DNA of 64,000 nucleotides from Microbacterium sp. SL75 (GTDB lineage: Bacteria; Actinomycetota; Actinomycetes; Actinomycetales; Microbacteriaceae), in NCBI RefSeq assembly GCF_026625865.1, contig NZ_CP113067.1:434001-498000 (forward strand), in the 5' to 3' direction. The notes under the pieces are model-generated. The model worked only from the letters and a program-made list of their open reading frames with translations, was not told where the DNA came from and searched no databases. The translations under genes were made by a program, and so were the position numbers. Shown one piece after another: positions 1 to 64,000 of the stretch (its first letter is position 1; each line of letters begins with the position of its first letter).

Positions 1-61
1 GCTGAGAGCCGTAGCAGGTGCCGCGGTCGAGGATCGCGAGCAGGCTCAGACGGACGGACAC
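1..61 (-). CDS. PadR-family transcriptional regulator, N-terminus only (cut by window start)
   Basis: Reading leftwards from a GTG at 61 gives 20 codons: VSVRLSLLAILDRGTCYGSQ. This is the characteristic start of PadR-family winged-helix regulators (LSLLAIL...G..YG.Q). A strong ribosome binding site, TGGAGG, lies 6 nt before the GTG. The rest of the gene is outside the window, so nothing can be said of its effector domain. It is divergent from cydABDC, so it is the natural candidate regulator of that operon. Family seen by motif; target inferred. Confidence 0.7.
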   Translation of the reverse strand, partial: MSVRLSLLAILDRGTCYGSQ

Positions 62-192
62 GGCGCCTCCAGGCGGGTCAGAAATGACTTGCCGAGTATA
101 TCGTTCGACGCCGAGGGATCCCCCGACGCGCCGAGGAGGCCCGGCGTAGCATGTGGTCTGACCACACATTCCGGTTCGATCGGAGGCTCCTC
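62..192. promoter_or_regulatory. Divergent padR/cydA control region with a palindrome at 152-166
   Basis: This 131-bp gap separates the PadR-type gene from cydA. It holds a perfect 7-bp inverted repeat, TGTGGTC-T-GACCACA (152-166), flanked by ATGT and ACAT. Many PadR operators are ATGT/ACAT palindromes, so this is a good candidate operator 27 bp before the cydA start. A TATACT hexamer (95-100, minus strand) could be the -10 of padR. The cydA ribosome binding site is CGGAGG, just before 193. Confidence 0.5.
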
Positions 193-1632
193 ATGGAGTG
201 GCTCGACCCCCTCGCCCTAGCCCGCTGGCAGTTCGGGTTGACGACGCTGTACCACTTCCTCTTCGTGCCTCTGACGCTCGGCATGTCGCTCATCGTGGCG
301 ATCTTCCAGACCGCCTGGTATCGGACGGGAGACGTGCGATGGCTTCACATCACGCGCTTCTTCGGGAAGATCTTCCTCATCAACTTCGCCATGGGCGTGG
401 TCACCGGAATCGTCCAGGAATTCCAGTTCGGAATGAACTGGTCGGCGTACTCGCGCTTCGTCGGCGACGTGTTCGGCGCCCCCCTCGCCTTCGAGGGACT
501 GCTCGCCTTCTTCCTCGAGGCGACCTTCATCGGCCTCTGGATCTTCGGCTGGGACAAGCTCCCGCGCCTCGCGCACCTCGCGAGCATCTGGATGGCGTCG
601 ATCGGCGCCACCCTGTCGGCCTACTTCATCATCGCCGCGAACGCCTTCATGCAGAACCCGGTCGGTTACCAGATGTCGGCCGACGGCCACCGCGCCGAGC
701 TCGTCGACTTCTGGGCGATGCTCACCAATCCCGTCGCCCTCGCGGCCTTCCCGCACACGATCTTCGCGGGCTGGATGTTCGCCGCGATGGTCGTCGTCGC
801 CGTCTCGGCCTGGCACATGGCACGCGGTCGCAACACCGACATGATGCGCAAGACGCTCCGCTTCGGCCTGTGGTCGACGCTGGTGTCTTTCGTGCTCGTC
901 GCGATCGTGGGCGACCAGCTGAGCCTGGTCATGGTCGCCACGCAGCCGATGAAGATGGCGGCGGCCGAGGCGACCTTCAACACCGTCTGCGGACAGGATG
1001 CCTCGTTCTCGATCTTCACGCTCGGAACGCCCGACGGAACGAGCGAGCTGTTCTCGATCCGCGTGCCCTTCCTGCTCAGCATCCTCTCCACGCACTCGCT
1101 CGACGGCTGCGTCGAGGGCATCAACGACCTGAACACCCTCTACAGCCAGCAGATGTTCCCCCAGTTCGCCGACCAGGTCGACGGCAACTTCGCCCCCGTG
1201 CTCTGGGTCACCTACTGGGCCTTCCGCTGGATGATCGCGCTCGGCGGGATCGCTGCGCTCGTCAGCGTCGCGGGCCTCTGGGTCACCCGCAAGAAGGCGA
1301 CCCGTCCGGTCGCCCCGTGGATGTGGCGCGTGGCGATCTGGGCCGCTCCCCTGCCGATGCTCGCGAGCCTCGTCGGCTGGATCTTCACCGAGATGGGCCG
1401 TCAGCCCTGGATCGTGTTCGGCCTCATGCTCACGCAGGACGGGGTCTCCCCCAGCGTCCCCGGCTGGAGCGTGCTCATCTCACTGATCGCCTTCACCCTC
1501 GTCTACGTCACCCTCGCCGTCGTGGAGTTCGGCCTCATCGTGAAGTTCGCGCAGAAGGGCCCCGAGCCCCTGCCCGATCCCGACGCCGAGCGAGACGACT
1601 CGGTCGAGAACACCCCGACCACGGTCTACTAG
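193..1632 (+). CDS. cydA: Cytochrome bd ubiquinol oxidase subunit I
   Basis: Haem-bearing subunit of the cytochrome bd terminal oxidase, a membrane quinol:O2 oxidoreductase with high oxygen affinity. It has 479 residues and multiple membrane helices. The N-terminus has the conserved RWQFG..TLYHFLFVPLT stretch with the proximal haem b595 ligand histidine (His21 here), and GRQPW occurs near residue 400. The quinol loop is the short type. An in-frame ATG at 151 exists, but the ATG at 193 has a GGAGG site 7 nt upstream and matches the family N-terminus. First gene of cydABDC, 9 bp from cydB. Confidence 0.96.
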   Translation: MEWLDPLALARWQFGLTTLYHFLFVPLTLGMSLIVAIFQTAWYRTGDVRWLHITRFFGKIFLINFAMGVVTGIVQEFQFGMNWSAYSRFVGDVFGAPLAFEGLLAFFLEATFIGLWIFGWDKLPRLAHLASIWMASIGATLSAYFIIAANAFMQNPVGYQMSADGHRAELVDFWAMLTNPVALAAFPHTIFAGWMFAAMVVVAVSAWHMARGRNTDMMRKTLRFGLWSTLVSFVLVAIVGDQLSLVMVATQPMKMAAAEATFNTVCGQDASFSIFTLGTPDGTSELFSIRVPFLLSILSTHSLDGCVEGINDLNTLYSQQMFPQFADQVDGNFAPVLWVTYWAFRWMIALGGIAALVSVAGLWVTRKKATRPVAPWMWRVAIWAAPLPMLASLVGWIFTEMGRQPWIVFGLMLTQDGVSPSVPGWSVLISLIAFTLVYVTLAVVEFGLIVKFAQKGPEPLPDPDAERDDSVENTPTTVY

Positions 1633-1641
1633 GAGCCCCTC

Positions 1642-2667
1642 ATGGATCTCGCATACCTCTGGTTCTGGATCGTCGCCTTCCTCTTCGTCGGTTACTTCGT
1701 GCTGGACGGGTTCGACTTCGGCGTCGGCATGTCGATCCCCTTCCTCGGCAAGGACGACATCGCCCGCCGCCAGATCATCAACACGATCGGCCCCGTCTGG
1801 GACCTCAACGAGACCTGGGTGATCGTCGCCGGTGCCGCGCTGTTCGCGTCCTTCCCCGAGTGGTACGCGACCCTGTTCAGCGGCTTCTATCTGCCCCTCC
1901 TGGCGATCCTGATCGCCCTGATCGCCCGCGGTGTCTCGTTCGAATACCGCCACCAGCGCGAGTCCCTGAAGTGGAAGCGCACCTTCGACCGCATGATCGT
2001 GGCGGGATCGGCCGTCCCCGCCTTCCTCTGGGGCGTCGCCTTCGCGAACATCGTGCAGGGCGTGCCGCTGGATGCCGACCACGAGTACGTCGGCAGCGTG
2101 CTCACGCTGCTGAACCCCTACGGCATCCTCGGGGGACTCACCACCCTGACCCTGTTCTTCCTGCACGGTCTCTACTTCGTCGCACTCAAGACGGACGGGC
2201 AGGTGCGTGCCGACGCTCGACGTCTCGCAGCGCGCGCGGGCCTGGTCACGATCGCACTGGCCGCGCTCTTCCTCGTCTGGACGATCGCGAACGCCGCGAG
2301 CGCTCCGCTGTTCCTCGGCGTGGTGGCCCTCTCGGGCATCGCCGCGCTCGCGCTGATCGGCTCGTGGCTCGCGAACGCCCGCGACCGCGAGGGCACCGCC
2401 TTCACCCTCGGCGCCGTGACGATCGTCGCCGCCGTCGCCGCGCTGTTCTTCGCGCTGTTCCCGAACGTCATGCCCTCCACGCTCGCTGCGGGCTCGAGCC
2501 TCACGATCGACAACGCCTCGAGCACCGACTACACGCTCACGATCATGAGCTGGGCGGCGCTCATCTTCCTCCCGCTGATCCTCGCCTACCAGGGCTGGAC
2601 CTACTGGGTGTTCCGCAAGCGCGTCACCCGCGCCCGGATCGAGAAGGCCGCGCTCGTCGCCCACTGA
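1642..2667 (+). CDS. cydB: Cytochrome bd ubiquinol oxidase subunit II
   Basis: Second structural subunit of cytochrome bd oxidase, 341 residues with about nine hydrophobic helices. The N-terminus (YLWFWIVAFLFVGYFVLDGFD) is the family signature around the first helix. An AGGAG overlapping the cydA stop codon serves as ribosome binding site. Together with CydA it forms the membrane oxidase, and the exporter genes cydD and cydC follow directly, which is the standard actinobacterial cydABDC order. No anomalies seen. Confidence 0.96.
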   Translation: MDLAYLWFWIVAFLFVGYFVLDGFDFGVGMSIPFLGKDDIARRQIINTIGPVWDLNETWVIVAGAALFASFPEWYATLFSGFYLPLLAILIALIARGVSFEYRHQRESLKWKRTFDRMIVAGSAVPAFLWGVAFANIVQGVPLDADHEYVGSVLTLLNPYGILGGLTTLTLFFLHGLYFVALKTDGQVRADARRLAARAGLVTIALAALFLVWTIANAASAPLFLGVVALSGIAALALIGSWLANARDREGTAFTLGAVTIVAAVAALFFALFPNVMPSTLAAGSSLTIDNASSTDYTLTIMSWAALIFLPLILAYQGWTYWVFRKRVTRARIEKAALVAH

Positions 2668-2670
2668 CCG

Positions 2671-4374
2671 ATGAAACCCGTCGACCCGCGGTTGCTCCGC
2701 TACGCCACCGCCTCCCGCGGCTTCTTCGCCGTGACCGCGGCGATCGTGCTCGCGCAGACCGGCGTGACCGTCGGCTTCGCGTGGGCGCTCGCCGCAGCGC
2801 TCGTCGGCGCGATCCAGGGCCGACCGGTCGGCGAGCTGTGGGGATACATCGGCGTGGCGGCATCGCTCGTGCTCCTGAGGGGCCTGCTGATCGCCGCCTC
2901 GGAGCGCGCGGCGGCGCGGGGCGCGGCGGCGGCGTCGCTGCAGTTGCGGGCCGCGCTCGTGGGCGCGGTCGCACGCCTGGGTCCGGGCTGGCTCGCCCGC
3001 CGAAACTCCGCCTCGCTGTCGCTCACCGCCGGCCACGGTCTCGACGCACTCGATGCCTACTTCGGTCGGTATCTGCCGCAGCTCGTGGCCACCGCGATCG
3101 CCATGCCGATCCTCATCGGCGCCATCACGCTGGCCGACCCCCTCTCGGGCCTGATCGTGGTGCTGACGATTCCCCTGATCCCGCTGTTCATGGTGCTGAT
3201 CGGTCTCGCCACCCGTGGCGTCCAGGAACGGCAGTACCGCACCCTCGGCCGCCTCGCCGCACGCTTCGCCGACACCGTCGAGGGCCTCGGCACGCTCAAG
3301 GCCTTCGGACGCCAGCACCGCGCGGCGCGCTCGATCGAGACGATCACGCGCGACTACAAGCGCGAGACGATGACGGTGCTGCGCGTGTCGTTCCTCTCGG
3401 GCTTCGCGCTGGAGTTCCTGGCATCCATCTCGGTCGCGATCGTCGCCGTCACCATCGGCTTCCGTCTGCTCTCGGGTGACCTCACGCTGCTGATCGGACT
3501 CTTCGTGCTGCTGCTGGCGCCCGAGGCGTACCTGCCGCTGCGCCAGGTCGGCGTGCAGTTCCACGCGGCTTCCGAGGGGGTCGCGGCCACCGACGAGATC
3601 TTCGACGCCCTCGACGCCGCCCGCTCGGCCGAGACTCCCGAGGGGCAGACTCCGGATGCCGTCACCCCGGCGCTCGGCTCGACGATCGCGCTCGAGGGCG
3701 TCAGGGTGCACCGCGAGGGGCACGCTCTGCCCACCGTCTCGCTGTCGGTGGGACCCGGCGAGGTGGTGCTCGTGAACGGCCCCAGCGGCGTCGGCAAGTC
3801 GTCGTTGATCGCCGCGCTGCTCGGCTTCGCCGCGCACGACGGCGAGGTGCGGGTCGACGGCGTGGCCGTGCCGCACGCTCGGGATTCGGTGGCCTGGGCG
3901 GGACAACGACCCGGTCTCGTCACGGGCACGGTGGCCGAGAACGTCTCGTTCGGCTCCCCGGTCGACTCCGCCCGGGTCACCGCGTCCCTCGCCGACGCCG
4001 GAGCGGCCGAGATCGATCCCGCCATCGCGCTCGGCGCCGGCGGAGCAGGACTCTCGGGTGGGCAGGCGCAGCGCGTCGCGGTCGCGCGGGCGCTTTACCG
4101 CGCGCGGGTCGGCGGGGTGCCGACACTCGTCCTCGACGAGCCCTCCAGCGCTCTGGATGCCGACACCGAGACGCATCTCTGGGCGACCCTGCGCCGCGAG
4201 GCCGATGCCGGTCGCGGGGTCCTTCTCGTCTCGCACCGCCGCTCCGCCCGGGCGATCGCGGACCGCGTGGTCGAGCTGACGCCCCCGCGCGAATCTCCGT
4301 CGTCCGCCGTTCGCACCGACGAGCGGACGCCCGTGTCGGGCAGCCCACGCGCGGCCCAGGCGGTGCGCTCGTGA
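2671..4374 (+). CDS. cydD: Thiol reductant ABC exporter, subunit CydD
   Basis: One half of the heterodimeric ABC exporter CydDC, which moves glutathione/cysteine-type thiols out of the cytoplasm and is needed to assemble cytochrome bd. The 567-residue protein has an ABC membrane domain (about 20-310, six helices) fused to a nucleotide-binding domain: Walker A GPSGVGKSS, signature LSGGQAQRVAVARAL, Walker B TLVLDEPSSALD and a switch histidine (VSHRR). It starts 3 bp after cydB and ends in a 4-bp GTGA overlap with cydC, so the two halves are translationally coupled. Confidence 0.93.
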   Translation: MKPVDPRLLRYATASRGFFAVTAAIVLAQTGVTVGFAWALAAALVGAIQGRPVGELWGYIGVAASLVLLRGLLIAASERAAARGAAAASLQLRAALVGAVARLGPGWLARRNSASLSLTAGHGLDALDAYFGRYLPQLVATAIAMPILIGAITLADPLSGLIVVLTIPLIPLFMVLIGLATRGVQERQYRTLGRLAARFADTVEGLGTLKAFGRQHRAARSIETITRDYKRETMTVLRVSFLSGFALEFLASISVAIVAVTIGFRLLSGDLTLLIGLFVLLLAPEAYLPLRQVGVQFHAASEGVAATDEIFDALDAARSAETPEGQTPDAVTPALGSTIALEGVRVHREGHALPTVSLSVGPGEVVLVNGPSGVGKSSLIAALLGFAAHDGEVRVDGVAVPHARDSVAWAGQRPGLVTGTVAENVSFGSPVDSARVTASLADAGAAEIDPAIALGAGGAGLSGGQAQRVAVARALYRARVGGVPTLVLDEPSSALDADTETHLWATLRREADAGRGVLLVSHRRSARAIADRVVELTPPRESPSSAVRTDERTPVSGSPRAAQAVRS

Positions 4375-6056
4375 ACGCCCGGGTGCGCGGCATCCTGAGT
4401 TCCGCCCTGCCCTCGCCCCGACGATTCGCACCCGCGGTGCTGTCGGGTGTCGGCACCGCGGCGAGCTTGATCGCGTTGCTCGCGGCGAGCGCTTGGCTCA
4501 TCGCCCGGGCCGCCGAGCAACCGCTCGTGATGTACCTGTCGATGGCGGTGGTCGGAGTGCGCGCGTTCGCGCTCTCGCGCGGGGTCTTCCGTTACCTCGA
4601 GCGCCTCACGGGCCACGACGCCGCTCTGCACCAGCTCGCGGGAGTCCGCGCCGACCTCGTGCGCGACCTCGTGCCGCTCGCCCCCGACGGTCTCGCCCGC
4701 TCCCGCCGCGGAGGGCTGCTCTCGAGCGTGGTCGACGACGTCGAAGAGCTGCAGAACCTGCCCCTGCGGGTCGTGCTGCCGCTCGCGGTCGCCGCGCTGA
4801 CCTCTCTCGCCGCCGTGATCTTCGCCGCGTTCGTCTCGTGGCCCGCGGCCGTCGTCCTGCTGGTGTGCCTCGTCGCCGCCTTCGGCCTCGCCGTCGCCGT
4901 CGGCTGGGCCGCGGGCGCCCGCGCCGAGCGCTCGATCGCGCCGCTGCGCGCCGCCGTCGCGGACGCGGTGCACGACCTGCTCGCCAATCTCGACGTGCTG
5001 ACGGCGTACGGAGCCCTGGACGCCGCGACCGAGCGCGTGCGCCGAGCCGACGCCGCGCTGCGCCGGGCCGTCGTCCGACGCGGCGGAGCCCAGGGGCTGA
5101 CCTCGGGCGCGGTGTCGGTGCTGGCCGGCGTCGCCTCCCTCGTCGCCCTTCTCGTCGCCGCCCCCGCTGTCACCGGCGGCGCACTGTCGGGGCCGGGGCT
5201 TGCGGTCGTCGTGCTGCTGCCGATGGCGGTGTTCGAGGTCTTCGGCCCGGTCCCCCTCGCCCTCGCCTCGTGGCGGCAGGTGCGGTCGGCCGCGGAGCGC
5301 ATCGCCGAGGCCGTGCCCGAAGCCACCCCCGACGGCCTCCCCCGCGACGAACCGGCCCCGACCGACAAGGCCCCCGTCCTCGGCGCCGGCCTCGAGCTGA
5401 GCGGCATCCGTGCCCACTGGCCGGCGCGCGGTGACACCGACGGCGATTCCGGGCGCCTCGAGGACGTCGTCCTCCGCGTCGGTCCCGGCGAGCGCGTCCT
5501 CGTAACCGGCCCGAGCGGCGCCGGCAAGACCACGCTGGCGCACGTGCTCACCCGCTTCCTCGATTACGAGGGGTCGTACCGGCTCGGCGGTCGCGAGGCC
5601 CGCGAGATCTCGGGAGACGACCTGCGGCGCACTGTCGGTCTGATCGAGCAGTCGCCGTACCTCTTCGACGAGTCGGTGCGCCAGAACCTGCTGTTCGCGC
5701 GCGAGAGTGCGACCGACGAAGACCTGTGGGCGGCGCTCGAGCGCGTCGGGCTCGATGACTGGACGCGAGAGCGTGGGGGGCTCGACGCCGACGTGGGCGA
5801 GCGGGGCGGGCTCGTCTCGGGCGGCCAGGCGCAGCGCCTCGCCCTGGCGCGGGCGATCCTGCGCGGCTTTCCCGTGCTCGTGCTCGACGAGCCCACCGCG
5901 GGCGTCGACCCCGCGGCATCCGACGCCCTCCTCCGCGACCTGCTCGGCGCGGTCGACCGCGATCGCGCGGTGATCCTGGTCTCGCACGTGGACGTGCCCG
6001 ACGCTCTCGTCGACCGCGAGGTGAGGCTCGAGAACGGACGCGTGGTGGCGGGCTGA
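4371..6056 (+). CDS. cydC: Thiol reductant ABC exporter, subunit CydC
   Basis: Partner half of the CydDC exporter, 561 residues. The membrane domain covers about 20-310, followed by an ATPase domain with Walker A GPSGAGKTT, signature VSGGQAQRLALARAIL and Walker B LVLDEPTAGVD. The start is the GTG inside the cydD stop (GTGA overlap). Its own stop lies 1 bp from the stop of the convergent modC, so no terminator fits between the operons and read-through would produce antisense RNA to mod genes. Confidence 0.93.
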   Translation: MNARVRGILSSALPSPRRFAPAVLSGVGTAASLIALLAASAWLIARAAEQPLVMYLSMAVVGVRAFALSRGVFRYLERLTGHDAALHQLAGVRADLVRDLVPLAPDGLARSRRGGLLSSVVDDVEELQNLPLRVVLPLAVAALTSLAAVIFAAFVSWPAAVVLLVCLVAAFGLAVAVGWAAGARAERSIAPLRAAVADAVHDLLANLDVLTAYGALDAATERVRRADAALRRAVVRRGGAQGLTSGAVSVLAGVASLVALLVAAPAVTGGALSGPGLAVVVLLPMAVFEVFGPVPLALASWRQVRSAAERIAEAVPEATPDGLPRDEPAPTDKAPVLGAGLELSGIRAHWPARGDTDGDSGRLEDVVLRVGPGERVLVTGPSGAGKTTLAHVLTRFLDYEGSYRLGGREAREISGDDLRRTVGLIEQSPYLFDESVRQNLLFARESATDEDLWAALERVGLDDWTRERGGLDADVGERGGLVSGGQAQRLALARAILRGFPVLVLDEPTAGVDPAASDALLRDLLGAVDRDRAVILVSHVDVPDALVDREVRLENGRVVAG

Positions 6057-6057
6057 A

Positions 6058-7101
6058 TCAGGAGGCGGCGGCGAAACGGACGCGCTCGGCAGCGATGCTC
6101 ACGAGCACCGTGTCGCCGGGTCGGATCGACGCGGCCTCGGCCGGGGGGACTTCCGCGGCTCCGTGATCGGTGACGACCCGGACGCCGGTCGGGGTGGGCT
6201 CGAGGTGCGATACGAGGGCCGGAGTCCCCTCCCCGAGACGCACGGCCGACGCGGGGAAGACGGCGGCCAGTGCCATACCTTCGGTCCGCGCGAGGGCGAG
6301 GGATGCGGCATCCGTCGACTCCAGCCGCAGTTGACCGCGCACGAACGCGCCGCCTCGAGCCACGCCCTCGAGGCGCTCGAGTCCCGCGATCCGCGCCGCC
6401 ACGTCGGTGGCGGGGACCGAGAGCACCTCGCGCACGGGCCCTTCCTGCGTCACCCGTCCGCGCTCCACGATCACGAGCCGGTCGGCGAGAGCGGCGGCAT
6501 CGATCGCGTCGTGAGTGACGGCGACGGTGGTCACCCCCGCGAGACGCTTGAGCAGCATCGCGCGGATCTCCGAAGCCGTGACCGCGTCGAGGGCCACGAG
6601 CGGTTCGTCCAGCAGCACGACCCGGGGTTCGGCGGCGAGCGCCCGGGCCACGGCCACGCGCTGCTGCTCCCCGCCCGACAACCGCGCGGGGCGACGATCA
6701 CCCGTTCCCGGGAGCCCCACGCGGTCCAGCCATTCATCGGCGAGGGCGCGAGCGACGGATGCCGGGACCCCGGCCGAGCGCGGACCGAAGGCGACGTTCT
6801 CGCGCGCGGTGAGGTGCGGGAAGAGCCGGGCCTCCTGACCGAGCAGTACGATCCCGCGCTCCATCGGGGCCGTGCGCAGCCGCGGTGCGCGATCGAGCAC
6901 CCGGCCGTCGACGGAGATCTCGCCCTCGTCGAGCGGGGTCAGCCCGGCGAGGGCCCCGAGCAGCGTGGACTTGCCCGCGCCGCTGCGCCCCATCACGGCC
7001 ACCGTCTCGCCCGGGGCGACGTCGAGCGCGATGTCGACGACGAAGTCTCGGCGGCGCACGGCGATGCGGGCGCGGAGCTCCGCGGCATCCGGGACCGTCA
7101 T
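6058..7101 (-). CDS. modC: Molybdate ABC transporter ATP-binding protein ModC
   Basis: Cytoplasmic ATPase that drives molybdate (or tungstate) import with ModB and ModA. It has 347 residues: an ABC ATPase domain (about 1-230) with Walker A GRSGAGKST, signature LSGGEQQRVAVARAL and Walker B VVLLDEPL, then a C-terminal TOBE/MOP-like oxyanion-binding domain (about 280-345). That architecture separates ModC from sugar or phosphate ATPases. The ATG overlaps the modB stop by ATGA. Last gene of modABC; its 3' end abuts cydC. Confidence 0.92.
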   Translation of the reverse strand: MTVPDAAELRARIAVRRRDFVVDIALDVAPGETVAVMGRSGAGKSTLLGALAGLTPLDEGEISVDGRVLDRAPRLRTAPMERGIVLLGQEARLFPHLTARENVAFGPRSAGVPASVARALADEWLDRVGLPGTGDRRPARLSGGEQQRVAVARALAAEPRVVLLDEPLVALDAVTASEIRAMLLKRLAGVTTVAVTHDAIDAAALADRLVIVERGRVTQEGPVREVLSVPATDVAARIAGLERLEGVARGGAFVRGQLRLESTDAASLALARTEGMALAAVFPASAVRLGEGTPALVSHLEPTPTGVRVVTDHGAAEVPPAEAASIRPGDTVLVSIAAERVRFAAAS

Positions 7102-7877
7102 CTGCCCACCCCCGGCCGCCATCCGCGCACGAGCAGCAGCACCGCGACGGCGGTGATCAACAGCAGGAGAGACAGCGCCACCGCGGTGCCCTGCGAGACA
7201 CCCGCGCCGTTGAACGCCGTGTAGATCGCGAGCGGCATGGTCTGCGTCACGCCCGGGCGGTTGCCGGCGAACAGCGCGGTCGCCCCGAACTCCCCGATCG
7301 CGCGGGCGAAGCACAGCACGACCCCGGCGACGATGCCGGGGGCCGCGAGCGGGAGCGTGATGCGGCGCAGGATCGTCGCCCGACTCGCGCCGAGAGAAGC
7401 GGCGGCACGCTCGAACTCGACGCCGGTGCTGCGCAGCGCCCCCTCGACCGCGAGCACGAGGAACGGCAGGGCGACGAACACCTGCGCCAGCACGACGGCG
7501 GGGGTGGTGAAGGGCAGTCCGAGGAAACCGAACCAGCCGTTGCGCCCGAACAGGTACAGCAGGGCGACGCCGCCGACCATCGGCGGCAGCACGAGCGGCA
7601 CCGTCACCAGGGCCCGCAGCACGGCTGCCGTGCGGGCGGGGCTGCGCGCGATGAGCAGCGCGAGTGGGATGCCGACGACCGCGCACACCGCGGTGGCCGC
7701 GGCCCCCGTGCCCAGCGACAGGGCGAGAGCCGAGAGGGCGGCCTCGGAGGTGACGTCGCTCCACAGCGTCGCCCACTGCACGCGCGACACGAGTGCGGTC
7801 AGCGGGACGAGGAGGAAGAGCAAGCCGGCCACCGCCGGAACGATCAACCAGCGGGGGACGTAGCCCGTCTCTCTCAC
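7098..7877 (-). CDS. modB: Molybdate ABC transporter permease ModB
   Basis: Membrane channel subunit of the molybdate importer, 259 residues with five to six helices. A binding-protein-dependent transport motif (the EAA loop, AAASLGASRATILRRITLP) lies near residue 160 and docks to ModC. The GTG at 7877 is chosen because it forms a GTGA overlap with the modA stop. A longer frame runs upstream but only across modA. Couples ModA to ModC in a compact modABC operon. Confidence 0.93.
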   Translation of the reverse strand: MRETGYVPRWLIVPAVAGLLFLLVPLTALVSRVQWATLWSDVTSEAALSALALSLGTGAAATAVCAVVGIPLALLIARSPARTAAVLRALVTVPLVLPPMVGGVALLYLFGRNGWFGFLGLPFTTPAVVLAQVFVALPFLVLAVEGALRSTGVEFERAAASLGASRATILRRITLPLAAPGIVAGVVLCFARAIGEFGATALFAGNRPGVTQTMPLAIYTAFNGAGVSQGTAVALSLLLLITAVAVLLLVRGWRPGVGR

Positions 7878-8635
7878 GGGGCGCGGAACCCGGCGTCGGC
7901 GAGCACGCGCTGCCCGTCCTCGCCGAGGACGAACGCCACGAAGGCCGCGGCGGCGTCGGGGTTCGGCGCATCGGTCAGCGCGGCGATCGGGTACCGGTTG
8001 ACGACCGCGTCGGCACCGGCGGGAACGATGGTCTCGACGTCGTCGCGACCGTTGACGTCGGTGGCGTAGACGAGGCCCGCATCGGCTTCGGACGCCGCGA
8101 CCTTGGTCAGCACCGCGGTGACGTTCTGCTCGGAGCTGGCAGGGGTCACGCTCACGCCCGCGTTCGACAGCAGGGTGGCCGAGGCAGCGCCGCACGGCAC
8201 CTCCGGGGCGCACAGCACCGTCGTGACGCGGGCGAGGTCCGCGAGGGTGGCCACGCCGCCCGGGTTTCCCTTCGGCACGGCGATCACGAGCGTGTTGCCG
8301 GCGAAGAGCTGAGGGGCGGGGGCCTGCGTCTTCACCTTCGCCATGTTCTTCTCGTCGGCCGAGGCGAAGACGTCAGCCGGAGCGCCTTCGCCGATCTGCG
8401 TCGCGAGGGTGCTCGATCCGTCGTAGACCGCGTTGACGGTGACTCCGGGGTGGGCCGACTCGAACGCCGAGGCGATCTCGTCGAACGAGCGCTGCAGCGA
8501 GGCCGCGGCGTACACCTCGACGGTCCCCGAGAGGGAGTCCTCGGATGCCGCGGGGGCGGTCACCGCGCCCGCGCAGCCCGAGGCGAGCACGGCGACGGCA
8601 CCGAGAACGGCGAAGAAGCGGAGACTTCGGCGCAT
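7874..8635 (-). CDS. modA: Molybdate-binding lipoprotein ModA
   Basis: Extracytoplasmic solute-binding protein that captures molybdate. It has 253 residues with a lipoprotein signal peptide (MRRSLRFFAVLG..., lipobox LASGC, Cys about 21), so it should be tethered to the outer face of the membrane. The mature part has typical ModA features (VYAAASLQRSFDEIA, GAPADVFASAD, FAGNTLVIAVP). A GAAAGGA ribosome binding site precedes the ATG. First gene of modABC, preceded by a 213-bp gap with a large inverted repeat. Confidence 0.94.
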   Translation of the reverse strand: MRRSLRFFAVLGAVAVLASGCAGAVTAPAASEDSLSGTVEVYAAASLQRSFDEIASAFESAHPGVTVNAVYDGSSTLATQIGEGAPADVFASADEKNMAKVKTQAPAPQLFAGNTLVIAVPKGNPGGVATLADLARVTTVLCAPEVPCGAASATLLSNAGVSVTPASSEQNVTAVLTKVAASEADAGLVYATDVNGRDDVETIVPAGADAVVNRYPIAALTDAPNPDAAAAFVAFVLGEDGQRVLADAGFRAP

Positions 8636-8748
8636 GAGAAGTCCTTTCGGCGACGCCGACGGCTCGCTCTGCCCTCAGTATTCCGCATCTGCGGACTCCG
8701 GGACGCGCTGGACCCGTTTCCACGGATTCCTACGCCGAGCACCCGTGC

Positions 8749-8830
8749 GCCGAACTCCGGAGAAATCGGCTCTCGAGCCCCACGATCGCCCCACCGAGCT
8801 ATCTCGACCCCCGGATCTCCGGAGTTCGGC
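8749..8830 (-). other. Large inverted repeat between the HTH-TOBE gene and modA
   Basis: Perfect 15-bp arms (8749-8763 and 8816-8830, gccgaactccggaga and its complement) enclose 52 bp with a smaller GGCT-CTCG-AGCC hairpin. It lies after the stop of the HTH-TOBE gene and 114 bp before the modA start, on the same strand. It may be a terminator for the upstream gene, a structured modA leader, or a protein-binding site. No U-run follows, so a simple intrinsic terminator is not clear. Confidence 0.5.
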
Positions 8831-8848
8831 CCGCGGAGTCCGTCGGCC

Positions 8849-9244
8849 TCAACCGCGCGGCGCCTCGACCGTGACGACCGTCGCCTTCACCGACGCGACC
8901 GCCAGGGAGCCGGGCTCGAGCGCGAGGTCCTCGGCCGCCTCGGCCGACATGAGCGACACGACCCGGTGCGGCCCGCACTGCAGGTCGACCTGCGCCATCA
9001 CCCCGTCGATGCGCACACGCGTGACGATCCCGACGAAGCGGTTGCGTGCGCTCGAGGCGATACCCGTCGGGTCGTCGGGCTCGTCGGCGAGCGCCACGGC
9101 CCGCTCCGCGAGGGCTGCTCCGGGGATCTCGGTCGGCGAGGTCCCGGTCGTCGGCAGCACCCCTTGATCGATCCACCGGCGCACGGTGTCGTCGCTGACT
9201 CCGAGAAGACGCGCAGCCTGCGCGATGCGATAGGTGTTCGGCAT
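8849..9244 (-). CDS. HTH-TOBE molybdate-responsive DNA-binding protein
   Basis: A 131-residue protein in two parts. Residues 1-50 form an excisionase/MerR-like helix-turn-helix (YRIAQAARLLGVSDDTVRRW). Residues 65-131 form a TOBE (Mop-like) domain (ARNRFVGIVTRV...MAQVDLQCG). TOBE domains bind molybdate or tungstate, so this combination is the expected molybdate sensor in organisms without classical ModE. It sits between modABC and the divergent moaA. The ATG lies 6 nt after a TACGGT -10 element, so the transcript is probably leaderless. The regulatory role is inferred from domains and context. Confidence 0.8.
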   Translation of the reverse strand: MPNTYRIAQAARLLGVSDDTVRRWIDQGVLPTTGTSPTEIPGAALAERAVALADEPDDPTGIASSARNRFVGIVTRVRIDGVMAQVDLQCGPHRVVSLMSAEAAEDLALEPGSLAVASVKATVVTVEAPRG

Positions 9245-9322
9245 CCCCCGACCGTACCCCCGCGGTCCTGCCCCGGAGGCGCCACCGCCCCACCCCCGTC
9301 TGCGCTGACCTAGGCTCGACCC
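9245..9322. promoter_or_regulatory. Divergent leaderless promoters for the HTH-TOBE gene and moaA
   Basis: In this 78-bp gap each gene has a TANNNT hexamer at the distance expected for a leaderless transcript. TACGGT (9251-9256, minus strand) is 6 nt from the regulator ATG, and TAGGCT (9311-9316, plus strand) is 6 nt from the moaA ATG. Neither start codon has a Shine-Dalgarno sequence. A molybdate-sensing repressor binding here would control both genes. Confidence 0.55.
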
Positions 9323-10474
9323 ATGGAAGCTGCGCACGACGTCGCCGCCCCGGGACCGGTCGCGGTACCCCTCGGCGCCACGGTACTGCGCGACACCGGC
9401 GCCCCGAGCACTCTCGGCGCGATCCGCGAGAGCGGGGCCGCAGCTCCCCGCGAGGGCGGCCTGCTCGACCGGTTCGGTCGCGTCGCGACAGACCTGCGCG
9501 TCTCGGTCATCGACAAGTGCAACCTCCGCTGCACGTACTGCATGCCGGCCGACGGGATGCCGTGGCTCCCGCAGTCGCAGCTGATGAGCACCGACGAGAT
9601 CCGCCGCATCGTCCGCGTGGCGGTGCAGTCGCTGGGCGCCGAAGAACTGCGCCTCACCGGGGGCGAGCCCCTCGTGCGCAAAGACCTCGAGTTCATCATC
9701 GCCGGCATCCGTGAGGACAACCCCGACCTCCCCATCTCGATGACCACCAACGCCGTCGGCCTCGACCGTCGGGCCCAGGCGCTGAAAGACGCGGGACTGA
9801 CCCGCGTGAACGTCTCGCTCGACACGCTGCACCCCGAGACCTTCGCCGAGCTCACCCGTCGCCCGCACCTCGACAAGGTGCTCGCGGGTCTGCAGGCCGC
9901 CCGCGCGGCGGGTCTGGGGCCCATCAAGATCAACGCGGTGCTGCTGCGCGGCATCAACGACACCGAGATCGTTCCGCTGGTCGACTGGGCCGTGTCGAAC
10001 GGCTTCGAGATGCGCTTCATCGAAGACATGCCCCTCGACGGGGACCGCTCGTGGACGGCGACGAACGTCATCTCGGCGCACGACATCCGCACCGAGATCG
10101 AGACGGCGTTCTCGCTCGCCCCCGATCCCCGCGGGCGGGGCGCTGCCCCCGCCGAGCGGTGGGAGGTGCGCCGCCCCGGCGAGACCGCGGTGGCCGGTCA
10201 CGTCGGCATCATCTCCTCGGTCACCGAGCCGTTCTGTTCGGCGTGCACGCGCACCCGCGTGACCGCCGACGGCAAGGTGCGCTCGTGCCTGTTCTCGCAC
10301 GAAGAGACCGATCTGCTCTCGACCCTGCGGTCGGGTGCCGACGACGAGGGGATCGCGCAGGTCTGGCGGGATGCCATGTGGGCCAAGCCCCGCGCCCACG
10401 GCTCCGACCGCGTCGGATTGGCGCGTGCCGACTTCGTCCAGCCCGAGCGCACGATGAGCGCGATCGGCGGATGA
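9323..10474 (+). CDS. moaA: GTP 3',8-cyclase MoaA (molybdenum cofactor biosynthesis)
   Basis: Radical-SAM enzyme that converts GTP to 3',8-cyclo-GTP, the first step of molybdopterin synthesis. It has 383 residues with an unusually long N-terminus (about 45 residues before the core). The SAM cluster motif CNLRCTYC lies near residue 68. The C-terminal cluster has CSACTRTR and a later cysteine (VRSCLF), and the protein ends in the conserved Gly-Gly tail. First gene of moaA-moeB-moeA-moaC-moaD, all overlapping or nearly so. Probably leaderless. Confidence 0.96.
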   Translation: MEAAHDVAAPGPVAVPLGATVLRDTGAPSTLGAIRESGAAAPREGGLLDRFGRVATDLRVSVIDKCNLRCTYCMPADGMPWLPQSQLMSTDEIRRIVRVAVQSLGAEELRLTGGEPLVRKDLEFIIAGIREDNPDLPISMTTNAVGLDRRAQALKDAGLTRVNVSLDTLHPETFAELTRRPHLDKVLAGLQAARAAGLGPIKINAVLLRGINDTEIVPLVDWAVSNGFEMRFIEDMPLDGDRSWTATNVISAHDIRTEIETAFSLAPDPRGRGAAPAERWEVRRPGETAVAGHVGIISSVTEPFCSACTRTRVTADGKVRSCLFSHEETDLLSTLRSGADDEGIAQVWRDAMWAKPRAHGSDRVGLARADFVQPERTMSAIGG

Positions 10475-11253
10475 GACCGCTCGTCGAGCCGGTGGCCTCC
10501 CTCGCCCCCGAAGAACTCATCCGGACCGCCCGTCACGCCGTGCTCGTCGCGATCGGCGAAGAGGGCCAGCGCCGTCTCGCCTCGGCCCGCATCGCGGTGG
10601 TCGGAGCCGGGGGTCTCGGCTCGCCCGTGCTGCTCGCCCTCGCCGCCGCGGGGATCGGAGAGCTCGTCGTGATCGACGACGACACCGTCGAGCGCACGAA
10701 CCTGCAACGCCAGCTGATGCACCGCGTCGACGACATCGGCACCGCCAAGACCGCCTCCGCGACGCGCGCCGTGCACGATCTCTCTCCTCTCACCCTCGTC
10801 CACGAGAGACACGTGCGACTCACCGCCGACAATGCACGCGAACTCTTCGCGGGCGCCCACCTCGTGATCGATGGGAGCGACACCTTCGACACCCGCGAGG
10901 CCGTCGCCGCCGCGACCGAAGAGCTCGGCATCCCCCTCGTCTGGGGAGCCGTGCAGGAGTGGGCGGCGCAGCTCACGGTGTTCTGGTCGGCCCCGCCCGA
11001 GGGCTACGCCCCGGTCGTCCTGGGCGATCTGTTCCCCGCGGGCTCCGCCGGCGAGCCCCCGACGTGCGCGCAGGTCGGCGTTCTCGGCTCTCTCTGCGTC
11101 CAGGTCGGCGGCATGCTCGCCACCGAGGCGATCAAACTCGTCACCGGCGCCGGCGACCCCCTGCTCGGCCGGCTCGTCGTGATCGACGCCCTGCGCGCCC
11201 GGCACGACGTGATCCCGCTCGTCCCGGCGGCACGCCCTGCCGTCTCACCCTGA
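10471..11253 (+). CDS. moeB: MoeB/ThiF-type adenylyltransferase (MoaD activation), lacking the zinc motif
   Basis: E1-like enzyme expected to adenylate the MoaD C-terminal glycine. It has 260 residues, a Rossmann nucleotide loop (VVGAGGLGSPVLLALAAAGI, about 35-54) and the conserved arginine/asparagine stretch ERTNLQRQ. The TCAQVGVLG segment matches the MoeB core. The usual CxxC pair before LFP reads APVVLGDLFP here, and the C-terminal CxxC is missing, so the structural zinc site is absent. There is no rhodanese domain. ATGA overlap with moaA. Confidence 0.88.
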   Translation: MRPLVEPVASLAPEELIRTARHAVLVAIGEEGQRRLASARIAVVGAGGLGSPVLLALAAAGIGELVVIDDDTVERTNLQRQLMHRVDDIGTAKTASATRAVHDLSPLTLVHERHVRLTADNARELFAGAHLVIDGSDTFDTREAVAAATEELGIPLVWGAVQEWAAQLTVFWSAPPEGYAPVVLGDLFPAGSAGEPPTCAQVGVLGSLCVQVGGMLATEAIKLVTGAGDPLLGRLVVIDALRARHDVIPLVPAARPAVSP

Positions 11254-11267
11254 CCCCGGAGGCCCCG

Positions 11268-12491
11268 ATGACCCCGCTGCTCACCGTCGAGGAGCACCGC
11301 GCCCGCGTGCTCGCCGCCGTCTCGGCCCTGCCCGCCGAGACCGTCGTCCTCTCCGACGCGAGCGGTCGCACGCTCGCCGAGCCCGTGCGCGCCGCGCACG
11401 ACCTCCCCGGTTTCGACAACTCGTCGATGGACGGCTTCGCGGTGCGCCTCGCCGACGTCGAGGGGGCGGATGCCGACCACCCGGTGTCGGTGAGAGTGGT
11501 CGCCGATCTGCCGGCCGGTTCCGACGACGACCCCGCCCTGGCACCCGGTGAGGCCGCACGCATCATGACGGGGGCCGCCGTCCCCGCCGACGCCGACGCG
11601 ATCGTCCCGTTCGAAGACACCGCGGGGGGCCTCGCCGATTCACTCGGCGCGGTCGAGGTGCGGCGGGCTCCGGCCGCCGCGGGTGCATTCATCCGGCGCC
11701 GGGGCGGCGACACGCAGGCCGGAGCAGACGTGCTCTCCGCCGGCGAGCGCCTGGGATCCTTTGCTCTGGCGGCGGCGGCTGCCGCCGGCGTCGCCGAGGT
11801 CGTGGTGCGGCGCCGTCCTCGCGTGGCCGTGGTGTCGACCGGCAGCGAGCTGGTCGCTCCCGGCACGGCTCCGGGACGCGGTCAGACGCCCGATTCCAAC
11901 GCGACGCTCCTCGCCGAGATGGTCGCGGCATCCGACGCCGACGTCGTGCTCGTCGACCGTGTCGGCGACGACCCCGCCGGTATCGACGCAGTGCTCTCGC
12001 GCGCCGTCGACGCCGACGTCGTCGTCTTCACGGGCGGTGTGAGCGCCGGGGCCTACGAGCCCGTCCGCCTCGCCCTCTCCGACCGCATCTCTTTCGACAA
12101 GGTCGCGATGCAGCCCGGCAAGCCGCAGGCCTTCGGCGCCCTCGACGACGGCCGCCTCGTCTTCGGTCTCCCCGGCAACCCCGTGAGTGTCGCGGTGTCG
12201 TTCGAGGTGTTCGTGCGCCCCGCGCTGCTGGCACTGCAGGGGCGCACGGTCATCGACCGACGCCTGGCCCGACTCACGGCATCCGAGAGCTGGACGACGC
12301 CCCCCGGCCGACGCCAGTACCTTCCGGCGGCGATCGACCTCGTCGAGGGCACCGTCCGCCCCGCCACCGCGGGCGGCTCCGGCTCGCACCTGGCCGCCTC
12401 CCTCGCCCGCGCCGAGGCCTTCGCGATCGTCCCCGCCGAGGTGTCCACCGTGTCGGTGGGCGACCCGCTCGATGTCATGCTGATTCCATGA
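11268..12491 (+). CDS. moeA: Molybdopterin molybdenumtransferase MoeA
   Basis: Inserts molybdate into adenylated molybdopterin to give the active cofactor. It has 407 residues with the hallmark segments: LPGFDNSSMDGFAVR near residue 45, the MogA-like domain with FTGGVSAGAYEPV near 255, and GLPGNPVSVAVSFEVF near 300. A GGAGG site lies 5 nt before the chosen ATG. The frame is open further upstream, but only over moeB. It overlaps moaC by ATGA. Confidence 0.95.
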   Translation: MTPLLTVEEHRARVLAAVSALPAETVVLSDASGRTLAEPVRAAHDLPGFDNSSMDGFAVRLADVEGADADHPVSVRVVADLPAGSDDDPALAPGEAARIMTGAAVPADADAIVPFEDTAGGLADSLGAVEVRRAPAAAGAFIRRRGGDTQAGADVLSAGERLGSFALAAAAAAGVAEVVVRRRPRVAVVSTGSELVAPGTAPGRGQTPDSNATLLAEMVAASDADVVLVDRVGDDPAGIDAVLSRAVDADVVVFTGGVSAGAYEPVRLALSDRISFDKVAMQPGKPQAFGALDDGRLVFGLPGNPVSVAVSFEVFVRPALLALQGRTVIDRRLARLTASESWTTPPGRRQYLPAAIDLVEGTVRPATAGGSGSHLAASLARAEAFAIVPAEVSTVSVGDPLDVMLIP

Positions 12492-12988
12492 CCTTCACCC
12501 ATCTGGATGCCGCGGGCCACGCCCGCATGGTCGACGTCACGCTCAAGCAGCCCACCGTCCGCACCGCGACCGCGCGCGGTTTCGTGCGCTGCGCGCCCGA
12601 GGTGGTCGCCGCCCTCCGCGACGGCACCGCCCCCAAGGGCGATGTGCTGGCCGTGGCGCGGATCTCCGGCATCCAGGCCGCGAAGTCCACTCCCGCCCTT
12701 CTCCCCCTCGCGCACGTCATCGGTGTGCACCGCGCCTCGGTGGATCTCGAGGTCACCGACGAAGGCGTCGAGATCGAGGCGACCGTCGGCACCGCCGACC
12801 GCACGGGCGTGGAGATGGAGGCGCTGACGAGCGTGTCGGTCGCCGCTCTCGCCGTCGTCGACATGGTGAAGGGCATGGACAAGGGCACCTTCATCGAGAA
12901 CGTGCGCATCGTGTCGAAGACCGGCGGCAAGTCCGGCGACTGGCTGCGCCCGGGCGAAGACGCCACCGCCGAGGGAGAACCCGCGTGA
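12488..12988 (+). CDS. moaC: Cyclic pyranopterin monophosphate synthase MoaC
   Basis: Converts 3',8-cyclo-GTP from MoaA into cyclic pyranopterin monophosphate. It has 166 residues, a normal family length. Conserved pieces are MVDVTLK near the start, KGDVLAVARISGIQAAK, LLPLAH, and VEMEALTSVSVAALAVVDM with the active-site Asp/Lys segment MVKGMDKG. It is coupled to moeA (ATGA) and moaD (GTGA), so stoichiometric translation of the block is likely. Confidence 0.96.
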   Translation: MTFTHLDAAGHARMVDVTLKQPTVRTATARGFVRCAPEVVAALRDGTAPKGDVLAVARISGIQAAKSTPALLPLAHVIGVHRASVDLEVTDEGVEIEATVGTADRTGVEMEALTSVSVAALAVVDMVKGMDKGTFIENVRIVSKTGGKSGDWLRPGEDATAEGEPA

Positions 12989-13221
12989 GCGTGCGCGTGC
13001 GCTACTTCGCCGCGGCGGCGGAGGCGGCGGGAACCGATGCCGAGGATCGCACCGAACCGACCCTCGCCGCTCTGCGCACGGCCGTCGTCGCCGACCACCC
13101 CGCGCTCGGCGGCATCCTGGATCGCTGCGCCGTGCTCGTCGACGGCACGCGCCACGACGACGACGTCCCCCTCGACGGCGTCACGTACGTCGACGTGCTC
13201 CCGCCCTTCGCGGGCGGCTGA
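12985..13221 (+). CDS. moaD: Molybdopterin synthase sulfur carrier subunit MoaD
   Basis: Ubiquitin-fold sulfur carrier of 78 residues. The C-terminus ends in PFAGG, the diglycine that MoeB adenylates and that later carries thiocarboxylate to MoaE. GTG start inside the moaC stop. The last codons (GGC GGC TGA) belong to a 15-bp unit that is duplicated just after the stop. Confidence 0.93.
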   Translation: MSVRVRYFAAAAEAAGTDAEDRTEPTLAALRTAVVADHPALGGILDRCAVLVDGTRHDDDVPLDGVTYVDVLPPFAGG

Positions 13222-13242
13222 GCCCGGGGCGGCTGAGCCCGG
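13213..13242. repeat. 15-bp tandem duplication across the moaD stop codon
   Basis: The unit ggcggctgagcccgg occurs twice head to tail (13213-13227 and 13228-13242). The first copy contains the terminal Gly-Gly and stop of MoaD. A duplication in frame with the gene means a read-through or indel would end in the same Gly-Gly-stop. Probably a slippage event. Confidence 0.8.
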
Positions 13243-13279
13243 GGCGCGCGCCGCCCACCGGATGCGGATCCGTGCATGG

Positions 13280-13323
13280 GATCCGGGCGCACCCTCGCTG
13301 CGGTCTCCGGATGCGCCCCGATC
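13280..13323. terminator. Candidate bidirectional terminator between moaD and moaE
   Basis: A 12-bp stem with one mismatch (gatccgggcgca at 13280 against tgcgccccgatc ending 13323) and a 20-nt loop lies midway between the convergent moaA-D and moaE ends. No U-tract is visible on either strand, so it is only a candidate. Confidence 0.4.
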
Positions 13324-13353
13324 ATCCGAATCCGTTGCGGGCGTGAGAAGCCG

Positions 13354-13782
13354 TCAGCCCCCGAGGCCCTTCCACTCCGTTGTGCCGTCGGCCTCGACCT
13401 GACGCTTCCACACGGGGAGCTCGGTCTTGATGGTCTCGATCACGGCGCGGCAGACCTCGAACGCCTCGGCGCGGTGACCGGATGCCACGGCGATCACGAC
13501 CGCGGCCTCTCCGACGCCCAAACGGCCGACGCGGTGGCTGACGGCGACGATCGCATCGGTCCCCGCCGCCGCGGTCTCGGCGATGCGGTGCAGGGTCTGC
13601 TCGGCGTCAGGGTGCGCGCTGTATTCGAGCGCCACGACCGCGCCCGAGGCGTCGGGGTCGATGTCGCGCACGCGTCCGACGAAGGTCGTCACCGCCCCCG
13701 ACGACGACTCCTCGACGGCGTCCAGGTGCTCGTCGAGGTCGAGCGGGGTCTCGGACAAGCGGGCGATGCGGACAGCGCTCAT
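13354..13782 (-). CDS. moaE: Molybdopterin synthase catalytic subunit MoaE
   Basis: Forms molybdopterin synthase with MoaD and adds the dithiolene sulfurs to cyclic pyranopterin monophosphate. It has 142 residues. Typical motifs are SGAVTTFVGRVRD near residue 30, LEYSAHPDAE near 53, and the C-terminal ELPVWKRQ with the active-site lysine, then EWKGL. It overlaps the upstream mogA stop by ATGA. It is convergent with the moaA-D operon rather than adjacent to moaD, but the set is complete within 5 kb. Confidence 0.95.
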   Translation of the reverse strand: MSAVRIARLSETPLDLDEHLDAVEESSSGAVTTFVGRVRDIDPDASGAVVALEYSAHPDAEQTLHRIAETAAAGTDAIVAVSHRVGRLGVGEAAVVIAVASGHRAEAFEVCRAVIETIKTELPVWKRQVEADGTTEWKGLGG

Positions 13783-14261
13783 GCGTGGTCTCCTCCGGAG
13801 AGCTGGTCGAGGATGTGCGGGGCCAGCTCTGAGACGACGGCGATCCCGGATGCCACGGCCCTCGTCGACCCGGGAAGGTTGACGACGAGCGTGCCGGGGT
13901 CGACGATCCCCGCGAGCCCTCGAGAGATCACCGCCATGGGGGTGTCGGCGAGGCCCCGACGCCGCAGCTCCTCGGCAATGCCGGGCAGCTCGCGGTCGAG
14001 AACACGCGCGGTGCCCTCGGGTGTGCGGTCGGTGGGGGCGATCCCGGTGCCTCCGGTGGTGACGACGAGCCCCGCGCCGTCTGCGACGAGATCGCGCAGC
14101 GCCCGCTCGACGCTGTCGGCACCGTCGGGCACGACCACCGGGTCGGCGCAGACGAAGCCCGCCTCGCGCAACAGGGAGACGGCGAGCGGACCCCCGCGGT
14201 CCTCTCGCAGGCCCGCGGCCGAGCGATCGGAGACGGTCAGGACGCGGGCGACATGGGGCAC
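13779..14261 (-). CDS. mogA: MogA/MoaB-type molybdopterin adenylyltransferase
   Basis: Adenylates molybdopterin before molybdenum insertion by MoeA. It has 160 residues. Family motifs include VLTVSDRSAAG at the N-terminus, VVTTGGTGIAPTDRTPE near 72-89 and LVVNLPGSTRAV near 130. It belongs to the small single-domain class, whose members are called MoaB or MogA in different annotations. It follows the SDR gene by 10 bp on the same strand and overlaps moaE. A TAGGCT hexamer upstream could give it its own start. Confidence 0.9.
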   Translation of the reverse strand: MPHVARVLTVSDRSAAGLREDRGGPLAVSLLREAGFVCADPVVVPDGADSVERALRDLVADGAGLVVTTGGTGIAPTDRTPEGTARVLDRELPGIAEELRRRGLADTPMAVISRGLAGIVDPGTLVVNLPGSTRAVASGIAVVSELAPHILDQLSGGDHA

Positions 14262-14271
14262 GCCGATCAGC

Positions 14272-15939
14272 CTAAGCGCTGCGGCCGCCGGGGCGGCGGG
14301 CTGTCGCCCGACCCGAGGAGACGTCCTCGGACGAGGGCGCGGCGGTCGTCTCGACCTCGGCGATCTCGGGCGCGATACGGCCCGCCTTCGACTTCGGCTC
14401 GAGATCGTCGCGCTGCACGTGCTCGGCCGCGGCGGTGATGCGTCGGGCCATGCCGCTGAAGATCAGTCCGTGGAAAGGCAGCACCGCGAGCCAGTACAGA
14501 CGGCCGGCGAGGCCCGTGGGAAAGAACAGCGCCCGCTGGTCGAAGCGCGCCCCCTCGCCGTCGGGCGTCGCCCGCAGCTCGAGCCACGCCCCGCCCGGCA
14601 CCTTCATCTCGGCGCGCAGGCGCAGCAGATGGCCGGGCTCGATCGCCTCGACGCGCCAGAAGTCGAGGGCGTCGCCCACCGTCACCACCGACCGGCTCCG
14701 ACGACCGCGGGCCAGGCCCACCCCGCCGACAAGTCGGTCCATCCACCCGCGGATCGCCCAGAGCACCGGCGAGGAGTACCAGCCGTTCTCTCCGCCGATC
14801 CCCTCGATCACCGACCACAGCTGCGCCGAACTCGCCTTCGTGGTCATCGAGCGCACGTCGGTGTAGACCAATCGTCCCGACCACTCGGGGTCGCTCGGCA
14901 GGGGGTCGCTCGGGGCGCCCGAGACCTCGGAGTCCTGCCAACTCGTCTCGATCGCGTCATCGTTCACGCGGCCCAGGGCCCGGCGCACGGCCTCGCGGTA
15001 GGGCAGCAGGCCGCCCTCGGGTCGCGGGACCAGATCGTCGATCGCGCGGTCCTTGACCACGCAGTCGTTCTGCAACGACTCCACGAGCGGCCGGGCGATG
15101 GCCCGGGGAATCGGGGTGACGAGGTTCACCCAGTGCGAGGCGAGGCGCGGGGTGAGCACCGGCAGCGGGGCGATCGCGCGCTGCGGCAGCCCGGCCTCCA
15201 TCGCGTAGCCGTTCATCATCTGCCCGTAGCGCAGCACGTCGGGCCCGCCGATGTCGACGGCGCGGTTGACGTTCGGCGCCACACGCGCCGCCCCCAGCAG
15301 GTAGTGCAGCACGTCGCGCACGGCGATCGGCTGGATGTGGTTGCGCACCCATTTGGGCGCGGGCATGTACGGCAGCACATCGGTGAGGTGGCGAACCATC
15401 TCGAACGACGCCGAGCCCGAGCCGATCACGACCCCGGCCTGCAAGACCAGGGTGGGCACGCCGCTGTGCAGCAGGATCTCGCCCACTTCCACACGCGAGC
15501 GCAGGTGCGCCGACAGGGTGGCGTCATCGGGGTGCAGGCCGCCGAGGTAGACGATGCGCGAGACGGATGCCGCCGAGGCGGCGTCGGCGACGGTCTGGGC
15601 CGCCACGCGATCGGTCGCCTCGAAATCCCGGCCGCTGCCCATCGAGTGGATCAGGTAGTAGAGCACGTCGACGCCCTCGACCGCGGCGCGGACGGCATCG
15701 GCGTCGGTCGCGTCGCCGGTGGCGGTCTCGACGTCGTCACCCCACGGGAAGGCCTCGACCCGGCGCGCATCGCGCGCGAGGACGCGCACCCGGTAGCCGG
15801 CCGACAGCAGCCGCGGCACGAGCCTTCCCCCCAGGTAACCGGTGGCTCCGAGCACCAGCGCGCGCGGCGCCGATCCGTCGGGGCGGGGCTGGGCGATGAG
15901 CGCCGGTTCGCGACCGGTGGGGGCGGAGAGCTCGGGCAT
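14272..15939 (-). CDS. NAD(P)-binding SDR-type protein with C-terminal DUF2867-like domain
   Basis: A 555-residue protein in two parts. The first 330 residues form an atypical short-chain dehydrogenase fold with the nucleotide loop LVLGATGYLGGRLVPRLL (about 26-43) and YLIHSMGSG. The rest, from about 390, resembles DUF2867 (VGDALDFWRVEAIEPGHLLRLRAEM, then DQRALFFPTGLAGRLYWLAVLPFH). Substrate unknown. The start ATG lies 7 nt from a TACCGT -10, so it is probably leaderless. It is followed closely by mogA-moaE, but I see no functional reason for it to belong to cofactor synthesis. Confidence 0.82.
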   Translation of the reverse strand: MPELSAPTGREPALIAQPRPDGSAPRALVLGATGYLGGRLVPRLLSAGYRVRVLARDARRVEAFPWGDDVETATGDATDADAVRAAVEGVDVLYYLIHSMGSGRDFEATDRVAAQTVADAASAASVSRIVYLGGLHPDDATLSAHLRSRVEVGEILLHSGVPTLVLQAGVVIGSGSASFEMVRHLTDVLPYMPAPKWVRNHIQPIAVRDVLHYLLGAARVAPNVNRAVDIGGPDVLRYGQMMNGYAMEAGLPQRAIAPLPVLTPRLASHWVNLVTPIPRAIARPLVESLQNDCVVKDRAIDDLVPRPEGGLLPYREAVRRALGRVNDDAIETSWQDSEVSGAPSDPLPSDPEWSGRLVYTDVRSMTTKASSAQLWSVIEGIGGENGWYSSPVLWAIRGWMDRLVGGVGLARGRRSRSVVTVGDALDFWRVEAIEPGHLLRLRAEMKVPGGAWLELRATPDGEGARFDQRALFFPTGLAGRLYWLAVLPFHGLIFSGMARRITAAAEHVQRDDLEPKSKAGRIAPEIAEVETTAAPSSEDVSSGRATARRPGGRSA

Positions 15940-16149
15940 GCCCGTCACGGTACGCCGGACCCCCGACATCCTCGGGGGCTTGACGTGGCAGCACTCCCGC
16001 CTGGTTATCACACCGCCCGCACGCACCGGCCGGACTGGAAACGAAGGACGGATGCGGGTAACGGTAGAAGGATAAACGAGAAACCCCCCTCGACATCGGA
16101 AGCCCCCCGGCTCGAGGTCGACGACGTCATCGTCGTCGACAAGAAGCGC
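15940..16149. promoter_or_regulatory. Divergent control region, SDR gene / MFS transporter
   Basis: ACGGTA (15947-15952) is TACCGT on the minus strand, the probable -10 of the SDR gene, 7 nt from its ATG. For the rightward MFS gene a good ribosome binding site AGAAGGA (16066-16072) is followed at 16078 by GAG, not a start codon. The frame stays open back to the GTG at 15985, but that region reads like non-coding DNA. A short ATG ORF (MRVTVEG, 16052-16075) overlaps the same ribosome binding site. Confidence 0.45.
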
Positions 16150-17553
16150 GTGCGCACCGCCATCGGCGGCACCGTCGTCGGCAACTTCATGGAGTGGTTC
16201 GACTTCGGCATCTACGGATACCTCGCCGTGACGCTCACCGCCGTCTTCGCCTCCGATCTGCCCGACCCGTGGGGTCTGCTGGTCACCCTCCTCGGATTCG
16301 CCATCTCCTTCCTCGTCCGCCCCTTCGGCGGCTTCGTCCTCGGCCCGCTCGGCGACCGCATCGGCCGACAGAAGGTGCTCTTCCTCACGATGGCGATGAT
16401 GGCCACGGCCACCGCCCTCATCGGCATCCTGCCGACCTCCGCTCAGATCGGACTCTGGGCCATCGTCCCGCTGTACCTGCTGAAGATGGTCCAAGGCTTC
16501 TCCACCGGCGGCGAGTACGCCGGTGCGACCACCTACGTATCGGAGTTCTCCCCCGACAAGCGCCGCGGCTTCTGGTCGTCGTGGCTCGACGTGGGCTCCT
16601 ACGTCGGCTTCGCCGCGGGCGCCGGCGCCGTGGCCATCACCACGGCGGTCGTCACGAGCGTCTCGGGCCCCGACGCGATGACCGAGTACGGCTGGCGCAT
16701 CCCGTTCCTTCTCGCGGTGCCCCTCGGTATCGTCGCGATCTGGTTCCGGCTCAAGATCCCCGAGACCCCCTCGTTCGAGCAGACGCACGCGGCCGAGGCC
16801 CAGAACGAGATCGACAAGGACGATCCGATGTCGCGACAGGGTCTCACCGGCATCGTGCGCCATCACTGGAAGCCACTGCTCATCGCGATCGCCCTGGTCG
16901 CCGCGACCAACACCGCCGGTTACGCGCTCACCAGCTACATGCCGGTGTACCTCGAGAAGGAGGTCGGCATCTCGAACGTCGGGTCGGCGGTCGCCACCGT
17001 CCCCGTCCTGCTGCTGATGTCCGCCATGCTCCCGATCTTCGGACGGCTGAGCGACAAGGTCGGCCGCAAGCCCATCTACGTCCTCGCGGCCGGCTCCGCT
17101 CTCGTGCTGCTCGTGCCGGCCTTCCTCATCATGCAGATCGGCGAGCTGTGGGCCGTGATGATCGCCCTTGTCCTCGCGGCGGTACCCGTGGCGTTCTACG
17201 CGAGCATCGCGGCATCCACTCTTCCCGCGCTCTTTCCCACCGCCTCGCGCTTCGGGGCGATGGCGATCGCCTACAACGTGTCGGTCTCGCTGTTCGGCGG
17301 CACGACCCCGCTGTTCAGCCAGGCGCTGATCGACTGGACGGGCAACACCCTCATGCCGGCGTTCTACATCATGTTCTTCGCCGCCATGGGTCTGGTCGCC
17401 CTCATCGCGATGCCCGAGACGGCCAAGCGGCCGCTGCTCGGCTCGGTCCCCACGGTCGAGACTCCCGGCGAGGCGAAGGCCCTGGTGGCGCGCCAGGACG
17501 ACGACCCGCTCATCGACACGTCCACCATGCCGCTCGAGCTGCACCGCCCCTAA
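16150..17553 (+). CDS. ProP-like MFS metabolite:H+ symporter (start uncertain)
   Basis: Twelve-helix major facilitator of the metabolite:H+ symporter class (ProP, ShiA, KgtP relatives). It has 467 residues from the GTG at 16150. Family marks are GNFMEWFDFGIYGYLA in helix 1, PLGDRIGRQKVL in loop 2-3 and GFSTGGEYAGATTYVSE in helix 4. Substrate cannot be read; osmolytes or carboxylates are typical. The upstream in-frame segment (LEVDDVIVVDKKRV) looks coding, but no ATG/GTG/TTG exists between 15987 and 16150. The true start may be a GAG at 16078 where a GTG would be expected. Monocistronic, convergent with the DUF853 gene. Confidence 0.85.
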   Translation: MRTAIGGTVVGNFMEWFDFGIYGYLAVTLTAVFASDLPDPWGLLVTLLGFAISFLVRPFGGFVLGPLGDRIGRQKVLFLTMAMMATATALIGILPTSAQIGLWAIVPLYLLKMVQGFSTGGEYAGATTYVSEFSPDKRRGFWSSWLDVGSYVGFAAGAGAVAITTAVVTSVSGPDAMTEYGWRIPFLLAVPLGIVAIWFRLKIPETPSFEQTHAAEAQNEIDKDDPMSRQGLTGIVRHHWKPLLIAIALVAATNTAGYALTSYMPVYLEKEVGISNVGSAVATVPVLLLMSAMLPIFGRLSDKVGRKPIYVLAAGSALVLLVPAFLIMQIGELWAVMIALVLAAVPVAFYASIAASTLPALFPTASRFGAMAIAYNVSVSLFGGTTPLFSQALIDWTGNTLMPAFYIMFFAAMGLVALIAMPETAKRPLLGSVPTVETPGEAKALVARQDDDPLIDTSTMPLELHRP

Positions 17554-17570
17554 GCCGCGACCACGACGTC

Positions 17571-17604
17571 GGGATCGGATGCCGGGTGACCGGCATCCGG
17601 TCCC
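17571..17604. terminator. Bidirectional terminator built on GGATGCC/GGCATCC
   Basis: A 15-bp stem with one wobble (17571-17585 against 17590-17604) and loop GTGA lies between the convergent MFS and DUF853 genes. The stem contains ggatgccgg and ccggcatcc. Confidence 0.7.
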
Positions 17605-17624
17605 GTCTCGTCGTCGATGGGGAG

Positions 17625-19601
17625 CTAGCGGCGCCGCCCGTTGCCGAACAGTCCGCGAATGACCCCGTTGACGATGCTCTTGGTCGCCCCGCGCCCGAGC
17701 AGGCCGTCCAGTCCGGCGGTCGGTGTGGCGGTGCGAGAGCGCGGAGCCGCGGTGCTCTTGAGGATCCGCTCGTACTCGCGCTGCGCCTTCTTCTGCGCTT
17801 CGGCGTTGGCCTTGTCGATCGCCGCTTTCTGCTTGGCGTACTCGGCGGCGTCCGCGGCCTCTCTCTTCGCCCGCTCCGCCGCGTCCTTCGCCTCGGCCGC
17901 CGCCTGCATGCGCGCACCGAGGATCTCGCGTGCCGACTCGCGATCGATCGGTGTTCCGTAGGCGGAGAAGAGGGGGGATGCCGACACCGCCGACGCCATC
18001 GCCTCGGCGGGGAGGGGCGACATCGACGCACGCGGCGCGAAGATCCGCGTCCACGCGACCGGGGTGGGCGCCCCGCGTTCGCTCATCACGGTGATGATCG
18101 CCTCGCCCGTCCCGAGCTCCTGAAGGACCCGCTCGAGGTCGTAACCCGAGTCGGGGTAGGTGCGCACAGAGGCTCGCAGGGCCGTGGCGTCGTCGGGAGT
18201 GAAAGCACGCAGAGCGTGCTGCACCCGCGAGCCGAGCTGCGCGAGCACGTCGCCGGGGACGTCCTTCGGCGTCTGAGTGACGAAGAAGACGCCGACGCCC
18301 TTCGAGCGGATCAGCCGCACGGTCTGGGTGATCGCCTCGAGAAACGCCTTCGACGCGTCCCGGAACAGCAGGTGCGCCTCGTCGAAGAAGAACACGAGCT
18401 TGGGCTTGTCGAGATCGCCCACCTCGGGGAGGGCCTCGTACAGCTCCGCGAGCAGGTACATGAGGAACGTCGAGTACAGCTGGGGCCGTGCCGCGACGTT
18501 GGGCACCTCGAGCAAGCTCACGATGCCCGCGCCCGCAGCATCCGTCCTCAAGAACACCGAGACGTCGAGCTCGGGCTCGCCGAAGAAGGTGTCGGCGCCG
18601 ACGGCGGTGAAAGCCACCAGCTCCCGGAGGATGACGCCCGCCGTCGCGGCCGAGAGCCCGCCGATGCCCTTCAGCTCCGGCTTGCCCTCTTCGCTCGTGA
18701 GGTAGGTCAGCACCGTGCGCAGGTCGGACAGGTCGACGAGCGCCAGTCCCTTCTCGTCGGCGTAGTGGAAGACGAGGCCGAGGCTCGACTCCTGGGTCGG
18801 GTTGAGACCGAGCACACGGCTGAGCAGCAGGGGGCCGAAACCCGACACCGTCGCTCGCACCGGAATGCCCGACCCCACGTCGTCGCCGAGGGCGAAGAAC
18901 TCCGTCGGGAACGATCGCGCCGACCAGGCCTGGCCGAGAGCGGCGGTGCGCGCGAGGAGCTTCTCGCTCGAGACGCCCTCGGCGGCCAAGCCCGACAGAT
19001 CGCCCTTGATGTCGGCGGCGAACACCGGCACGCCGTTCTCGGACAGCTGCTCCGCGAGCAGCTGCAGCGTGCGTGTCTTACCCGTTCCCGTCGCGCCGGC
19101 CACGAGACCGTGGCGGTTCGTCATCGCGAGGGGAATACGTACGGGTACGGATGCCACCGGTCCACCGTTCACGAGCACGCCCAGGTCGAGGGTTGCGCCG
19201 GTGGCGGCGTATCCGGCGGCGATCTCGGCGATCTGCGCGGCGGAGAGGGGGCCGTCGACGGACGAGACGGGGGCCGGGGCCGGGGCCGGGGGCGAGGCCG
19301 GGGCCGGGGCCGGGGCCGTGTCGGGGGGCGTCGACGTCGCGGCAGTGTCGGTCGACGCGGGGGGCGTCGCCGACCGCTCCTCCGGCGGCACGACCGACGC
19401 GGAGCCGGGCGCTGCCGCACCCGCCGCCCGAGCACGCGCCGCCGCAGCGGCCGCCTCCGCCGCGGCGAGGTCGGCGCGAGCGCGCGCCAGCCGGAGCTCG
19501 GCTTCGGCCGCGTCGGCCTCGGCGCGCAGACGCGCGACCTCGGCATCGGCCGCCGATCGATCTTCGACGGAAACGGAGGGCGCGTCGCCGGGCTCGCTCA
19601 T
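17625..19601 (-). CDS. DUF853 family HerA-like ATPase
   Basis: A 658-residue cytoplasmic P-loop ATPase of the DUF853 (HerA/FtsK-like helicase) family, biological role unsettled. The N-terminal 65 residues are an Ala/Glu/Arg-rich coiled coil, and 65-115 is a Pro/Ala/Thr linker with repeated APAP. The ATPase core has Walker A GATGTGKTRTL near residue 170 and Walker B LVFFFDEAHLLF near 405. The tail has an AKDAAERAKREAADAAEYAKQ coiled coil near 560-600. The start lies 7 nt after TAGGCT, whose TAG is also the stop codon of the PAP2 gene, so a leaderless promoter overlaps the upstream gene end. Confidence 0.88.
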   Translation of the reverse strand: MSEPGDAPSVSVEDRSAADAEVARLRAEADAAEAELRLARARADLAAAEAAAAAARARAAGAAAPGSASVVPPEERSATPPASTDTAATSTPPDTAPAPAPASPPAPAPAPVSSVDGPLSAAQIAEIAAGYAATGATLDLGVLVNGGPVASVPVRIPLAMTNRHGLVAGATGTGKTRTLQLLAEQLSENGVPVFAADIKGDLSGLAAEGVSSEKLLARTAALGQAWSARSFPTEFFALGDDVGSGIPVRATVSGFGPLLLSRVLGLNPTQESSLGLVFHYADEKGLALVDLSDLRTVLTYLTSEEGKPELKGIGGLSAATAGVILRELVAFTAVGADTFFGEPELDVSVFLRTDAAGAGIVSLLEVPNVAARPQLYSTFLMYLLAELYEALPEVGDLDKPKLVFFFDEAHLLFRDASKAFLEAITQTVRLIRSKGVGVFFVTQTPKDVPGDVLAQLGSRVQHALRAFTPDDATALRASVRTYPDSGYDLERVLQELGTGEAIITVMSERGAPTPVAWTRIFAPRASMSPLPAEAMASAVSASPLFSAYGTPIDRESAREILGARMQAAAEAKDAAERAKREAADAAEYAKQKAAIDKANAEAQKKAQREYERILKSTAAPRSRTATPTAGLDGLLGRGATKSIVNGVIRGLFGNGRRR

Positions 19602-19611
19602 GCGCGACAGC

Positions 19612-20310
19612 CTACGACTCGACCGATGCCCTGGCATCCGATTCGCGTGTCTTGCGAATCGCCAGTCGGTCTTCGTCGCGGGCGCGCAGACGCGAGAACG
19701 CCGCCGCCAGGACGAGGGCGGCACCGGCGCCGATGAGCGCTCCACCCGCGGTGTCCGAGAGCCAGTGCGCGTGCAGGTACGTGCGGCTGAACGCCATCAG
19801 CACCACCCACGCCACCCCCACAATCCGTACCCAGAACGCGGGAAAGAGCACGGCGGCGACGACCGCGATGGTCGCCGCGTTGGCCGTGTGCCCCGAGGGG
19901 AACGATCCGTAATCGCTGATGATGAGGATGTCTTCCGGTCGCGCGCGGCCGAACGTGTGCTTGACGACCTGCACGAGCAGAGCGCTGCCCACCGAGGCGG
20001 TCAGGAAGTACAGCGCCGACCATCGCCTACGCGAGAGGAAGAGTGCCAGAGCACCCAGGACCGGCACGATCACGACGGCGGTGAGATGACCCCCGACCGT
20101 GTCCATCACGATCGAGAAGATCAGCAGCGGCTGGGACGGCGACGACGCGAAGAGCTGGTTCCACCACACGTCGAGCGCGAACGGACTCGGTCCGCGGAAG
20201 AACACCCATGCGCCGAGCGCGCACGCGAGGGCGATGCACACCACGCCCACCGTCGCACGGAATCGCTGCGGGCGCGTGTTCAGCACGTCGTCGATCGCGG
20301 AGGCATCCAT
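19612..20310 (-). CDS. PAP2-family membrane phosphatase
   Basis: A 232-residue integral membrane phosphatase with about five helices. All three parts of the phosphatidic-acid-phosphatase motif are present: KHTFGRARP near 120, PSGHT near 140 and SRTYLHAHWLSD near 180. Such enzymes dephosphorylate lipid phosphates such as undecaprenyl pyrophosphate at the outer membrane face. The specific substrate cannot be read. Located 10 bp upstream of the DUF853 gene on the same strand. The tail is basic and cytoplasmic. Confidence 0.88.
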   Translation of the reverse strand: MDASAIDDVLNTRPQRFRATVGVVCIALACALGAWVFFRGPSPFALDVWWNQLFASSPSQPLLIFSIVMDTVGGHLTAVVIVPVLGALALFLSRRRWSALYFLTASVGSALLVQVVKHTFGRARPEDILIISDYGSFPSGHTANAATIAVVAAVLFPAFWVRIVGVAWVVLMAFSRTYLHAHWLSDTAGGALIGAGAALVLAAAFSRLRARDEDRLAIRKTRESDARASVES

Positions 20311-20347
20311 CGCCTCATGATGCCGCCTCGGCGGCGACGGGGGAATG

Positions 20348-20381
20348 GGTCGGTCCCGGGAGCGAACCCCCGGGACCGACC
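20348..20381 (-). terminator. Terminator downstream of the Bcr/CflA gene
   Basis: Perfect 13-bp stem (ggtcggtcccggg at 20348-20360 against 20369-20381) with an 8-nt loop, 39 bp after the stop of the minus-strand MFS gene. GC-rich without a long U-tract, as is common for this genome. Confidence 0.7.
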
Positions 20382-20419
20382 TGGTAATGTGCGCGCCGCC
20401 GACCGGCTGGCGAGGCTGG

Positions 20420-21757
20420 TCAGGGCGCGAGGCGCTCCACCGTGCGCGGACGCACGAGCAGCCACAGCGACAGCACGCCGATGACCGCGCAGCCGAGCAT
20501 GACCGAGGCCATGGTCGTCGCGGTGATTCCCGAACCGGTGGCGAGCAGACCGACCAGCGGCGAGATGATCCCGGCCACGCCGAAGTTCGCCGCACCGATG
20601 ATCGACTGCGCGGTTCCCGCGGCCTTGCCGTGGCGGTCGAGGGCGAGCACCTGGGCGCACGGGAACGTGAATCCGCACGCGGTCATGAAGAAGAACAGCG
20701 GCACGATCGTGCCCCACAGTCCGAGGCCCAGCTGGTCGGTCAGCACGATGGCACCGCCCGCAAGCACGAGCACCGCTGTCGAGACGGCCAGCACCCACTG
20801 CGGCCCGAACCGGGCGGCGAGGCGCGAGGCCACCTGCACGCCGACGACGACGCCGATGGAGTTCGCGGCGAACAGCACGCCGTAACCCTGCGCGCTGAAC
20901 TGGTAGGTCACCTGGAAGAGGAACGAGGATGCCGACAGGTACGAGAACAGCCCGCTGAAGGTCATCGCACCGATGATGAGCACCCCGATGAAGACGCGGT
21001 CGCGGAACACGCTCGCGTAGCGCTGCCAGACGGTCGTGGCACCGGGTCCGCCGCGGCGAGCCGGCGGAAGGGTCTCAGGTACGAACAGGATCGCCGAGAC
21101 GAGCATGACGGCGCCGTAGACGGCGAGGACGACGAAGATGCCGCGCCAGTTCATCACCAGCAGCAGAGCGGAGCCGGCGAGGGGCGCCAGCACGGGCGCG
21201 ACGCCCGAGACCATGGCCATGCGCGAGAGCATCACGACGAGCCGGCGACCGCCGAACAGGTCGCGGATGATGGCCGCGGCCACGACACCGCCTGCGGCGG
21301 CACCCGCACCCATGAGCACGCGCGCGATCGAGAGGGTCTCGAGCGTCGGCGCCGAGGCGGCGAAGATGCTCGCGGCCACATGCAGAGCGGTGACCGAGAG
21401 CAGGGGAAGGCGACGGCCGACCTTGTCGCTGAGCGGGCCCACGATGAGCTGGCCCAGCGCGAAGCCGATCATGGTGCCGGTGAGCGTGAGCTGGATCGCC
21501 GCCGCGGTCGTCTGGAAGTCGGCCTCAAGCACGGGGAACGCCGGCAGGTAGAGGTCGATCGTGAACGGGCCGAGGGCTGTGAGCGCGCCGAGCACCAGGA
21601 TGTACAGCAGGCGGCGGGAGGCGGGGATGGCGTCGCCCGGGTGGAGCACGATCGGGGCGGTGGCGGGGTTCTTGCCGATCGCGCGGATGGCGCCGGTGTT
21701 CGTCTGCGGCGAGCGGGGCGACGAGGGGATGACGGGGTGGGAGGCAGTATCGAGCAC
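20420..21757 (-). CDS. Bcr/CflA-type multidrug MFS exporter
   Basis: Twelve-helix drug:H+ antiporter of the Bcr/CflA group, 445 residues from the GTG at 21757. Signature pieces are the helix-1 sequence LGALTALGPFTIDLYLPAFP, GQLIVGPLSDKVGRR in loop 2-3 and RVLMGAGAAAGGVVAAAIIRD in helix 4. The GTG is preferred because the protein then starts near the family N-terminus. In-frame ATGs at 21847 and 21853 would add about 30 residues crossing a hairpin. Divergent from the DUF3105 gene. Expected substrates are antibiotics such as bicyclomycin or chloramphenicol, but these cannot be read from sequence. Confidence 0.88.
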   Translation of the reverse strand: MLDTASHPVIPSSPRSPQTNTGAIRAIGKNPATAPIVLHPGDAIPASRRLLYILVLGALTALGPFTIDLYLPAFPVLEADFQTTAAAIQLTLTGTMIGFALGQLIVGPLSDKVGRRLPLLSVTALHVAASIFAASAPTLETLSIARVLMGAGAAAGGVVAAAIIRDLFGGRRLVVMLSRMAMVSGVAPVLAPLAGSALLLVMNWRGIFVVLAVYGAVMLVSAILFVPETLPPARRGGPGATTVWQRYASVFRDRVFIGVLIIGAMTFSGLFSYLSASSFLFQVTYQFSAQGYGVLFAANSIGVVVGVQVASRLAARFGPQWVLAVSTAVLVLAGGAIVLTDQLGLGLWGTIVPLFFFMTACGFTFPCAQVLALDRHGKAAGTAQSIIGAANFGVAGIISPLVGLLATGSGITATTMASVMLGCAVIGVLSLWLLVRPRTVERLAP

Positions 21758-21786
21758 GCGTTTGATTTCGTTTCGCAACACGGACA

Positions 21787-21805
21787 GCCCGATGGAATCG
21801 GGCTG
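21787..21805 (-). promoter_or_regulatory. Leader hairpin before the Bcr/CflA start codon
   Basis: Perfect 8-bp stem agcccgat-GGA-atcgggct, 30 bp upstream of the GTG used for the exporter. It is either in the 5' leader or in the coding region, depending on which start is right. No U-tract follows. It could be a simple attenuator or ribosome-access element. Confidence 0.4.
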
Positions 21806-21989
21806 AGAAAAGAGGGGGGATCGTCGAACCTCGAATCGATTCGACATCGTCATACTACCGTGACCACCCGCACGCCACCATCCCGAGCTCGCGGGTTCCT
21901 CCCAGGCCATCGGCCCATTCACCCGCATAGGCTGGGGACGTCGGCGGCTGCCGATGTGTCCCGCCCCGAAGAGAGACAGAACACAGCGC

Positions 21990-22697
21990 ATGACCTCCCC
22001 CTCCGACAAGCGAGCCAGCGGCAACCCCGCCAAGCAGGCCCAGATCGACCTCACCGTCAAGCAGCAGCGTGAGCAGAAGCGTCAAGAGAAGCTGGCCGAG
22101 TACCAGAAGCAGGTCGCGAAGCGTAAGCGCGGCAAGCTCGTGTGGTGGGTCGTGGGTTCCACGGCCGCCGTCGCGGTGATCGGCCTTGTCGTGGCATCCT
22201 TCGCCTTCGCCCCCGCTCCCCCCACCAGCTACCAGGCGGGCAACAGCACCGGCCGCGAGATCAGCGGTGTGCAGACGTTCGAGAACCGCTCCGATCACGT
22301 GCAAGGTGCCGTGACCTACGAGCAGAACCCGCCCGCCGGTGGCCCGCACAACCCGATCTGGCTCAACTGCGGCATCTACACCGAGCCGCAGCAGAACGAG
22401 AACGCGGTGCACTCGATGGAGCACGGCGCCGTGTGGATCACCTACGACCCGGAGCGTGTCGACCAGGCCGGCATCGACGCCCTCAAGGCCGTCATGCCCT
22501 CGAGCTACGCCCTTCTCTCGCCCTACCCCGGCATGGACACCCCGGTCGCGGTCAGCGCGTGGAACCACCAGCTGAAGCTCGATGACCCGGCCGACCCGCG
22601 CATCGCAGAGTTCTTCACCGAGTTCTGGCGCAGCCAGAACGCCCCCGAGCCGAACGCCGCGTGCTCGGGAGCCATCGACGGTCCGGGCAAGGCCTGA
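21990..22697 (+). CDS. DUF3105 membrane-anchored protein
   Basis: A 235-residue protein: a charged, Lys/Gln/Glu-rich N-terminal coiled segment (about 10-50), one transmembrane helix (VWWVVGSTAAVAVIGLVVAS, about 50-70), then an extracytoplasmic DUF3105 domain. That domain carries conserved NCGIY, VHSMEHGAVWITY and the AWNHQL motif, with cysteine and histidine residues typical of the family. Function unknown; metal binding is plausible. A TAGGCT -10 lies about 60 bp upstream. It overlaps the DUF305 gene by one base (TGATG), so the two are coupled. Confidence 0.86.
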   Translation: MTSPSDKRASGNPAKQAQIDLTVKQQREQKRQEKLAEYQKQVAKRKRGKLVWWVVGSTAAVAVIGLVVASFAFAPAPPTSYQAGNSTGREISGVQTFENRSDHVQGAVTYEQNPPAGGPHNPIWLNCGIYTEPQQNENAVHSMEHGAVWITYDPERVDQAGIDALKAVMPSSYALLSPYPGMDTPVAVSAWNHQLKLDDPADPRIAEFFTEFWRSQNAPEPNAACSGAIDGPGKA

Positions 22698-23368
22698 TGA
22701 CCGACGACGCCCCGGTCGCTCGCCCCGCGCTCCGCTGGGTCGTCGTCGCCCTCGTCGCCGTCGCCGTGATCGCCGTCGCCTTCGCGGTCGGCCGCTTCAC
22801 CGCGTTCGGCGCGACGGCAGCGCCCGCGCACCCGGGCGAGAACTCGGCGGAGGCCGGTTTCGCGCGCGACATGCAGGTGCACCACACGCAGGCCGTGCTC
22901 ATGGCGATGGAGATCTACCGCAAGACCGACGACGACGAGCTGCGCACCCTCTCGTACGACATCGCCACCGCCCAGTCGGGTCAGCGCGGCGAGATGTACG
23001 GGTGGCTGGTGCAGTGGGGCCTGCCCCAGTCTTCGAGTCAGCCGCTGATGACGTGGATGGAGAAGTCGGGCGAACACAGCCACGGCGACACCGCCGCGCT
23101 CACGCAGGAGCAGTTGCTCGCCGAGATGGGCATGGCCACCGACGCCCAGCTCGACGAGCTGCGCAGCGACGAGGGGCGCCCGGCGGACTGTCTGTTCCTC
23201 GACCTGATGATCCGCCACCACGAGGGAGCGATCCCCATGGCGCAGGCCGTCATCGAGCTCGGCACCGATGCCCGCGTCAAGGAGGTCGCCGGTGCGATCG
23301 TGACAGGCCAGTCGGCCGAGCTCGACGCGATGCGCGACATCCAGTCGCGTCTCGCGTGCAGCGCCTGA
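22697..23368 (+). CDS. DUF305 (ferritin-like, metal-binding) exported protein
   Basis: A 223-residue protein with one N-terminal transmembrane helix (WVVVALVAVAVIAVAFAVG) and an extracytoplasmic DUF305 four-helix bundle. The duplicated motif M-HH is clear (MQVHHTQAVLMA near 58, MIRHHEGAIPMA near 175) with many methionines, which in this family is linked to copper binding (CopM-like). Translationally coupled to the DUF3105 gene, a pairing that suggests a joint envelope function. Specific role not shown by sequence. Confidence 0.86.
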   Translation: MTDDAPVARPALRWVVVALVAVAVIAVAFAVGRFTAFGATAAPAHPGENSAEAGFARDMQVHHTQAVLMAMEIYRKTDDDELRTLSYDIATAQSGQRGEMYGWLVQWGLPQSSSQPLMTWMEKSGEHSHGDTAALTQEQLLAEMGMATDAQLDELRSDEGRPADCLFLDLMIRHHEGAIPMAQAVIELGTDARVKEVAGAIVTGQSAELDAMRDIQSRLACSA

Positions 23369-23387
23369 CCCCCGCAGCCCCTCGCCC

Positions 23388-23887
23388 ACGTCCGCCCGCC
23401 GCACGGCATCCGCTCCCGCCCCTCACGCAGAAACGCGCTCGGCACGCAGAAACGCGCTCTCCTCGCGTTTCCGCGCGCGGATCGCGTTTATGCGTACGGA
23501 AGCGCGTTCATCCACCCCCGCGGTCGCCGTTCCCCCTCCGCGGTCGCGCGCCGGCCCGCCCGCCACGCCCCTCGCCCACGGCCGTCCGCCGCGCGGCATA
23601 CGCCCCCCACCCCTCACGCAGAAACGCGATCTGCACGCAGAAACGCGCGCTCCTCGCGTTTCCGCGTGTGGATCGCGTTTATGCGTACGGAAGTGCGTTC
23701 ATCCGCCCCCGCGGTCGCCGTGCCCCCTCCGCGGTCGCGCGCCGGCCCGCCCGCCACGCCCCTCGCCCACGCCCGTCCGCCGCACGGCATCCGCCCCCGC
23801 CGCCACGCAGAAACGCGCTTTGCACGCAGAAACGCGCTCTCCTCGCGTTTCCACGTGTGGATCGCGTTTATGCGTGGGTACCGGCGC
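23388..23887. repeat. Tandem array of about 190-bp units carrying palindromic elements A, B and C
   Basis: Three head-to-tail copies of a roughly 190-bp unit fill the gap between the DUF305 gene and the convergent sugar transporter; the third copy is cut short. Each holds a 71-bp element (A 23425-23495, B 23616-23686, C 23805-23875). An element is two direct copies of CGCAGAAACGCG about 19 bp apart, followed by two inverted copies (GCGTTTCCGCG and GCGTTTATGCG types). The inter-element DNA is also repeated and GC-rich. Open frames here are side effects of the repeats. Confidence 0.9.
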
Positions 23888-23907
23888 GCGGGCCGGGGAA
23901 CGACGAA

Positions 23908-23939
23908 GGGGCGCGACACCCCTCCGGATGCCGCGCCCC
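23908..23939 (-). terminator. Terminator of the sugar ABC operon
   Basis: An 8-bp stem (ggggcgcg at 23908 against cgcgcccc ending 23939) around a partly paired 16-nt centre, 17 bp after the stop of the last permease gene. Confidence 0.5.
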
Positions 23940-23955
23940 CTCGGTCGAGACGGGC

Positions 23956-24933
23956 TCAGCCCTTCGTGGCTCCGGCCAGCAGACCGCGCACGAAGAAGCG
24001 CTGCAGCAGGAAGAACACGATGAGCGGAACCAGGATCGAGATGAACGTTCCCGCGGACTGCAGGAACCACTGGTCGCCCCAGGTCCCCGACAACGAGTTC
24101 AACGATTGGGTCAGCGGCAACGAGGACGACGGTGCGAAGATCGTCGCCACGAGCAGGTCGTTCCACACCCAGATGAACTCGAGCACCGCGAACGAGGCGA
24201 GAGCGGGAGCGGCCAGCGGCAGGATCAGTCGGAAGAAGATCTGCCCGTGGCCGGCACCGTCCACGCGCGCCGCCTCGATGACCTCGGCGGGGATCTCGGC
24301 GATGAAGTTGTGCAGCAGGAAGATCGCCAGCGGCATCGCGAAGATCACGTGCGCGATCCACACGGTCGCGAAGCTGTGCTCCACGCCACGCAGGTCGAAG
24401 CCCGGGAAGATCGTGACCTCGTTGATGGTCAGTCCGCGCGAGAACAGGCTGAGCAGCGGCACGAGGGCCATCTGCAGCGGCACGATCTGCAGCGCGAAGA
24501 TGAAGATGAAGAAGAAGTTGCGTCCCTTGAAGTCGATCCACGCGAACGCATAGGCGATGAGCGAGGCGACGGCGAGGGCGAACAGCACCACCGGGATGGT
24601 GATCGCGAGCGAGTTGAGGAAGGACTGCGCCAACGTCAACGCGGTCCCGCCCGAGGTCAGCGCGAGGCGGTAGTTCTCCAGCGTGAACGACGGGTCGGTG
24701 AACACCGTCCACCACCCGGACGACTGGGTGTCGGAACCCGGTCGGAACGAGGTGATGAACAGACCGAACGTCGGAATCGTCCAGAAGAAGGCGATCACGA
24801 TGGCCGCGATCGTGGCGCCCTTCGACGTCAGGCGCTTGCGCGCCATGGCCTCGTGCTTACGCGTGTCGCGAGCGACCTGGCGTGCGGAGCGTGTGTCGGT
24901 GGTGGGTTCGATCACCACGGTCGAGGTGGTCAT
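23956..24933 (-). CDS. Sugar ABC transporter permease (MalG/AglG type)
   Basis: Second membrane subunit of a carbohydrate ABC importer, 325 residues with six helices after a 35-residue charged N-terminus. The EAA loop that contacts the ATPase is VIEAARVDGAGHGQIFFRLILPL near 220-242. The ATG overlaps the stop of the partner permease (ATGA). No ATPase gene is present, so a shared MsiK-type ATPase elsewhere must energise the importer (known for many actinobacterial sugar systems; inferred here). Confidence 0.91.
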   Translation of the reverse strand: MTTSTVVIEPTTDTRSARQVARDTRKHEAMARKRLTSKGATIAAIVIAFFWTIPTFGLFITSFRPGSDTQSSGWWTVFTDPSFTLENYRLALTSGGTALTLAQSFLNSLAITIPVVLFALAVASLIAYAFAWIDFKGRNFFFIFIFALQIVPLQMALVPLLSLFSRGLTINEVTIFPGFDLRGVEHSFATVWIAHVIFAMPLAIFLLHNFIAEIPAEVIEAARVDGAGHGQIFFRLILPLAAPALASFAVLEFIWVWNDLLVATIFAPSSSLPLTQSLNSLSGTWGDQWFLQSAGTFISILVPLIVFFLLQRFFVRGLLAGATKG

Positions 24934-26282
24934 CGCACTTCCCTCTGCTTCCGGATCTGGCGGACGTTGAAGATGATCAGCGGCAGCACGAAGATGAACA
25001 GCACCACGGCCAACGCCGCGGAGTGCCCGTAGCTCTGGAAACGCTGCTGCTGGTTGACCATCTCGAAGGCGAGCACCGTCGAGTCGTTTCGTCCGCCCGT
25101 CATGACGGCGACGATGTCGTAGATCTTCAGCGCGCCGATGGCGATCGTGGTGAGCACCACGATCAGCGAGGAGCGGATGCCGGGAACGGTGACGTTGATG
25201 AAACGCTCCCAGGCGCTGGCTCCGTCGAGTTCGGCCGCCTCGTTCTGCTCCGGCGGCACGGCCTTGATGGCAGCCGACAGGATGACCATCGCCAGCCCCG
25301 TCTGGCTCCAGATGAAGACGACGACGAGCAACAGCGTGTTGATCAACGGCGACGCCGCGAGCCACGAGACCGGTTGCCCGCCGAAGGCCGTGACCACCGC
25401 GTTCAGCACACCGATCTGGTCGCCCTGACGGAAGTCGTAGACGAACTTCCAGATGATGCCGGCGCCGACGAACGAGATCGCGAACGGCATGAAGATGAGC
25501 ACCTTCAGGTACTTCTCCCCCGCCGCGCGGTCGATGAAGACGGCGTACGCCAGACCGATGGCCGTGGCGATGGTCGGGGCCAGGAGCACCCAGATGAGCG
25601 TGTTAATCACCGACCAGAACCCCTCGGGGTTCGTGAAGGTCCAGATGTAGTTCTCGAGACCGACGAAGTTGTCACCGGTCTTGTCGAAGAACGACTGGAA
25701 GAGGGTGGTGATGGCCGGGTAGACGAGGCCGATCAGCAGGAGGATCGATGCGGGGGCCGCGAAGAGGATCAGCTGGAAGAGGTATCCCGCACCCTGGCGT
25801 GAGCGGTAGTCGGCGTAGAACAGGACCGCGCCGAGCAGGATCGCGATACCGAGGACGTAGACGACGGCGTTCTGGTACGGGCGCAGCAGCATGAAGGCCA
25901 GCACCGGGATGCCGAAGCACGCGATGAGCCGCAGCCAGAAGTAGCCCTTGCCGGAGCGCGGCGCGTACTCGATGAGGAGCAGCAGCAGTCCCACCACGGC
26001 ACCGAAAGCGACGACGACGAGCGGGATCTGGACGAGGGGGCTGAGTCCGCCGAGCCAGATGAAGAAGCTGTTCAGGCTGAAGCCCAGGGTGGTCGGCTTG
26101 GTCTCGGCGGGTGCCCGCGTGACCATGAAGAGGAAGAGCGCCACCGCCAGGATGAGCCCTACGAGGACCACGAGCAGCGTGGTCCGATTGCGTGCGCCGG
26201 AGCCGCGCGTGCGACGCTCGGCTCGTCCGCCCGGCGGAGGTGACGCCGTCGGCGCCTTCTCCGCGTTCTTGATATCGGTCAT
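24930..26282 (-). CDS. Sugar ABC transporter permease (MalF/AglF type) with extra N-terminal helices
   Basis: A 450-residue permease, longer than usual because four or five extra hydrophobic segments (about 35-170) precede the core permease domain (about 180-450). The EAA loop is NEAAELDGASAWERFINVTVP near 340. The start at 26282 has GGGAGGG 6 nt upstream. It is the second gene of binding protein-MalF-MalG, separated from the binding-protein gene by a hairpin. Substrate by analogy with AglE/MusE-type systems: alpha-glucosides such as maltose or trehalose (inference). Confidence 0.9.
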   Translation of the reverse strand: MTDIKNAEKAPTASPPPGGRAERRTRGSGARNRTTLLVVLVGLILAVALFLFMVTRAPAETKPTTLGFSLNSFFIWLGGLSPLVQIPLVVVAFGAVVGLLLLLIEYAPRSGKGYFWLRLIACFGIPVLAFMLLRPYQNAVVYVLGIAILLGAVLFYADYRSRQGAGYLFQLILFAAPASILLLIGLVYPAITTLFQSFFDKTGDNFVGLENYIWTFTNPEGFWSVINTLIWVLLAPTIATAIGLAYAVFIDRAAGEKYLKVLIFMPFAISFVGAGIIWKFVYDFRQGDQIGVLNAVVTAFGGQPVSWLAASPLINTLLLVVVFIWSQTGLAMVILSAAIKAVPPEQNEAAELDGASAWERFINVTVPGIRSSLIVVLTTIAIGALKIYDIVAVMTGGRNDSTVLAFEMVNQQQRFQSYGHSAALAVVLFIFVLPLIIFNVRQIRKQREVR

Positions 26283-26363
26283 GACGTCCCTCCCGAACAC
26301 GCCTTCGTGCTCATCAATGAGTGCCCGTGTGGTGCGTGCGGGCGGAATAGAAGTATGGACCCC

Positions 26364-26396
26364 GGATGGGCCACCCGCGTGGCGGGCGGCCCATCG
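26364..26396 (-). terminator. Intercistronic hairpin after the sugar-binding protein gene
   Basis: Stem gatgggcc/ggcccatc with an inner ccgc/gcgg stem and GTG loop lies in the 130-bp gap between the binding-protein stop and the first permease. Partial termination or RNA protection here would keep the binding protein in excess over the permeases. Confidence 0.5.
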
Positions 26397-26412
26397 GTGG
26401 TGCGGTAGTGCG

Positions 26413-27738
26413 TTAGTTGTTGTAACCGGTCTGGATGTCGCTCAGCACCTGGTCCGTCGGCGTACCGTCGATCCAGCTGACCATGCCCTTCCAGAACGAG
26501 CCCGAACCGACGGTGGCCGGCATGAGGTCCGACGCGTCGAAACGCAGCGTGGTGCTCGGGTCCTGCACGACCTTCATGGCCTCCTGCAGGAACTCGCTCG
26601 AAGCGAGCGAGGGGTCAGCGCCCTTGTTGGCCGAGATCACGCCGCCGAGCTTGACGCGGGCGTTGGCGAAATCGGGCGTCGACATGAACTCGGCGACCTT
26701 CTGGACGTTCGCGTCGTCGGAGAAGGTCGTGACGAACTCGCCGCCGCCCTCGACCGCGAGGTTGCCCTCGGTCACGCCGGGGAGCAGGAACGCGTAGACG
26801 TCACCGTCGGGAGCGACCGTCGGCGTCTGGCCGGCAGCGTTCTTGACCGTGAGGAAGTTCGACGACAGGAACGAGGCCTGGTGCGTCATCGGGCAGCTGC
26901 CGTCGGCGACCTTGGCGGCCACGTCGGCGAAGGCGACCGAGTTGATGCTCTTGACGTCACCGAAGCCGGCGTTGACGTACGACGGGTTCAGGAGGATCTT
27001 GCCGGTGGCCTCGAAGGCCTCCTTGATCGGGGCGTCGGTGAACTTGACCTCGTTCGCGACCCACTTGTCGTAGACGTCGGCGCCGGACTGGCGAAGGACC
27101 ATGTCCTCGATCCAGTCGGTTCCGGGCCACCCCGACGCATCGCCCGAGGCGAAGCCTGCGCACCAGGGGGCCGCGCCCGTCTTCTGCTGGATCGTCGCCG
27201 TGAGGGTCATGAGCTCGTCGAGGGTCTTGGGGACCTCGACGCCCCACTCCTTGAACTTCGCCGGCGAGTACCAGACGTAGCCCTTGAGGTTGGCGAGCAT
27301 CGGGGCGGCGTAGAAGGTGCCGTCCTCGCTGCCGTAGGACTTCCAGTCCTCGCCCCAGTACTGGTCGACGTTCGACGACACGGTGTCGGACGCCTTCTTC
27401 ACGTCGCCCGTGCCGATGAGGGTCTTGAGCAGACCCGGCTGGGGAACGATCGCGATGTCGGGGGCGTCGCCACCGGTCACCTTGGTGACGATGTTTCCCT
27501 CGAAGCTCTTGTCGCCGGTGTAGACGACCTTGATGCCGGTGTCCTTGGTGAACTGGTCGAACGACTGGTTCAGCAGGTCGGCCTCGCTACCGGTGATGCC
27601 ACCGGAGATGCGGACGGTCGTTTCTCCCGAAGCTCCGGAGCCGCCGCTGTCGCCCTCCGCGCATCCAGCGAGAGCGATCGCACCGACCGCCAACAGTCCG
27701 ACGGGCGCAAGCAGCCGATACCGCTGTGACATACCCAT
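26413..27738 (-). CDS. Sugar ABC transporter substrate-binding lipoprotein (AglE-like)
   Basis: Extracellular binding protein of 441 residues with a lipoprotein signal (lipobox ALAGC, Cys about 26) and the extracellular solute-binding family 1 fold. The segment PWCAGFASGDASGWPGTDW near 188 is characteristic of the AglE/MusE group of alpha-glucoside-binding proteins. The first ATG of MGMS is used because AGGAG lies 7 nt upstream. Divergent from a LacI-type regulator whose operators flank its promoter. The exact sugar is an inference. Confidence 0.9.
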   Translation of the reverse strand: MGMSQRYRLLAPVGLLAVGAIALAGCAEGDSGGSGASGETTVRISGGITGSEADLLNQSFDQFTKDTGIKVVYTGDKSFEGNIVTKVTGGDAPDIAIVPQPGLLKTLIGTGDVKKASDTVSSNVDQYWGEDWKSYGSEDGTFYAAPMLANLKGYVWYSPAKFKEWGVEVPKTLDELMTLTATIQQKTGAAPWCAGFASGDASGWPGTDWIEDMVLRQSGADVYDKWVANEVKFTDAPIKEAFEATGKILLNPSYVNAGFGDVKSINSVAFADVAAKVADGSCPMTHQASFLSSNFLTVKNAAGQTPTVAPDGDVYAFLLPGVTEGNLAVEGGGEFVTTFSDDANVQKVAEFMSTPDFANARVKLGGVISANKGADPSLASSEFLQEAMKVVQDPSTTLRFDASDLMPATVGSGSFWKGMVSWIDGTPTDQVLSDIQTGYNN

Positions 27739-27975
27739 GTGGTCTCTCCTCTTTGAGTGTCTTGGTGCACCGGGTCCCGTCGGGAACCGATTCCACGCAA
27801 CCGTAGAGGCAATCCCGAAGACTTGCAACCGGCCTCAGGTCACGAACCGATAACTAGCGGAAAGACGCGGCTCCCGCCCGGCATATCGGGCCGGGACCGG
27901 TTCCACTTTGTGGGATTCTCGGATACTCTTTCCGACGTCGACACGGACGTCGACGCATCACGAGGAGATCAGGGC
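27739..27975. promoter_or_regulatory. Divergent sugar-operon/lacI control region with two operators
   Basis: Two similar 12-bp palindromes with the central CG typical of LacI-family sites are visible: GGAACCGATTCC (27783-27794) and GGGACCGGTTCC (27893-27904), both followed by A. Their starts are 110 bp apart, about ten and a half helical turns, so a tetramer could loop them on nearly the same face. Half-sites (GAACCGAT at 27844-27851, AACCGG near 27827) lie between. One operator is 45 bp from the transporter start, the other 72 bp from lacI. Confidence 0.65.
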
Positions 27976-28989
27976 ATGAGCGGAATCGCCGATGTGGCAC
28001 GCCTGGCAGGCGTGTCCAAGTCGACGGCGAGCCGCGCTCTCACGGGCGGCGGCTACGTCTCCGACGGAACGCGCCAACGCGTCACCGACGCCGCGGCATC
28101 ACTCGGCTATGTGCCCTCGACGAGCGCGGTGAGCCTCGCGACCGGGCGCACGCGCACGATCGCCCTGATCGTCCCGAAGGTCAACCGCTGGTACTTCGGC
28201 TCGATCGTCGAGGGCGTGGAACGCACCCTGATCCCCCTCGGCTACGACGTCACCCTGTACGTCGCCGAGCCGGGCTCGAACGACCGCGAGAGTCTGTACT
28301 CCACGTACCTCGCCCGAAAGCGCTTCGACGGCATCATCGCCGTCGCCCTCGAGCCCGACGACGCCGACCTCGAGCGCCTGGCGAACATCGGCAAGCCCGT
28401 GGTGAGCATCGGCAACGCCCTGAGCGGAGTGCCCACCCTCGGCCTCGACAACGTCGCCATCACGCGAATCATCACGCAGCACCTCATCGCGCTCGGCCAC
28501 ACCGATATCGCTTTCGTCGGCAGTACCCCTCGCAGCGACGCCCCCGCGAAAGACGTCGACGAACGCTCGATCGGGTACCGCAACGCGATGAACGACCACG
28601 GCCTCGCCGTGCGTATCCGAAGCGTCCCCTCCACCCTCACGATCACCGATGCCTACGCGGCCGCGGCGTCGTTCCTGGCCGATGCGGCATCGCGTCCGAC
28701 GGGAGTCGTCGCCGCCTGCGACGAGGTCGCCATCGGCGTCATCATCGCCGCGCGCCGCATGGGCATCTCGGTGCCCACCGAGCTCAGCGTCGTCGGGATC
28801 GACGGTCACGACTACGCCGAGATGTTCTCGCTCACCACGATCGAGCAGTTCCCGCAGGCACAGGGCGTCGAAGCGACCCGCATGCTGCTCTCGATGATCG
28901 AGGGAACGGACGATCAACCCGCGTGGCGTACCGAGGCGGATACGCGCCTGGTCGTCCGCGCCTCGACCGCTCCCCCGCGCTCCACGTGA
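27976..28989 (+). CDS. LacI-family transcriptional regulator of the sugar importer
   Basis: A 337-residue repressor with an N-terminal LacI helix-turn-helix and hinge (IADVARLAGVSKSTASRALTG, then YVPSTSAVSLATGRTRTIAL) and a periplasmic-binding-protein-like effector domain (about 60-330). GAGGAGA precedes the ATG. It is divergent from the sugar transporter, and matching operators lie between them, so it very probably represses the importer and itself until the sugar binds. A terminator follows directly on the stop codon. Confidence 0.93.
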   Translation: MSGIADVARLAGVSKSTASRALTGGGYVSDGTRQRVTDAAASLGYVPSTSAVSLATGRTRTIALIVPKVNRWYFGSIVEGVERTLIPLGYDVTLYVAEPGSNDRESLYSTYLARKRFDGIIAVALEPDDADLERLANIGKPVVSIGNALSGVPTLGLDNVAITRIITQHLIALGHTDIAFVGSTPRSDAPAKDVDERSIGYRNAMNDHGLAVRIRSVPSTLTITDAYAAAASFLADAASRPTGVVAACDEVAIGVIIAARRMGISVPTELSVVGIDGHDYAEMFSLTTIEQFPQAQGVEATRMLLSMIEGTDDQPAWRTEADTRLVVRASTAPPRST

Positions 28990-29033
28990 AAAGACGGGAC
29001 CCCGGATGCCGTGGCATCCGGGGTCCCGTCTTT
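28990..29033. terminator. Strong bidirectional terminator (lacI / nucleotidase)
   Basis: A perfect 20-bp stem (28990-29009 against 29014-29033) with a 4-nt loop CGTG, beginning in AAA and ending in TTT so that it works on both strands. It contains the pair ggatgc/gcatcc next to the loop. It serves convergent lacI and the wall-anchored nuclease gene. Confidence 0.9.
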
Positions 29034-29041
29034 CTCACTCG

Positions 29042-32000
29042 TCAGTCGGCCTGGCGCGTCGCCCGTCGGCGGGCCACCAGACCCAGACCCAGCAGCGCGA
29101 GGGCGGCGAGCACGCCCGCACCCATCCACGCCGTGTCGGTGCCGGTGGTCGGCAGGGCGCCCGAACCGGAACCGCCCTGGCCCTGGCCCGCACCGTCGCC
29201 GGGGGTGCCGACGCCGTCACCGGCGGCAGCGACCGTCACGGGGACGACGACCTCGGTGCCGGTGGGCTGCGCCGTCAGGCGCAGCTGCAGGGTTCCGGCG
29301 GCGTCCGCGGGCACGCCCACGGTGAGAGTCGCGGACCCGTTCACAACCGGGACGCTCGTCGCCGACGGAGCCGCGAGAGCCGCGACCCGCGCCGTCGGAG
29401 CGGCGAACAGGGCGAGGCGGGTCGACGCGACCTCGGCCCCGAAAGAGGCCTCGAGGGTCGTGTTCTCCGGCGCACCCAGCGACGTGAGGTTGAGGTTCGA
29501 CACCGTCACCGTGAGGTCGGTACCCGGGGCGGCCGTCGTGGAGCCCGACACCTGCACACCACGGGCGGTGAAGTCCGGGGTCAGGCCGGGGTTGTCGGTG
29601 AGATACCGGATCCACGCGTCGCGGTCGATCAGGCCGGAGTCACGGGTGTCCGTGCCCTGCGCGAAGACCGAGAAGCTGTCGCCGCCGCCGAGCAGGAAGT
29701 TGAACGAACCGACGCGGTATCCCTTCGTGGGGTCGACCGCCACACCGTCGATCCAGAGACCGGTGATGCGCTGGCCGGCCGGGAGCGACGCGTCGTACGT
29801 GTACCGGAGATTCTCGGAGACGCCGAGCGATAGGTTGGCGTTGTCCGTGCGCCGCGAGAAGTCACCCCACTGCTGCTCGAGCACCTGCCGCAGCTGATCA
29901 CCGGTGAGGGTGGTCGTCCACAGGTTGTTCAGGAACGGGAGGACAGCGTTCGCCTCGGCGAGCGTGACGACGCCGTCCGAGCCGTAGAGCAGCTCGTCGC
30001 GCAGTCCACCGGCGTTGACGAACGAGACCTCCGCACCGCCGCGGTCGGGATCATCGAGCGAGTCGAGCAGAGCGTCGGCGACCAGACCGCCGAGCGCCGA
30101 TTGCTTCGTACGATCGCCGCGCGTGCCGCCGGTGTAGACACCGTCGACGTACGAGCCACCGCTGAACGCCGTCGTGATGTCTGCGCCCACCGACCCCACC
30201 GCCTTCTGTCCGACCACGTCGGCCTCGGCACGCGCCGCGGTCACGATCGCGTTCACCTCGGCGACGCGCGGATACGTCCGGATGAGCTCCGCGTCCAGCG
30301 CCGTGTTGACGGCCGCGTCCTTGCCCCCGAGTCGAGCGACGTTGCGGGCGGAGGAGGTGACGACGTCACCGTCGGCGTCGACGTTCAACACGATCTGACC
30401 GACGTTCTCCCCGTAATTGCCGGTCTGGACGATCGGGCGGGTGCCCTCGCGGCCCGGGATCGGTGCGTTCCATGCGTAGAGCTGGTGCGTGTGGCCGGTG
30501 AAGATGGCATCCACCTCGGGTGAGGTCTCGGTCACGATCTTCGCGAACGGTCCACCGGCCGCGACGGCCTGCTCGAGCGTCGTCGTCTTCTCGCCTGCGC
30601 CGGAACCCTCGTGGTACTGGGCGACGATCACATCGACCTGGTCGTCGATCTCGGCGACGACGCGGTTGACCTCGGCGACCGGCTCCCGGAACTCGATTCC
30701 CTGGATGCCGCTGGGCGTGACCAGCGTCGGAGTCGACTGCGTGATGGCTCCGATCACGCCGACGCGCACGCCGTCGACCTCGAAGATCGCGTATTCCTGC
30801 AGGAGCGGCTTGCCGTCCTTGAAGACGTTCGCGGCCAGGTAGGGGAAGTCCGCGAGACCCTCGACGCGCCCCGTGAGGTCGTCGGCGCCCTTGTCGAACT
30901 CGTGATTACCCGTGGCCGAAGCCTTCAGGTCGAGCGCGTTCAAGACGTCGATCGTCGGCTTGTCTCCGAAGTACGACGAGGCGAACACCGAGGCGCCGAT
31001 GTTGTCGCCGTTCGAGATGAACAGCGAGTTCTTCTCGCCGTACTGCGCGCGGACCTGCTCCACGGTTCCGGCGACCCGCACCGTGTTGGCGTCGATGCGA
31101 CCGTGGAAGTCATTGATGCCGATGAGGTTGACCTGGGTGGTCGGCGACAGGTCGAGGCCCACGATCACGGGATCGTGGTCGCTGGAACGGTAGGGCGAGG
31201 AGTCGTAGAAGTTCAGCGCGTTGTAGTTGAAACGGCTGTACTCCAGGGCCAGGGCCTCCACCGCATTGATGTTCCAGATGTCGGCGCCGGTGACCAGCTC
31301 ACGCGCCGAGGGCGAGGCCAGCACGTGGTCGAGCGAGCCCGACTGGCCGCTGAAGGAGTACGAGTACTTGCCCGTACCCGCCTCGAGCGTCTCGAAGCCG
31401 AAGTCGCGCAGCTTCTGGATCGGGTCTTCCTGCGAGTAGGAGTTGAAGTCACCGAGCAGGAACACGTCGTCGGTGCCGACGGCGGCCGAGCGGGACTTCG
31501 CGAAGTTTCCGAGGGCCTCCGCCTGACGCACACGGTCGCCGTTGAAAGCACCCTGGATGCCGTTGGCGTTGTCACCCGTCGCCTTGGGGTTGCTGTCGCC
31601 CTTCGACTTGAAGTGGTTCACGATCGCGAGGATCTTGGCATCCGGGAACGCGACCGGAGCGAACGCCTGAGCGAGCGGCTGGCGTGCGTTGCGGAAGGCG
31701 GCGTCGTCGAGGATGACGCTCTCTCCCACGGGAGCGGCGACGGCCTTCTTGTAGATGAAGGCCGTGCGGATGACGTCCTCGGTCGCGGGCAGGGCCGCGG
31801 GCGAGGGGACGAACGCCCACTGCTCGGAGCCGAGCGCCGCGTTGAGGGCTCCGACGAGGGTCGACAGCGCCGCGTCGCGGTTCTTGCCGAACTTCGCCGA
31901 GTTCTCGATCTCCTCGAGCGAGACCACGTCGGCGCCGAGGCCGTTGATCGCCGCGACGATCTTGTCCTGCTGGCGCTGAAGGTTCTCCGCGTTCGCCGCA

Positions 32001-33703
32001 CCGCGGGGGCCGGGGGCAGGGCACGTGTCCGCCGTGATCGGGTTTTGCTCGCGGTCCCTGTAGACCGAGGTGCATCCGACGCTCTCGGCGGTGGTGGTGA
32101 AGTAGTTCAGCACGTTGAAGCTCGAGATCTTCAGGTCGCCGCCGACCGGTGCGGGCGCCTTCGTGCGGGTGTTCGCGAAGGTCGCGGGCTGTACGTCCTT
32201 GGCGTTGTCGACCGTCAGCTGCTGCGTCGGCTGGAACTTCCAGGCGTTGTTGCGGTAATCGAGGACCACCGGCTTCGTGAACGTCACCGGGGCGCCCACG
32301 CGCACCGGGGTCGTCAGCGACACGTACGGCAGGGGGATGCCCTTGTTGGCGTCGCTCAGGAAGTTGATCGACGCTCCGTCGTCGAGCACGACGGCTCGGG
32401 CCTTGTTGTCGGCGACGGCGGCGACGTACTCGGGGCTGTCGGGAACGGCCACGTCGGTGGGCGTGCGCAGGGGCGTGGTGCCGGCGGCGAGACCCACCTC
32501 GGCGTACTGGTTGGTCGAGTACGAGTTCGTGACGGTGAAGTCACCCTGCGGAGCGAGGAGCATGCCCTCGAAGCGCTCGCGCTCTTCGTCGGTCTTCGGC
32601 CACGTGATCTTCGCGGGCTGCACGGCGGCGACCTGCTCGGTGAGCACGCTCACCCCGGAGGCCTCGGCGGTGATCTGCGTCTGGCCCGAGAACTCCTTGG
32701 CCGTGCCGGTCACCTCGACGTGCTGGCCGACGGCGACCTTCGCCGTCGCGGCCGATCCGTAGACGAAGATCGCATCCGACGCCCGGTGCGCGGCGACGTC
32801 GAGCTCACCACCGGTGCCTGGCGTCTGGATGAAGAAGCCGTTGTAGCCGCCGGTCGGGTACGCCGCGGTCACGATGCCGCGCGTGGTGACGGTCTGCTCG
32901 GCCAGGGGCGTGGTGGCACCCGTGCCCTGGATGTCACGGATCGGGATCACCGTGCCCGGTGTGACCGGCGGCGCCTGCGTCGCCGTGGCGGACGGCGAGG
33001 GGGACGGCGACGCCGAACCCGACGGGTCGGGGTTCGGCGCTGCCGTCCCCGAGCCCTGCGGCGTCACCGTGGTGGTGTTGGTGAAATCCTTCGAGTTGTC
33101 GTTGGTGTCGGCGAAATTTGTGCGGACGAGCGCGTTCGGGGTGGTGGTGCCGCCCGCGACCGTCGCGGGCGCCGTCTCGAAGCTGACCGCCGAGCCGTAT
33201 CCGAGGAAGTCGACGACGCGCGAGTACGCGATGGATCCGCCCGGGAGCTCGAGTGCCTCGGCGACATTGGCGAGGAAGAGCTGGCCCGACGTCCCGCCGG
33301 GGTTGAGCGTGCTCGTGAGGTCGGTCTCCGGGAGTACCGCACCGGTGGTGCCGTTGCCAGGCAGCCCGATCAGGAAGTACCCGCCGGGTTCGATCAGGCC
33401 GCTGAGCTGCTGGGTGTTGGAAGCCGAGGCCTTCGCGACACTGGAGTCCTTGCGGTACTGCAGCGACCACCCGCTGAGGTCCTGCGCCGTGTCGCCCGCG
33501 TTGTAGAGCTCGACGAACTTCTGGTTGAAGAAGGCGCCGGCGCTCCCGCCCTTCAGGTAGGCCTCGTTGATCACCACCTTCGAGCCGACGGCGGCCGAAG
33601 CCGGGAGGGGCACGATCGCGGAACCGAGCAGGGCGACACCGAGAGCGGCGCTCAGTGCGGTGGAGAAACGGCGTGCGGACACGCGCGAAGCAACGGAAGG
33701 CAT
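29042..33703 (-). CDS. Secreted, LPxTG-anchored ExeM/NucH-type nuclease fused to a 5'-nucleotidase
   Basis: A 1553-residue multidomain exoenzyme: signal peptide (about 1-35, ending ASA), lamin-tail domain (about 40-170), Ser/Pro linker (about 230-245), OB-fold-like domain (about 255-350) and endonuclease/exonuclease/phosphatase domain (about 520-845, with ISSFNVLNYF, SLEEIENS, SSDHDPVIV). A calcineurin-like metallophosphatase follows (about 860-1130, with INDFHGR, NGDN, GNHEFDKG), then a 5'-nucleotidase C-terminal domain (about 1165-1335). It ends in LPTTG, a membrane helix and RRRATRQ, a sortase signal. It should degrade extracellular DNA/RNA and strip phosphate from the nucleotides. GGAG precedes the ATG. 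Confidence 0.92.
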   Translation of the reverse strand: MPSVASRVSARRFSTALSAALGVALLGSAIVPLPASAAVGSKVVINEAYLKGGSAGAFFNQKFVELYNAGDTAQDLSGWSLQYRKDSSVAKASASNTQQLSGLIEPGGYFLIGLPGNGTTGAVLPETDLTSTLNPGGTSGQLFLANVAEALELPGGSIAYSRVVDFLGYGSAVSFETAPATVAGGTTTPNALVRTNFADTNDNSKDFTNTTTVTPQGSGTAAPNPDPSGSASPSPSPSATATQAPPVTPGTVIPIRDIQGTGATTPLAEQTVTTRGIVTAAYPTGGYNGFFIQTPGTGGELDVAAHRASDAIFVYGSAATAKVAVGQHVEVTGTAKEFSGQTQITAEASGVSVLTEQVAAVQPAKITWPKTDEERERFEGMLLAPQGDFTVTNSYSTNQYAEVGLAAGTTPLRTPTDVAVPDSPEYVAAVADNKARAVVLDDGASINFLSDANKGIPLPYVSLTTPVRVGAPVTFTKPVVLDYRNNAWKFQPTQQLTVDNAKDVQPATFANTRTKAPAPVGGDLKISSFNVLNYFTTTAESVGCTSVYRDREQNPITADTCPAPGPRGAANAENLQRQQDKIVAAINGLGADVVSLEEIENSAKFGKNRDAALSTLVGALNAALGSEQWAFVPSPAALPATEDVIRTAFIYKKAVAAPVGESVILDDAAFRNARQPLAQAFAPVAFPDAKILAIVNHFKSKGDSNPKATGDNANGIQGAFNGDRVRQAEALGNFAKSRSAAVGTDDVFLLGDFNSYSQEDPIQKLRDFGFETLEAGTGKYSYSFSGQSGSLDHVLASPSARELVTGADIWNINAVEALALEYSRFNYNALNFYDSSPYRSSDHDPVIVGLDLSPTTQVNLIGINDFHGRIDANTVRVAGTVEQVRAQYGEKNSLFISNGDNIGASVFASSYFGDKPTIDVLNALDLKASATGNHEFDKGADDLTGRVEGLADFPYLAANVFKDGKPLLQEYAIFEVDGVRVGVIGAITQSTPTLVTPSGIQGIEFREPVAEVNRVVAEIDDQVDVIVAQYHEGSGAGEKTTTLEQAVAAGGPFAKIVTETSPEVDAIFTGHTHQLYAWNAPIPGREGTRPIVQTGNYGENVGQIVLNVDADGDVVTSSARNVARLGGKDAAVNTALDAELIRTYPRVAEVNAIVTAARAEADVVGQKAVGSVGADITTAFSGGSYVDGVYTGGTRGDRTKQSALGGLVADALLDSLDDPDRGGAEVSFVNAGGLRDELLYGSDGVVTLAEANAVLPFLNNLWTTTLTGDQLRQVLEQQWGDFSRRTDNANLSLGVSENLRYTYDASLPAGQRITGLWIDGVAVDPTKGYRVGSFNFLLGGGDSFSVFAQGTDTRDSGLIDRDAWIRYLTDNPGLTPDFTARGVQVSGSTTAAPGTDLTVTVSNLNLTSLGAPENTTLEASFGAEVASTRLALFAAPTARVAALAAPSATSVPVVNGSATLTVGVPADAAGTLQLRLTAQPTGTEVVVPVTVAAAGDGVGTPGDGAGQGQGGSGSGALPTTGTDTAWMGAGVLAALALLGLGLVARRRATRQAD

Positions 33704-33816
33704 GGGTCTCCAAGTACCGGCGTGCACAGGGCGACGTCGGAGGTGGGGGGATCGACGGGGGGTCTCAACGACCGTAAATGATCCACATACCCTTTTCCCA
33801 GACTTCTTTATTTCGA

Positions 33817-33849
33817 TCTGGTGAACATCGGTTCCTCAACGGGTGAAAC
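33817..33849 (-). promoter_or_regulatory. Candidate PhoP (PHO) box upstream of the nuclease/nucleotidase
   Basis: On the minus strand three 11-bp units read GTTTCACCCGT, TGAGGAACCGA and TGTTCACCAGA. The first and third fit the actinobacterial PHO-box unit (G-T-TCAC-C), spaced 22 bp. It lies about 114 bp before the start codon. Phosphate-starvation control would suit a phosphate-scavenging enzyme. The middle unit is poor, so this is tentative. Confidence 0.4.
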
Positions 33850-33919
33850 CGCGTCTCACAGAATCGAAGGTGACCTCACCCTCGGACGGCCGACGTCTCT
33901 CACCTCCCGGGTGGAACGA

Positions 33920-33954
33920 CGAAGGCCCGGATGCCATTGGCATCCGGGCCTTCG
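33920..33954 (-). terminator. rplJL terminator with GGATGCC/GGCATCC stem
   Basis: A perfect 16-bp stem around loop ATT (33920-33935 against 33939-33954), 31 bp after the rplL stop. The loop-proximal part is exactly ggatgcc/ggcatcc. Confidence 0.85.
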
Positions 33955-33985
33955 TGTATCGCGTTGAAGCGACCGCGAAGCGTGA

Positions 33986-34372
33986 TTACTTCAGGGTCAC
34001 CGAAGCGCCGGCCTCCTCGAGGGCAGCCTTGGCCTTCTCGGCGGTCTCCTTGTTCGCGCCCTCGAGCACGGCCTTGGGAGCGCCATCGACGACGGCCTTG
34101 GCCTCGCCGAGGCCGAGCGAGGTGAGCTCGCGGACGACCTTGATGACCTGGATCTTCTTGTCACCGGCGGCCTCGAGGACGACGTCGAACGAGTCCTTCT
34201 CCTCGGCCTCTTCGGCGGGGGCAGCGCCACCGGCGGCGGGGCCGGCAACGGCCACGGGGGCGGCAGCGGTGACGTCGAAGGTCTCCTCGAACGCCTTGAC
34301 GAACTCCGACAGCTCGATGAGCGTGAGCTCCTTGAACGCGTCGAGCAGCTCTTCGGTGCTGAGCTTAGCCAT
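33986..34372 (-). CDS. rplL: 50S ribosomal protein L7/L12
   Basis: Stalk protein of the large subunit that recruits translation GTPases. It has 128 residues: N-terminal dimerisation helices ([27 protein letters not shown]), an Ala/Pro/Gly hinge (about 34-56) and a C-terminal domain with [20 protein letters not shown] and [14 protein letters not shown] at the end. 39 bp after rplJ and under the same L10-leader control. Confidence 0.98.
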
Positions 34373-34411
34373 GTTGTATCTCCTTGATCGGGTTAATCAT
34401 CCGGGGCCGAG

Positions 34412-34927
34412 TCAGGCCGCGGTGTCCTGCTTCTCGCGCAGCGCGTCGACCGTGCGAACGGCCTTCGACGGAAGCGCCTGGAAGACGTATGCCGCCTTGG
34501 TCATCGTCGCCTTCATCGCACCGGCGAGCTTCGCCAGCAGGACTTCACGGCTTTCGAGATCGGCGAGCTTGTTGACCTCATCCGCGGTCAGAGCGGCGCC
34601 ATCGAAGTAGCCGCCCTTCACCACGAGCTGAGGGTTAGCCTTGGCAAAGGCACGCAGGCTCTTCGCGACGGCGACAGGGTCACCGTGCACGAACGCGATG
34701 GCAGACGGGCCCTTGAGCTCGTCGTCCAGTCCCGTGACCCCCGCGTTAGCCGCGGCGATCTTGGTCAGCGTGTTCTTCACCACGGCGTAATCCGCGTCCT
34801 GACGGATGTCGTTGCGCAGCTGCTTGAGCTGGGCAACCGTCAGACCGCGGTACTCGGTCAGCAGAACGGCGGTCGAGCTCTCGAAGTTCTTCGTGAGCTC
34901 GGCGACCGATGCATCCTTCTGCGCCAT
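34412..34927 (-). CDS. rplJ: 50S ribosomal protein L10
   Basis: Stalk base protein that binds 23S rRNA and several L7/L12 dimers. It has 171 residues with an N-terminal rRNA-binding part ([27 protein letters not shown]) and a C-terminal helix for L7/L12. GGAGTGGCC precedes the ATG. In excess, L10-L12 complexes repress their own leader, which is present upstream. The rplKA genes lie 11.8 kb away rather than adjacent. Confidence 0.98.
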
Positions 34928-34991
34928 GGCCACTCCTTGTGTGAACGAGGCGCTCCGCGATGGCGGGGCGCCGGCCGAAGACACCGGGTCC

Positions 34992-35083
34992 GGACAAAAA
35001 GAAGAGCTCCGGCGCAGGCGCACGGAGCTCGGATTCCCGAAGGAGAGTTCGTTTACCTGCGTAGGTCCCCTGCTTTTCAGCAG
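34992..35083 (-). ncRNA. Ribosomal protein L10 leader with built-in terminator
   Basis: The leader RNA begins with a CTGC-TGAAAA-GCAG hairpin (35070-35083), followed by GGGGACCTACGCAGG. It ends with a GAGCTCCG/CGGAGCTC stem (about 35004-35030) directly followed by TTCTTTTTGT, a clear intrinsic terminator or attenuator. This order matches the known L10 leader, to which L10-L12 bind for autoregulation. The whole leader is about 210 nt from the promoter to rplJ. Confidence 0.8.
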
Positions 35084-35139
35084 ACGCTTCGATCGGAATG
35101 CGAGCACTCCGATAACCGACGGTCTTTGGCTTGGTCACT

Positions 35140-35169
35140 ACTGTACCCGATGCCCCGCTCCCCCGCCAA
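35140..35169 (-). promoter_or_regulatory. rplJL promoter
   Basis: Minus-strand -35 TTGGCG (35164-35169), 18-bp spacer and -10 TACAGT (35140-35145) lie just upstream of the L10 leader. The match to the vegetative sigma consensus is good and the position fits. Confidence 0.65.
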
Positions 35170-35298
35170 ACCAGCCCTCCATCCCCGGACAACCCCGCGT
35201 CCACATCACGTGACGCGGACGAAAGCACATGTACGGCGATGTGCGTTCGACCACGTCGCGTGATTTCGCGAGCGAAGAGCGGGAGGACCGTCGCATGC

Positions 35299-36282
35299 TC
35301 AACGCGGCAGATCGACGCCGAACGACGCGAGGCGCGCAGCCAGCGCCTCCGGCGTGGCGATGTCCCGAAAGCCGCCCCGGCAGACTTTCCAGCCCGTGAC
35401 CGCGCGGATCCAATCTTCACGTCGTTTCTCCTGCAGCAGAACGTCGTCGGCGGACTTTTTGCCACGCATCACCGGGTCGGTGTATTTGCCCGCGCCGTCG
35501 AACTCCCAGAAGACGTGTTGAGTTGGCAGAGCGATGTCCGCGAAGTAGGTGGTTCCTTGTGGTCCGGCCACCGCCGCCTGAGGCTCGACGGTGTATCCCA
35601 GCCGAACGAGCTGCACCCGGCTCACGCTCTCCCCGACGGACTCGGCCCGACCGTCGGCAGACGCGATCACCCTCCGAGCCTGAACGACCCCCCGAGCTCC
35701 CGGCGCATTCCGCGTCCGTTCCGACATGAGATCACGCCACTCCTCTTGAGCATCCGGGTCGAAAATGCGACCTTCGACCGATTTGCCGCGCAGAGCCCCA
35801 TCGGCGCACGCGACCGCCGTCTCGAACGGGCTGGTGCGCGCCACGTCGAAGACCGTGCGCTCCACGGATGTGCACCGAATGCCGTCGACCTCGACGATGT
35901 CGTCGTCGTCGAGCCGGCCCTGATGACGCTGCAGGCCAGGACGGCTCGACGCGCGGCGGCCGCCAGCCAAGGTCATCTGGATCGGTTGCTCGACGAAGCG
36001 GTACAAAGGCAGACCGTGGAGCACCGCAGCCGACAGGTGGGAGACGGCCGCTGACCCGCCCCGCATCTGCTCTGCGGCCGCGACGACCCTGAGCCGGTGT
36101 TGCGCCGACGGGAGCAACTCCGCGAACGGCGCTCGTGCGACGTAGGCGTTGCGTTGCAGACGCTTAAGCGCGCCCGCCCCGTTCGCCCGCCGGATCTCGC
36201 TCAACGCGACGTCACGGTCGACGAGCTGCGAGCGCGTGTGAATGGCGCGTCGGGCGTCGGTGATTGTGCGGTCGTTCGACAT
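35299..36282 (-). CDS. AbiEi-like / DUF559-type protein, first copy
   Basis: A 327-residue protein of a family common in actinobacteria. The N-terminal half resembles the AbiEi antitoxin winged-helix region (RRANGAGALKRLQRNAYVARAPFAEL, then HRLRVVAAAEQMRGGSAAVSHLSAAVLHGLPL). The C-terminal part resembles DUF559/Vsr-type nuclease folds (PQGTTYFADIALPTQHVFWEFDGAGKY...EKRREDWIRAVTGWKV). No AbiEii toxin gene is adjacent. GGAGG touches the ATG directly and a CAGGGT hexamer lies 6 nt upstream, so it may be leaderless or start elsewhere. Function unknown; the gene at 48665 is a paralogue. Confidence 0.75.
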   Translation of the reverse strand: MSNDRTITDARRAIHTRSQLVDRDVALSEIRRANGAGALKRLQRNAYVARAPFAELLPSAQHRLRVVAAAEQMRGGSAAVSHLSAAVLHGLPLYRFVEQPIQMTLAGGRRASSRPGLQRHQGRLDDDDIVEVDGIRCTSVERTVFDVARTSPFETAVACADGALRGKSVEGRIFDPDAQEEWRDLMSERTRNAPGARGVVQARRVIASADGRAESVGESVSRVQLVRLGYTVEPQAAVAGPQGTTYFADIALPTQHVFWEFDGAGKYTDPVMRGKKSADDVLLQEKRREDWIRAVTGWKVCRGGFRDIATPEALAARLASFGVDLPR

Positions 36283-36546
36283 CCTCCGACCCTGCCCACT
36301 TCTCCGTCCTGTCCGGCTTGTCAGCACCCCAATCCGTGGGCAGCGGTCGGCCTCGCGCCACTGGGGAGAAACCTCTCGCCCCGTCTCGCCCCGTCTCACC
36401 CCGCCTCCCCCGCCTCCCCCAGCCGAGGCCACGCAACGCCCCCAGCCCTCGACATCACGCGACCTCGTCCGCACCACACGTCATTGCGTGTCCGTTGGCC
36501 CGGTTCACGTGAGTTGGGCGCTCACCGCCGCTCCACCCGCCGCGGG
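36283..36546. other. Gap with three 10-bp direct repeats
   Basis: A 264-bp stretch between two minus-strand genes. The only structure I see is tctcgccccg, tctcgccccg, tctcaccccg in tandem (36376-36405), next to pyrimidine-rich DNA. No gene or clear terminator is visible. Confidence 0.5.
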
Positions 36547-36948
36547 TCAGGAGACGCGCGCCGCCGGCAGCATCGCCCGGGTCATGCGCACGATGCGCGA
36601 GGGCGTGCGCGCGCCGAGCCACACCGTGCACACGGGCGCCTCTCCGCAGGCCCACTCGGCGCACCACGCGTGGATCGCCGTCGCGAGCCTCTCGCCGCGC
36701 GGGCGCAACTCGCCGTCGATCGTGCGGTCGAGCCAGCTCACCCGCGCCGCCGGGGCGTCGAACGCCTCGATCTCGTCCGCGCCGCAGATCTCGACCAGCA
36801 CGGTCGCGTGCGCTCCGGGCGAGAGAGCCGCGGCGATCCGACGCATCTGGGGGGTGTTCCGCGCGTCGCCGCCGAGCAGCACCGCGCCTTCCAGGTCGCA
36901 CCAGCGACCGCCGTCGGGGCGACGCAGCGAGGGGTCAACCGAACTCAT
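36547..36948 (-). CDS. SIP-domain (siderophore-interacting protein C-terminal) protein
   Basis: A 133-residue protein matching only the NAD(P)H-binding SIP domain of siderophore-interacting proteins (GRWCDLEGAVLLGGDARNTPQMRRIAAAL, VLVEICGADEIEAF, WLDRTIDGE). Full-length SIPs also have a FAD-binding domain, absent here. The ATG lies 6 nt after a TAAGTT -10, so it is probably leaderless. A GTG two codons upstream is the alternative. An IdeR/DmdR-like iron box overlaps the promoter, which agrees with a role in ferric-siderophore handling. Confidence 0.78.
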   Translation of the reverse strand: MSSVDPSLRRPDGGRWCDLEGAVLLGGDARNTPQMRRIAAALSPGAHATVLVEICGADEIEAFDAPAARVSWLDRTIDGELRPRGERLATAIHAWCAEWACGEAPVCTVWLGARTPSRIVRMTRAMLPAARVS

Positions 36949-36954
36949 GCACAC

Positions 36955-36976
36955 AACTTAGGTCACCCTTACTTCA
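36955..36976 (-). promoter_or_regulatory. Leaderless promoter overlapped by an iron box
   Basis: AACTTA (36955-36960) is TAAGTT on the minus strand, 6 nt before the SIP ATG. TTAGGTCACCCTTACTTCA (36958-36976) agrees with the IdeR/DmdR consensus TTAGGTTAGGCTAACCTAA at 13 of 19 positions. Repressor binding would block the -10 when iron is plentiful. Confidence 0.5.
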
Positions 36977-37050
36977 CCCACAAGACCCCGGATGCCGACG
37001 CGCCGCTGCTCGCATGCGCTCCACGGGCGGGCGGGGTTAGGGTCGAAACC

Positions 37051-37725
37051 ATGTCGCCCGAGCTCGTCGCCTCTCGCAGCGCCGACCTCGACGCCCGGAT
37101 CGTGGCCGACTCGCGCGATCGCGTCTCGTGGATTCGCGCGCGCTCCCGGGGCATCACCGCCACCGACGTGGCCGCACTCACGAGCGCCAATGCGATCTCC
37201 CGGGCGGCCGATGCCAAGCTCATGGGCTCGAACTTCTCGGGCAACGCCTTCACCGCCCACGGTCGTCGTCGCGAGCCCGAGATCGCCGCATGGGTGGCAG
37301 CCACCCATGGCATCCGACCGTCGTCCGCGCTCTACCACGCGGTCGTCGAGAAGCGCCACCTCGCGACCCCCGACGGAGTGGTCGTCGACGGCGAGGGCCG
37401 CATCGTCCTCGCCGAGATCAAGACCACCAACAAGGCGTGGCGCTCGATCCCCAAGACCTACATGCGCCAGATCTGGTGGCAGCAGCACGTGCTCGGCGCC
37501 GAGCGCACCCTCGTCGCCTGGGAGCAGCACGACGGCTTCGTCCCCCTGCACGACGAGCCGCGATGCCAGTGGATCGACCGCGACGAGCGCGAGATCGCCA
37601 AGCTCGTGGGGCTCGCGACTTCGCTGATCGACGAGCTCTACCGCCGCACCATGGAAGCACGCCGGCCGGTGCCGGTGCAGAAGGAACCCACGGACAGGTA
37701 TCGGGCTCTCGCCCTCCTCGATTAA
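37051..37725 (+). CDS. YqaJ-type viral recombinase family exonuclease
   Basis: A 224-residue PD-(D/E)XK nuclease of the YqaJ/lambda-exonuclease family. The catalytic core is visible as RRREPEIAAWV near 74, ATPDGVVVDGEGRIVLAEIKTTNK (Asp near 112, Glu-x-Lys near 124-126) and YMRQIWWQQHVLG near 140. Such enzymes usually pair with a RecT-type annealase in phages, but no phage gene is nearby, so it is an isolated chromosomal copy. A TAGGGT -10 lies 7 nt before the ATG, so it is probably leaderless. Possible role in DNA repair; not shown. Confidence 0.8.
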   Translation: MSPELVASRSADLDARIVADSRDRVSWIRARSRGITATDVAALTSANAISRAADAKLMGSNFSGNAFTAHGRRREPEIAAWVAATHGIRPSSALYHAVVEKRHLATPDGVVVDGEGRIVLAEIKTTNKAWRSIPKTYMRQIWWQQHVLGAERTLVAWEQHDGFVPLHDEPRCQWIDRDEREIAKLVGLATSLIDELYRRTMEARRPVPVQKEPTDRYRALALLD

Positions 37726-37727
37726 TA

Positions 37728-37772
37728 GTTGACGGAAGTCAAGCAATAGGCGTATCGTTGACATCAGTCAAC
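37728..37772 (+). promoter_or_regulatory. Promoter and two MarR-type operators for the DHA2 exporter
   Basis: Two palindromes of the same type, GTTGAC-ggaa-GTCAAG (37728-37743) and GTTGAC-atca-GTCAAC (37757-37772), start 29 bp apart. The first covers the -35 TTGACG (37729-37734), and TATCGT (37753-37758, 18-bp spacer) is the -10, so binding would occlude the promoter. The downstream MarR gene is the likely repressor. Confidence 0.7.
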
Positions 37773-37824
37773 CAATCGCGCCAGTGTCGTCGCGGCATCC
37801 GTCCCCCTTTCGTGGAGTTCCCGC

Positions 37825-39519
37825 ATGACAGCAACTTCTTCCGACGCGCCCGCACAGCGGCGCGTCCTGCCGGCTCTGATCGGCCTCCTGCTCGGCACCT
37901 TCGTGTCGATGCTCGCCTCGACCGTCGTGTCGACCTCGCTGCCCGTCATCGTGCACGATCTGTCCGGCGACCAGAACGCCTACACCTGGGTCATCACCGC
38001 GACCCTGCTCACCACCGCGATCTCGACCCCCATCTGGGGCAAGCTGGCCGACCTGTTCAACCGCAAGGTGCTCATCCAGATCGCCATCGCCATCTTCGTG
38101 CTCGCGACGGCCGCCGCCGGCTTCTCGCAGGACACGAACATGCTGATCGCCTTCCGCGCGGTCCAGGGTCTCGGCGCCGGCGGCCTCGCCGCCCTCAGCC
38201 AGGTGATCATGGCCGACATCATCAGCCCCCGCGAGCGTGGTCGCTACATGGGCCTGTTCGGCGCGGTCATGGCCGTCGCCACCGTCGGCGGCCCTCTGCT
38301 CGGCGGTGTCATCACCGACGCGTTCGGCTGGCGCTGGAACTTCTTCGTCGCCCTCCCCTTCGCCGTCGCAGCCCTGCTGATCCAGCAGCGCACGCTGCAC
38401 CTTCCGGCACGGGCGAAGCGCGCGGTGAAGATCGACTACGTCGGCATCGTCCTGCTCTCGGCCGCCGTGTCGTTGCTGCTCATCTGGGTCACCAACGCCG
38501 GCAGCACCTTCGAGTGGGCCAGCACCGAGACGCTGCTCATGGTCGGCGGCGCGGTCCTCGCCGCGATCCTGTTCGTCGTGGTCGAGCTGCGCTCCTCCGA
38601 GCCCCTCGTGCCGCTCACCCTGTTCCGCGACGCGACGTTCACCCTCGCCACGATCGCCTCGATCGCCACAGGACTCGCGATGTTCGGCACCTCGGTGTTC
38701 CTCAGCCAGTACATGCAGATGGCCCGCGGCGCCACGCCGACCGAGGCGGGCGTCATGACGATCCCGATGATCGGCGGCCTGCTCGTCTCGTCGATCGTCG
38801 TCGGCGCCCTGATCTCGCGCTTCGGTCGCTGGAAGCCGTTCCTCATCGCCGGTGGCGTGCTGTTGATCGCGGGTTCCTTCCTGCTGTCGACCATCCACTA
38901 CGACACGAACTTCACCCTCGTCTCGATCTACATGGCGTTGCTCGGCGCCGGTGTCGGCATGACGATGCAGAACCTCGTCCTCGTGGTGCAGAACACCGCC
39001 AACCCCACGCAGATGGGCGCGGCGAGTTCGGGCGTGACGTTCTTCCGGAGCCTCGGCGGCACGATCGGCGTCTCGGTGATGGGTGCCGCTCTCGCGAGCA
39101 TGGCGACAAGCCTGTTCACCGACCGCGCGGCCGACCTCAAGGCCGCCATCATCGGCCTCGGCGCCGATGGGGCCTCGGTCGCGCAGAGCCTGCAGTCGGG
39201 AGCCATCCCGCAGGTGTCGACCCTCCCCGAGAGCGTCCGCGTGATTGTCGAGGACATCTATGCGCAGTCGATCGCCCACTCGTTCCTCATCGCCGTGCCC
39301 GTCGCGGTGGTGAGCCTCATCGCGATCCTGTTCCTGCCCAACCGCCCGCTGACCCGCATGACGACCTCCGAGCGTGTCGCGGCGAGCGAGGCCGACTTCG
39401 CCACCGTGTCCGTTCCCGAGGCCATGGCCACGCTCTCGGCCACCGGTACCATCCCGACACAGGATGCCGGCTCCCCGCGCCGCGCACGCCGAGCGGCCGA
39501 GATGGGAGAGGATGGCTGA
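37825..39519 (+). CDS. DHA2 (EmrB/QacA) family MFS multidrug exporter
   Basis: A 564-residue drug:H+ antiporter with fourteen predicted helices. Characteristic segments are the helix-1 motif LLLGTFVSMLASTVVSTSLPVI, WGKLADLFNRKV in loop 2-3, FRAVQGLGAGGLAALSQVIMADII, and the antiporter motif C (GAVMAVATVGGPLLGGVITD). The extended C-terminus (about 530-564) is cytoplasmic. It overlaps the MarR gene by 8 bp. Induced drug efflux is the likely role; the substrate cannot be read. Confidence 0.92.
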   Translation: MTATSSDAPAQRRVLPALIGLLLGTFVSMLASTVVSTSLPVIVHDLSGDQNAYTWVITATLLTTAISTPIWGKLADLFNRKVLIQIAIAIFVLATAAAGFSQDTNMLIAFRAVQGLGAGGLAALSQVIMADIISPRERGRYMGLFGAVMAVATVGGPLLGGVITDAFGWRWNFFVALPFAVAALLIQQRTLHLPARAKRAVKIDYVGIVLLSAAVSLLLIWVTNAGSTFEWASTETLLMVGGAVLAAILFVVVELRSSEPLVPLTLFRDATFTLATIASIATGLAMFGTSVFLSQYMQMARGATPTEAGVMTIPMIGGLLVSSIVVGALISRFGRWKPFLIAGGVLLIAGSFLLSTIHYDTNFTLVSIYMALLGAGVGMTMQNLVLVVQNTANPTQMGAASSGVTFFRSLGGTIGVSVMGAALASMATSLFTDRAADLKAAIIGLGADGASVAQSLQSGAIPQVSTLPESVRVIVEDIYAQSIAHSFLIAVPVAVVSLIAILFLPNRPLTRMTTSERVAASEADFATVSVPEAMATLSATGTIPTQDAGSPRRARRAAEMGEDG

Positions 39520-39985
39520 CGTGACGAGCGAACAGGACGACGAACGCCGCGTGGCCGTGCAGGCCCTGGAGTCGTCGTTCTCGGAACTCATGACCGTGTT
39601 CCGCCGCTTCGTCTCCGAGGCGGCGGAACGCGTGAGTCCGGGAATGCTGCCGGCGACGTTCAAGGCCCTCTCGGTGGTGAGCCGCTTCGGCCCGCTGACC
39701 CTGTCGGCCCTGGCCGAGCGGCTGGCCGCCGACAAGGGCTTTCTCAGCCGCTCGATCACCGAGCTCGAAGATCTCGGCCTGGTCACGCGGACGCCCGATC
39801 CGAACGACCGCCGCTCACGGCTGATCGCCGTCACCGAGGTGGGCCACGCGCGCCTCGCGGAGGCACGTGCTCCGCACGAGAGCCGCCTGTTCGATGCGAT
39901 CGCCGATTGGACCATCGACGACATCCGCCATCTGTCGACGCTGCTGCACGCTCTGGCCGTCGGCGAAGTCCCCGCCCGCGACTGA
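39512..39985 (+). CDS. MarR-family transcriptional repressor
   Basis: A 157-residue winged-helix regulator: LTLSALAERLAADKGFLSRSITELEDLGLVTR (recognition region) and the wing DPNDRRSRLIAVTEVG are typical MarR. Start ATG 39512 overlaps the exporter stop. A GTG at 39521 with a better-spaced GGAGAGG is an equally good start (154 residues). Co-transcribed with the DHA2 exporter, whose promoter carries two palindromes, so autorepression of the pair is expected. Confidence 0.9.
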   Translation: MADVTSEQDDERRVAVQALESSFSELMTVFRRFVSEAAERVSPGMLPATFKALSVVSRFGPLTLSALAERLAADKGFLSRSITELEDLGLVTRTPDPNDRRSRLIAVTEVGHARLAEARAPHESRLFDAIADWTIDDIRHLSTLLHALAVGEVPARD

Positions 39986-40122
39986 TCGCTCCCCGGGGCC
40001 GGGCAGGAGCGGGCTTCGCGACACGGTGACCGAGGCGTAACACCGCCGAGACAATGGCGGGGTTGACTGAGGGGATCGCGGCGAGGTCGCCGCGGACCGA
40101 CCGCAGTGAGAGTGAGCGCCCG

Positions 40123-41142
40123 ATGAGATTCCGATCGACGCGTCCCGAGACCGCCCTTCAGCCCGCTCCCCCGGTGCCGGACACGATGCGGGCGGTGGTG
40201 TTCGACGGCCCCGGAGACGCCGACGTCCTGCACCTCGCCGACGTCGAGGTTCCCACTCCCGTGCTGAGCGAGGTGCTCGTGCGGGTGGTCGCCGCTGGCG
40301 TCAACCCGATCGACGCGAAGACGCGTGCGGGGCGCGGCCTCTCCGGCGCCATCTCGGCGTGGCCGGCCGTGCTCGGTCTCGACGTGAGCGGCGTCGTCGT
40401 ACGGGCGCCCTTCGACGCGCACCCGTTCCCCGTCGGCACCGAGGTCTACGGCATGGCCACCGTGCCGCGCACGAGCGGCTCGTACGCCGAGTACGTCGTC
40501 GTGCCGACCCTCTCCCTCGCCCGCAAGCCTTCGTCTCTGTCGCATGTCGAGGCGGCCGGCGTACCCGTGGCGGCCCTCACGGCCTGGGGGATCGTGGTCG
40601 AGACGGCCCTCGCGCATCAGGGCCAGCGCATCCTCGTGCACGCGGGCAGCGGGGGTGTCGGGCACTTCGCGGTGCAGTTCGCCGCGTACTTCGGCGCTCA
40701 CGTGATCGCGACCGGATCTCCCCGCAACCTGGAGTGGCTTCGCGAGCTCGGCGCCGCCGAGGTGGTCGACTACACCTCGACCCGGTTCGAAGAGGTGGTG
40801 TCCGACGTCGACGTGGTCATCGACCTCATCGGCAACGTCTCCGACGACACCGGCACGCGCTCGCTCGAGGTGCTGCGCCCGGGGGGATTGCTCATCGAGG
40901 TGCCCACCGGGGCGTGGCCCGGCTTCCGCGAGGCCGCCGCGGAGCGCGGCATCCGCTCCACCGATTACAAGACGATCCCCGACGGCGGAGCTCTCTCCAC
41001 GATCACCCGGCTGCTCGAGTCGGGAGCCGTGCGCGTGTACGTCGAGCACGTCTTCGAACTCGACGACGCCGCCGCCGCGCACACCGCGCTCGAGCGCGGG
41101 CACACGCGAGGAAAGATCGTGCTGAGCGTCAGCGACGACTGA
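40123..41142 (+). CDS. Zinc-independent NADP-dependent alcohol dehydrogenase / quinone oxidoreductase
   Basis: A 339-residue medium-chain dehydrogenase/reductase of the quinone oxidoreductase group. It has a GroES-like N-terminal domain (AAGVNPIDAKTRAG) and a Rossmann domain with VHAGSGGVGHFAVQFAAYFG near 165. The zinc-ligand pattern of alcohol dehydrogenases is lacking. It ends in the DAAAAHTALERGHTRGKIVL motif common to the family. An upstream ATG at 40054 is in frame but reads as non-coding. Ends 2 bp from the convergent ArgP gene. Substrate unknown. Confidence 0.88.
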   Translation: MRFRSTRPETALQPAPPVPDTMRAVVFDGPGDADVLHLADVEVPTPVLSEVLVRVVAAGVNPIDAKTRAGRGLSGAISAWPAVLGLDVSGVVVRAPFDAHPFPVGTEVYGMATVPRTSGSYAEYVVVPTLSLARKPSSLSHVEAAGVPVAALTAWGIVVETALAHQGQRILVHAGSGGVGHFAVQFAAYFGAHVIATGSPRNLEWLRELGAAEVVDYTSTRFEEVVSDVDVVIDLIGNVSDDTGTRSLEVLRPGGLLIEVPTGAWPGFREAAAERGIRSTDYKTIPDGGALSTITRLLESGAVRVYVEHVFELDDAAAAHTALERGHTRGKIVLSVSDD

Positions 41143-41144
41143 CC

Positions 41145-42032
41145 TCAACCGACCGCCAGCATCCGGCGCCCCTCGTCGACGATCTCGTCGGCCACCTCAT
41201 CGAGCAGCGGCGAGGTGAGGTTCCACTGCTGCCAGTAGAGGGGAACATCGATCGGATCGTCGCCGAGGCGCACGAGCTCCCCCGCGCGCAGGGCTTGGCC
41301 CGATTGGAACCCCGGGAGCAATCCCCACCCCAGACCCAGTGCGACGGCCGTGGCGAAGTCCTGGGAGGCCGGAACCCGATGCCGCGGCGGAGCCGCTGCG
41401 GCCACCCCGCGGCGCGTCAGCCACTGGGTCTGCAAGTCGTCGCGCCGGTCGAAGTCGACCACCGGCGCTGAGCCGAGCGCCTCGGCATCGACCCCGTCGG
41501 CGAACCATCGATCGGCGAACGAGGCGGTCGCCACCGCCTCGTACCGGAGGACGCCGAGACGGCGCACGCGGCACCCGGCCACCGGGGCCTCGCGCGAAGT
41601 GACGGCGGCCATCACCGTCCCGGATTCGAGCAGCCCCGCCGTGAAGTCCTGATCGTCGCGATGGAGGTCGAAGACGACGGCCCGGCGCTGCGCGACCCGG
41701 GCCAGAGGCGGCAGGAACCACGTCGCGAGCGAGTCCGCGTTCACGGCGAGAGGGACGGATGCCACCGTCCCACCCTCCGCCCCGATCGCGGCGAGCGCGT
41801 CATGTTCGAGCAGAGCGAGCTGACGCGCCAGGCGCACCACGGCGTCGCCGGCTTCTGTGGCGCTGACGGGCTTGCTGCGCACGAGCACGACGCGGCCGAG
41901 CTGATCCTCGAGCGCGCGGATGCGCTGGCTCACCGCGGACGGTGTGATGTGCAGGCGACGGGCGGCGGCATCGAGGGTTCCCTCGTCGACGACGACGGCG
42001 AGGGTGCGAGCGAGATCGAGCGGGATCGACAT
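41145..42032 (-). CDS. argP: LysR-family regulator ArgP/LysG
   Basis: A 295-residue LysR-type activator with HTH (LDAAARRLHITPSAVSQRIRALEDQLGR) and an effector domain. Length, sequence and position divergent to lysE identify it as ArgP/LysG, which senses lysine/arginine and switches on the exporter. The ATG lies 6 nt after TAGCAT, so it is probably leaderless. Confidence 0.92.
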   Translation of the reverse strand: MSIPLDLARTLAVVVDEGTLDAAARRLHITPSAVSQRIRALEDQLGRVVLVRSKPVSATEAGDAVVRLARQLALLEHDALAAIGAEGGTVASVPLAVNADSLATWFLPPLARVAQRRAVVFDLHRDDQDFTAGLLESGTVMAAVTSREAPVAGCRVRRLGVLRYEAVATASFADRWFADGVDAEALGSAPVVDFDRRDDLQTQWLTRRGVAAAAPPRHRVPASQDFATAVALGLGWGLLPGFQSGQALRAGELVRLGDDPIDVPLYWQQWNLTSPLLDEVADEIVDEGRRMLAVG

Positions 42033-42102
42033 GAAGGAATGCTAATGGTGCGCCAGAATCCTGAGCTGGTCTACGCCTCGACCACCCCCTAACGTCGAGT
42101 TC
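42033..42102. promoter_or_regulatory. Divergent leaderless promoters of argP and lysE
   Basis: In this 70-bp gap ATGCTA (42039-42044) is TAGCAT on the minus strand, 6 nt from the argP ATG, and TAACGT (42090-42095) lies 7 nt from the lysE GTG. Neither start has a Shine-Dalgarno. The 45 bp between the two -10s must hold the regulator site. Confidence 0.6.
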
Positions 42103-42762
42103 GTGCTCCCCTCCCTCCTCGCCGGTCTCGGCCTCGGCTTCTCCCTGATCGTCGCCATCGGCGCGCAGAACCTCTTCGTTCTGCGTCAGGGCGTCCGCCG
42201 TGAGCATCTGCTGGCCGTCGTGGCGGTCTGCGCGCTGTCGGACGCGGTCCTGATCCTGCTCGGGGTATCCGGTATCGGTCTGGTCCTGCAGGCGGTGCCG
42301 TGGCTCATCGTCGTCGTGAGGTGGGCGGGGGCGGCGTTCCTCGTCGGCTACGGTTTGCTCGCCGCGCGCCGCGCCCTGCGCCCGAGCGGCGCGACGCTGC
42401 ACTTCGACGCCTCGGGATCCTCGCCCGCACCGCTCGCCGGGACGACGACGGTGCAGACCCGTCCGGCACGCACGACGCTCGCGGCGACGGTGCTGACGTG
42501 TCTGGCCCTCACCTGGCTCAATCCGCACGTGTACCTCGACACGGTCTTCCTCCTCGGGTCGGTGGCCTCGACGCACGGCGACGGACGCTGGGCGTTCGCG
42601 ACGGGCGCGTGCGCGGCGAGCCTGTTGTGGTTCTCGGCCCTCGGCTACGGCGCACGCTTCCTCGGCCGCTGGCTCGATACCCCGCGCGCGTGGCGCCTGC
42701 TCGACGGGATCATCGCCGTGGTGATGTTCGCGATCGCCCTTTCGCTCGTGCTGCCGCACTGA
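42103..42762 (+). CDS. lysE: LysE-family basic amino acid exporter
   Basis: A 219-residue membrane exporter with six helices. The N-terminus LLAGLGLGFSLIVAIGAQNLFVLRQG is the LysE signature. A charged insertion (about 90-125) sits between helices 3 and 4, and LTWLNPHVYLDTVFLLG is conserved. It expels lysine and arginine to prevent overload, under control of the divergent ArgP. GTG start. Confidence 0.94.
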   Translation: MLPSLLAGLGLGFSLIVAIGAQNLFVLRQGVRREHLLAVVAVCALSDAVLILLGVSGIGLVLQAVPWLIVVVRWAGAAFLVGYGLLAARRALRPSGATLHFDASGSSPAPLAGTTTVQTRPARTTLAATVLTCLALTWLNPHVYLDTVFLLGSVASTHGDGRWAFATGACAASLLWFSALGYGARFLGRWLDTPRAWRLLDGIIAVVMFAIALSLVLPH

Positions 42763-42801
42763 CCCACGACCCCGCGTCCCGTCGTCCGCAAGAATGGCCC
42801 G

Positions 42802-43077
42802 ATGCGAACGGTGACGATGACGGTGAGCGGCCGCGTCCAGGGCGTCGGCTTCCGCTACACGATGCAGGCCGAGGCCCAGCGCCTCGGCGTCGACGGCTGG
42901 GTACGCAACCGCCTCGACGGGTCGGTGGAGGCGTTCCTCGCCGGGGACCCCGATGCGGTCGAGGGCGTGATCGCCTGGGCGCACGACGGCCCGGCCGGTG
43001 CCCGCGTCGACGATGTCGACGTCGTCGAGGGGACCGGGGAGTCCGCCTCCGGATTCGAGATCCGAGCCACCGCCTGA
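42802..43077 (+). CDS. acyP: Acylphosphatase
   Basis: A 91-residue enzyme hydrolysing carboxyl-phosphate bonds. The motif VSGRVQGVGFRYTMQAEA holds the phosphate-binding loop and catalytic Arg (near 20), and GWVRNRLDGSVEAF holds the catalytic Asn (near 38). AAGAAT, 6 nt before the ATG, may be a leaderless -10. Its stop is 1 bp from the stop of the convergent nitronate monooxygenase. Confidence 0.94.
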   Translation: MRTVTMTVSGRVQGVGFRYTMQAEAQRLGVDGWVRNRLDGSVEAFLAGDPDAVEGVIAWAHDGPAGARVDDVDVVEGTGESASGFEIRATA

Positions 43078-43078
43078 G

Positions 43079-44122
43079 TCAGGTCGGGAGACCGGCCTTC
43101 AACTCGTCGAGCACCTCGGCGGCGTCGTCGAGACGAGACAGCGCCGCCGCCTGACCCGCCCACAGCGACACCAGCTCGCCGTCGCCGTTCGCCGTCGCGG
43201 CGGCACGGAACACCCCGGTCAGCCAGTTCTGCGCCGGGAACGGGGCGATCATCCCCGCGGCCTCGAGCTCGCGCATCGCACGATTCGGGATGCCGCGTGC
43301 CAGCCGCCCGCTCATGGCGCGGGTGAGCACGGTCTCGGTGTCGACCGATCGCGCGATGGCGTCGCGGTGATCCCCGGTCGCCGCCGACTGGCGGGTGCGC
43401 AGGAACGCCGTTCCGACCTGCACACCGTCGGCCCCGAGAGCCAGGGCGGCCGCCACCCCGCGCCGGTCGGCGATCCCACCCGCGGCGATGACCGGGATGC
43501 CGACGGCATCGACGACCTGCGGCACGAGAGCGAAGGTCCCGACGAGCGACGCCGACGCTTCGCGGAGGAACGACACCCGATGCCCGCCGGCCTCCGATCC
43601 GGTGGCGACGACGGCATCGACCCCCGCCGCCTCGAGCGCGACGGCCTCGGCGACCGAGGTGGCAGTGCCGATCACACGGATGCCGCGGCCTCTCGCGGCG
43701 GCGAGGGTAGCGGCATCCGGAATCCCGAAGACGACGCTCAGCACCTCGGGCCGGGCCTCGAGCACGGCGCCGAGCTGGTCGGCGACGGACGGGAGGAACG
43801 CCGCCGGCGGGGCGGGGACCTCGACACCCGCTGCGGCGAAGAGCGGCGCCGCCGCATCGAGGAACGGCTGCACGTCCAGGTCGGCGGGGGTCACCTCGTC
43901 GCCGCGCGGCAGCCAGAGGTTCACGGCCACCGGTCGCGCGGTGGCGCCGCGCAGCTGCGACACCGTGTCGAGGATGCGCTCGGGCGTGTAGCCGTAGAGG
44001 CCGAACGAGCCGAGCCCGCCGCCCGTGCTCACCGCCGCCGTCAGGGCGACGGAGGAGAGCCCGCCGAAGGGGCCGAGCACGATCGGGACATCGATGCCGA
44101 ACAGATCCTCGAGGCGGCCCAT
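43079..44122 (-). CDS. Nitronate monooxygenase family flavoprotein
   Basis: A 347-residue FMN-dependent TIM-barrel enzyme related to nitronate monooxygenase and 2-nitropropane dioxygenase. Key segments are VPIVLGPFGGLSSVALTAAVSTGGGLG at the N-terminus, VVATGSEAGGHR near 170 and IPVIAAGGIADRRGVAAALALGADGVQVGTAFL near 205-237 (FMN phosphate site). Likely detoxifies nitronates. TAGCGT (44129-44134, minus strand) lies 6 nt before the ATG, so it is probably leaderless. Confidence 0.91.
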   Translation of the reverse strand: MGRLEDLFGIDVPIVLGPFGGLSSVALTAAVSTGGGLGSFGLYGYTPERILDTVSQLRGATARPVAVNLWLPRGDEVTPADLDVQPFLDAAAPLFAAAGVEVPAPPAAFLPSVADQLGAVLEARPEVLSVVFGIPDAATLAAARGRGIRVIGTATSVAEAVALEAAGVDAVVATGSEAGGHRVSFLREASASLVGTFALVPQVVDAVGIPVIAAGGIADRRGVAAALALGADGVQVGTAFLRTRQSAATGDHRDAIARSVDTETVLTRAMSGRLARGIPNRAMRELEAAGMIAPFPAQNWLTGVFRAAATANGDGELVSLWAGQAAALSRLDDAAEVLDELKAGLPT

Positions 44123-44146
44123 GCATCGACGCTACTGCGCGTGGGG

Positions 44147-44947
44147 CTACGTCGGGGTGTCCGAGGGGCCGGGGCCGTCGAGCGGGCGCAGCAGACGGTC
44201 GAGGAAACGCCGAGTGCGCTCCTTCTTCGGCTGACGCAACAGCTCGGACGGCGCACCGCGCTCGACGATGACCCCCTCGTCGAAGAACAGCACCTCGTCG
44301 GCGACCTCGCGCGCGAAGCCGAGCTCGTGCGTGACGATCACCATCGTCCAGCCTTCGTTCGCGAGCTCGCGCAAGACGGTGAGCACCTCGCCCACGAGCT
44401 CGGGGTCGAGCGCGCTGGTCGGCTCGTCGAACAGCAGGAGCGCCGGCTGCAGGGCCAGCGCACGGACGATGCCCACACGCTGCTGTTGGCCGCCGGAGAG
44501 CTCGGACGGATACGCGTCGCGCTTCTCCGACAGCCCGACGCGGGCGAGCAGGGTCTCGGCACGAGCGACGGCCTCGGCGCGAGGGACGCCGTGCGCCTGG
44601 ATCGGCCCCTCGACGACGTTCTGGAGGACGGTGAGATGAGGGAAGAGATTGTGATGCTGGAACACCATCGCCGAGCGATCGCGCAGCCCGATACGGTCGG
44701 CCTTCGAGACCTTCTGCGAGAAGTCCACGACCGGACCCCCGTCGAACGCCACCACCCCGGCATCCGGGGTCTCGAGGCCGTTCAGGCAGCGCAGCACCGT
44801 GGTCTTGCCCGACCCGGAGGGACCGATCAGCACGAGCACGTCGCCGCGACGTACCTCGAGGTCGACACCGTCGAGGACGCGATTGGTGCCGAAATTCTTC
44901 TGCAGTCCCGAGACGGCGAGCAGCGGAGCGGCGTCAGTGGGCGACAT
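44147..44947 (-). CDS. Polar amino acid (cystine-type) ABC transporter ATPase
   Basis: A 266-residue ABC ATPase of the polar amino acid group: Walker [13 protein letters not shown] near 45, Q-loop [13 protein letters not shown], signature [15 protein letters not shown], Walker [15 protein letters not shown] and H-loop VTHE. The N-terminus overlaps the permease gene by 14 bp. It energises import with the two upstream gene products. Cystine is suggested by the binding protein; not proven. Confidence 0.93.
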
Positions 44948-45599
44948 GGCGGTCCAGCCTCTTTTCCAGGGCGTTCTGGCCGAACGACAGCACGAGGCAG
45001 AACAGCCAGTAGATGAGCGCGGCCTCGAGATACACCGCCATGAACTCGTACGAGAAGGCCGCAATCGCCTGTGCCTGGCGGAACAGCTCGGTCACGAGGA
45101 TGAGGGATGCCAGCGAGCTGTCCTTCACGAGCGAGATGAACGTGTTCGACAGCGGCGGCACCGAGACGCGAGCCGCCTGAGGAAGGATGATGCGGGTCAG
45201 CGTCTTGCGGGGAGAGAGCCCCACCGTGTGCGCCGCCTCCCACTGCCCGCGAGGAACCGACAGGATCGCCGCACGGATGACCTCTGCCGCGTACCCGCCG
45301 ACGTTCAGCGAGAACGCGATGACGGCTGCGGGGAAGGGATCGATCGTCAGTCCCAGCGACGGCAGACCGTAGAAGATCACGAACAGCTGCACCAGCAGAG
45401 GCGTTCCGCGGATGATCGAGATGTAGAACCGGGCGACGCCCGACAGCAACATGTTCCGCGACAGCCGCAACAGCGCCATCGCCAGCGCGATCACGAGACC
45501 GATCGCGAACGAGGCCAGGGACAGCGGGATCGTACCGGTGATTCCGGCCAGGACCATCGGCCAGAACGAATCGACGAGCAGGGTCCAGATGTCGTTCAT
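44934..45599 (-). CDS. Amino acid ABC transporter permease (TcyB/YecS type)
   Basis: A 221-residue permease of the His/Glu/Gln/Arg/opine family with five helices. [23 protein letters not shown] and the EAA loop [23 protein letters not shown] are canonical. One copy is present, so the channel is probably a homodimer, as in cystine systems. GGAGG precedes the ATG. Confidence 0.92.
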
Positions 45600-45621
45600 G
45601 AGCCTCCTTCCTCACACGCGA

Positions 45622-45667
45622 GCGGATCATCCGCCCCCACGTTAGAGCGGGGAGGCGGATGATCCGC
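45622..45667 (-). terminator. Intercistronic hairpin between binding protein and permease
   Basis: Perfect 14-bp arms (gcggatcatccgcc at 45622-45635 and its complement at 45654-45667) with an inner CCC/GGG stem lie between the two cistrons. Partial termination or 3' protection of the binding-protein mRNA would explain the usual excess of binding protein. Confidence 0.6.
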
Positions 45668-45686
45668 GGGGGTTTACACCAGCTGG

Positions 45687-46490
45687 TTACTTCGTGACGT
45701 CGGCGCCGAAGTACTTTTCGCTGATCGAGGCGAGAGTTCCGTCGGCGCGGAGTTCGTCGAGAGCTCCGTCCACGGCATCCGCCAGCTTGTCCTGACCCTT
45801 CTTGAAAGCGAACGCGCTCTCGGAGGAGTCCTCCGTGGTCGCGGCGATCTTCAGGCCGGTGGGGCTGTTGGTCTTCTCGTAATCGAGGTAGGTGAGCTGG
45901 TCGTTGACCGTGGCGTCCACACGCCCCTGCTTGAGCAGGGCGACCGCCTGTGCCCAGCCCTCGACGGCCTCGACCTGGGCGCCGCTCGAGGTCGCGAGCT
46001 CGTACCAGTTGCTCGTGAGCGACTGGGCGGTGGTCTTGCCCGACAGGTCGGCGAAGCTCGAGATGGCGTTGTCGCTGTCGGTCGTCACGATGACGCCGCG
46101 AGAGACGGTGTATGGCGAGCTGAAGGCGTACTTCTCCTGGCGCTCGGGGTTGATCGAGACCTGGTTGGCGATGACGTCGAAGCGACCGGCATCCAGGCCC
46201 GCGAAGATGGCGTCCCACTGGGTCTCCTGGAACTTCACCTGCAGACCGAGCTTGTCGGCGACGGCCTTCGCGATCTCGACGTCGAATCCGGTGAGCTCGC
46301 CCGCGCCCTCGTGGTACGAGAAGGGGCGGTAGGTGCCCTCGGTCGCCACCGTCAGCGTGCCGCCCGAGACGAGGCCGAGGTCGGATCCCGCGTCGGGGTC
46401 GGCCGCGGTGGAGCCGCCGCTGCAGGCGGTCAGCGCGAGGGCGCTCAGGCCCAGGGTGGCGGCGAGGACGGTCAAACGGCGACGGGGCAT
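45687..46490 (-). CDS. Amino acid (cystine-like) ABC substrate-binding lipoprotein
   Basis: A 267-residue family 3 solute-binding protein with a lipoprotein signal (lipobox ALTAC, Cys about 23). The segment WDAIFAGLDAGRFDVIANQV near 95, followed by NPERQEKYAFSSPYTVS, is characteristic of cystine binders such as TcyJ. AGGAA lies before the ATG. First gene of binding protein-permease-ATPase. A 14-bp palindrome about 130 bp upstream could be an operator. Confidence 0.91.
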   Translation of the reverse strand: MPRRRLTVLAATLGLSALALTACSGGSTAADPDAGSDLGLVSGGTLTVATEGTYRPFSYHEGAGELTGFDVEIAKAVADKLGLQVKFQETQWDAIFAGLDAGRFDVIANQVSINPERQEKYAFSSPYTVSRGVIVTTDSDNAISSFADLSGKTTAQSLTSNWYELATSSGAQVEAVEGWAQAVALLKQGRVDATVNDQLTYLDYEKTNSPTGLKIAATTEDSSESAFAFKKGQDKLADAVDGALDELRADGTLASISEKYFGADVTK

Positions 46491-46617
46491 AGCTGTTCCT
46501 GACATGGGTGAGGACGGTGGAGGAGATCGCCGAAGGCGACCGGGAGGGCACGCGGTGCAGGCGTACCCTCCAGCAGAACACGCGCGGGCACGTACGTCTT
46601 CCCGCATGACGCCGTAT

Positions 46618-46631
46618 TGCACGATCGTGCA
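46618..46631. promoter_or_regulatory. 14-bp perfect palindrome upstream of the amino acid importer
   Basis: TGCACGATCGTGCA is fully symmetric and lies in the gap before the binding-protein gene, 128 bp from its start. It may be the operator for a regulator encoded elsewhere. No promoter elements are obvious. Confidence 0.35.
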
Positions 46632-46653
46632 CCCGCGACACGCCCCGGGAACG

Positions 46654-46691
46654 CGAAAGCCCCGCCGACACGAGGTGCGGCGGGGCTTTCG
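46654..46691 (-). terminator. rplKA terminator
   Basis: A 14-bp perfect stem (cgaaagccccgccg at 46654-46667 against 46678-46691) with a 10-nt loop, 10 bp after the rplA stop. Confidence 0.85.
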
Positions 46692-46701
46692 GTGACGGAT
46701 G

Positions 46702-47394
46702 TCAGACGATGACGTTGACGTCCAGCGGGATGCCGGGACCGAAGGTGGTCGAGACGGCGCCCTTCTGGATGTAACGACCCTTCGAGCTCGAGGGCTTGAG
46801 GCGGACGATCTCCTCGAGAGCGGCCTTGAGGTTCTCGTCGAGCTGCTCGGCCGAGAACGATGCCTTGCCGACGACGAAGTGCACGTTGGCGTGCTTGTCG
46901 ACGCGGAACTCGATCTTTCCGCCCTTGATCTCCTCGACGGCCTTGGCCGGGTTGGGGGTCACGGTGCCGGTCTTGGGGTTCGGCATGAGGCCGCGGGGTC
47001 CGAGGACCTTACCGAGGCGACCGACCTGGCCCATGAGCTCGGGCGTCGAGACGGCGGCGTCGAACGACGTGTAGCCGGCCGCGACCTTCTCGATGAGCTC
47101 GGTGCCACCGACCTCGTCGGCGCCGGCGGCCAGAGCCGCCTCGGCCGCGGGGCCGTTGGCGAAGACGATGACGCGCGCGGTCTTACCCGTGCCGTGGGGG
47201 AGGATGACCGTGCCGCGGACCATCTGGTCTGCCTTACGGGGGTCGACCGAGAGCTTCAGCGCGACCTCGACGGTCGAGTCGAACTTCTTCGAGCCGGTCT
47301 CCTTCGCGAGGGCGACGGCCTCGGTCGGGGTGTAGAACGTGTCGGCCGCGATCTTCTCAGCTGCGGCGCGGAATGCCTTGGACTTGGTAGCCAT
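46702..47394 (-). CDS. rplA: 50S ribosomal protein L1
   Basis: L1-stalk protein and translational repressor of its own operon. It has 230 residues. Typical stretches: [62 protein letters not shown] near 125 and [19 protein letters not shown] near 205. 11 bp after rplK. Confidence 0.98.
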
Positions 47395-47405
47395 TGTTAT
47401 CTCCC

Positions 47406-47837
47406 TCAGTCCTCGACCGTGATGCCCATGGAACGGGCGGTGCCGGCGATGATCTTCGAGGCGGCCTCGATGTCGTTCGCGTTCAGGTCGGGCTGCTTCG
47501 TGGTGGCGATCTCGCGAACCTGGTCCTTGGTGAGCTTGCCCACCTTGACCGTGTGGGGCGTGGACGAACCCTTGGCCAGTCCAGCCGCCTTCTTGATGAG
47601 CTCCGCCGCCGGCGGGGTCTTCAGGATGAAGGTGAAGCTGCGGTCTTCGTAGACCGTGATCTCAACGGGGATCACGTTGCCGCGCTGGGCCTCGGTCGCC
47701 GCGTTGTAGGCCTTGCAGAACTCCATGATGTTGACGCCGTGCTGACCGAGCGCCGGACCGATCGGCGGTGCGGGGTTGGCCGCGCCTGCCTTGATCTGGA
47801 GCTTGATCAGGCCGGTCACCTTTTTCTTGGGTGCCAT
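47406..47837 (-). CDS. rplK: 50S ribosomal protein L11
   Basis: L11 binds the GTPase-associated region of 23S rRNA and is the target of thiopeptides. It has 143 residues with [26 protein letters not shown] near 18-42 and [30 protein letters not shown] in the C-terminal RNA-binding domain. AGGAAAAGGA precedes the ATG. Usually nusG lies directly upstream; here 2.15 kb of repeats and one opposing gene intervene. Confidence 0.98.
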
Positions 47838-47939
47838 ATCCTTTTCCTCTCTCGAGCGGAGGCCTCGCGGCTCCCTCTCTCCCGCACGCCCGGCGGTTCC
47901 GGGCAGCGGTCGTTGCGCACTGACGCACGCAACCTTGCC

Positions 47940-47945
47940 ATTGTA
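47940..47945 (-). promoter_or_regulatory. Probable -10 of the rplKA operon
   Basis: ATTGTA is TACAAT on the minus strand, 102 bp before the rplK start. No good -35 is visible. It marks rplKA as having its own promoter, independent of nusG. Confidence 0.45.
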
Positions 47946-48087
47946 CGCGACGCCGGGCGTTTCGGCATCCGCGGCTCTTCCCGTCCTCGCCTCGCACCGC
48001 TCAACGCCCTCCCCGCCCGAGCGGATCCGGCCTCGGCCTCCGCCGGCCTCCCCGCACCCGCCACGCCCGCGCACTCGCCTCCCGGCA

Positions 48088-48159
48088 CGCAGAAACGCGA
48101 TCCGCCCGCAGAAACACGATGACAGCGCGTTTCTGCGGGCTGAGAGCGTTTCTGCGGGC
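48088..48159. repeat. Palindromic element D (four-armed family)
   Basis: Same architecture as elements A-C: two direct CGCAGAAAC units then two inverted GTTTCTGCG units in 72 bp. The inner pair gcccgcagaaac (48104-48115) and its complement (48129-48140) match perfectly over 12 bp. Confidence 0.85.
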
Positions 48160-48229
48160 TGGTCGCCCACCCGGGCCCGCTCCCCCTCGACCTGCGCGCC
48201 AGCCTCCGCCCACGACCACCGCGAGCGGC

Positions 48230-48456
48230 AGCGCCAGCACCAGCACCGGTGCCGGCACCAGCACCAGCACCAGCACCAACGCCAACGCCAACGCCAACGC
48301 CAGTACCAGTACCAGCACCAGCACCAGCACCAGGGGAAGCAACAGCACCAACGCCAGTACCGGCGGCAGCACCAGCACCAGCACCAGGGGAAGCAACAGC
48401 ACCAACGCCAGTACCGGCGGCAGCACCAGCACCGGTGGCAGCACCGGTGCCGGCAC
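48230..48456. repeat. CCAGCA-type minisatellite with two 54-bp copies
   Basis: Low-complexity DNA built of ccagca/ccaacg hexamers, including two near-identical 54-bp units (around 48332 and 48386). It is open in several frames (Ser/Thr, Gln/His or Leu/Val runs), none with an RBS or homology, so I treat it as non-coding. It lies between palindromic elements D and E. Confidence 0.8.
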
Positions 48457-48458
48457 CA

Positions 48459-48529
48459 CGCATAAACGCGATCTGCGTGCAGAAACACCATGACAGCGCG
48501 TTTCTGCGCGCCAACGGTGTTTATGCGCG
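48459..48529. repeat. Palindromic element E (four-armed family)
   Basis: A 71-bp element with outer arms CGCATAAAC (48459-48467) and GTTTATGCG (48519-48527), perfectly complementary over 9 bp. The inner arms are GCAGAAAC and GTTTCTGC. The outer arms carry T:A where other copies have G:C, a compensated change. Confidence 0.85.
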
Positions 48530-48664
48530 TGCGTGCCCCTGCGCCCGCACCCCGCGGCGATCACGGTGCCCCCGACACCCGCACGGCCCCGCCTACACCG
48601 GGGTCGCACGGGGGTTGTCCACAGCTCGCACACATGCTGTCCGCGAACCTGGCACCCTCACCGA

Positions 48665-49624
48665 ATGGATGCCGTTCCCCGCACGCTGCGCGCGTCACCG
48701 ACTCCCTTGATGTTCACCTCGGACACGCCACGGCCCGGACCACCGCTCTGGCGCGACGAATCCCTGGTTCGCGTGCGAACCGGCATCTACGCCGTCCGCG
48801 CCGCGTGGGACGCACTACCACCGTGGGATCGCTATCTCGCCCGCGTCCACGCCTTCGCACTGACGCGACCGGATGCCGTCTTCTCGCACGAATCGGCCGC
48901 GGCGCTGCTCGGGCTCCCCATCTTCGGTCACCCCCGCACCATCCACATCTTCGACGCACGCCGCGCGAAGTCGGTCAGGTACGGCGACGTCACCGTACAC
49001 ACCAGCCTCGATACGCGTCCCACATGCACGGTCGTCGGCATCGGCCTCACCGCGGTCGAAGACGTGGTCATCGATCTCTGCCGTGCGCTGCCTCCCGCGT
49101 TCGGCGTCGCGGTCGCCGACGCGGCGTTACGAGCTTTCGGCCTCGAGAGCGAGCGGTTACTCGAGCGCGCTGCTCTGCAGCGCAACGCGTACGGAGCACG
49201 GCGCATGCGTTGGGCGCTGACCCATGCCACGCCGCTGGCCGAGTCCCCGGCGGAGTCGATCAGCCGCGCGGTCATCGAGTGGTGCGGCTTTCCCTCGCCC
49301 CGGCTGCAGGTCGAGCACGACGTCGAAGGACGGATATTCCGATCGGACTTCTGCTGGCCGGAGCAGAACATCATCGGTGAGTGCGACGGGTGGCTGAAGT
49401 ACGGCGGGGAGGATCCCGTCGCAGCGGCCGAGGCGGTCCGTGCGGAGAAGCGACGCGAGGACGCGCTCCGCCGAGAGGGGTGGCAGATCGCTCGATGGGA
49501 CTACCCAGGCGCAGTGGGGGTAACCGCGCTGCGAAACGCCCTGACGGCAGCGGGACTGCGACAGGTGCGCCGCGCCGAGGTGGCCGCGCTGGCGTCGGTG
49601 GGCAGGAATGTCCGCTCGAAGTGA
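48665..49624 (+). CDS. AbiEi-like / DUF559-type protein, second copy
   Basis: A 319-residue protein with the same layout as the product of the gene at 35299-36282. The N-terminal part has the HVHAFALTRPDAVFSHESAAALLGLPI-type segment (compare VSHLSAAVLHGLPL). The C-terminal nuclease-like part has DFCWPEQNIIGECDGWLKY...AEKRREDALRREGWQIARWDY. No toxin or partner gene is next to it. It runs opposite to the ribosomal genes and is flanked on both sides by palindromic elements and minisatellites, so it looks like cargo of an insertion. An ATG at 48710 is an alternative start. Confidence 0.75.
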   Translation: MDAVPRTLRASPTPLMFTSDTPRPGPPLWRDESLVRVRTGIYAVRAAWDALPPWDRYLARVHAFALTRPDAVFSHESAAALLGLPIFGHPRTIHIFDARRAKSVRYGDVTVHTSLDTRPTCTVVGIGLTAVEDVVIDLCRALPPAFGVAVADAALRAFGLESERLLERAALQRNAYGARRMRWALTHATPLAESPAESISRAVIEWCGFPSPRLQVEHDVEGRIFRSDFCWPEQNIIGECDGWLKYGGEDPVAAAEAVRAEKRREDALRREGWQIARWDYPGAVGVTALRNALTAAGLRQVRRAEVAALASVGRNVRSK

Positions 49625-49628
49625 TCCG

Positions 49629-49697
49629 CGCAAACGCGATCCGCGCGCAGAAACGCGATGACCACGCGTTTCTGCGCGCGCAGAGCGTTTCTGCGTG
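49629..49697. repeat. Palindromic element F (four-armed family)
   Basis: Starts 5 bp after the stop of the AbiEi-like gene. The inner arms form a perfect 15-bp stem (gcgcgcagaaacgcg at 49643-49657, complement at 49665-49679) with a 7-nt loop. The outer arms are degenerate by a 2-bp deletion. It may also terminate the gene. Confidence 0.88.
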
Positions 49698-49738
49698 GGA
49701 ACCAGGGCTCCGCCCGCCCACCCGCCGAGGTGCCCGCG

Positions 49739-49925
49739 CCGGCGCGGCGCGGTACGGCACAGCGCGGCACGGCGCAGCACGGCACAGCGCGGCACGGCGC
49801 AGCACGGCACAGCGCGGCACGGCGCAGCGCGGCACGGCGCAGCGCGGCACGGCGCAGCGCGGCACGGCGCAGCGCGGCACGGCGCGGCGCGGCACAGCGC
49901 AGCGCGGCACAGCACCGCGCAGCGC
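49739..49925. repeat. GC-rich minisatellite (15- and 25-bp units)
   Basis: About 185 bp of tandem repeats: a 25-bp unit twice, then gcggcacggcgcagc (15 bp) several times, degrading at the end. It lies between element F and the 3' end of nusG. Open frames (Ala/Arg or Cys/Ala/Val runs) are artefacts. Confidence 0.85.
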
Positions 49926-49992
49926 GGCGCCGGAGACGGCGAACGCCCCGCCGGACCGAGCCGAGCGGAGCGTTCGCGAAGACGCGGGGGCG

Positions 49993-51123
49993 TCAGATCA
50001 TCTTGGTGACCTGGTCGAACGACAGCTCGACCGGGGTCTCGCGCTCGAAGAGCGACACGAGCACCGTGAGCTTGCCACTCTCGGGCTTGATCTCGCTGAT
50101 CGTGCCGGGCAGACCCGCGAACGAGCCTTCCTTGATGGTGATCGTCTCGCCGGTCTCGAAGTCGACCTCGGCGGGGATGACGCGAGCCGTGGTGGCCGAG
50201 CCCTTGGCGGCGGCGCCCTTGACGGGGGCGGCCTCCTTGACCTCGACGAGGCTCTTCAGCATGTTGAAGGCCTCTTCGAAGCGCAGCGGGGTCGGGTTGT
50301 GGGCGTTGCCCACGAAGCCGGTGACACCGGGGGTGTGGCGAACGACCGACCAGGTGTCTTCGTTGAGGTCCATGCGCACCAGCACGTAGCCGGGGATGCG
50401 CACGCGGTTGACCATCTTGCGCTGGCCGTTCTTGATCTCGACGACGTCCTCCATGGGGACCTCGACCTGGTAGATGTCGTCCTCGACCTCGAGCGTCGAC
50501 TTGCGCTGCTCGATGTTGGCCTTCACCTTGCGCTCGAACCCGGCGTAGGAGTGGATGACGAACCACTTACCGGGGAGCGAACGCAGCTCGGCGCGGAACG
50601 CCTCGTACGGGTCGGCGTCCTCGTCGGCGTCGACAACGATGCCGTCGACGTCGCTGGCGGCATCGGCGGGCGACTCGGCGGCCTCGGCCGCGTCGACCTC
50701 GCCCGCGGCAGCGGAGACCTCGTCGACGAAGTCCTCGTCGAGGACGGGAGCGTCGGGCTCTCCGTTCACGTCGGGACCGTCGTAGGGGGTGACCTCGTCA
50801 GCGGCTTCGGCGGCCTCTTCCGCCTGCTCCTCCGCGAGGGAGTCGTTCAGGACCTCGGCGGCGGCCTCGGCCTCGCTGGTCTCGTCGATCTCGAGAGCGT
50901 CGTTCACGATCGCGTCCGCCTCCGGGTCGGTGATGTCGATGTCGCCGAGGTCGGCGTCGTCGGTGTCGGTCTCGTCATCGACGATGTGGACCGCGGTGTG
51001 CTCGGCCGAGTCGGAGGCACGCTCCTGAGACGCGAGCACGTTGCCCTCCTGGGCTTCGTCGTCCTCGCTGGACTGCTCAGCGGCCGTCGCCCAGTCGGCG
51101 TCGTCGACATATCTTTCAGACAC
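49993..51123 (-). CDS. nusG: Transcription termination/antitermination protein NusG
   Basis: Elongation factor that links RNA polymerase to Rho or the ribosome. It has 376 residues, about twice the E. coli length, because of a 180-residue acidic Asp/Glu/Ala-rich N-terminal extension. The NGN domain starts near 184 ([23 protein letters not shown]), with [12 protein letters not shown] and [13 protein letters not shown], and a KOW domain ends the protein ([20 protein letters not shown]). 60 bp after secE. The minisatellite begins after its stop. Confidence 0.96.
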
Positions 51124-51183
51124 TGTGATCTCTTCCGTTCAGAGGCGGCCGCTCGTGGGGCCGCGCGTCCGCCCAGACGCCGG

Positions 51184-51459
51184 TCAGGCGCCGGCGGTAC
51201 CGGGGACGCCGAAGACGGCGGTGGTGATCCACACGAACAACACGTCGAGGCCGTAGACGATCGCCATCATGACGACGACGAACCCGAGGACGACGGCGGT
51301 GAACTTGAAGAGCTCTTGCCGCGTCGGCGTGACGACCTTGCGCAGTTCCGCGAAGACCTGACGAATGAACAGGGCGATCCGCGCGAAGAAGTTGAGCTTC
51401 TTCTCGCGGGGCGCGCCGCGCTCGGCGACGATCTCGCCCTTCGCCTCGTCCTGCGTCAT
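51184..51459 (-). CDS. secE: Preprotein translocase subunit SecE
   Basis: Small clamp subunit of the SecYEG channel. It has 91 residues: a charged N-terminus, FIRQVFAELRKVVTPTRQE amphipathic helix and one transmembrane helix (FTAVVLGFVVVMMAIVYGLDVLFVW). Sits between tRNA-Trp and nusG as in other actinobacteria. Confidence 0.96.
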   Translation of the reverse strand: MTQDEAKGEIVAERGAPREKKLNFFARIALFIRQVFAELRKVVTPTRQELFKFTAVVLGFVVVMMAIVYGLDVLFVWITTAVFGVPGTAGA

Positions 51460-51501
51460 CGAACCACCTAGGTCTGTGTCTGTGCCAGCGTGCGCTGTGC
51501 G

Positions 51502-51574
<73 letters not shown>

Positions 51575-51690
51575 AAGATCCCGCGGGATCCAGGATGCGA
51601 AATCAACGCGCTTCCGCCCGGAATTCCTCGAGGAGGGATGCCGCACGCCCGGGGGCATGGCGAAAGAATGCAGATTTCGACTGCACTGCA

Positions 51691-51696
51691 AGTGTA
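51691..51696 (-). promoter_or_regulatory. Probable -10 of the tRNA-Trp-secE-nusG operon
   Basis: AGTGTA is TACACT on the minus strand, 117 bp before the tRNA. The gap 51575-51828 also holds a TAGGCT (51757-51762, plus strand) that could be the -10 for the divergent Hsp90-family gene. Confidence 0.4.
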
Positions 51697-51828
51697 CGGC
51701 ATCGGGCGCACCGCCGACGAACGGAGCCCCCGTGCGGCCGTCGCCGAGGGCTCATGGATAGGCTGGAAGACGGTCGCCATCCTGGCCCCCGACACATCGG
51801 CGACCGGCGAGAGTTCAGGAGCACCCCG

Positions 51829-53652
51829 ATGAGTTCGCACGCGCCCGCCCAGCAGTTCCAGGTCGATCTGCGCGGCGTCATCGACCTGTTGAGCCGCCAC
51901 ATCTACTCCGGTCCCCGCGTGTTCCTGCGCGAGCTCCTGCAGAACGCCGTCGACGCGATCGCCGCCCGACGAGAGGTCGACGGCGGCGGCGGTCGCGTTC
52001 GGATCACCCCGATCAGCGCCTCGTCCGACGAGTTCGTCCTCCGCGACGACGGGGTGGGGCTGACGCCCGACGAGGTGGCCGACCTGCTCGGAACGGTGGG
52101 CCGCAGCTCCAAGCGCGACGTGTTCGATCTGCCGCGCTCCGACTTCCTCGGGCAGTTCGGCATCGGCATGCTCTCGTGCTTCATGGTGTGCGACGACATC
52201 GTCATCCGCTCCCGCAGTGCTCGCGGCACCGCGCCCGTGCAGTGGAGGGGGTACACGGACGGGACCTTCGAGGTCGGCCCGGGCCCCGAGGACACCCCGG
52301 TGGGCACGAGCGTGCACCTGCGCTCGCGCAGTGACAGCCGGGCGCTGCTGAGCACCGCCACCGTCGTCGAGCTCGCCGAGACCTTCGGGCGGTACCTCCC
52401 GATCTCGGTGAGCGTCGACCTTCCCGCCGGCGGCGAGACGACCATCACCGCGGCTCCCCCGTTCCTCGGCGATGACCGGGAGGAGCAGGCCGCCTACGGG
52501 CGCGAGCTGCTGGGCGCGGAACCGCTCGCGATCATCCCGCTCTCGGTCCCCGCCACTCAGACTCGCGGCCTGGCCTTCGTGCTGCCGTTCGCCCCGGCAT
52601 CCACCGCTCGCCAGAGCACCCGGGTGTACCTGCAGCGCATGCTGCTCACCGAACGCGCCGACGACCTCCTGCCGGACTGGGCGTTCTTCGTGCGCGCGGT
52701 GGTCGACTCGGCGGGACTGCACCCCACGGCGAGCCGTGAGGCGCTCGTGGCGGACGACGCGCTCGAGCAGACCCGGACCGAGCTGGGGGATGCCATTCGC
52801 CGGTGGATCCTCGATCTCGCCCTCAGCGACCCCCTCCGCCTCGCGCAGGTCGTGAGCGTCCACGAAGTGGCGTTGAAGTCGCTGGTCCGACACGACGACG
52901 AACTGGCCCGGTTCATCGTGCCCTGGCTCTCGGTCGAGACGAACGTCGGGCGTCTTCGTATCGACGACCTCGTCGGGCGCTCCTCCCCCGTGCGGTTCAC
53001 CGAGACCGTCGAGGCGTTCCGACAGGTCGCGAGCGTCGCATCGACCGGTTCGGTCCTCGTCAACGGCGGCTACCTGTACGACGACGAACTCATCCGGCTG
53101 CTGCCCGAGGTGTTCCCGAACGTCCGCGTCGAAGCCGTCGACGTCGTGGACGAGATCGATCGCCTCGCCCCTGCGCCGTGGGACCAGCGCACGCTCGCTC
53201 TCGCGCTCGAGGAGCGCGCTCGCGACGCCCTGGGCACCGTCGACGTGGTGACGCGCTCCTTCGAGCGCGCGGAAGCACCAGCACTGTTCGTCGCCGACCC
53301 CGACGTGCTGCGCGCGCTCGACCGCGGTCGCGCGCGCAGCGCGGGAGGCTCGCTGTGGGCGGGGGTCCTCGACCGTGCCGAGCGGGCCGGCGCGCGCGGG
53401 CGCGACCACGCGCAGGACCCGCCCGCCTCTCGTCTGTGCCTGAACTGGACGAACCCGACCGTGCAACGCCTCGCACACGCCCCGGAGGGGCGCGCCTTCA
53501 CGGCGGGCGTGCAGATGCTCTACGTCCAGGCGCTGCTCGCCGGCCACCACCCCCTCGGAGGCGGCGACCGGGCGCTGATGTCGTCGGCCCTGGCCGATCT
53601 GGTCGAACTCGCCGCCTCTTCTTCCGACCCCACGACGAAAGGACCCGCATGA
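51829..53652 (+). CDS. Hsp90 (HtpG-like) family chaperone
   Basis: A 607-residue GHKL ATPase chaperone. The N-terminal ATP site is intact: RELLQNAVDA (Glu35, Asn39), DDGVGLTPDEV near 75 and GQFGIGMLSCFMV near 115. A middle domain follows (ERADDLLPDWAFFVRAVVDSAGLHPTASRE near 280-310, holding the conserved catalytic-loop arginine). Sequence and length (HtpG is about 625-635) place it in the divergent actinobacterial Hsp90 class. CAGGAG precedes the ATG. It overlaps the large TPR gene by ATGA, so the two are coupled. Client unknown. Confidence 0.88.
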   Translation: MSSHAPAQQFQVDLRGVIDLLSRHIYSGPRVFLRELLQNAVDAIAARREVDGGGGRVRITPISASSDEFVLRDDGVGLTPDEVADLLGTVGRSSKRDVFDLPRSDFLGQFGIGMLSCFMVCDDIVIRSRSARGTAPVQWRGYTDGTFEVGPGPEDTPVGTSVHLRSRSDSRALLSTATVVELAETFGRYLPISVSVDLPAGGETTITAAPPFLGDDREEQAAYGRELLGAEPLAIIPLSVPATQTRGLAFVLPFAPASTARQSTRVYLQRMLLTERADDLLPDWAFFVRAVVDSAGLHPTASREALVADDALEQTRTELGDAIRRWILDLALSDPLRLAQVVSVHEVALKSLVRHDDELARFIVPWLSVETNVGRLRIDDLVGRSSPVRFTETVEAFRQVASVASTGSVLVNGGYLYDDELIRLLPEVFPNVRVEAVDVVDEIDRLAPAPWDQRTLALALEERARDALGTVDVVTRSFERAEAPALFVADPDVLRALDRGRARSAGGSLWAGVLDRAERAGARGRDHAQDPPASRLCLNWTNPTVQRLAHAPEGRAFTAGVQMLYVQALLAGHHPLGGGDRALMSSALADLVELAASSSDPTTKGPA

Positions 53653-56432
53653 CCGCCGCCGCCGAGAGCATCCGTGCCCTGTTCGACGAGATCGACCGGA
53701 CGCCGTGGGGCCCCCGGGAGCGAGCCCTCGTCGCCGAGGCGGTGGCCCGCGCGCAGGACAGCGGTGACGCGCGCCTCGAGTACGAAGCGCGCCTGCGTCA
53801 GACCTCGAGCGCCAACATGATCGGCGACACCGATCTCATGCTCACGTCTTTCGCGTGGTGCCTCGCGCAGCACGACGCGGATCCCGAGCGCTTCCCCGCC
53901 GAGCTGGAGCCGGCCGGCGACCTGCTCTGGCAGTACAAGTGGATGGCCGGCGCCCTGCGCGGCTCGCCGGAGTTCTCGAGCGAGCAGATCGACGCCGTCC
54001 TCGATGACATGGAAGAGCACTATCACCGCGCCGGTGTGGGCATGAGCGGTGCGGTGATGGCGCGATTCGAGGACGCGTGGGCGGCCGGGCGCATCGACGA
54101 GGCCGCCGCGCTGCGCGAACGCCTCGAGGCGACACCGCGTGACGAGTACAGCCACTGCGACGCCTGCGTCCGCAGCCAGTTCGCCGGGTTCTTCGCCGAG
54201 ACAGGTCGAGAGGACGAGGCCATCCGCCTGGTCGAGGAGATGGTCGAGGGCGGCTTCACCTGCGGAGAGGAGCCCGAGCGCGCTCTCGCTCTGGCCCTTC
54301 TCCCGCTGTTGCGGGCGGGCCGCCTCGATCAGGCCCGCGCGTTCCATCTGCGCAGCTACCGTCTGGCGAGGGAGAATCCCGACAACCTCACGATCATCGC
54401 CGACAACGTCGTGTTCTGCGCGCTGACCGGCAACGAGGCGCGCGCCCTGACCCTCGTCGAGAAGCACCTGCGGTGGCTGGCTCACGATGGCCTGAACGCC
54501 GAGGCGCATCAGGAGGCCTTGGCCGCTTTCGCGCTGGCTCTGGACGCCGTGACCCGCGCCGGCCACGGCGGCACCCCCGTACGAGGCTCGGATGCCGCGG
54601 AGCTCGCGCCGCTGCTCGATGGGCGCGGGCAGATGCTGACGGCATCCGAGCTCGCCTCCCTGTGCTGGGCGCGCGCCGACGAGATCGCGGCGGCGTTCGA
54701 TCGCCGCAACGGCACCGACGCGCACGCGCGCCGGCTGGAGCGCACGCGCGCGCTCGCGCAGGAGCACTACGACGTGCCGCTGTCGTCGTCGGGTTTCTCC
54801 GCGGCGGCCACCGTCCCTCGTGAGCGCGATCTCGCCGAACGCATCGAGCGCGCCCAGGTGCTCGCCGCCGTCGGCACCCCGAGCGCGATCGACGCCCTCG
54901 CCGATGTGCTCGACGACGCCGAGGCCGCCGATCGCGTGCCCCTGACCTTCGCGCTGTTGCGCGCGCTCGTCGCCGAGGACCGCCTCGACGACGCCGCAGC
55001 CGTGCTCACGGCGCGAGAAGAGGCTCTGCGCGCGATGGGGCGAGACGCCCGCGCCAGCATCGAGGCCGAGTTCGGCCTCGCCCTGTTCGGTGTCGACGAC
55101 GACGCAGCGCGCCGGGCTCTCGACACCCACCCCGACGCCCCCGCCGATCTGACGGCCCACCTGTTGACGATCGTCGCCTACCGCCACCTCGTCGAACGGC
55201 GGCTCGACGAGGCCCTCGACGCGAGCCGTCGCGCCCGGGAGCTGTACGCGGCGGAGGGCGATGTCGAGCGGGCCCACGCTCTGGCACACCTCGAAGCGGA
55301 CGTGCGGCGGGCGGCGGACGACCCGGAGGGCGCGCTCGAGTCGCTCGACGCGCTGCTGTCCGAGGACGCGGTCGCTCCCGGACGACGCGTGCGCCTGCTG
55401 ATGGATCGGGCGACGATCCGCGACGCGCTGGGCGAGCCCCTTCAGGGAGCCGACGACGCCGACGAGGCTACGCGGCTGCTCCTGGCGTGGGACGCCGACG
55501 ATCATGTCGTCGCGAGCGCGATGTCGCTGGGCGCGCAGCTCGCGGAACGCGCGGGCGAGAACGACCGGGCCGTCGCCGGCTACCGAGTCGCCCTGCAACG
55601 CCTCGAGACGACGGGCGAGCCGACGACCGGACTGCTCTACGGTCTCGGCCGTGCCCTCGTGTCCGCCGGCGCGGCCCACGAGGCCATCGAGGTGATCGAC
55701 GACGTGCTCGAACGGGAGACAGCGGCAAACGAGGCACCGGGATCACGAGCCATCACGGTGGGGCTGCTCGCGCGGGCCTTCGAACAGGCCGAGGAATGGG
55801 ACAACGCCCTGCGTGCGTGGGAGATCACGGCCGACCTGCACGTCGAGGCCGGGGAACCGGCTCGCCGCGCATCGGCACTCGTGGCGCGCGCGCACCTGCT
55901 CGGCCGGCTCGGCGGCGGGGACGAAGCGGTCGACACTCTCACGACGGCGGTCGCGGCTGCTCGAACCGACCCCGACAACCGCGGCATGCTCGCCGACGCC
56001 CTCCATTCCCTCGCGCAGGCCAAGGCACATCGGGGGGACGACGACGCGATCGCAGTCCTCGACGAGGCGCTCGAGATCGGTCGGACCGACGAGGCGGAGT
56101 GGCTCGTGGCCGACCTCCTCGACACGCGCGCGCGGATCCTCGCCGGCACCGGGCGAACCGACGACGCCGTCGCGAATGCGCTCCAGGCCGCCGACGGGTT
56201 CCTCGCCGCCGGGGGCGTCCCGCAGGCGGGAGCGTCCGAACTCCTCGCTGCCCGGATCCTGCGGGATGCGGAGCGCACGGAGGAAGCCGCCGCGGTACTG
56301 CGTTCGGCTCACGAGCACGCCGCCGGCCAGGAGCAGCTGCGTCAGGCGATCGCCATCGACCTCGGAGACGCCCTCGAGGCGCTCGGCCGCCACGGCGAGG
56401 CGGCCGAGGTGCGCGGCACCCTGCCGAGCTGA
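53649..56432 (+). CDS. Large tetratricopeptide-repeat protein coupled to the Hsp90-family gene
   Basis: A 927-residue cytoplasmic all-helical protein made of many degenerate TPR-like units (for example RALALALLPLLRAGRLDQARAF near 210, and the regularly spaced units from about 560 to the end such as DEAVDTLTTAV and DAIAVLDEALEIGRT). No catalytic motif, signal peptide or membrane segment is seen. TPR proteins are the classic Hsp90 partners in eukaryotes, so the fixed pairing suggests a co-chaperone or client adaptor (inference). GTP/ATP motifs absent. Ends at a long perfect palindrome. Confidence 0.82.
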   Translation: MTAAAESIRALFDEIDRTPWGPRERALVAEAVARAQDSGDARLEYEARLRQTSSANMIGDTDLMLTSFAWCLAQHDADPERFPAELEPAGDLLWQYKWMAGALRGSPEFSSEQIDAVLDDMEEHYHRAGVGMSGAVMARFEDAWAAGRIDEAAALRERLEATPRDEYSHCDACVRSQFAGFFAETGREDEAIRLVEEMVEGGFTCGEEPERALALALLPLLRAGRLDQARAFHLRSYRLARENPDNLTIIADNVVFCALTGNEARALTLVEKHLRWLAHDGLNAEAHQEALAAFALALDAVTRAGHGGTPVRGSDAAELAPLLDGRGQMLTASELASLCWARADEIAAAFDRRNGTDAHARRLERTRALAQEHYDVPLSSSGFSAAATVPRERDLAERIERAQVLAAVGTPSAIDALADVLDDAEAADRVPLTFALLRALVAEDRLDDAAAVLTAREEALRAMGRDARASIEAEFGLALFGVDDDAARRALDTHPDAPADLTAHLLTIVAYRHLVERRLDEALDASRRARELYAAEGDVERAHALAHLEADVRRAADDPEGALESLDALLSEDAVAPGRRVRLLMDRATIRDALGEPLQGADDADEATRLLLAWDADDHVVASAMSLGAQLAERAGENDRAVAGYRVALQRLETTGEPTTGLLYGLGRALVSAGAAHEAIEVIDDVLERETAANEAPGSRAITVGLLARAFEQAEEWDNALRAWEITADLHVEAGEPARRASALVARAHLLGRLGGGDEAVDTLTTAVAAARTDPDNRGMLADALHSLAQAKAHRGDDDAIAVLDEALEIGRTDEAEWLVADLLDTRARILAGTGRTDDAVANALQAADGFLAAGGVPQAGASELLAARILRDAERTEEAAAVLRSAHEHAAGQEQLRQAIAIDLGDALEALGRHGEAAEVRGTLPS

Positions 56433-56443
56433 CCGCAGTTTCA

Positions 56444-56489
56444 TTTACGACGACGGCGGCATCCCGCGGGATGCCGCCGTCGTCGTAAA
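56444..56489. terminator. 46-bp perfect palindrome, bidirectional terminator
   Basis: A completely symmetric 46-bp sequence begins TTTACGACGACGG and ends with its complement, with ggcatccc/gggatgcc at the centre. It lies 11 bp after the TPR gene stop and 5 bp from the stop of the convergent dehydrogenase gene. The TTT/AAA ends allow termination in both directions. Confidence 0.85.
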
Positions 56490-56494
56490 GCCCC

Positions 56495-57856
56495 TCAGGC
56501 CGTGCGGATGAGCTTCTTGTTCACGAACTCATCGGCCGCCAGCAGCCCCATCTCTCGCGACGTGCCACTGCGCTTGACACCACCGAACGGCAGCTCGGGC
56601 GAGTCGGCGAGCACGACGTTGACGTAGACCATGCCGGCCTCGATGCGATCGGCGATGCGCTGAGCCTGCTCGGCATCCGTGGTGAAGACGTACGAGCCGA
56701 GACCGTAACCGGTGTCGTTCGCGAGGTCGACGGCCTCGTCTTCGCTCGAGACGCGATAGACGGTGCCGACGGGGCCGAAGAACTCCTCACCGTAGGCGTC
56801 CATCTCGCGCGTCACTCCCGTGAGCACGGTGCCCGGGTAGAACGCTCCGTCGCGGGTTCCGCCGACCTCGACGGTCGCGCCCTGGGCGAGGGCGCGCTGG
56901 ACCTGCTCGTCGAGGCGCTCGGCCGCGGCCAGCGACGACAGGGGCCCGAGCACCGTGTCGTCGGCGAAGGGGTCGCCGACCTTGGCTTCGCCCAGCGCCG
57001 CCGTGAACTTCTCGAGGAAGGCGTCGTACAGCTCGTCGATCACGATGAAGCGCTTGGCGCCGTTGCACGACTGCCCGTTGTTGTCGAGGCGCGCATCGAC
57101 GGCCGCCTGGACCGCGGCATCCAGGTCATCCGTGGAGAGGAGGATGAACGGGTCGGACCCGCCGAGTTCGAGCGCGACCTTCTTGAGGTTGCGACCGGCG
57201 ATCTCGGCCACGGCGGCACCCGCACGCTCGGACCCGGTGACCGAAACGCCCTGCACACGACGGTCGGCGATGATGGTCGCCGCCTGCTCGTTGGTGGCGC
57301 GGATGTTCACGTAGGCGCCCTCGGGCAGGCCCGCGTCTCGGTAGATCGCCTGCAGGGCCTCGGCCGACTCGGGGCACTGGGGTGCGTGCTTGAGCAGGAT
57401 CGTGTTGCCGACAGCCAGGTTCGGAGCCGCGAAACGGGCGACCTGGTAGTACGGGAAGTTCCACGGCATGATGCCGAGCAGCACGCCCAGCGGCGAGCGG
57501 CGGATCACGGCGGATCCCTCGCCCAGGATGTCCAGCGGGCTGTCACCGGTGATCTTGTCGATGTTGTCGGCGTAGTACTCGGTGATGTCGGCGGCGAAGT
57601 CGACCTCGCCGAGCGCCGCCTCGAGGGGCTTGCCCATCTCGCGGACGATGATCGCGGCGAGGTCGTCACGGCGTTCGCGGTGCAGCTGGGCGACGCGACG
57701 CAGGCCCTCGGCGCGCTCGGCCGGAGCGGTGCGCGACCAGACGCGGTACCCGTCGTGCGCGGAGGCGATGGCGGCATCGACCCCGGCATCGCTCAACGTG
57801 TCGTACTCGGCGAGGGTCTCACCGGTGGCGGGATTGACGACGGCGTAGTCGCTCAT
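56495..57856 (-). CDS. NAD(P)-dependent succinate-semialdehyde/aldehyde dehydrogenase (Sad/YneI-like)
   Basis: A 453-residue aldehyde dehydrogenase. It has a glycine-rich nucleotide segment VSVTGSERAGAAVAEIAGRN, catalytic Glu in LELGGSDPFIL near 230 and catalytic Cys in NNGQSCNGAKRF near 265. The sequence IMPWNFPYYQVARFAAPNL is typical of the YneI/Sad group, which oxidises succinate semialdehyde. AAAGGAG precedes the ATG. In this cluster it would complete conversion of GABA to succinate, or oxidise 4-aminobutanal from putrescine oxidase. Confidence 0.9.
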   Translation of the reverse strand: MSDYAVVNPATGETLAEYDTLSDAGVDAAIASAHDGYRVWSRTAPAERAEGLRRVAQLHRERRDDLAAIIVREMGKPLEAALGEVDFAADITEYYADNIDKITGDSPLDILGEGSAVIRRSPLGVLLGIMPWNFPYYQVARFAAPNLAVGNTILLKHAPQCPESAEALQAIYRDAGLPEGAYVNIRATNEQAATIIADRRVQGVSVTGSERAGAAVAEIAGRNLKKVALELGGSDPFILLSTDDLDAAVQAAVDARLDNNGQSCNGAKRFIVIDELYDAFLEKFTAALGEAKVGDPFADDTVLGPLSSLAAAERLDEQVQRALAQGATVEVGGTRDGAFYPGTVLTGVTREMDAYGEEFFGPVGTVYRVSSEDEAVDLANDTGYGLGSYVFTTDAEQAQRIADRIEAGMVYVNVVLADSPELPFGGVKRSGTSREMGLLAADEFVNKKLIRTA

Positions 57857-57878
57857 GGTGCTCCTTTTCGTTTCGTTG

Positions 57879-59438
57879 TCAGGACCTGATGCGGCGGCGG
57901 GCGCTGGCGGGGGCTTCTCGACCCAGGGTCTCACCCCGGAAGAAGCCGGGGCTCGCGATGCGCTGGGCGATCATGAGCACGATTCCGACCACGATGATCA
58001 CCACGGTGATCACGAACACGAGGCCGACACCGCCGATCTCGGAGCCCGAGCCGTAGTCGGGGCTCGCGCTGTCGATGAGGGTGGTGACGAACAGCACCGC
58101 GAGGATCAGCCCGCCGACGAGGGGGGCGAGCAGCGTCAGGAAGACGTTGCGCACCGAGTCGAACCACTGCTTTCGGAAGTACCAGACGCACGCGAACGCG
58201 GTCAGACCGTAGTAGAAGCAGATCATCGCGCCGAGGGCCGTGATGGTGTCGGTGAGCACGTTCTCGCTCAGCACGCGCATGACCGCGTAGAACACGGAGG
58301 CGACGACCGCCGAGACGATGGTGGCGTAGCCCGGGGTGAAGAAGCGCGGGCTGACCTTCGCGAACTTCTTCGGCAGGGCGTCGTAGTGGGCCATCGCCAG
58401 GAGCGTGCGGGCGGGGCCGACGAAGGTCGCCTGCAGCGAGGATGCCGAGCTGGTGAGCACCGCGAGCGAGACCAGGAACGCGAGGGGTCCGAGGATCGGG
58501 CCCGACAGGTGGAAGAAGACGTTCTCCTGGATGTCCTCGTTGCCGAGGCCCAACTCCCCCGTGCCGTTGCCCGCGAACATCAGCAGGGCGACGGCGATCA
58601 GCAGGTACAGGGCGACGATGAGGAACACCGTCACGGTGGCGGCGCGACCCGGTGTCTTGTCGGGGTCCTTCGTCTCCTCGTTCATCGTGAGGATGACGTC
58701 CCACCCCCAGAAGATGAAGATCGACAGGGAGAGCCCGGCGGCGAAGGCGCTGAAGGACGGGACCTCGAAGGGGTTGAACCACGACGCCTGGACGGGGCTC
58801 GCATCGAAAGCGTTCCCGTTGAGCATCTCGACGACGGCTGCGGCCGCGAAGACCAGCAGCACGAGGATCTGGAACCCGACCAGGCCGTACTGCAGGCGCT
58901 GGGTGGTCTGCAGGTCGCGATACGACACGATCGTGGCCAGCAGCATGAAGATCAGGCAGACCGCGACGTTGATCGGGACGACCCGGGTCAGCTCGGCGAT
59001 CTCGGCGTTGCCGGTGACCTGCGCGATCAGCAGGAACAGGAAGTCCACCGCGATACCGGCGAGGTTCGACAGCACGATGACGGTGGCGGCGATCAGGCCC
59101 CAGCCCGCCATCCACCCGACCCACGGCCCGAAGGCGCGGGCTGCCCAGGTGAAGGAGGTGCCGGCATCCGGCATCTTCGAGTTCAGTTCGCGGTAGCCGA
59201 GCGCGACGAGAAGCATGGGGATGAAGCCGACGAGGATGATCGCCGGCACCTGGAAGCCGACGGCCGAGACGGTCGGGCCGAGGGCACCGGTCAGCGTGTA
59301 GGCGGGGGCGATGGTCGAGATCCCGATGACGACGGCGCCGATCATGCCGATCGAGCCGACCCGGAGACCCTTGTTCGAGATGCCGGTGGTGACGGCGCTG
59401 TCGGGCGCCGGGCTCGCGCCGCTGGGAGTACTGGTCAT
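57879..59438 (-). CDS. APC-family amino acid/polyamine permease
   Basis: A 519-residue permease with twelve helices. The helix-1 sequence IGMIGAVVIGISTIAPAYTLTGALGP and SKMPDAGTSFTWAARAFGPWVGWM in helix 3 are typical APC. Its place between an aldehyde dehydrogenase and putrescine oxidase suggests import of putrescine, GABA or a related amine. Overlaps the universal stress gene (ATGA). Confidence 0.9.
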   Translation of the reverse strand: MTSTPSGASPAPDSAVTTGISNKGLRVGSIGMIGAVVIGISTIAPAYTLTGALGPTVSAVGFQVPAIILVGFIPMLLVALGYRELNSKMPDAGTSFTWAARAFGPWVGWMAGWGLIAATVIVLSNLAGIAVDFLFLLIAQVTGNAEIAELTRVVPINVAVCLIFMLLATIVSYRDLQTTQRLQYGLVGFQILVLLVFAAAAVVEMLNGNAFDASPVQASWFNPFEVPSFSAFAAGLSLSIFIFWGWDVILTMNEETKDPDKTPGRAATVTVFLIVALYLLIAVALLMFAGNGTGELGLGNEDIQENVFFHLSGPILGPLAFLVSLAVLTSSASSLQATFVGPARTLLAMAHYDALPKKFAKVSPRFFTPGYATIVSAVVASVFYAVMRVLSENVLTDTITALGAMICFYYGLTAFACVWYFRKQWFDSVRNVFLTLLAPLVGGLILAVLFVTTLIDSASPDYGSGSEIGGVGLVFVITVVIIVVGIVLMIAQRIASPGFFRGETLGREAPASARRRIRS

Positions 59439-60307
59439 GAGGAGGCCTCCGAGGTGCGCGGCACGACGATCATGGGGACGGGAAGGGCGCGGAGGATGCG
59501 CCCCGCGGTGGAACCGAGGAACAGGCGGCGGGGCTGAGCGAGCCGGCTCGAGCCCACGAGGGCCACTTCGCCGGGCTGCCAGTCGATGCGCGAGACGGCG
59601 TCTTCGATGTCGGAGCCCGCGCCGACGACGGCCTCGGCCTCGATCTCGGAGGGAAGGGCCGAGCGAACGGACTCGAGCACACTCTCTGCGTGCGCCTGGC
59701 CGGTGAGCCGCGTCAGCGACGCGTCGACGCGAGCGGGCAGGTCGACGCCCGCGAGAGAGAGGAGCCGCAGGGGCGCCTTCGCCCGGCGGGAGAGGGATGC
59801 CGCGGTGTCGAGCAGGACGTCGGCTCCGGGTCGCGTGCCGATCGCGGCGGTGATACGCGGCAGCCCGACGGACGGGTCGACCTTGCGCGCGCCCTCGGGG
59901 GCGAGGGCGACGGGGACGGGCGCCGAGTGGACGAGCTCTTCGGCGGTCGTGCCGAGGCGGTGACGGCCGCGGGGTCCTCCCCCGCCGGTGCCGACGACGA
60001 TGACTTCGGCATCGAATTCCTCGGCCGCCGCGACGAGTCCGTCCGACACCGCCTGGGCGAGGCGGACGTGGCCCCGGATGCCGGGATAGGGCGCCACGGC
60101 CTCGCGCAGCCAGCCGCGGGCGGTGTCCTGCACGAGGCGCTCGTACCCAGCATCCGTCGGGATGGAGACGTTGTTCTCCGCCGACGGCAGCACGACGACC
60201 GCGTGCACCGGGGCGTCGAGTGCGGCACCCAGTCGCGCGCCGAGCGCGAGGGCGTCGGCACCGGCGTCGGTCGCGGTGTAGCCGACCACCACGCGGCGGG
60301 CGCTCAT
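59435..60307 (-). CDS. Universal stress protein, two UspA domains
   Basis: A 290-residue cytoplasmic protein with two tandem UspA folds (about 1-140 and 148-285). The ATP-binding loops are VIVVGTGGGGPRGRHRLGTTAEELVHSAPVPV near 105 and VALVGSSRLAQPRRLFLGSTAGRILRALPVPM near 252, the second with the canonical G-2x-G-9x-G(S/T). Overlaps both neighbours by ATGA, so it is an integral part of the polyamine operon. Confidence 0.88.
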   Translation of the reverse strand: MSARRVVVGYTATDAGADALALGARLGAALDAPVHAVVVLPSAENNVSIPTDAGYERLVQDTARGWLREAVAPYPGIRGHVRLAQAVSDGLVAAAEEFDAEVIVVGTGGGGPRGRHRLGTTAEELVHSAPVPVALAPEGARKVDPSVGLPRITAAIGTRPGADVLLDTAASLSRRAKAPLRLLSLAGVDLPARVDASLTRLTGQAHAESVLESVRSALPSEIEAEAVVGAGSDIEDAVSRIDWQPGEVALVGSSRLAQPRRLFLGSTAGRILRALPVPMIVVPRTSEASS

Positions 60308-61764
60308 CCGCGCGTCCGATCGAGGATCTCGTCGGCCGCACGGTGGCCCTGACGGATCGCTCCGTCGACGTGCTGGAAGCCGGCCCCGGCCATGTCGCTG
60401 CACGCGAGGTGGAGGGGTCCGACGCTCTCGCGCAGCTCGGCGCCGTAGCGGTGCAGGCCGCCCATGTCGAAGCTCGCGGCGTACGCGCCGCGGGTCCATT
60501 CCTCGGTGCCCCAGTCGCTCTCGTAGTAGACGACGGGGTCCTTCGCCCGGGGACCGTAGTAGCGCGAGAGCGAGTCGAGGATGCGCTCCTTGCGCTCCTC
60601 GGGGCTGAGGCGGAACAGATCGTCGGCGTTGTGGTCCGAGACGAAGCCCACGAGGGTTCCGCGCTCGTCACCGTGGTTGGTGTTGTCGTAGGCCTCGTGT
60701 GCCAGCTCGTACGGGCTGAAGGCGGTGCCCGACAGGCCGTCCTCGCGCCAGAACGGGGTCTCGTACACGGCGTGGACCTTGATGACGAAGCCCATCGAGA
60801 GGTGCTGGTGCATCTGGTGCTGCAGGCGCGGCAGCGGGGGCTCGAACGAGATGCGCGAGTACAGCACGGGCGCCAGCGCCAGGATCGCGAAGCGGGCACG
60901 GACGGTGACGCCGTCCGCGATCACCGTGACCCCAGAAGAGGAGGTCTTCGCGGCCTCGACGCGAGCGGTCAACGCGCGCAGGTCGTCGACCCGCTGTCCC
61001 GTCGCCGAGTCGGCGGGGCGCTCCGCCGTCGCGGCGACGTCGCCCCAGATGACGCGGCGCACCGGCTGGTTCAGCAGCACGTCGTCGCCGAGGCGCTCGG
61101 CCAGCAGCTCGGGCACCTGCTGGAGGCCGCCGACGACGCGCTTGTCGAGGATGAAGTCGGCGTCGACGAGGTTCGAGTACGAGCCCGCGGATGCCGCCAT
61201 GTGCAGCGACTGCAGCAGCGAGAAGGTGTGCGTGGGCTTGGTGAGCATCGCGGAGCCCGTGGCGAACGCCAGGTTGCGGACGGCCTCGTCGTCGTCGGTC
61301 TGCTCGCGCAGCCAGGCGTCCCACGAGATCCGGTCCCACTCGGCGGCCCGGGGGTGATCCCACGGCCGGTCCGGGTCGATCTCGGCCACCATCTCATCGA
61401 GGAGCGCGGTCACCTCGTCGATGGCCTTCTCGGTCTCGGGCGCGACGGGGAACATCTCGCCGGTGAAGCGCTTGGCCCGACCGTCGGGGCCGACGTAGAC
61501 GCTGTCGCCCTCGCGGTAGCGGCTGTAGGTCGACAGTCCCAGGTCGGCGACGGTGTCGATGAGCGCCTGCTGGTCGGGCGAGACCCACTGGCCGCCCAGT
61601 TCGAGCATCGCTCCGTCGACCACGTCGGTCCACAGACGCCCGCCGACGCGGTCGCGCGCCTCGAGCACGGTGACCGAGAGTCCGGCCTTGCGAAGATCGT
61701 TGGCGGCGGTGAGACCGGCGGCGCCGGCTCCGATGACGACCACGTCTCGGGTGATCTCGTCCAT
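60304..61764 (-). CDS. puo: Putrescine oxidase (FAD-dependent amine oxidase)
   Basis: A 486-residue flavin amine oxidase. FAD-binding GAGAAGLTAANDLRKAG and E-R-VGGR (about 10-45), the substrate-domain segment around 300-350, and the C-terminal DMAGAGFQHVDGAIRQG FAD motif are all present. Best match by memory is actinobacterial putrescine oxidase (Kocuria, Rhodococcus), which makes 4-aminobutanal, H2O2 and ammonia. Context with GabT and an aldehyde dehydrogenase supports it. Other monoamine oxidase activities are possible. Confidence 0.85.
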   Translation of the reverse strand: MDEITRDVVVIGAGAAGLTAANDLRKAGLSVTVLEARDRVGGRLWTDVVDGAMLELGGQWVSPDQQALIDTVADLGLSTYSRYREGDSVYVGPDGRAKRFTGEMFPVAPETEKAIDEVTALLDEMVAEIDPDRPWDHPRAAEWDRISWDAWLREQTDDDEAVRNLAFATGSAMLTKPTHTFSLLQSLHMAASAGSYSNLVDADFILDKRVVGGLQQVPELLAERLGDDVLLNQPVRRVIWGDVAATAERPADSATGQRVDDLRALTARVEAAKTSSSGVTVIADGVTVRARFAILALAPVLYSRISFEPPLPRLQHQMHQHLSMGFVIKVHAVYETPFWREDGLSGTAFSPYELAHEAYDNTNHGDERGTLVGFVSDHNADDLFRLSPEERKERILDSLSRYYGPRAKDPVVYYESDWGTEEWTRGAYAASFDMGGLHRYGAELRESVGPLHLACSDMAGAGFQHVDGAIRQGHRAADEILDRTRG

Positions 61765-61847
61765 GAAAACGTCCTTACTTGTCGTGCGGAGTCGGAGGTG
61801 TGGCCCCGACGGCGGCGTTCGCGTCGACTCTGCCGTCGGGGCGTTCG

Positions 61848-63197
61848 TCAGTTGCGCGCGAGGGCGGCCGCGACGACGTCGAGGCCCTCGTCGAGCAGGT
61901 CGTCGCCGATCGACAGCGGCGGGAGGAAACGGATCACATTGCCGTAGGTGCCGCAGGTGAGCACGATGACGCCCTCGGCGATCGCGGCCTTCGCCACGGC
62001 CGCGGTGAGGGCGGCGTCGGGTGCGCCCGTGACGGGGTCGACGAACTCGGCGGCGATCATCGCGCCGTGTCCACGCACGTCGCCGATGCGCGGGTCGTTC
62101 TGCTGCAGCTCGTGCAGGCGCCCCTTCAGGAGCTCGCCGATCTGCTGAGCGCGCTCGATGAGCCCCTCGTTCTCGAAAGCGTCGATGGATGCCAGAGCCG
62201 CGGCGCACGCGATCGGGTTACCGCCGTATGTGCCTCCCAGTCCGCCCGTGTGGGTGGCATCCATGATGTCGGCGCGACCGGTGACGGCCGCGAGCGGGAG
62301 GCCCGCGGCGATGCCCTTGGCGGTGGTGACGAGGTCGGGGACGATGCCGAACAGCTCGCTGGCGAACATCGCGCCGGTGCGCGCGAAACCCGACTGCACC
62401 TCGTCGGCGATGAAGACGACGCCGTTGTCGCGGCACCAGTCCACGATCGCGTTGAGGAATCCGTCGGCGGGGACGATGAAGCCGCCCTCGCCCTGGATGG
62501 GCTCGATGATGACGGCGGCGAGGTTGTCGGCGCCGACCTGCTTCTCGATCAGCGAGATGGCCTTGGCCGCGGCCTCGGGGCCGGAGAGCCCGTCGCGGAA
62601 GGGGTACGACAGGGGTGCGCGGTACACCTCGGCCGCGAAGGGGCCGAAGCCGCTCTTGTACGGCATGTTCTTGGCCGTCAGCGCCATCGTCAGGTTGGTG
62701 CGGCCGTGATAGGCGTGATCGAAGGCCACGACGGCCTGGCGACCGGTGAACTTGCGGGCGATCTTCACCGCGTTCTCGACCGCTTCGGCTCCGGAGTTGA
62801 ACAGGGCGCTCTTCTTCTCGTGGTCGCCGGGGGTGAGGCGGTTGAGGGCCTCGGCGACGGCGACGTAGGACTCGTACGGCGAGATCATGAAGCACGTGTG
62901 GGTGAAGGCCGCGACCTGCTCCTGCACGGCCTTGACCACGGCCGGGTGGGCATTGCCGACGCTGGTGACGGCGATGCCCGAGCCGAGGTCGATGAGCGAG
63001 TTGCCGTCGACGTCGACGACGACTCCCCCACCCGCGGCGACGGCCTGGATCGGGACGGTGTGACCGACACCGGATGCCACGGCGGCGGCCTTGCGGTCCA
63101 GCAGCTGCTGCGAGCGGGGGCCGGGGATGGCGGTGACGAGGCGGCGCTCCTGGGCGAGGGACGGACCGCCGACGAGGGGGAGGGTGTCGAGGCTCAT
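61848..63197 (-). CDS. gabT: 4-aminobutyrate aminotransferase GabT
   Basis: A 449-residue class-III aminotransferase that converts GABA and 2-oxoglutarate to succinate semialdehyde and glutamate with PLP. IEPIQGEGGF, ADEVQSGFARTG and the PLP lysine in TTAKGIAAGLPL (near 285) are intact, followed by GGTYGGNPIACAAAL. First gene of the putrescine/GABA operon. A TAGCAT -10 lies 6 nt before the ATG, so it is probably leaderless. Confidence 0.94.
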   Translation of the reverse strand: MSLDTLPLVGGPSLAQERRLVTAIPGPRSQQLLDRKAAAVASGVGHTVPIQAVAAGGGVVVDVDGNSLIDLGSGIAVTSVGNAHPAVVKAVQEQVAAFTHTCFMISPYESYVAVAEALNRLTPGDHEKKSALFNSGAEAVENAVKIARKFTGRQAVVAFDHAYHGRTNLTMALTAKNMPYKSGFGPFAAEVYRAPLSYPFRDGLSGPEAAAKAISLIEKQVGADNLAAVIIEPIQGEGGFIVPADGFLNAIVDWCRDNGVVFIADEVQSGFARTGAMFASELFGIVPDLVTTAKGIAAGLPLAAVTGRADIMDATHTGGLGGTYGGNPIACAAALASIDAFENEGLIERAQQIGELLKGRLHELQQNDPRIGDVRGHGAMIAAEFVDPVTGAPDAALTAAVAKAAIAEGVIVLTCGTYGNVIRFLPPLSIGDDLLDEGLDVVAAALARN

Positions 63198-63288
63198 GGC
63201 GCGATGCTACGGACGCCGCGACAGAGCCCGCACTCTCCTCCATGTACAGTCGCAGGCAGCGTCGTATACGAGTCGTACAGGAGCCGCC
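63198..63288. promoter_or_regulatory. Divergent gabT/pucR control region
   Basis: ATGCTA (63204-63209) is TAGCAT on the minus strand, 6 nt from the gabT ATG. TGTAC (63243-63247) and GTACA (63275-63279) are inverted around a CGTATACG palindrome (63261-63268), a plausible operator. CAGGAG before the ATG at 63289 is the PucR ribosome binding site. Confidence 0.5.
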
Positions 63289-64000
63289 ATGGTCGACACC
63301 GCCGCCGCCCCGCCGAGCCTGCGGGCCCTTCTCTCTCGACGCGATCTGCGGTTGCGCCTCGTCACCGGTGAGGACGAGCTCGCACCCGGGAGCATCGACC
63401 GCCCGGTGCGGTGGGTGCACTCCAGCGATCTCGTCGATCCGACGCCGTTCCTCAGCGAGGGTCTCGTGTTGCTGACGACGGGGACGCAGTTCGTCGACAC
63501 GGCCGATTACCCGGCGTACGTGGGCCGCCTGCTCGCCCGCGGTGTACGGGCTCTGGGGTTCGGCACCGAGGTGGTGCGCGACGGCATCCCGGCGGGGCTG
63601 GCGGCGGCGTGCCTGTCCGCGGGCATGCCGTTGTTCGAGGTGCCCTACCGCACCCCCTTCATCGCCGTGGCCCGAGCCGGAGCCGAAGCCATCGCCGCCG
63701 ACGCCTACGCCCGGCGCAGTTGGTCGCTCGCCGCCCAGCGCGCCGTCTCGCTCGCCGCCCTCCGCCCCGACGGGCTCACCGCCACGCTGGCGGAGCTCTC
63801 GCGGCAACTCGGCTGCTGGGTCGCACTCTTCGACGCCGCGGGGGCCCTGCGCACCGCCCACCCCGCCGGATCCCTCGCCGCCCCGGTGATCGAGGCCGTG
63901 ACGGCCGAGGTGACCACGATGCTGCGCCGCGGCACGCGAGCGGCTTCCTCTCTCCGGGTCGCCGACACCCCGGTGAGCGTGCAGACCCTCGGCCGGGGCG
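63289..64000 (+). CDS. PucR-family transcriptional regulator, N-terminal 237 residues (cut by window end)
   Basis: The open frame from 63289 runs off the window without a stop. Residues 10-130 match the PucR N-terminal ligand-sensing domain (VRWVHSSDLVDPTPFLSEGLVLLTTGTQF, RGVRALGFGTEVVRDGIP, PLFEVPYRTPF). The DNA-binding helix-turn-helix expected at the C-terminus lies outside. PucR-type activators commonly control GABA, purine or proline catabolism. Its divergence from gabT makes it the likely regulator of the operon. Confidence 0.82.
   Translation, partial: MVDTAAAPPSLRALLSRRDLRLRLVTGEDELAPGSIDRPVRWVHSSDLVDPTPFLSEGLVLLTTGTQFVDTADYPAYVGRLLARGVRALGFGTEVVRDGIPAGLAAACLSAGMPLFEVPYRTPFIAVARAGAEAIAADAYARRSWSLAAQRAVSLAALRPDGLTATLAELSRQLGCWVALFDAAGALRTAHPAGSLAAPVIEAVTAEVTTMLRRGTRAASSLRVADTPVSVQTLGRG

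Follow-up and report, generated by a model that had tools for sequence, protein, structure and literature searches.

An over-represented GGATGCC word in Microbacterium chromosomes with traits of a DNA uptake sequence

Why does one short word, GGATGCC (GGCATCC on the other strand), recur so densely in this stretch of Microbacterium DNA, and what kind of word is it? The window, meaning the whole stretch analysed, is 64,000 nt long (G000:C1:434001-498000) and belongs to a genome, G000, of one contig of 3,436,786 bases (3.44 Mb). The original prediction had counted about 88 copies against an expectation of about 15. An exact search of both strands returned exactly 88:

1..64000, both strands: 88 GGATGCC/GGCATCC copies spread across the whole window, 46 on the + strand and 42 on the - strand (exact search, per-strand counts)

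Dinucleotide shuffles of the window (n=100) gave a mean of 14.1 copies (sd 3.6, maximum 24) and an order-2 Markov model 14.4, so the predicted excess stands. By the same Markov model GGATGCC is the top-scoring 7-mer in the window, AT-rich 7-mers aside. The over-representation is real and genome-wide: G000 holds 2,587 + 2,566 = 5,153 copies, against 200 + 192 = 392 of the reversed control word. The copies had also been said to lie on both strands, between genes and in all frames. The first two points are borne out, with 18 of the 88 copies intergenic and 70 genic by our own gene calls. The third applies only loosely: 25, 22 and 21 of the genic copies fall into three frame/orientation classes, and 2 make up the remainder.

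We asked how far codon use accounts for the word in a 464-kb sample (the window and 20 further stretches, each of 20 kb), in which a simple codon-based script called 396 genes. The sample contains 690 sites, 563 genic and 127 intergenic. Shuffling synonymous codons within genes (n=200) left 177.6 +- 10.3 genic copies (maximum 208) where 563 are seen, and the density is higher between genes (1.69 per kb) than within them (1.45 per kb). In intergenic DNA, 122 copies stand against 16.7 expected, and the 21 one-off variants of the word reach 0.36-1.27 of expectation. The proposal that the word forces the rare codons GAT and GCA held up well. Asp is written GAT in 223/296 xxG-Asp-GCC contexts, against 15.9-19.3% in the other three context classes, and Ala is written GCA in 142/201 xxG-Ala-TCC contexts, against 4.5-5.6% elsewhere.

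The base 3' of GGATGCC is also constrained (G 500, A 148, C 23, T 19 at the 690 sites), and C occurs there 20 times where codon expectation is 49.6. GAT is used in 212/256 contexts with a purine at this eighth base and in 11/40 with a pyrimidine; in the opposite orientation, GCA is used in 140/176 and 2/25. The full word is thus GGATGCCR, eight bases long, and the two purine fractions mean that it is present at 80-83% of the places one synonymous change away from it. In coding third-position tests, the motif base was over-used in 11/13; in the two remaining tests (7 vs 6.4 of 7; 166 vs 176 of 182) it was near-fixed already. Each of the seven positions was favoured in at least one such test, and on that ground we rejected an origin by one kind of mutation, for example GGACGCC to GGATGCC.

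It is therefore highly improbable, in our judgement, that codon, codon-pair or mutation bias has produced the word as a side effect. Such a baseline does exist: the Gly-Ile reading GGC ATC C is common, and among 297 genomes of the order, those of other families show lower ratios of GGATGCC to its reversed control, which still reach 6.6 at the highest seen (G212, 1,361 vs 206). The reversed control itself overstates the excess, as in G070, where 1,001 vs 129 genome-wide shrinks to 18 vs 12.7 by codon shuffle. Bias predicts neither an excess between genes as in genes, nor the favouring of all positions, nor a dependence on an eighth base across the codon boundary, nor the weakness of the excess in Microbacterium phages (see below). 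Neither codon use nor a single mutation route accounts for the data.

The copies are maintained between species. We compared 24 named M. testaceum-group loci in all pairs; these pairs are non-independent, but the contrast is large. Where the amino acid is the same, GAT inside the word is kept in 2319/2798 comparisons and GAT outside it in 2069/7748; for GCA the figures are 2440/2970 and 342/3619. GAC in the word context is kept in 170/258.

Close pairs of the word have a preferred arrangement. Among intergenic pairs no more than 30 bases apart in the 464-kb sample, 16 are inverted and 0 direct; inside genes, 17 are inverted and 10 direct. Seventy-six other Microbacterium loci gave 32 inverted and 8 direct intergenic close pairs. 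Four inverted pairs in the window form hairpins:

17570..17605: hairpin with a 16-pair stem, inverted GGATGCC/GGCATCC; the flanking genes converge on it, with ends at 17553 (+) and 17625 (-)
28994..29029: hairpin with a 16-pair stem, inverted pair; the flanking genes converge on it, with ends at 28989 (+) and 29042 (-)
33919..33955: hairpin with a 17-pair stem, inverted pair, downstream of a gene on the - strand whose end is at 33986
56445..56488: hairpin with a 20-pair stem, inverted pair arranged as GGCATCC..GGATGCC; the flanking genes converge on it, with ends at 56432 (+) and 56495 (-)

All four stems (16, 16, 17 and 20 pairs) are perfect, with shuffle z of -6.6 to -8.7, and 3/4 sit between convergent genes. 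These had been predicted to be four terminators built from inverted pairs. The hairpins are there, and their structure and position suggest that they may terminate transcription. Their T tails are poor, and a consensus terminator scan of 17001-36999 found 7 sites against 7.4 expected, with the three hairpins in that range not among them. Intergenic inverted pairs that form hairpins are also a trait of the DNA uptake sequences (DUS) of Neisseriaceae and the USS of Pasteurellaceae.

A further trait of DUS and USS is a deficit in foreign or mobile DNA, and the Microbacterium word shows it. Seventeen 2-kb windows of the sample with <66% GC contain 14 sites, and the remaining 211 windows contain 673, once four windows in or next to the rRNA region of L009 are set aside. 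In seven Microbacterium phages (190.5 kb) the word occurs 112 times against 53 by the order-2 Markov model, compared with 602 against 93 in a host sample. By codon shuffle the phages retain a weak excess, 94 vs 62. Codon choice in the word context separates phage (GAT 13/83, GCA 12/37) from the 76 Microbacterium loci (GAT 797/1047, GCA 659/846). In the Min1 record, the host-like end contains 1 copy where 1.5 are expected, in a stretch too short to judge, and a M. amylolyticum plasmid has 9 vs 9.8 expected, though the host of that plasmid may use a different word of its own.

We then looked at how the word is distributed. It exceeds its reversed control in 148/150 genomes of the family, G000 included, by up to 7,364 vs 293 in G057; the two genomes of genus g52 have no excess (229 vs 245, 223 vs 248). 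The excess has survived both of the challenges proposed at the outset, comparison with dinucleotide and codon expectation and a search of relatives. In two genomes of other families (G405, G154), 40-kb codon-normalised scans found no clear word. Within Microbacterium, GGATGCC ranks first among GGATNNN words in 70/76 named loci of at least 12 kb each (4 shorter ones of 80 were dropped). The exceptions are L184 and L185 (GGATGCG), L235 (GGATGCT), L202 and L222 (weak) and L223 (none).

Some genomes use a related word instead. By codon-normalised scans, G213, of the same genus, has GGATCC at 278 vs 70 with GGATGCC under expectation (23 vs 49), and G346, also of the same genus, has GGATGCTG at 63 vs 9, a word that extends towards CGGATGCTGCG. 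The same scans gave GGATCCT in G004 (31 vs 4), GGATCC in G034 (55 vs 15) and GGATGCG in G100 (44 vs 11) and G049 (39 vs 11). Position 8 varies as well, being only G in G106 and any base in G057. Genome-wide, GGATCC reaches 6,067 copies in G213, 5,698 in G034, 6,148 in G109 and 3,253 in G004, whereas counts in 12 further Microbacterium genomes range over 519-1,632. The weakest dialect is GGATGCTG, with 1,691 copies in G346 vs 123-910 in those 12 genomes. Samples of 18-213 kb showed no clear GGATGCC-type word in G014, G016, G017, G045, G050, G068, G070, G018 and G051, and no GGATGCC in two small-genome genera. All clear dialects (GGATGCC, GGATCC, GGATCCT, GGATGCTG and GGATGCG) share a GGAT core; dialects of relatives with a conserved core are likewise found among DUS and USS.

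Chi and KOPS motifs are short, dense and lineage-specific, as is the Microbacterium word, and Chi words change among bacteria. GGATGCC could accordingly be a Chi-like recombination word, read at double-strand breaks by AdnAB, AddAB or a RecBCD-type enzyme, with dialects that follow the enzyme; its chromosomal location, scarcity in islands and dialects with a core would suit this. We placed dnaA at 1,289,503 in G000 and took the terminus to lie opposite. With respect to replication, 338 of the 690 sites point with and 352 against (p 0.62), so that a strand-polar motif of the Chi/KOPS type was rejected and the suggested role in chromosome organisation is disfavoured in its strand-polar form. Strand-polar motifs do not explain the data. 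Moreover, the palindromic dialect GGATCC (G213, G034, G109) is ill-suited to a polar signal, and inverted hairpin pairs would be unexpected. Together these points make a Chi-like role quite improbable.

A second possibility of this sort is the binding word of a nucleoid, chromosome-organising or other DNA-binding protein with no link to uptake. Such a word would be genome-wide and on both strands, and GGATGCC copies are spaced a little more evenly than those of 42 similarly numerous control words (coefficient of variation 1.01 vs 1.13 +- 0.11, third lowest). The spacing effect is small, and neither inverted hairpin pairs nor dialect changes within a genus are predicted by a binding word of this kind, which we likewise consider quite improbable.

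If the word is read during DNA uptake, genes for natural transformation should be present, and the original prediction had proposed a search for com and pil genes. The com side was found. ComEC occurs in 80/80 genomes; because these include genomes without a clear word (G051, G121), its presence does not discriminate, and we rejected it as an uninformative correlate. In G000, comEA encodes SLBB and HHH domains, and comEA and comEC lie in a row with genes that we take, from their protein starts, to be leuS, holA, rpsT, lepA and hemW. G000 also has a small Tad-type cluster (T2SSE ATPase, T2SSF, DUF4244 and a borderline TadE) adjoining a topoisomerase gene; the T2SSE ATPase, present in 32/32 genomes, was equally uninformative as a correlate. 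The pil side differed. PilM, a marker of the type IVa pilus, is absent from G000, G106 and the strong user G057 and present in 40/80 genomes. A type IVa pilus was therefore rejected as the driver of the word, and a ComP-type receptor is not expected in G000 and G057. G000 thus has natural-transformation genes (ComEC, ComEA and a Tad-type cluster) and lacks the PilM marker of the type IVa pilus, whose word-reading minor pilin belongs to the DUS and USS systems; a reader of another kind is possible. The available part of one report (PMC11577799) describes natural transformation in two Microbacteriaceae, and, since the plasmid DNA that these took up had been grown in E. coli, a strict word was unnecessary there. 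The two small-genome genera without GGATGCC may or may not include those transformable species.

Taken together, the traits of the word resemble those of DNA uptake sequences more closely than those of any other known class of word. Like DUS and USS, it is a strong excess of a short exact word, in thousands of copies, on both strands, in and between genes, with inverted pairs in hairpins, a deficit in foreign DNA, and dialects that keep a core (CTG in DUS/USS, GGAT here). The likeness to DUS that had been noted became stronger under test; it extends from excess beyond codons, symmetry and inverted pairs to dialects, island shortage and com genes, and stops at the type IVa PilM. Other differences are the Gram-positive actinobacterial host, the palindromic form of some GGAT dialects (GGATCC) and an uptake role that is putative. 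The available text on Neisseriaceae DUS describes both dialects with a core and hairpins from inverted pairs (PMC3630211), and the distribution of these dialects has served to find integrative elements, according to the part available of PMC7371117.

We therefore tentatively favour GGATGCCR as a self-DNA word with uptake or recombination as its driver, a reading that we consider a serious possibility, still somewhat short of probable, because the traits match those of DUS by comparison and the role in uptake is putative. The word would serve as the chromosome's self-recognition word and act in the manner of a DNA uptake sequence. Some DNA-binding component of natural transformation, with ComEA/ComEC and the small Tad-type pilus as candidates, would prefer word-bearing fragments; such fragments from relatives would be taken up and recombined more often, and word-creating alleles would spread. 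With time, most free synonymous and intergenic places would fill on both strands, with islands and mobile DNA lagging, and inverted pairs would end as hairpins between genes. A shift in the preference of the reader would shift the word of the species, giving dialects with a GGAT core. Besides the lack of PilM and the uninformative ComEC, it speaks against an uptake word that several genera show no clear word in the codon-normalised scan though all have ComEC, and that Microbacterium phages still carry the word in weak excess.

More broadly, a family of Gram-positive actinobacteria may possess its own, independently evolved code for uptake or recombination of self-DNA, with a reader other than a type IVa minor pilin, a GGAT core, near-saturation of the chromosome and swapping of dialects in some species. 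This we regard as possible, and hold more loosely. Candidates for the reader include ComEA, a pseudopilin of the Tad type and a protein that recognises a methyl mark. A requirement for short uptake words has been called unique to Neisseria and Pasteurellaceae (available text of PMC3630211). Our search of the open literature found no paper combining Microbacteriaceae with 'overrepresented motif', and on over-represented uptake sequences and competence in Actinobacteria it found one general review. A third, unrelated Gram-positive lineage with the same signature, and with no PilM-type pilus in G000, would show that such codes arise repeatedly. If true, the code would limit gene exchange between species, and it would suggest a simple route to making these bacteria easier to supply with DNA in the laboratory. 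Because species of a single genus use GGATGCC, GGATCC or GGATGCTG, they offer natural comparisons for finding the reader protein.

The main rival lead is a methylation word. Like cyanobacterial HIP1 and the alternate highly iterated palindromes, the GGAT word is over-represented genome-wide, is replaced in some genomes and has a methyltransferase candidate; unlike HIP1, it is non-palindromic in most species. A conserved orphan N6-adenine methyltransferase would mark GGAT words, and the mark would help to tell strands apart, to control the cell cycle or to recognise self-DNA. In combination with uptake, this would amount to a methylated uptake signal of the kind reported in Campylobacter, which takes up methylated DNA according to the available text of PMC8468864. 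The candidate in G000 (G000:C1:841915-842859, 315 aa, PF01555) is a beta-class adenine methyltransferase that resembles RsrI and CcrM, and inspection by eye recognised no restriction gene beside it in the neighbourhoods of eight loci. In a 27-genome set, PF01555 matches >140 bits occurred in 25/25 genomes taken as users and 0/2 g52 genomes. Methylation (m6A) at GGATCC has been reported in an Arthrobacter (PMC5356067), and HIP1 dialects go with methyltransferases in the available part of PMC4390886.

On a wider set of genomes this correlation failed, and PF01555 was rejected as a decisive correlate. The enzyme is near-universal, with an orthologue in 135/150 family genomes, and its presence does not track the word. 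Among the 15 without it, we sampled seven high-GC genomes: G136, G100 and, more weakly, G049 and G119 keep a GGAT word, and G070, G018 and G051 have none. Conversely, G014, G017, G045 and G068 carry the orthologue without a clear word, and L223 carries it without GGATGCC. Judged by user-invariant columns, the methyltransferase has diverged no more in word-changed species than the neighbouring LplA-like gene (G213 4/130 vs 9/200; L223 2/130 vs 5/200). Hence this methyltransferase is not found wherever the word is abundant, although another enzyme is possible. The published HIP mechanism also needs mismatch repair proteins, which actinobacteria are not known to possess. On balance we think a methylation word rather unlikely. 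A C5 methyltransferase (13/27 genomes) bore no relation to the word. Among 461 matching records in a search for plasmid-borne relatives of the orphan enzyme, none reached at least 60% identity; its nearest relatives are in M. testaceum strains, at 86-93% amino-acid identity.

Of 150 Microbacteriaceae genomes, 135 carry an orthologue of the orphan beta-class adenine methyltransferase gene, which in several Microbacterium overlaps an LplA-like gene. Its position in the source genome is as follows:

L116:6912-7859 (G000:C1:841915-842859), orphan beta-class adenine methyltransferase gene

In the survey of 150 family genomes, no orthologue of this gene was found in G051 of genus g52, where GGATGCC also falls under the codon expectation (12 versus 32.8; L042-L045 and L067-L073). 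With the word below expectation and the methyltransferase orthologue absent, G051 is a natural negative control.

Another genome, G126, has a high density of both GGATGCC (6,046) and the variant GGATCC (3,772), whereas the GGATCC count in the congeneric G057 is only 968. This may be a dialect in transition. AGCGGAT-type words, which once more contain GGAT, are over-used in G008 (15 versus 3.5; L095-L096), G045 (as GAGCGGAT, 10 versus 2.0; L107-L108) and G005 (18 versus 4.0; L155).

Within the window, the 2-kb windows at 24000-28000 and 34000-36000 have less than 66% GC, and the word is rare or absent in them; these stretches may be recent imports. Genes at the end of the Microbacterium phage Min1 record look host-derived:

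L236:40945-44810, host-like end of the record, with annotated PurL and acyl-CoA desaturase genes
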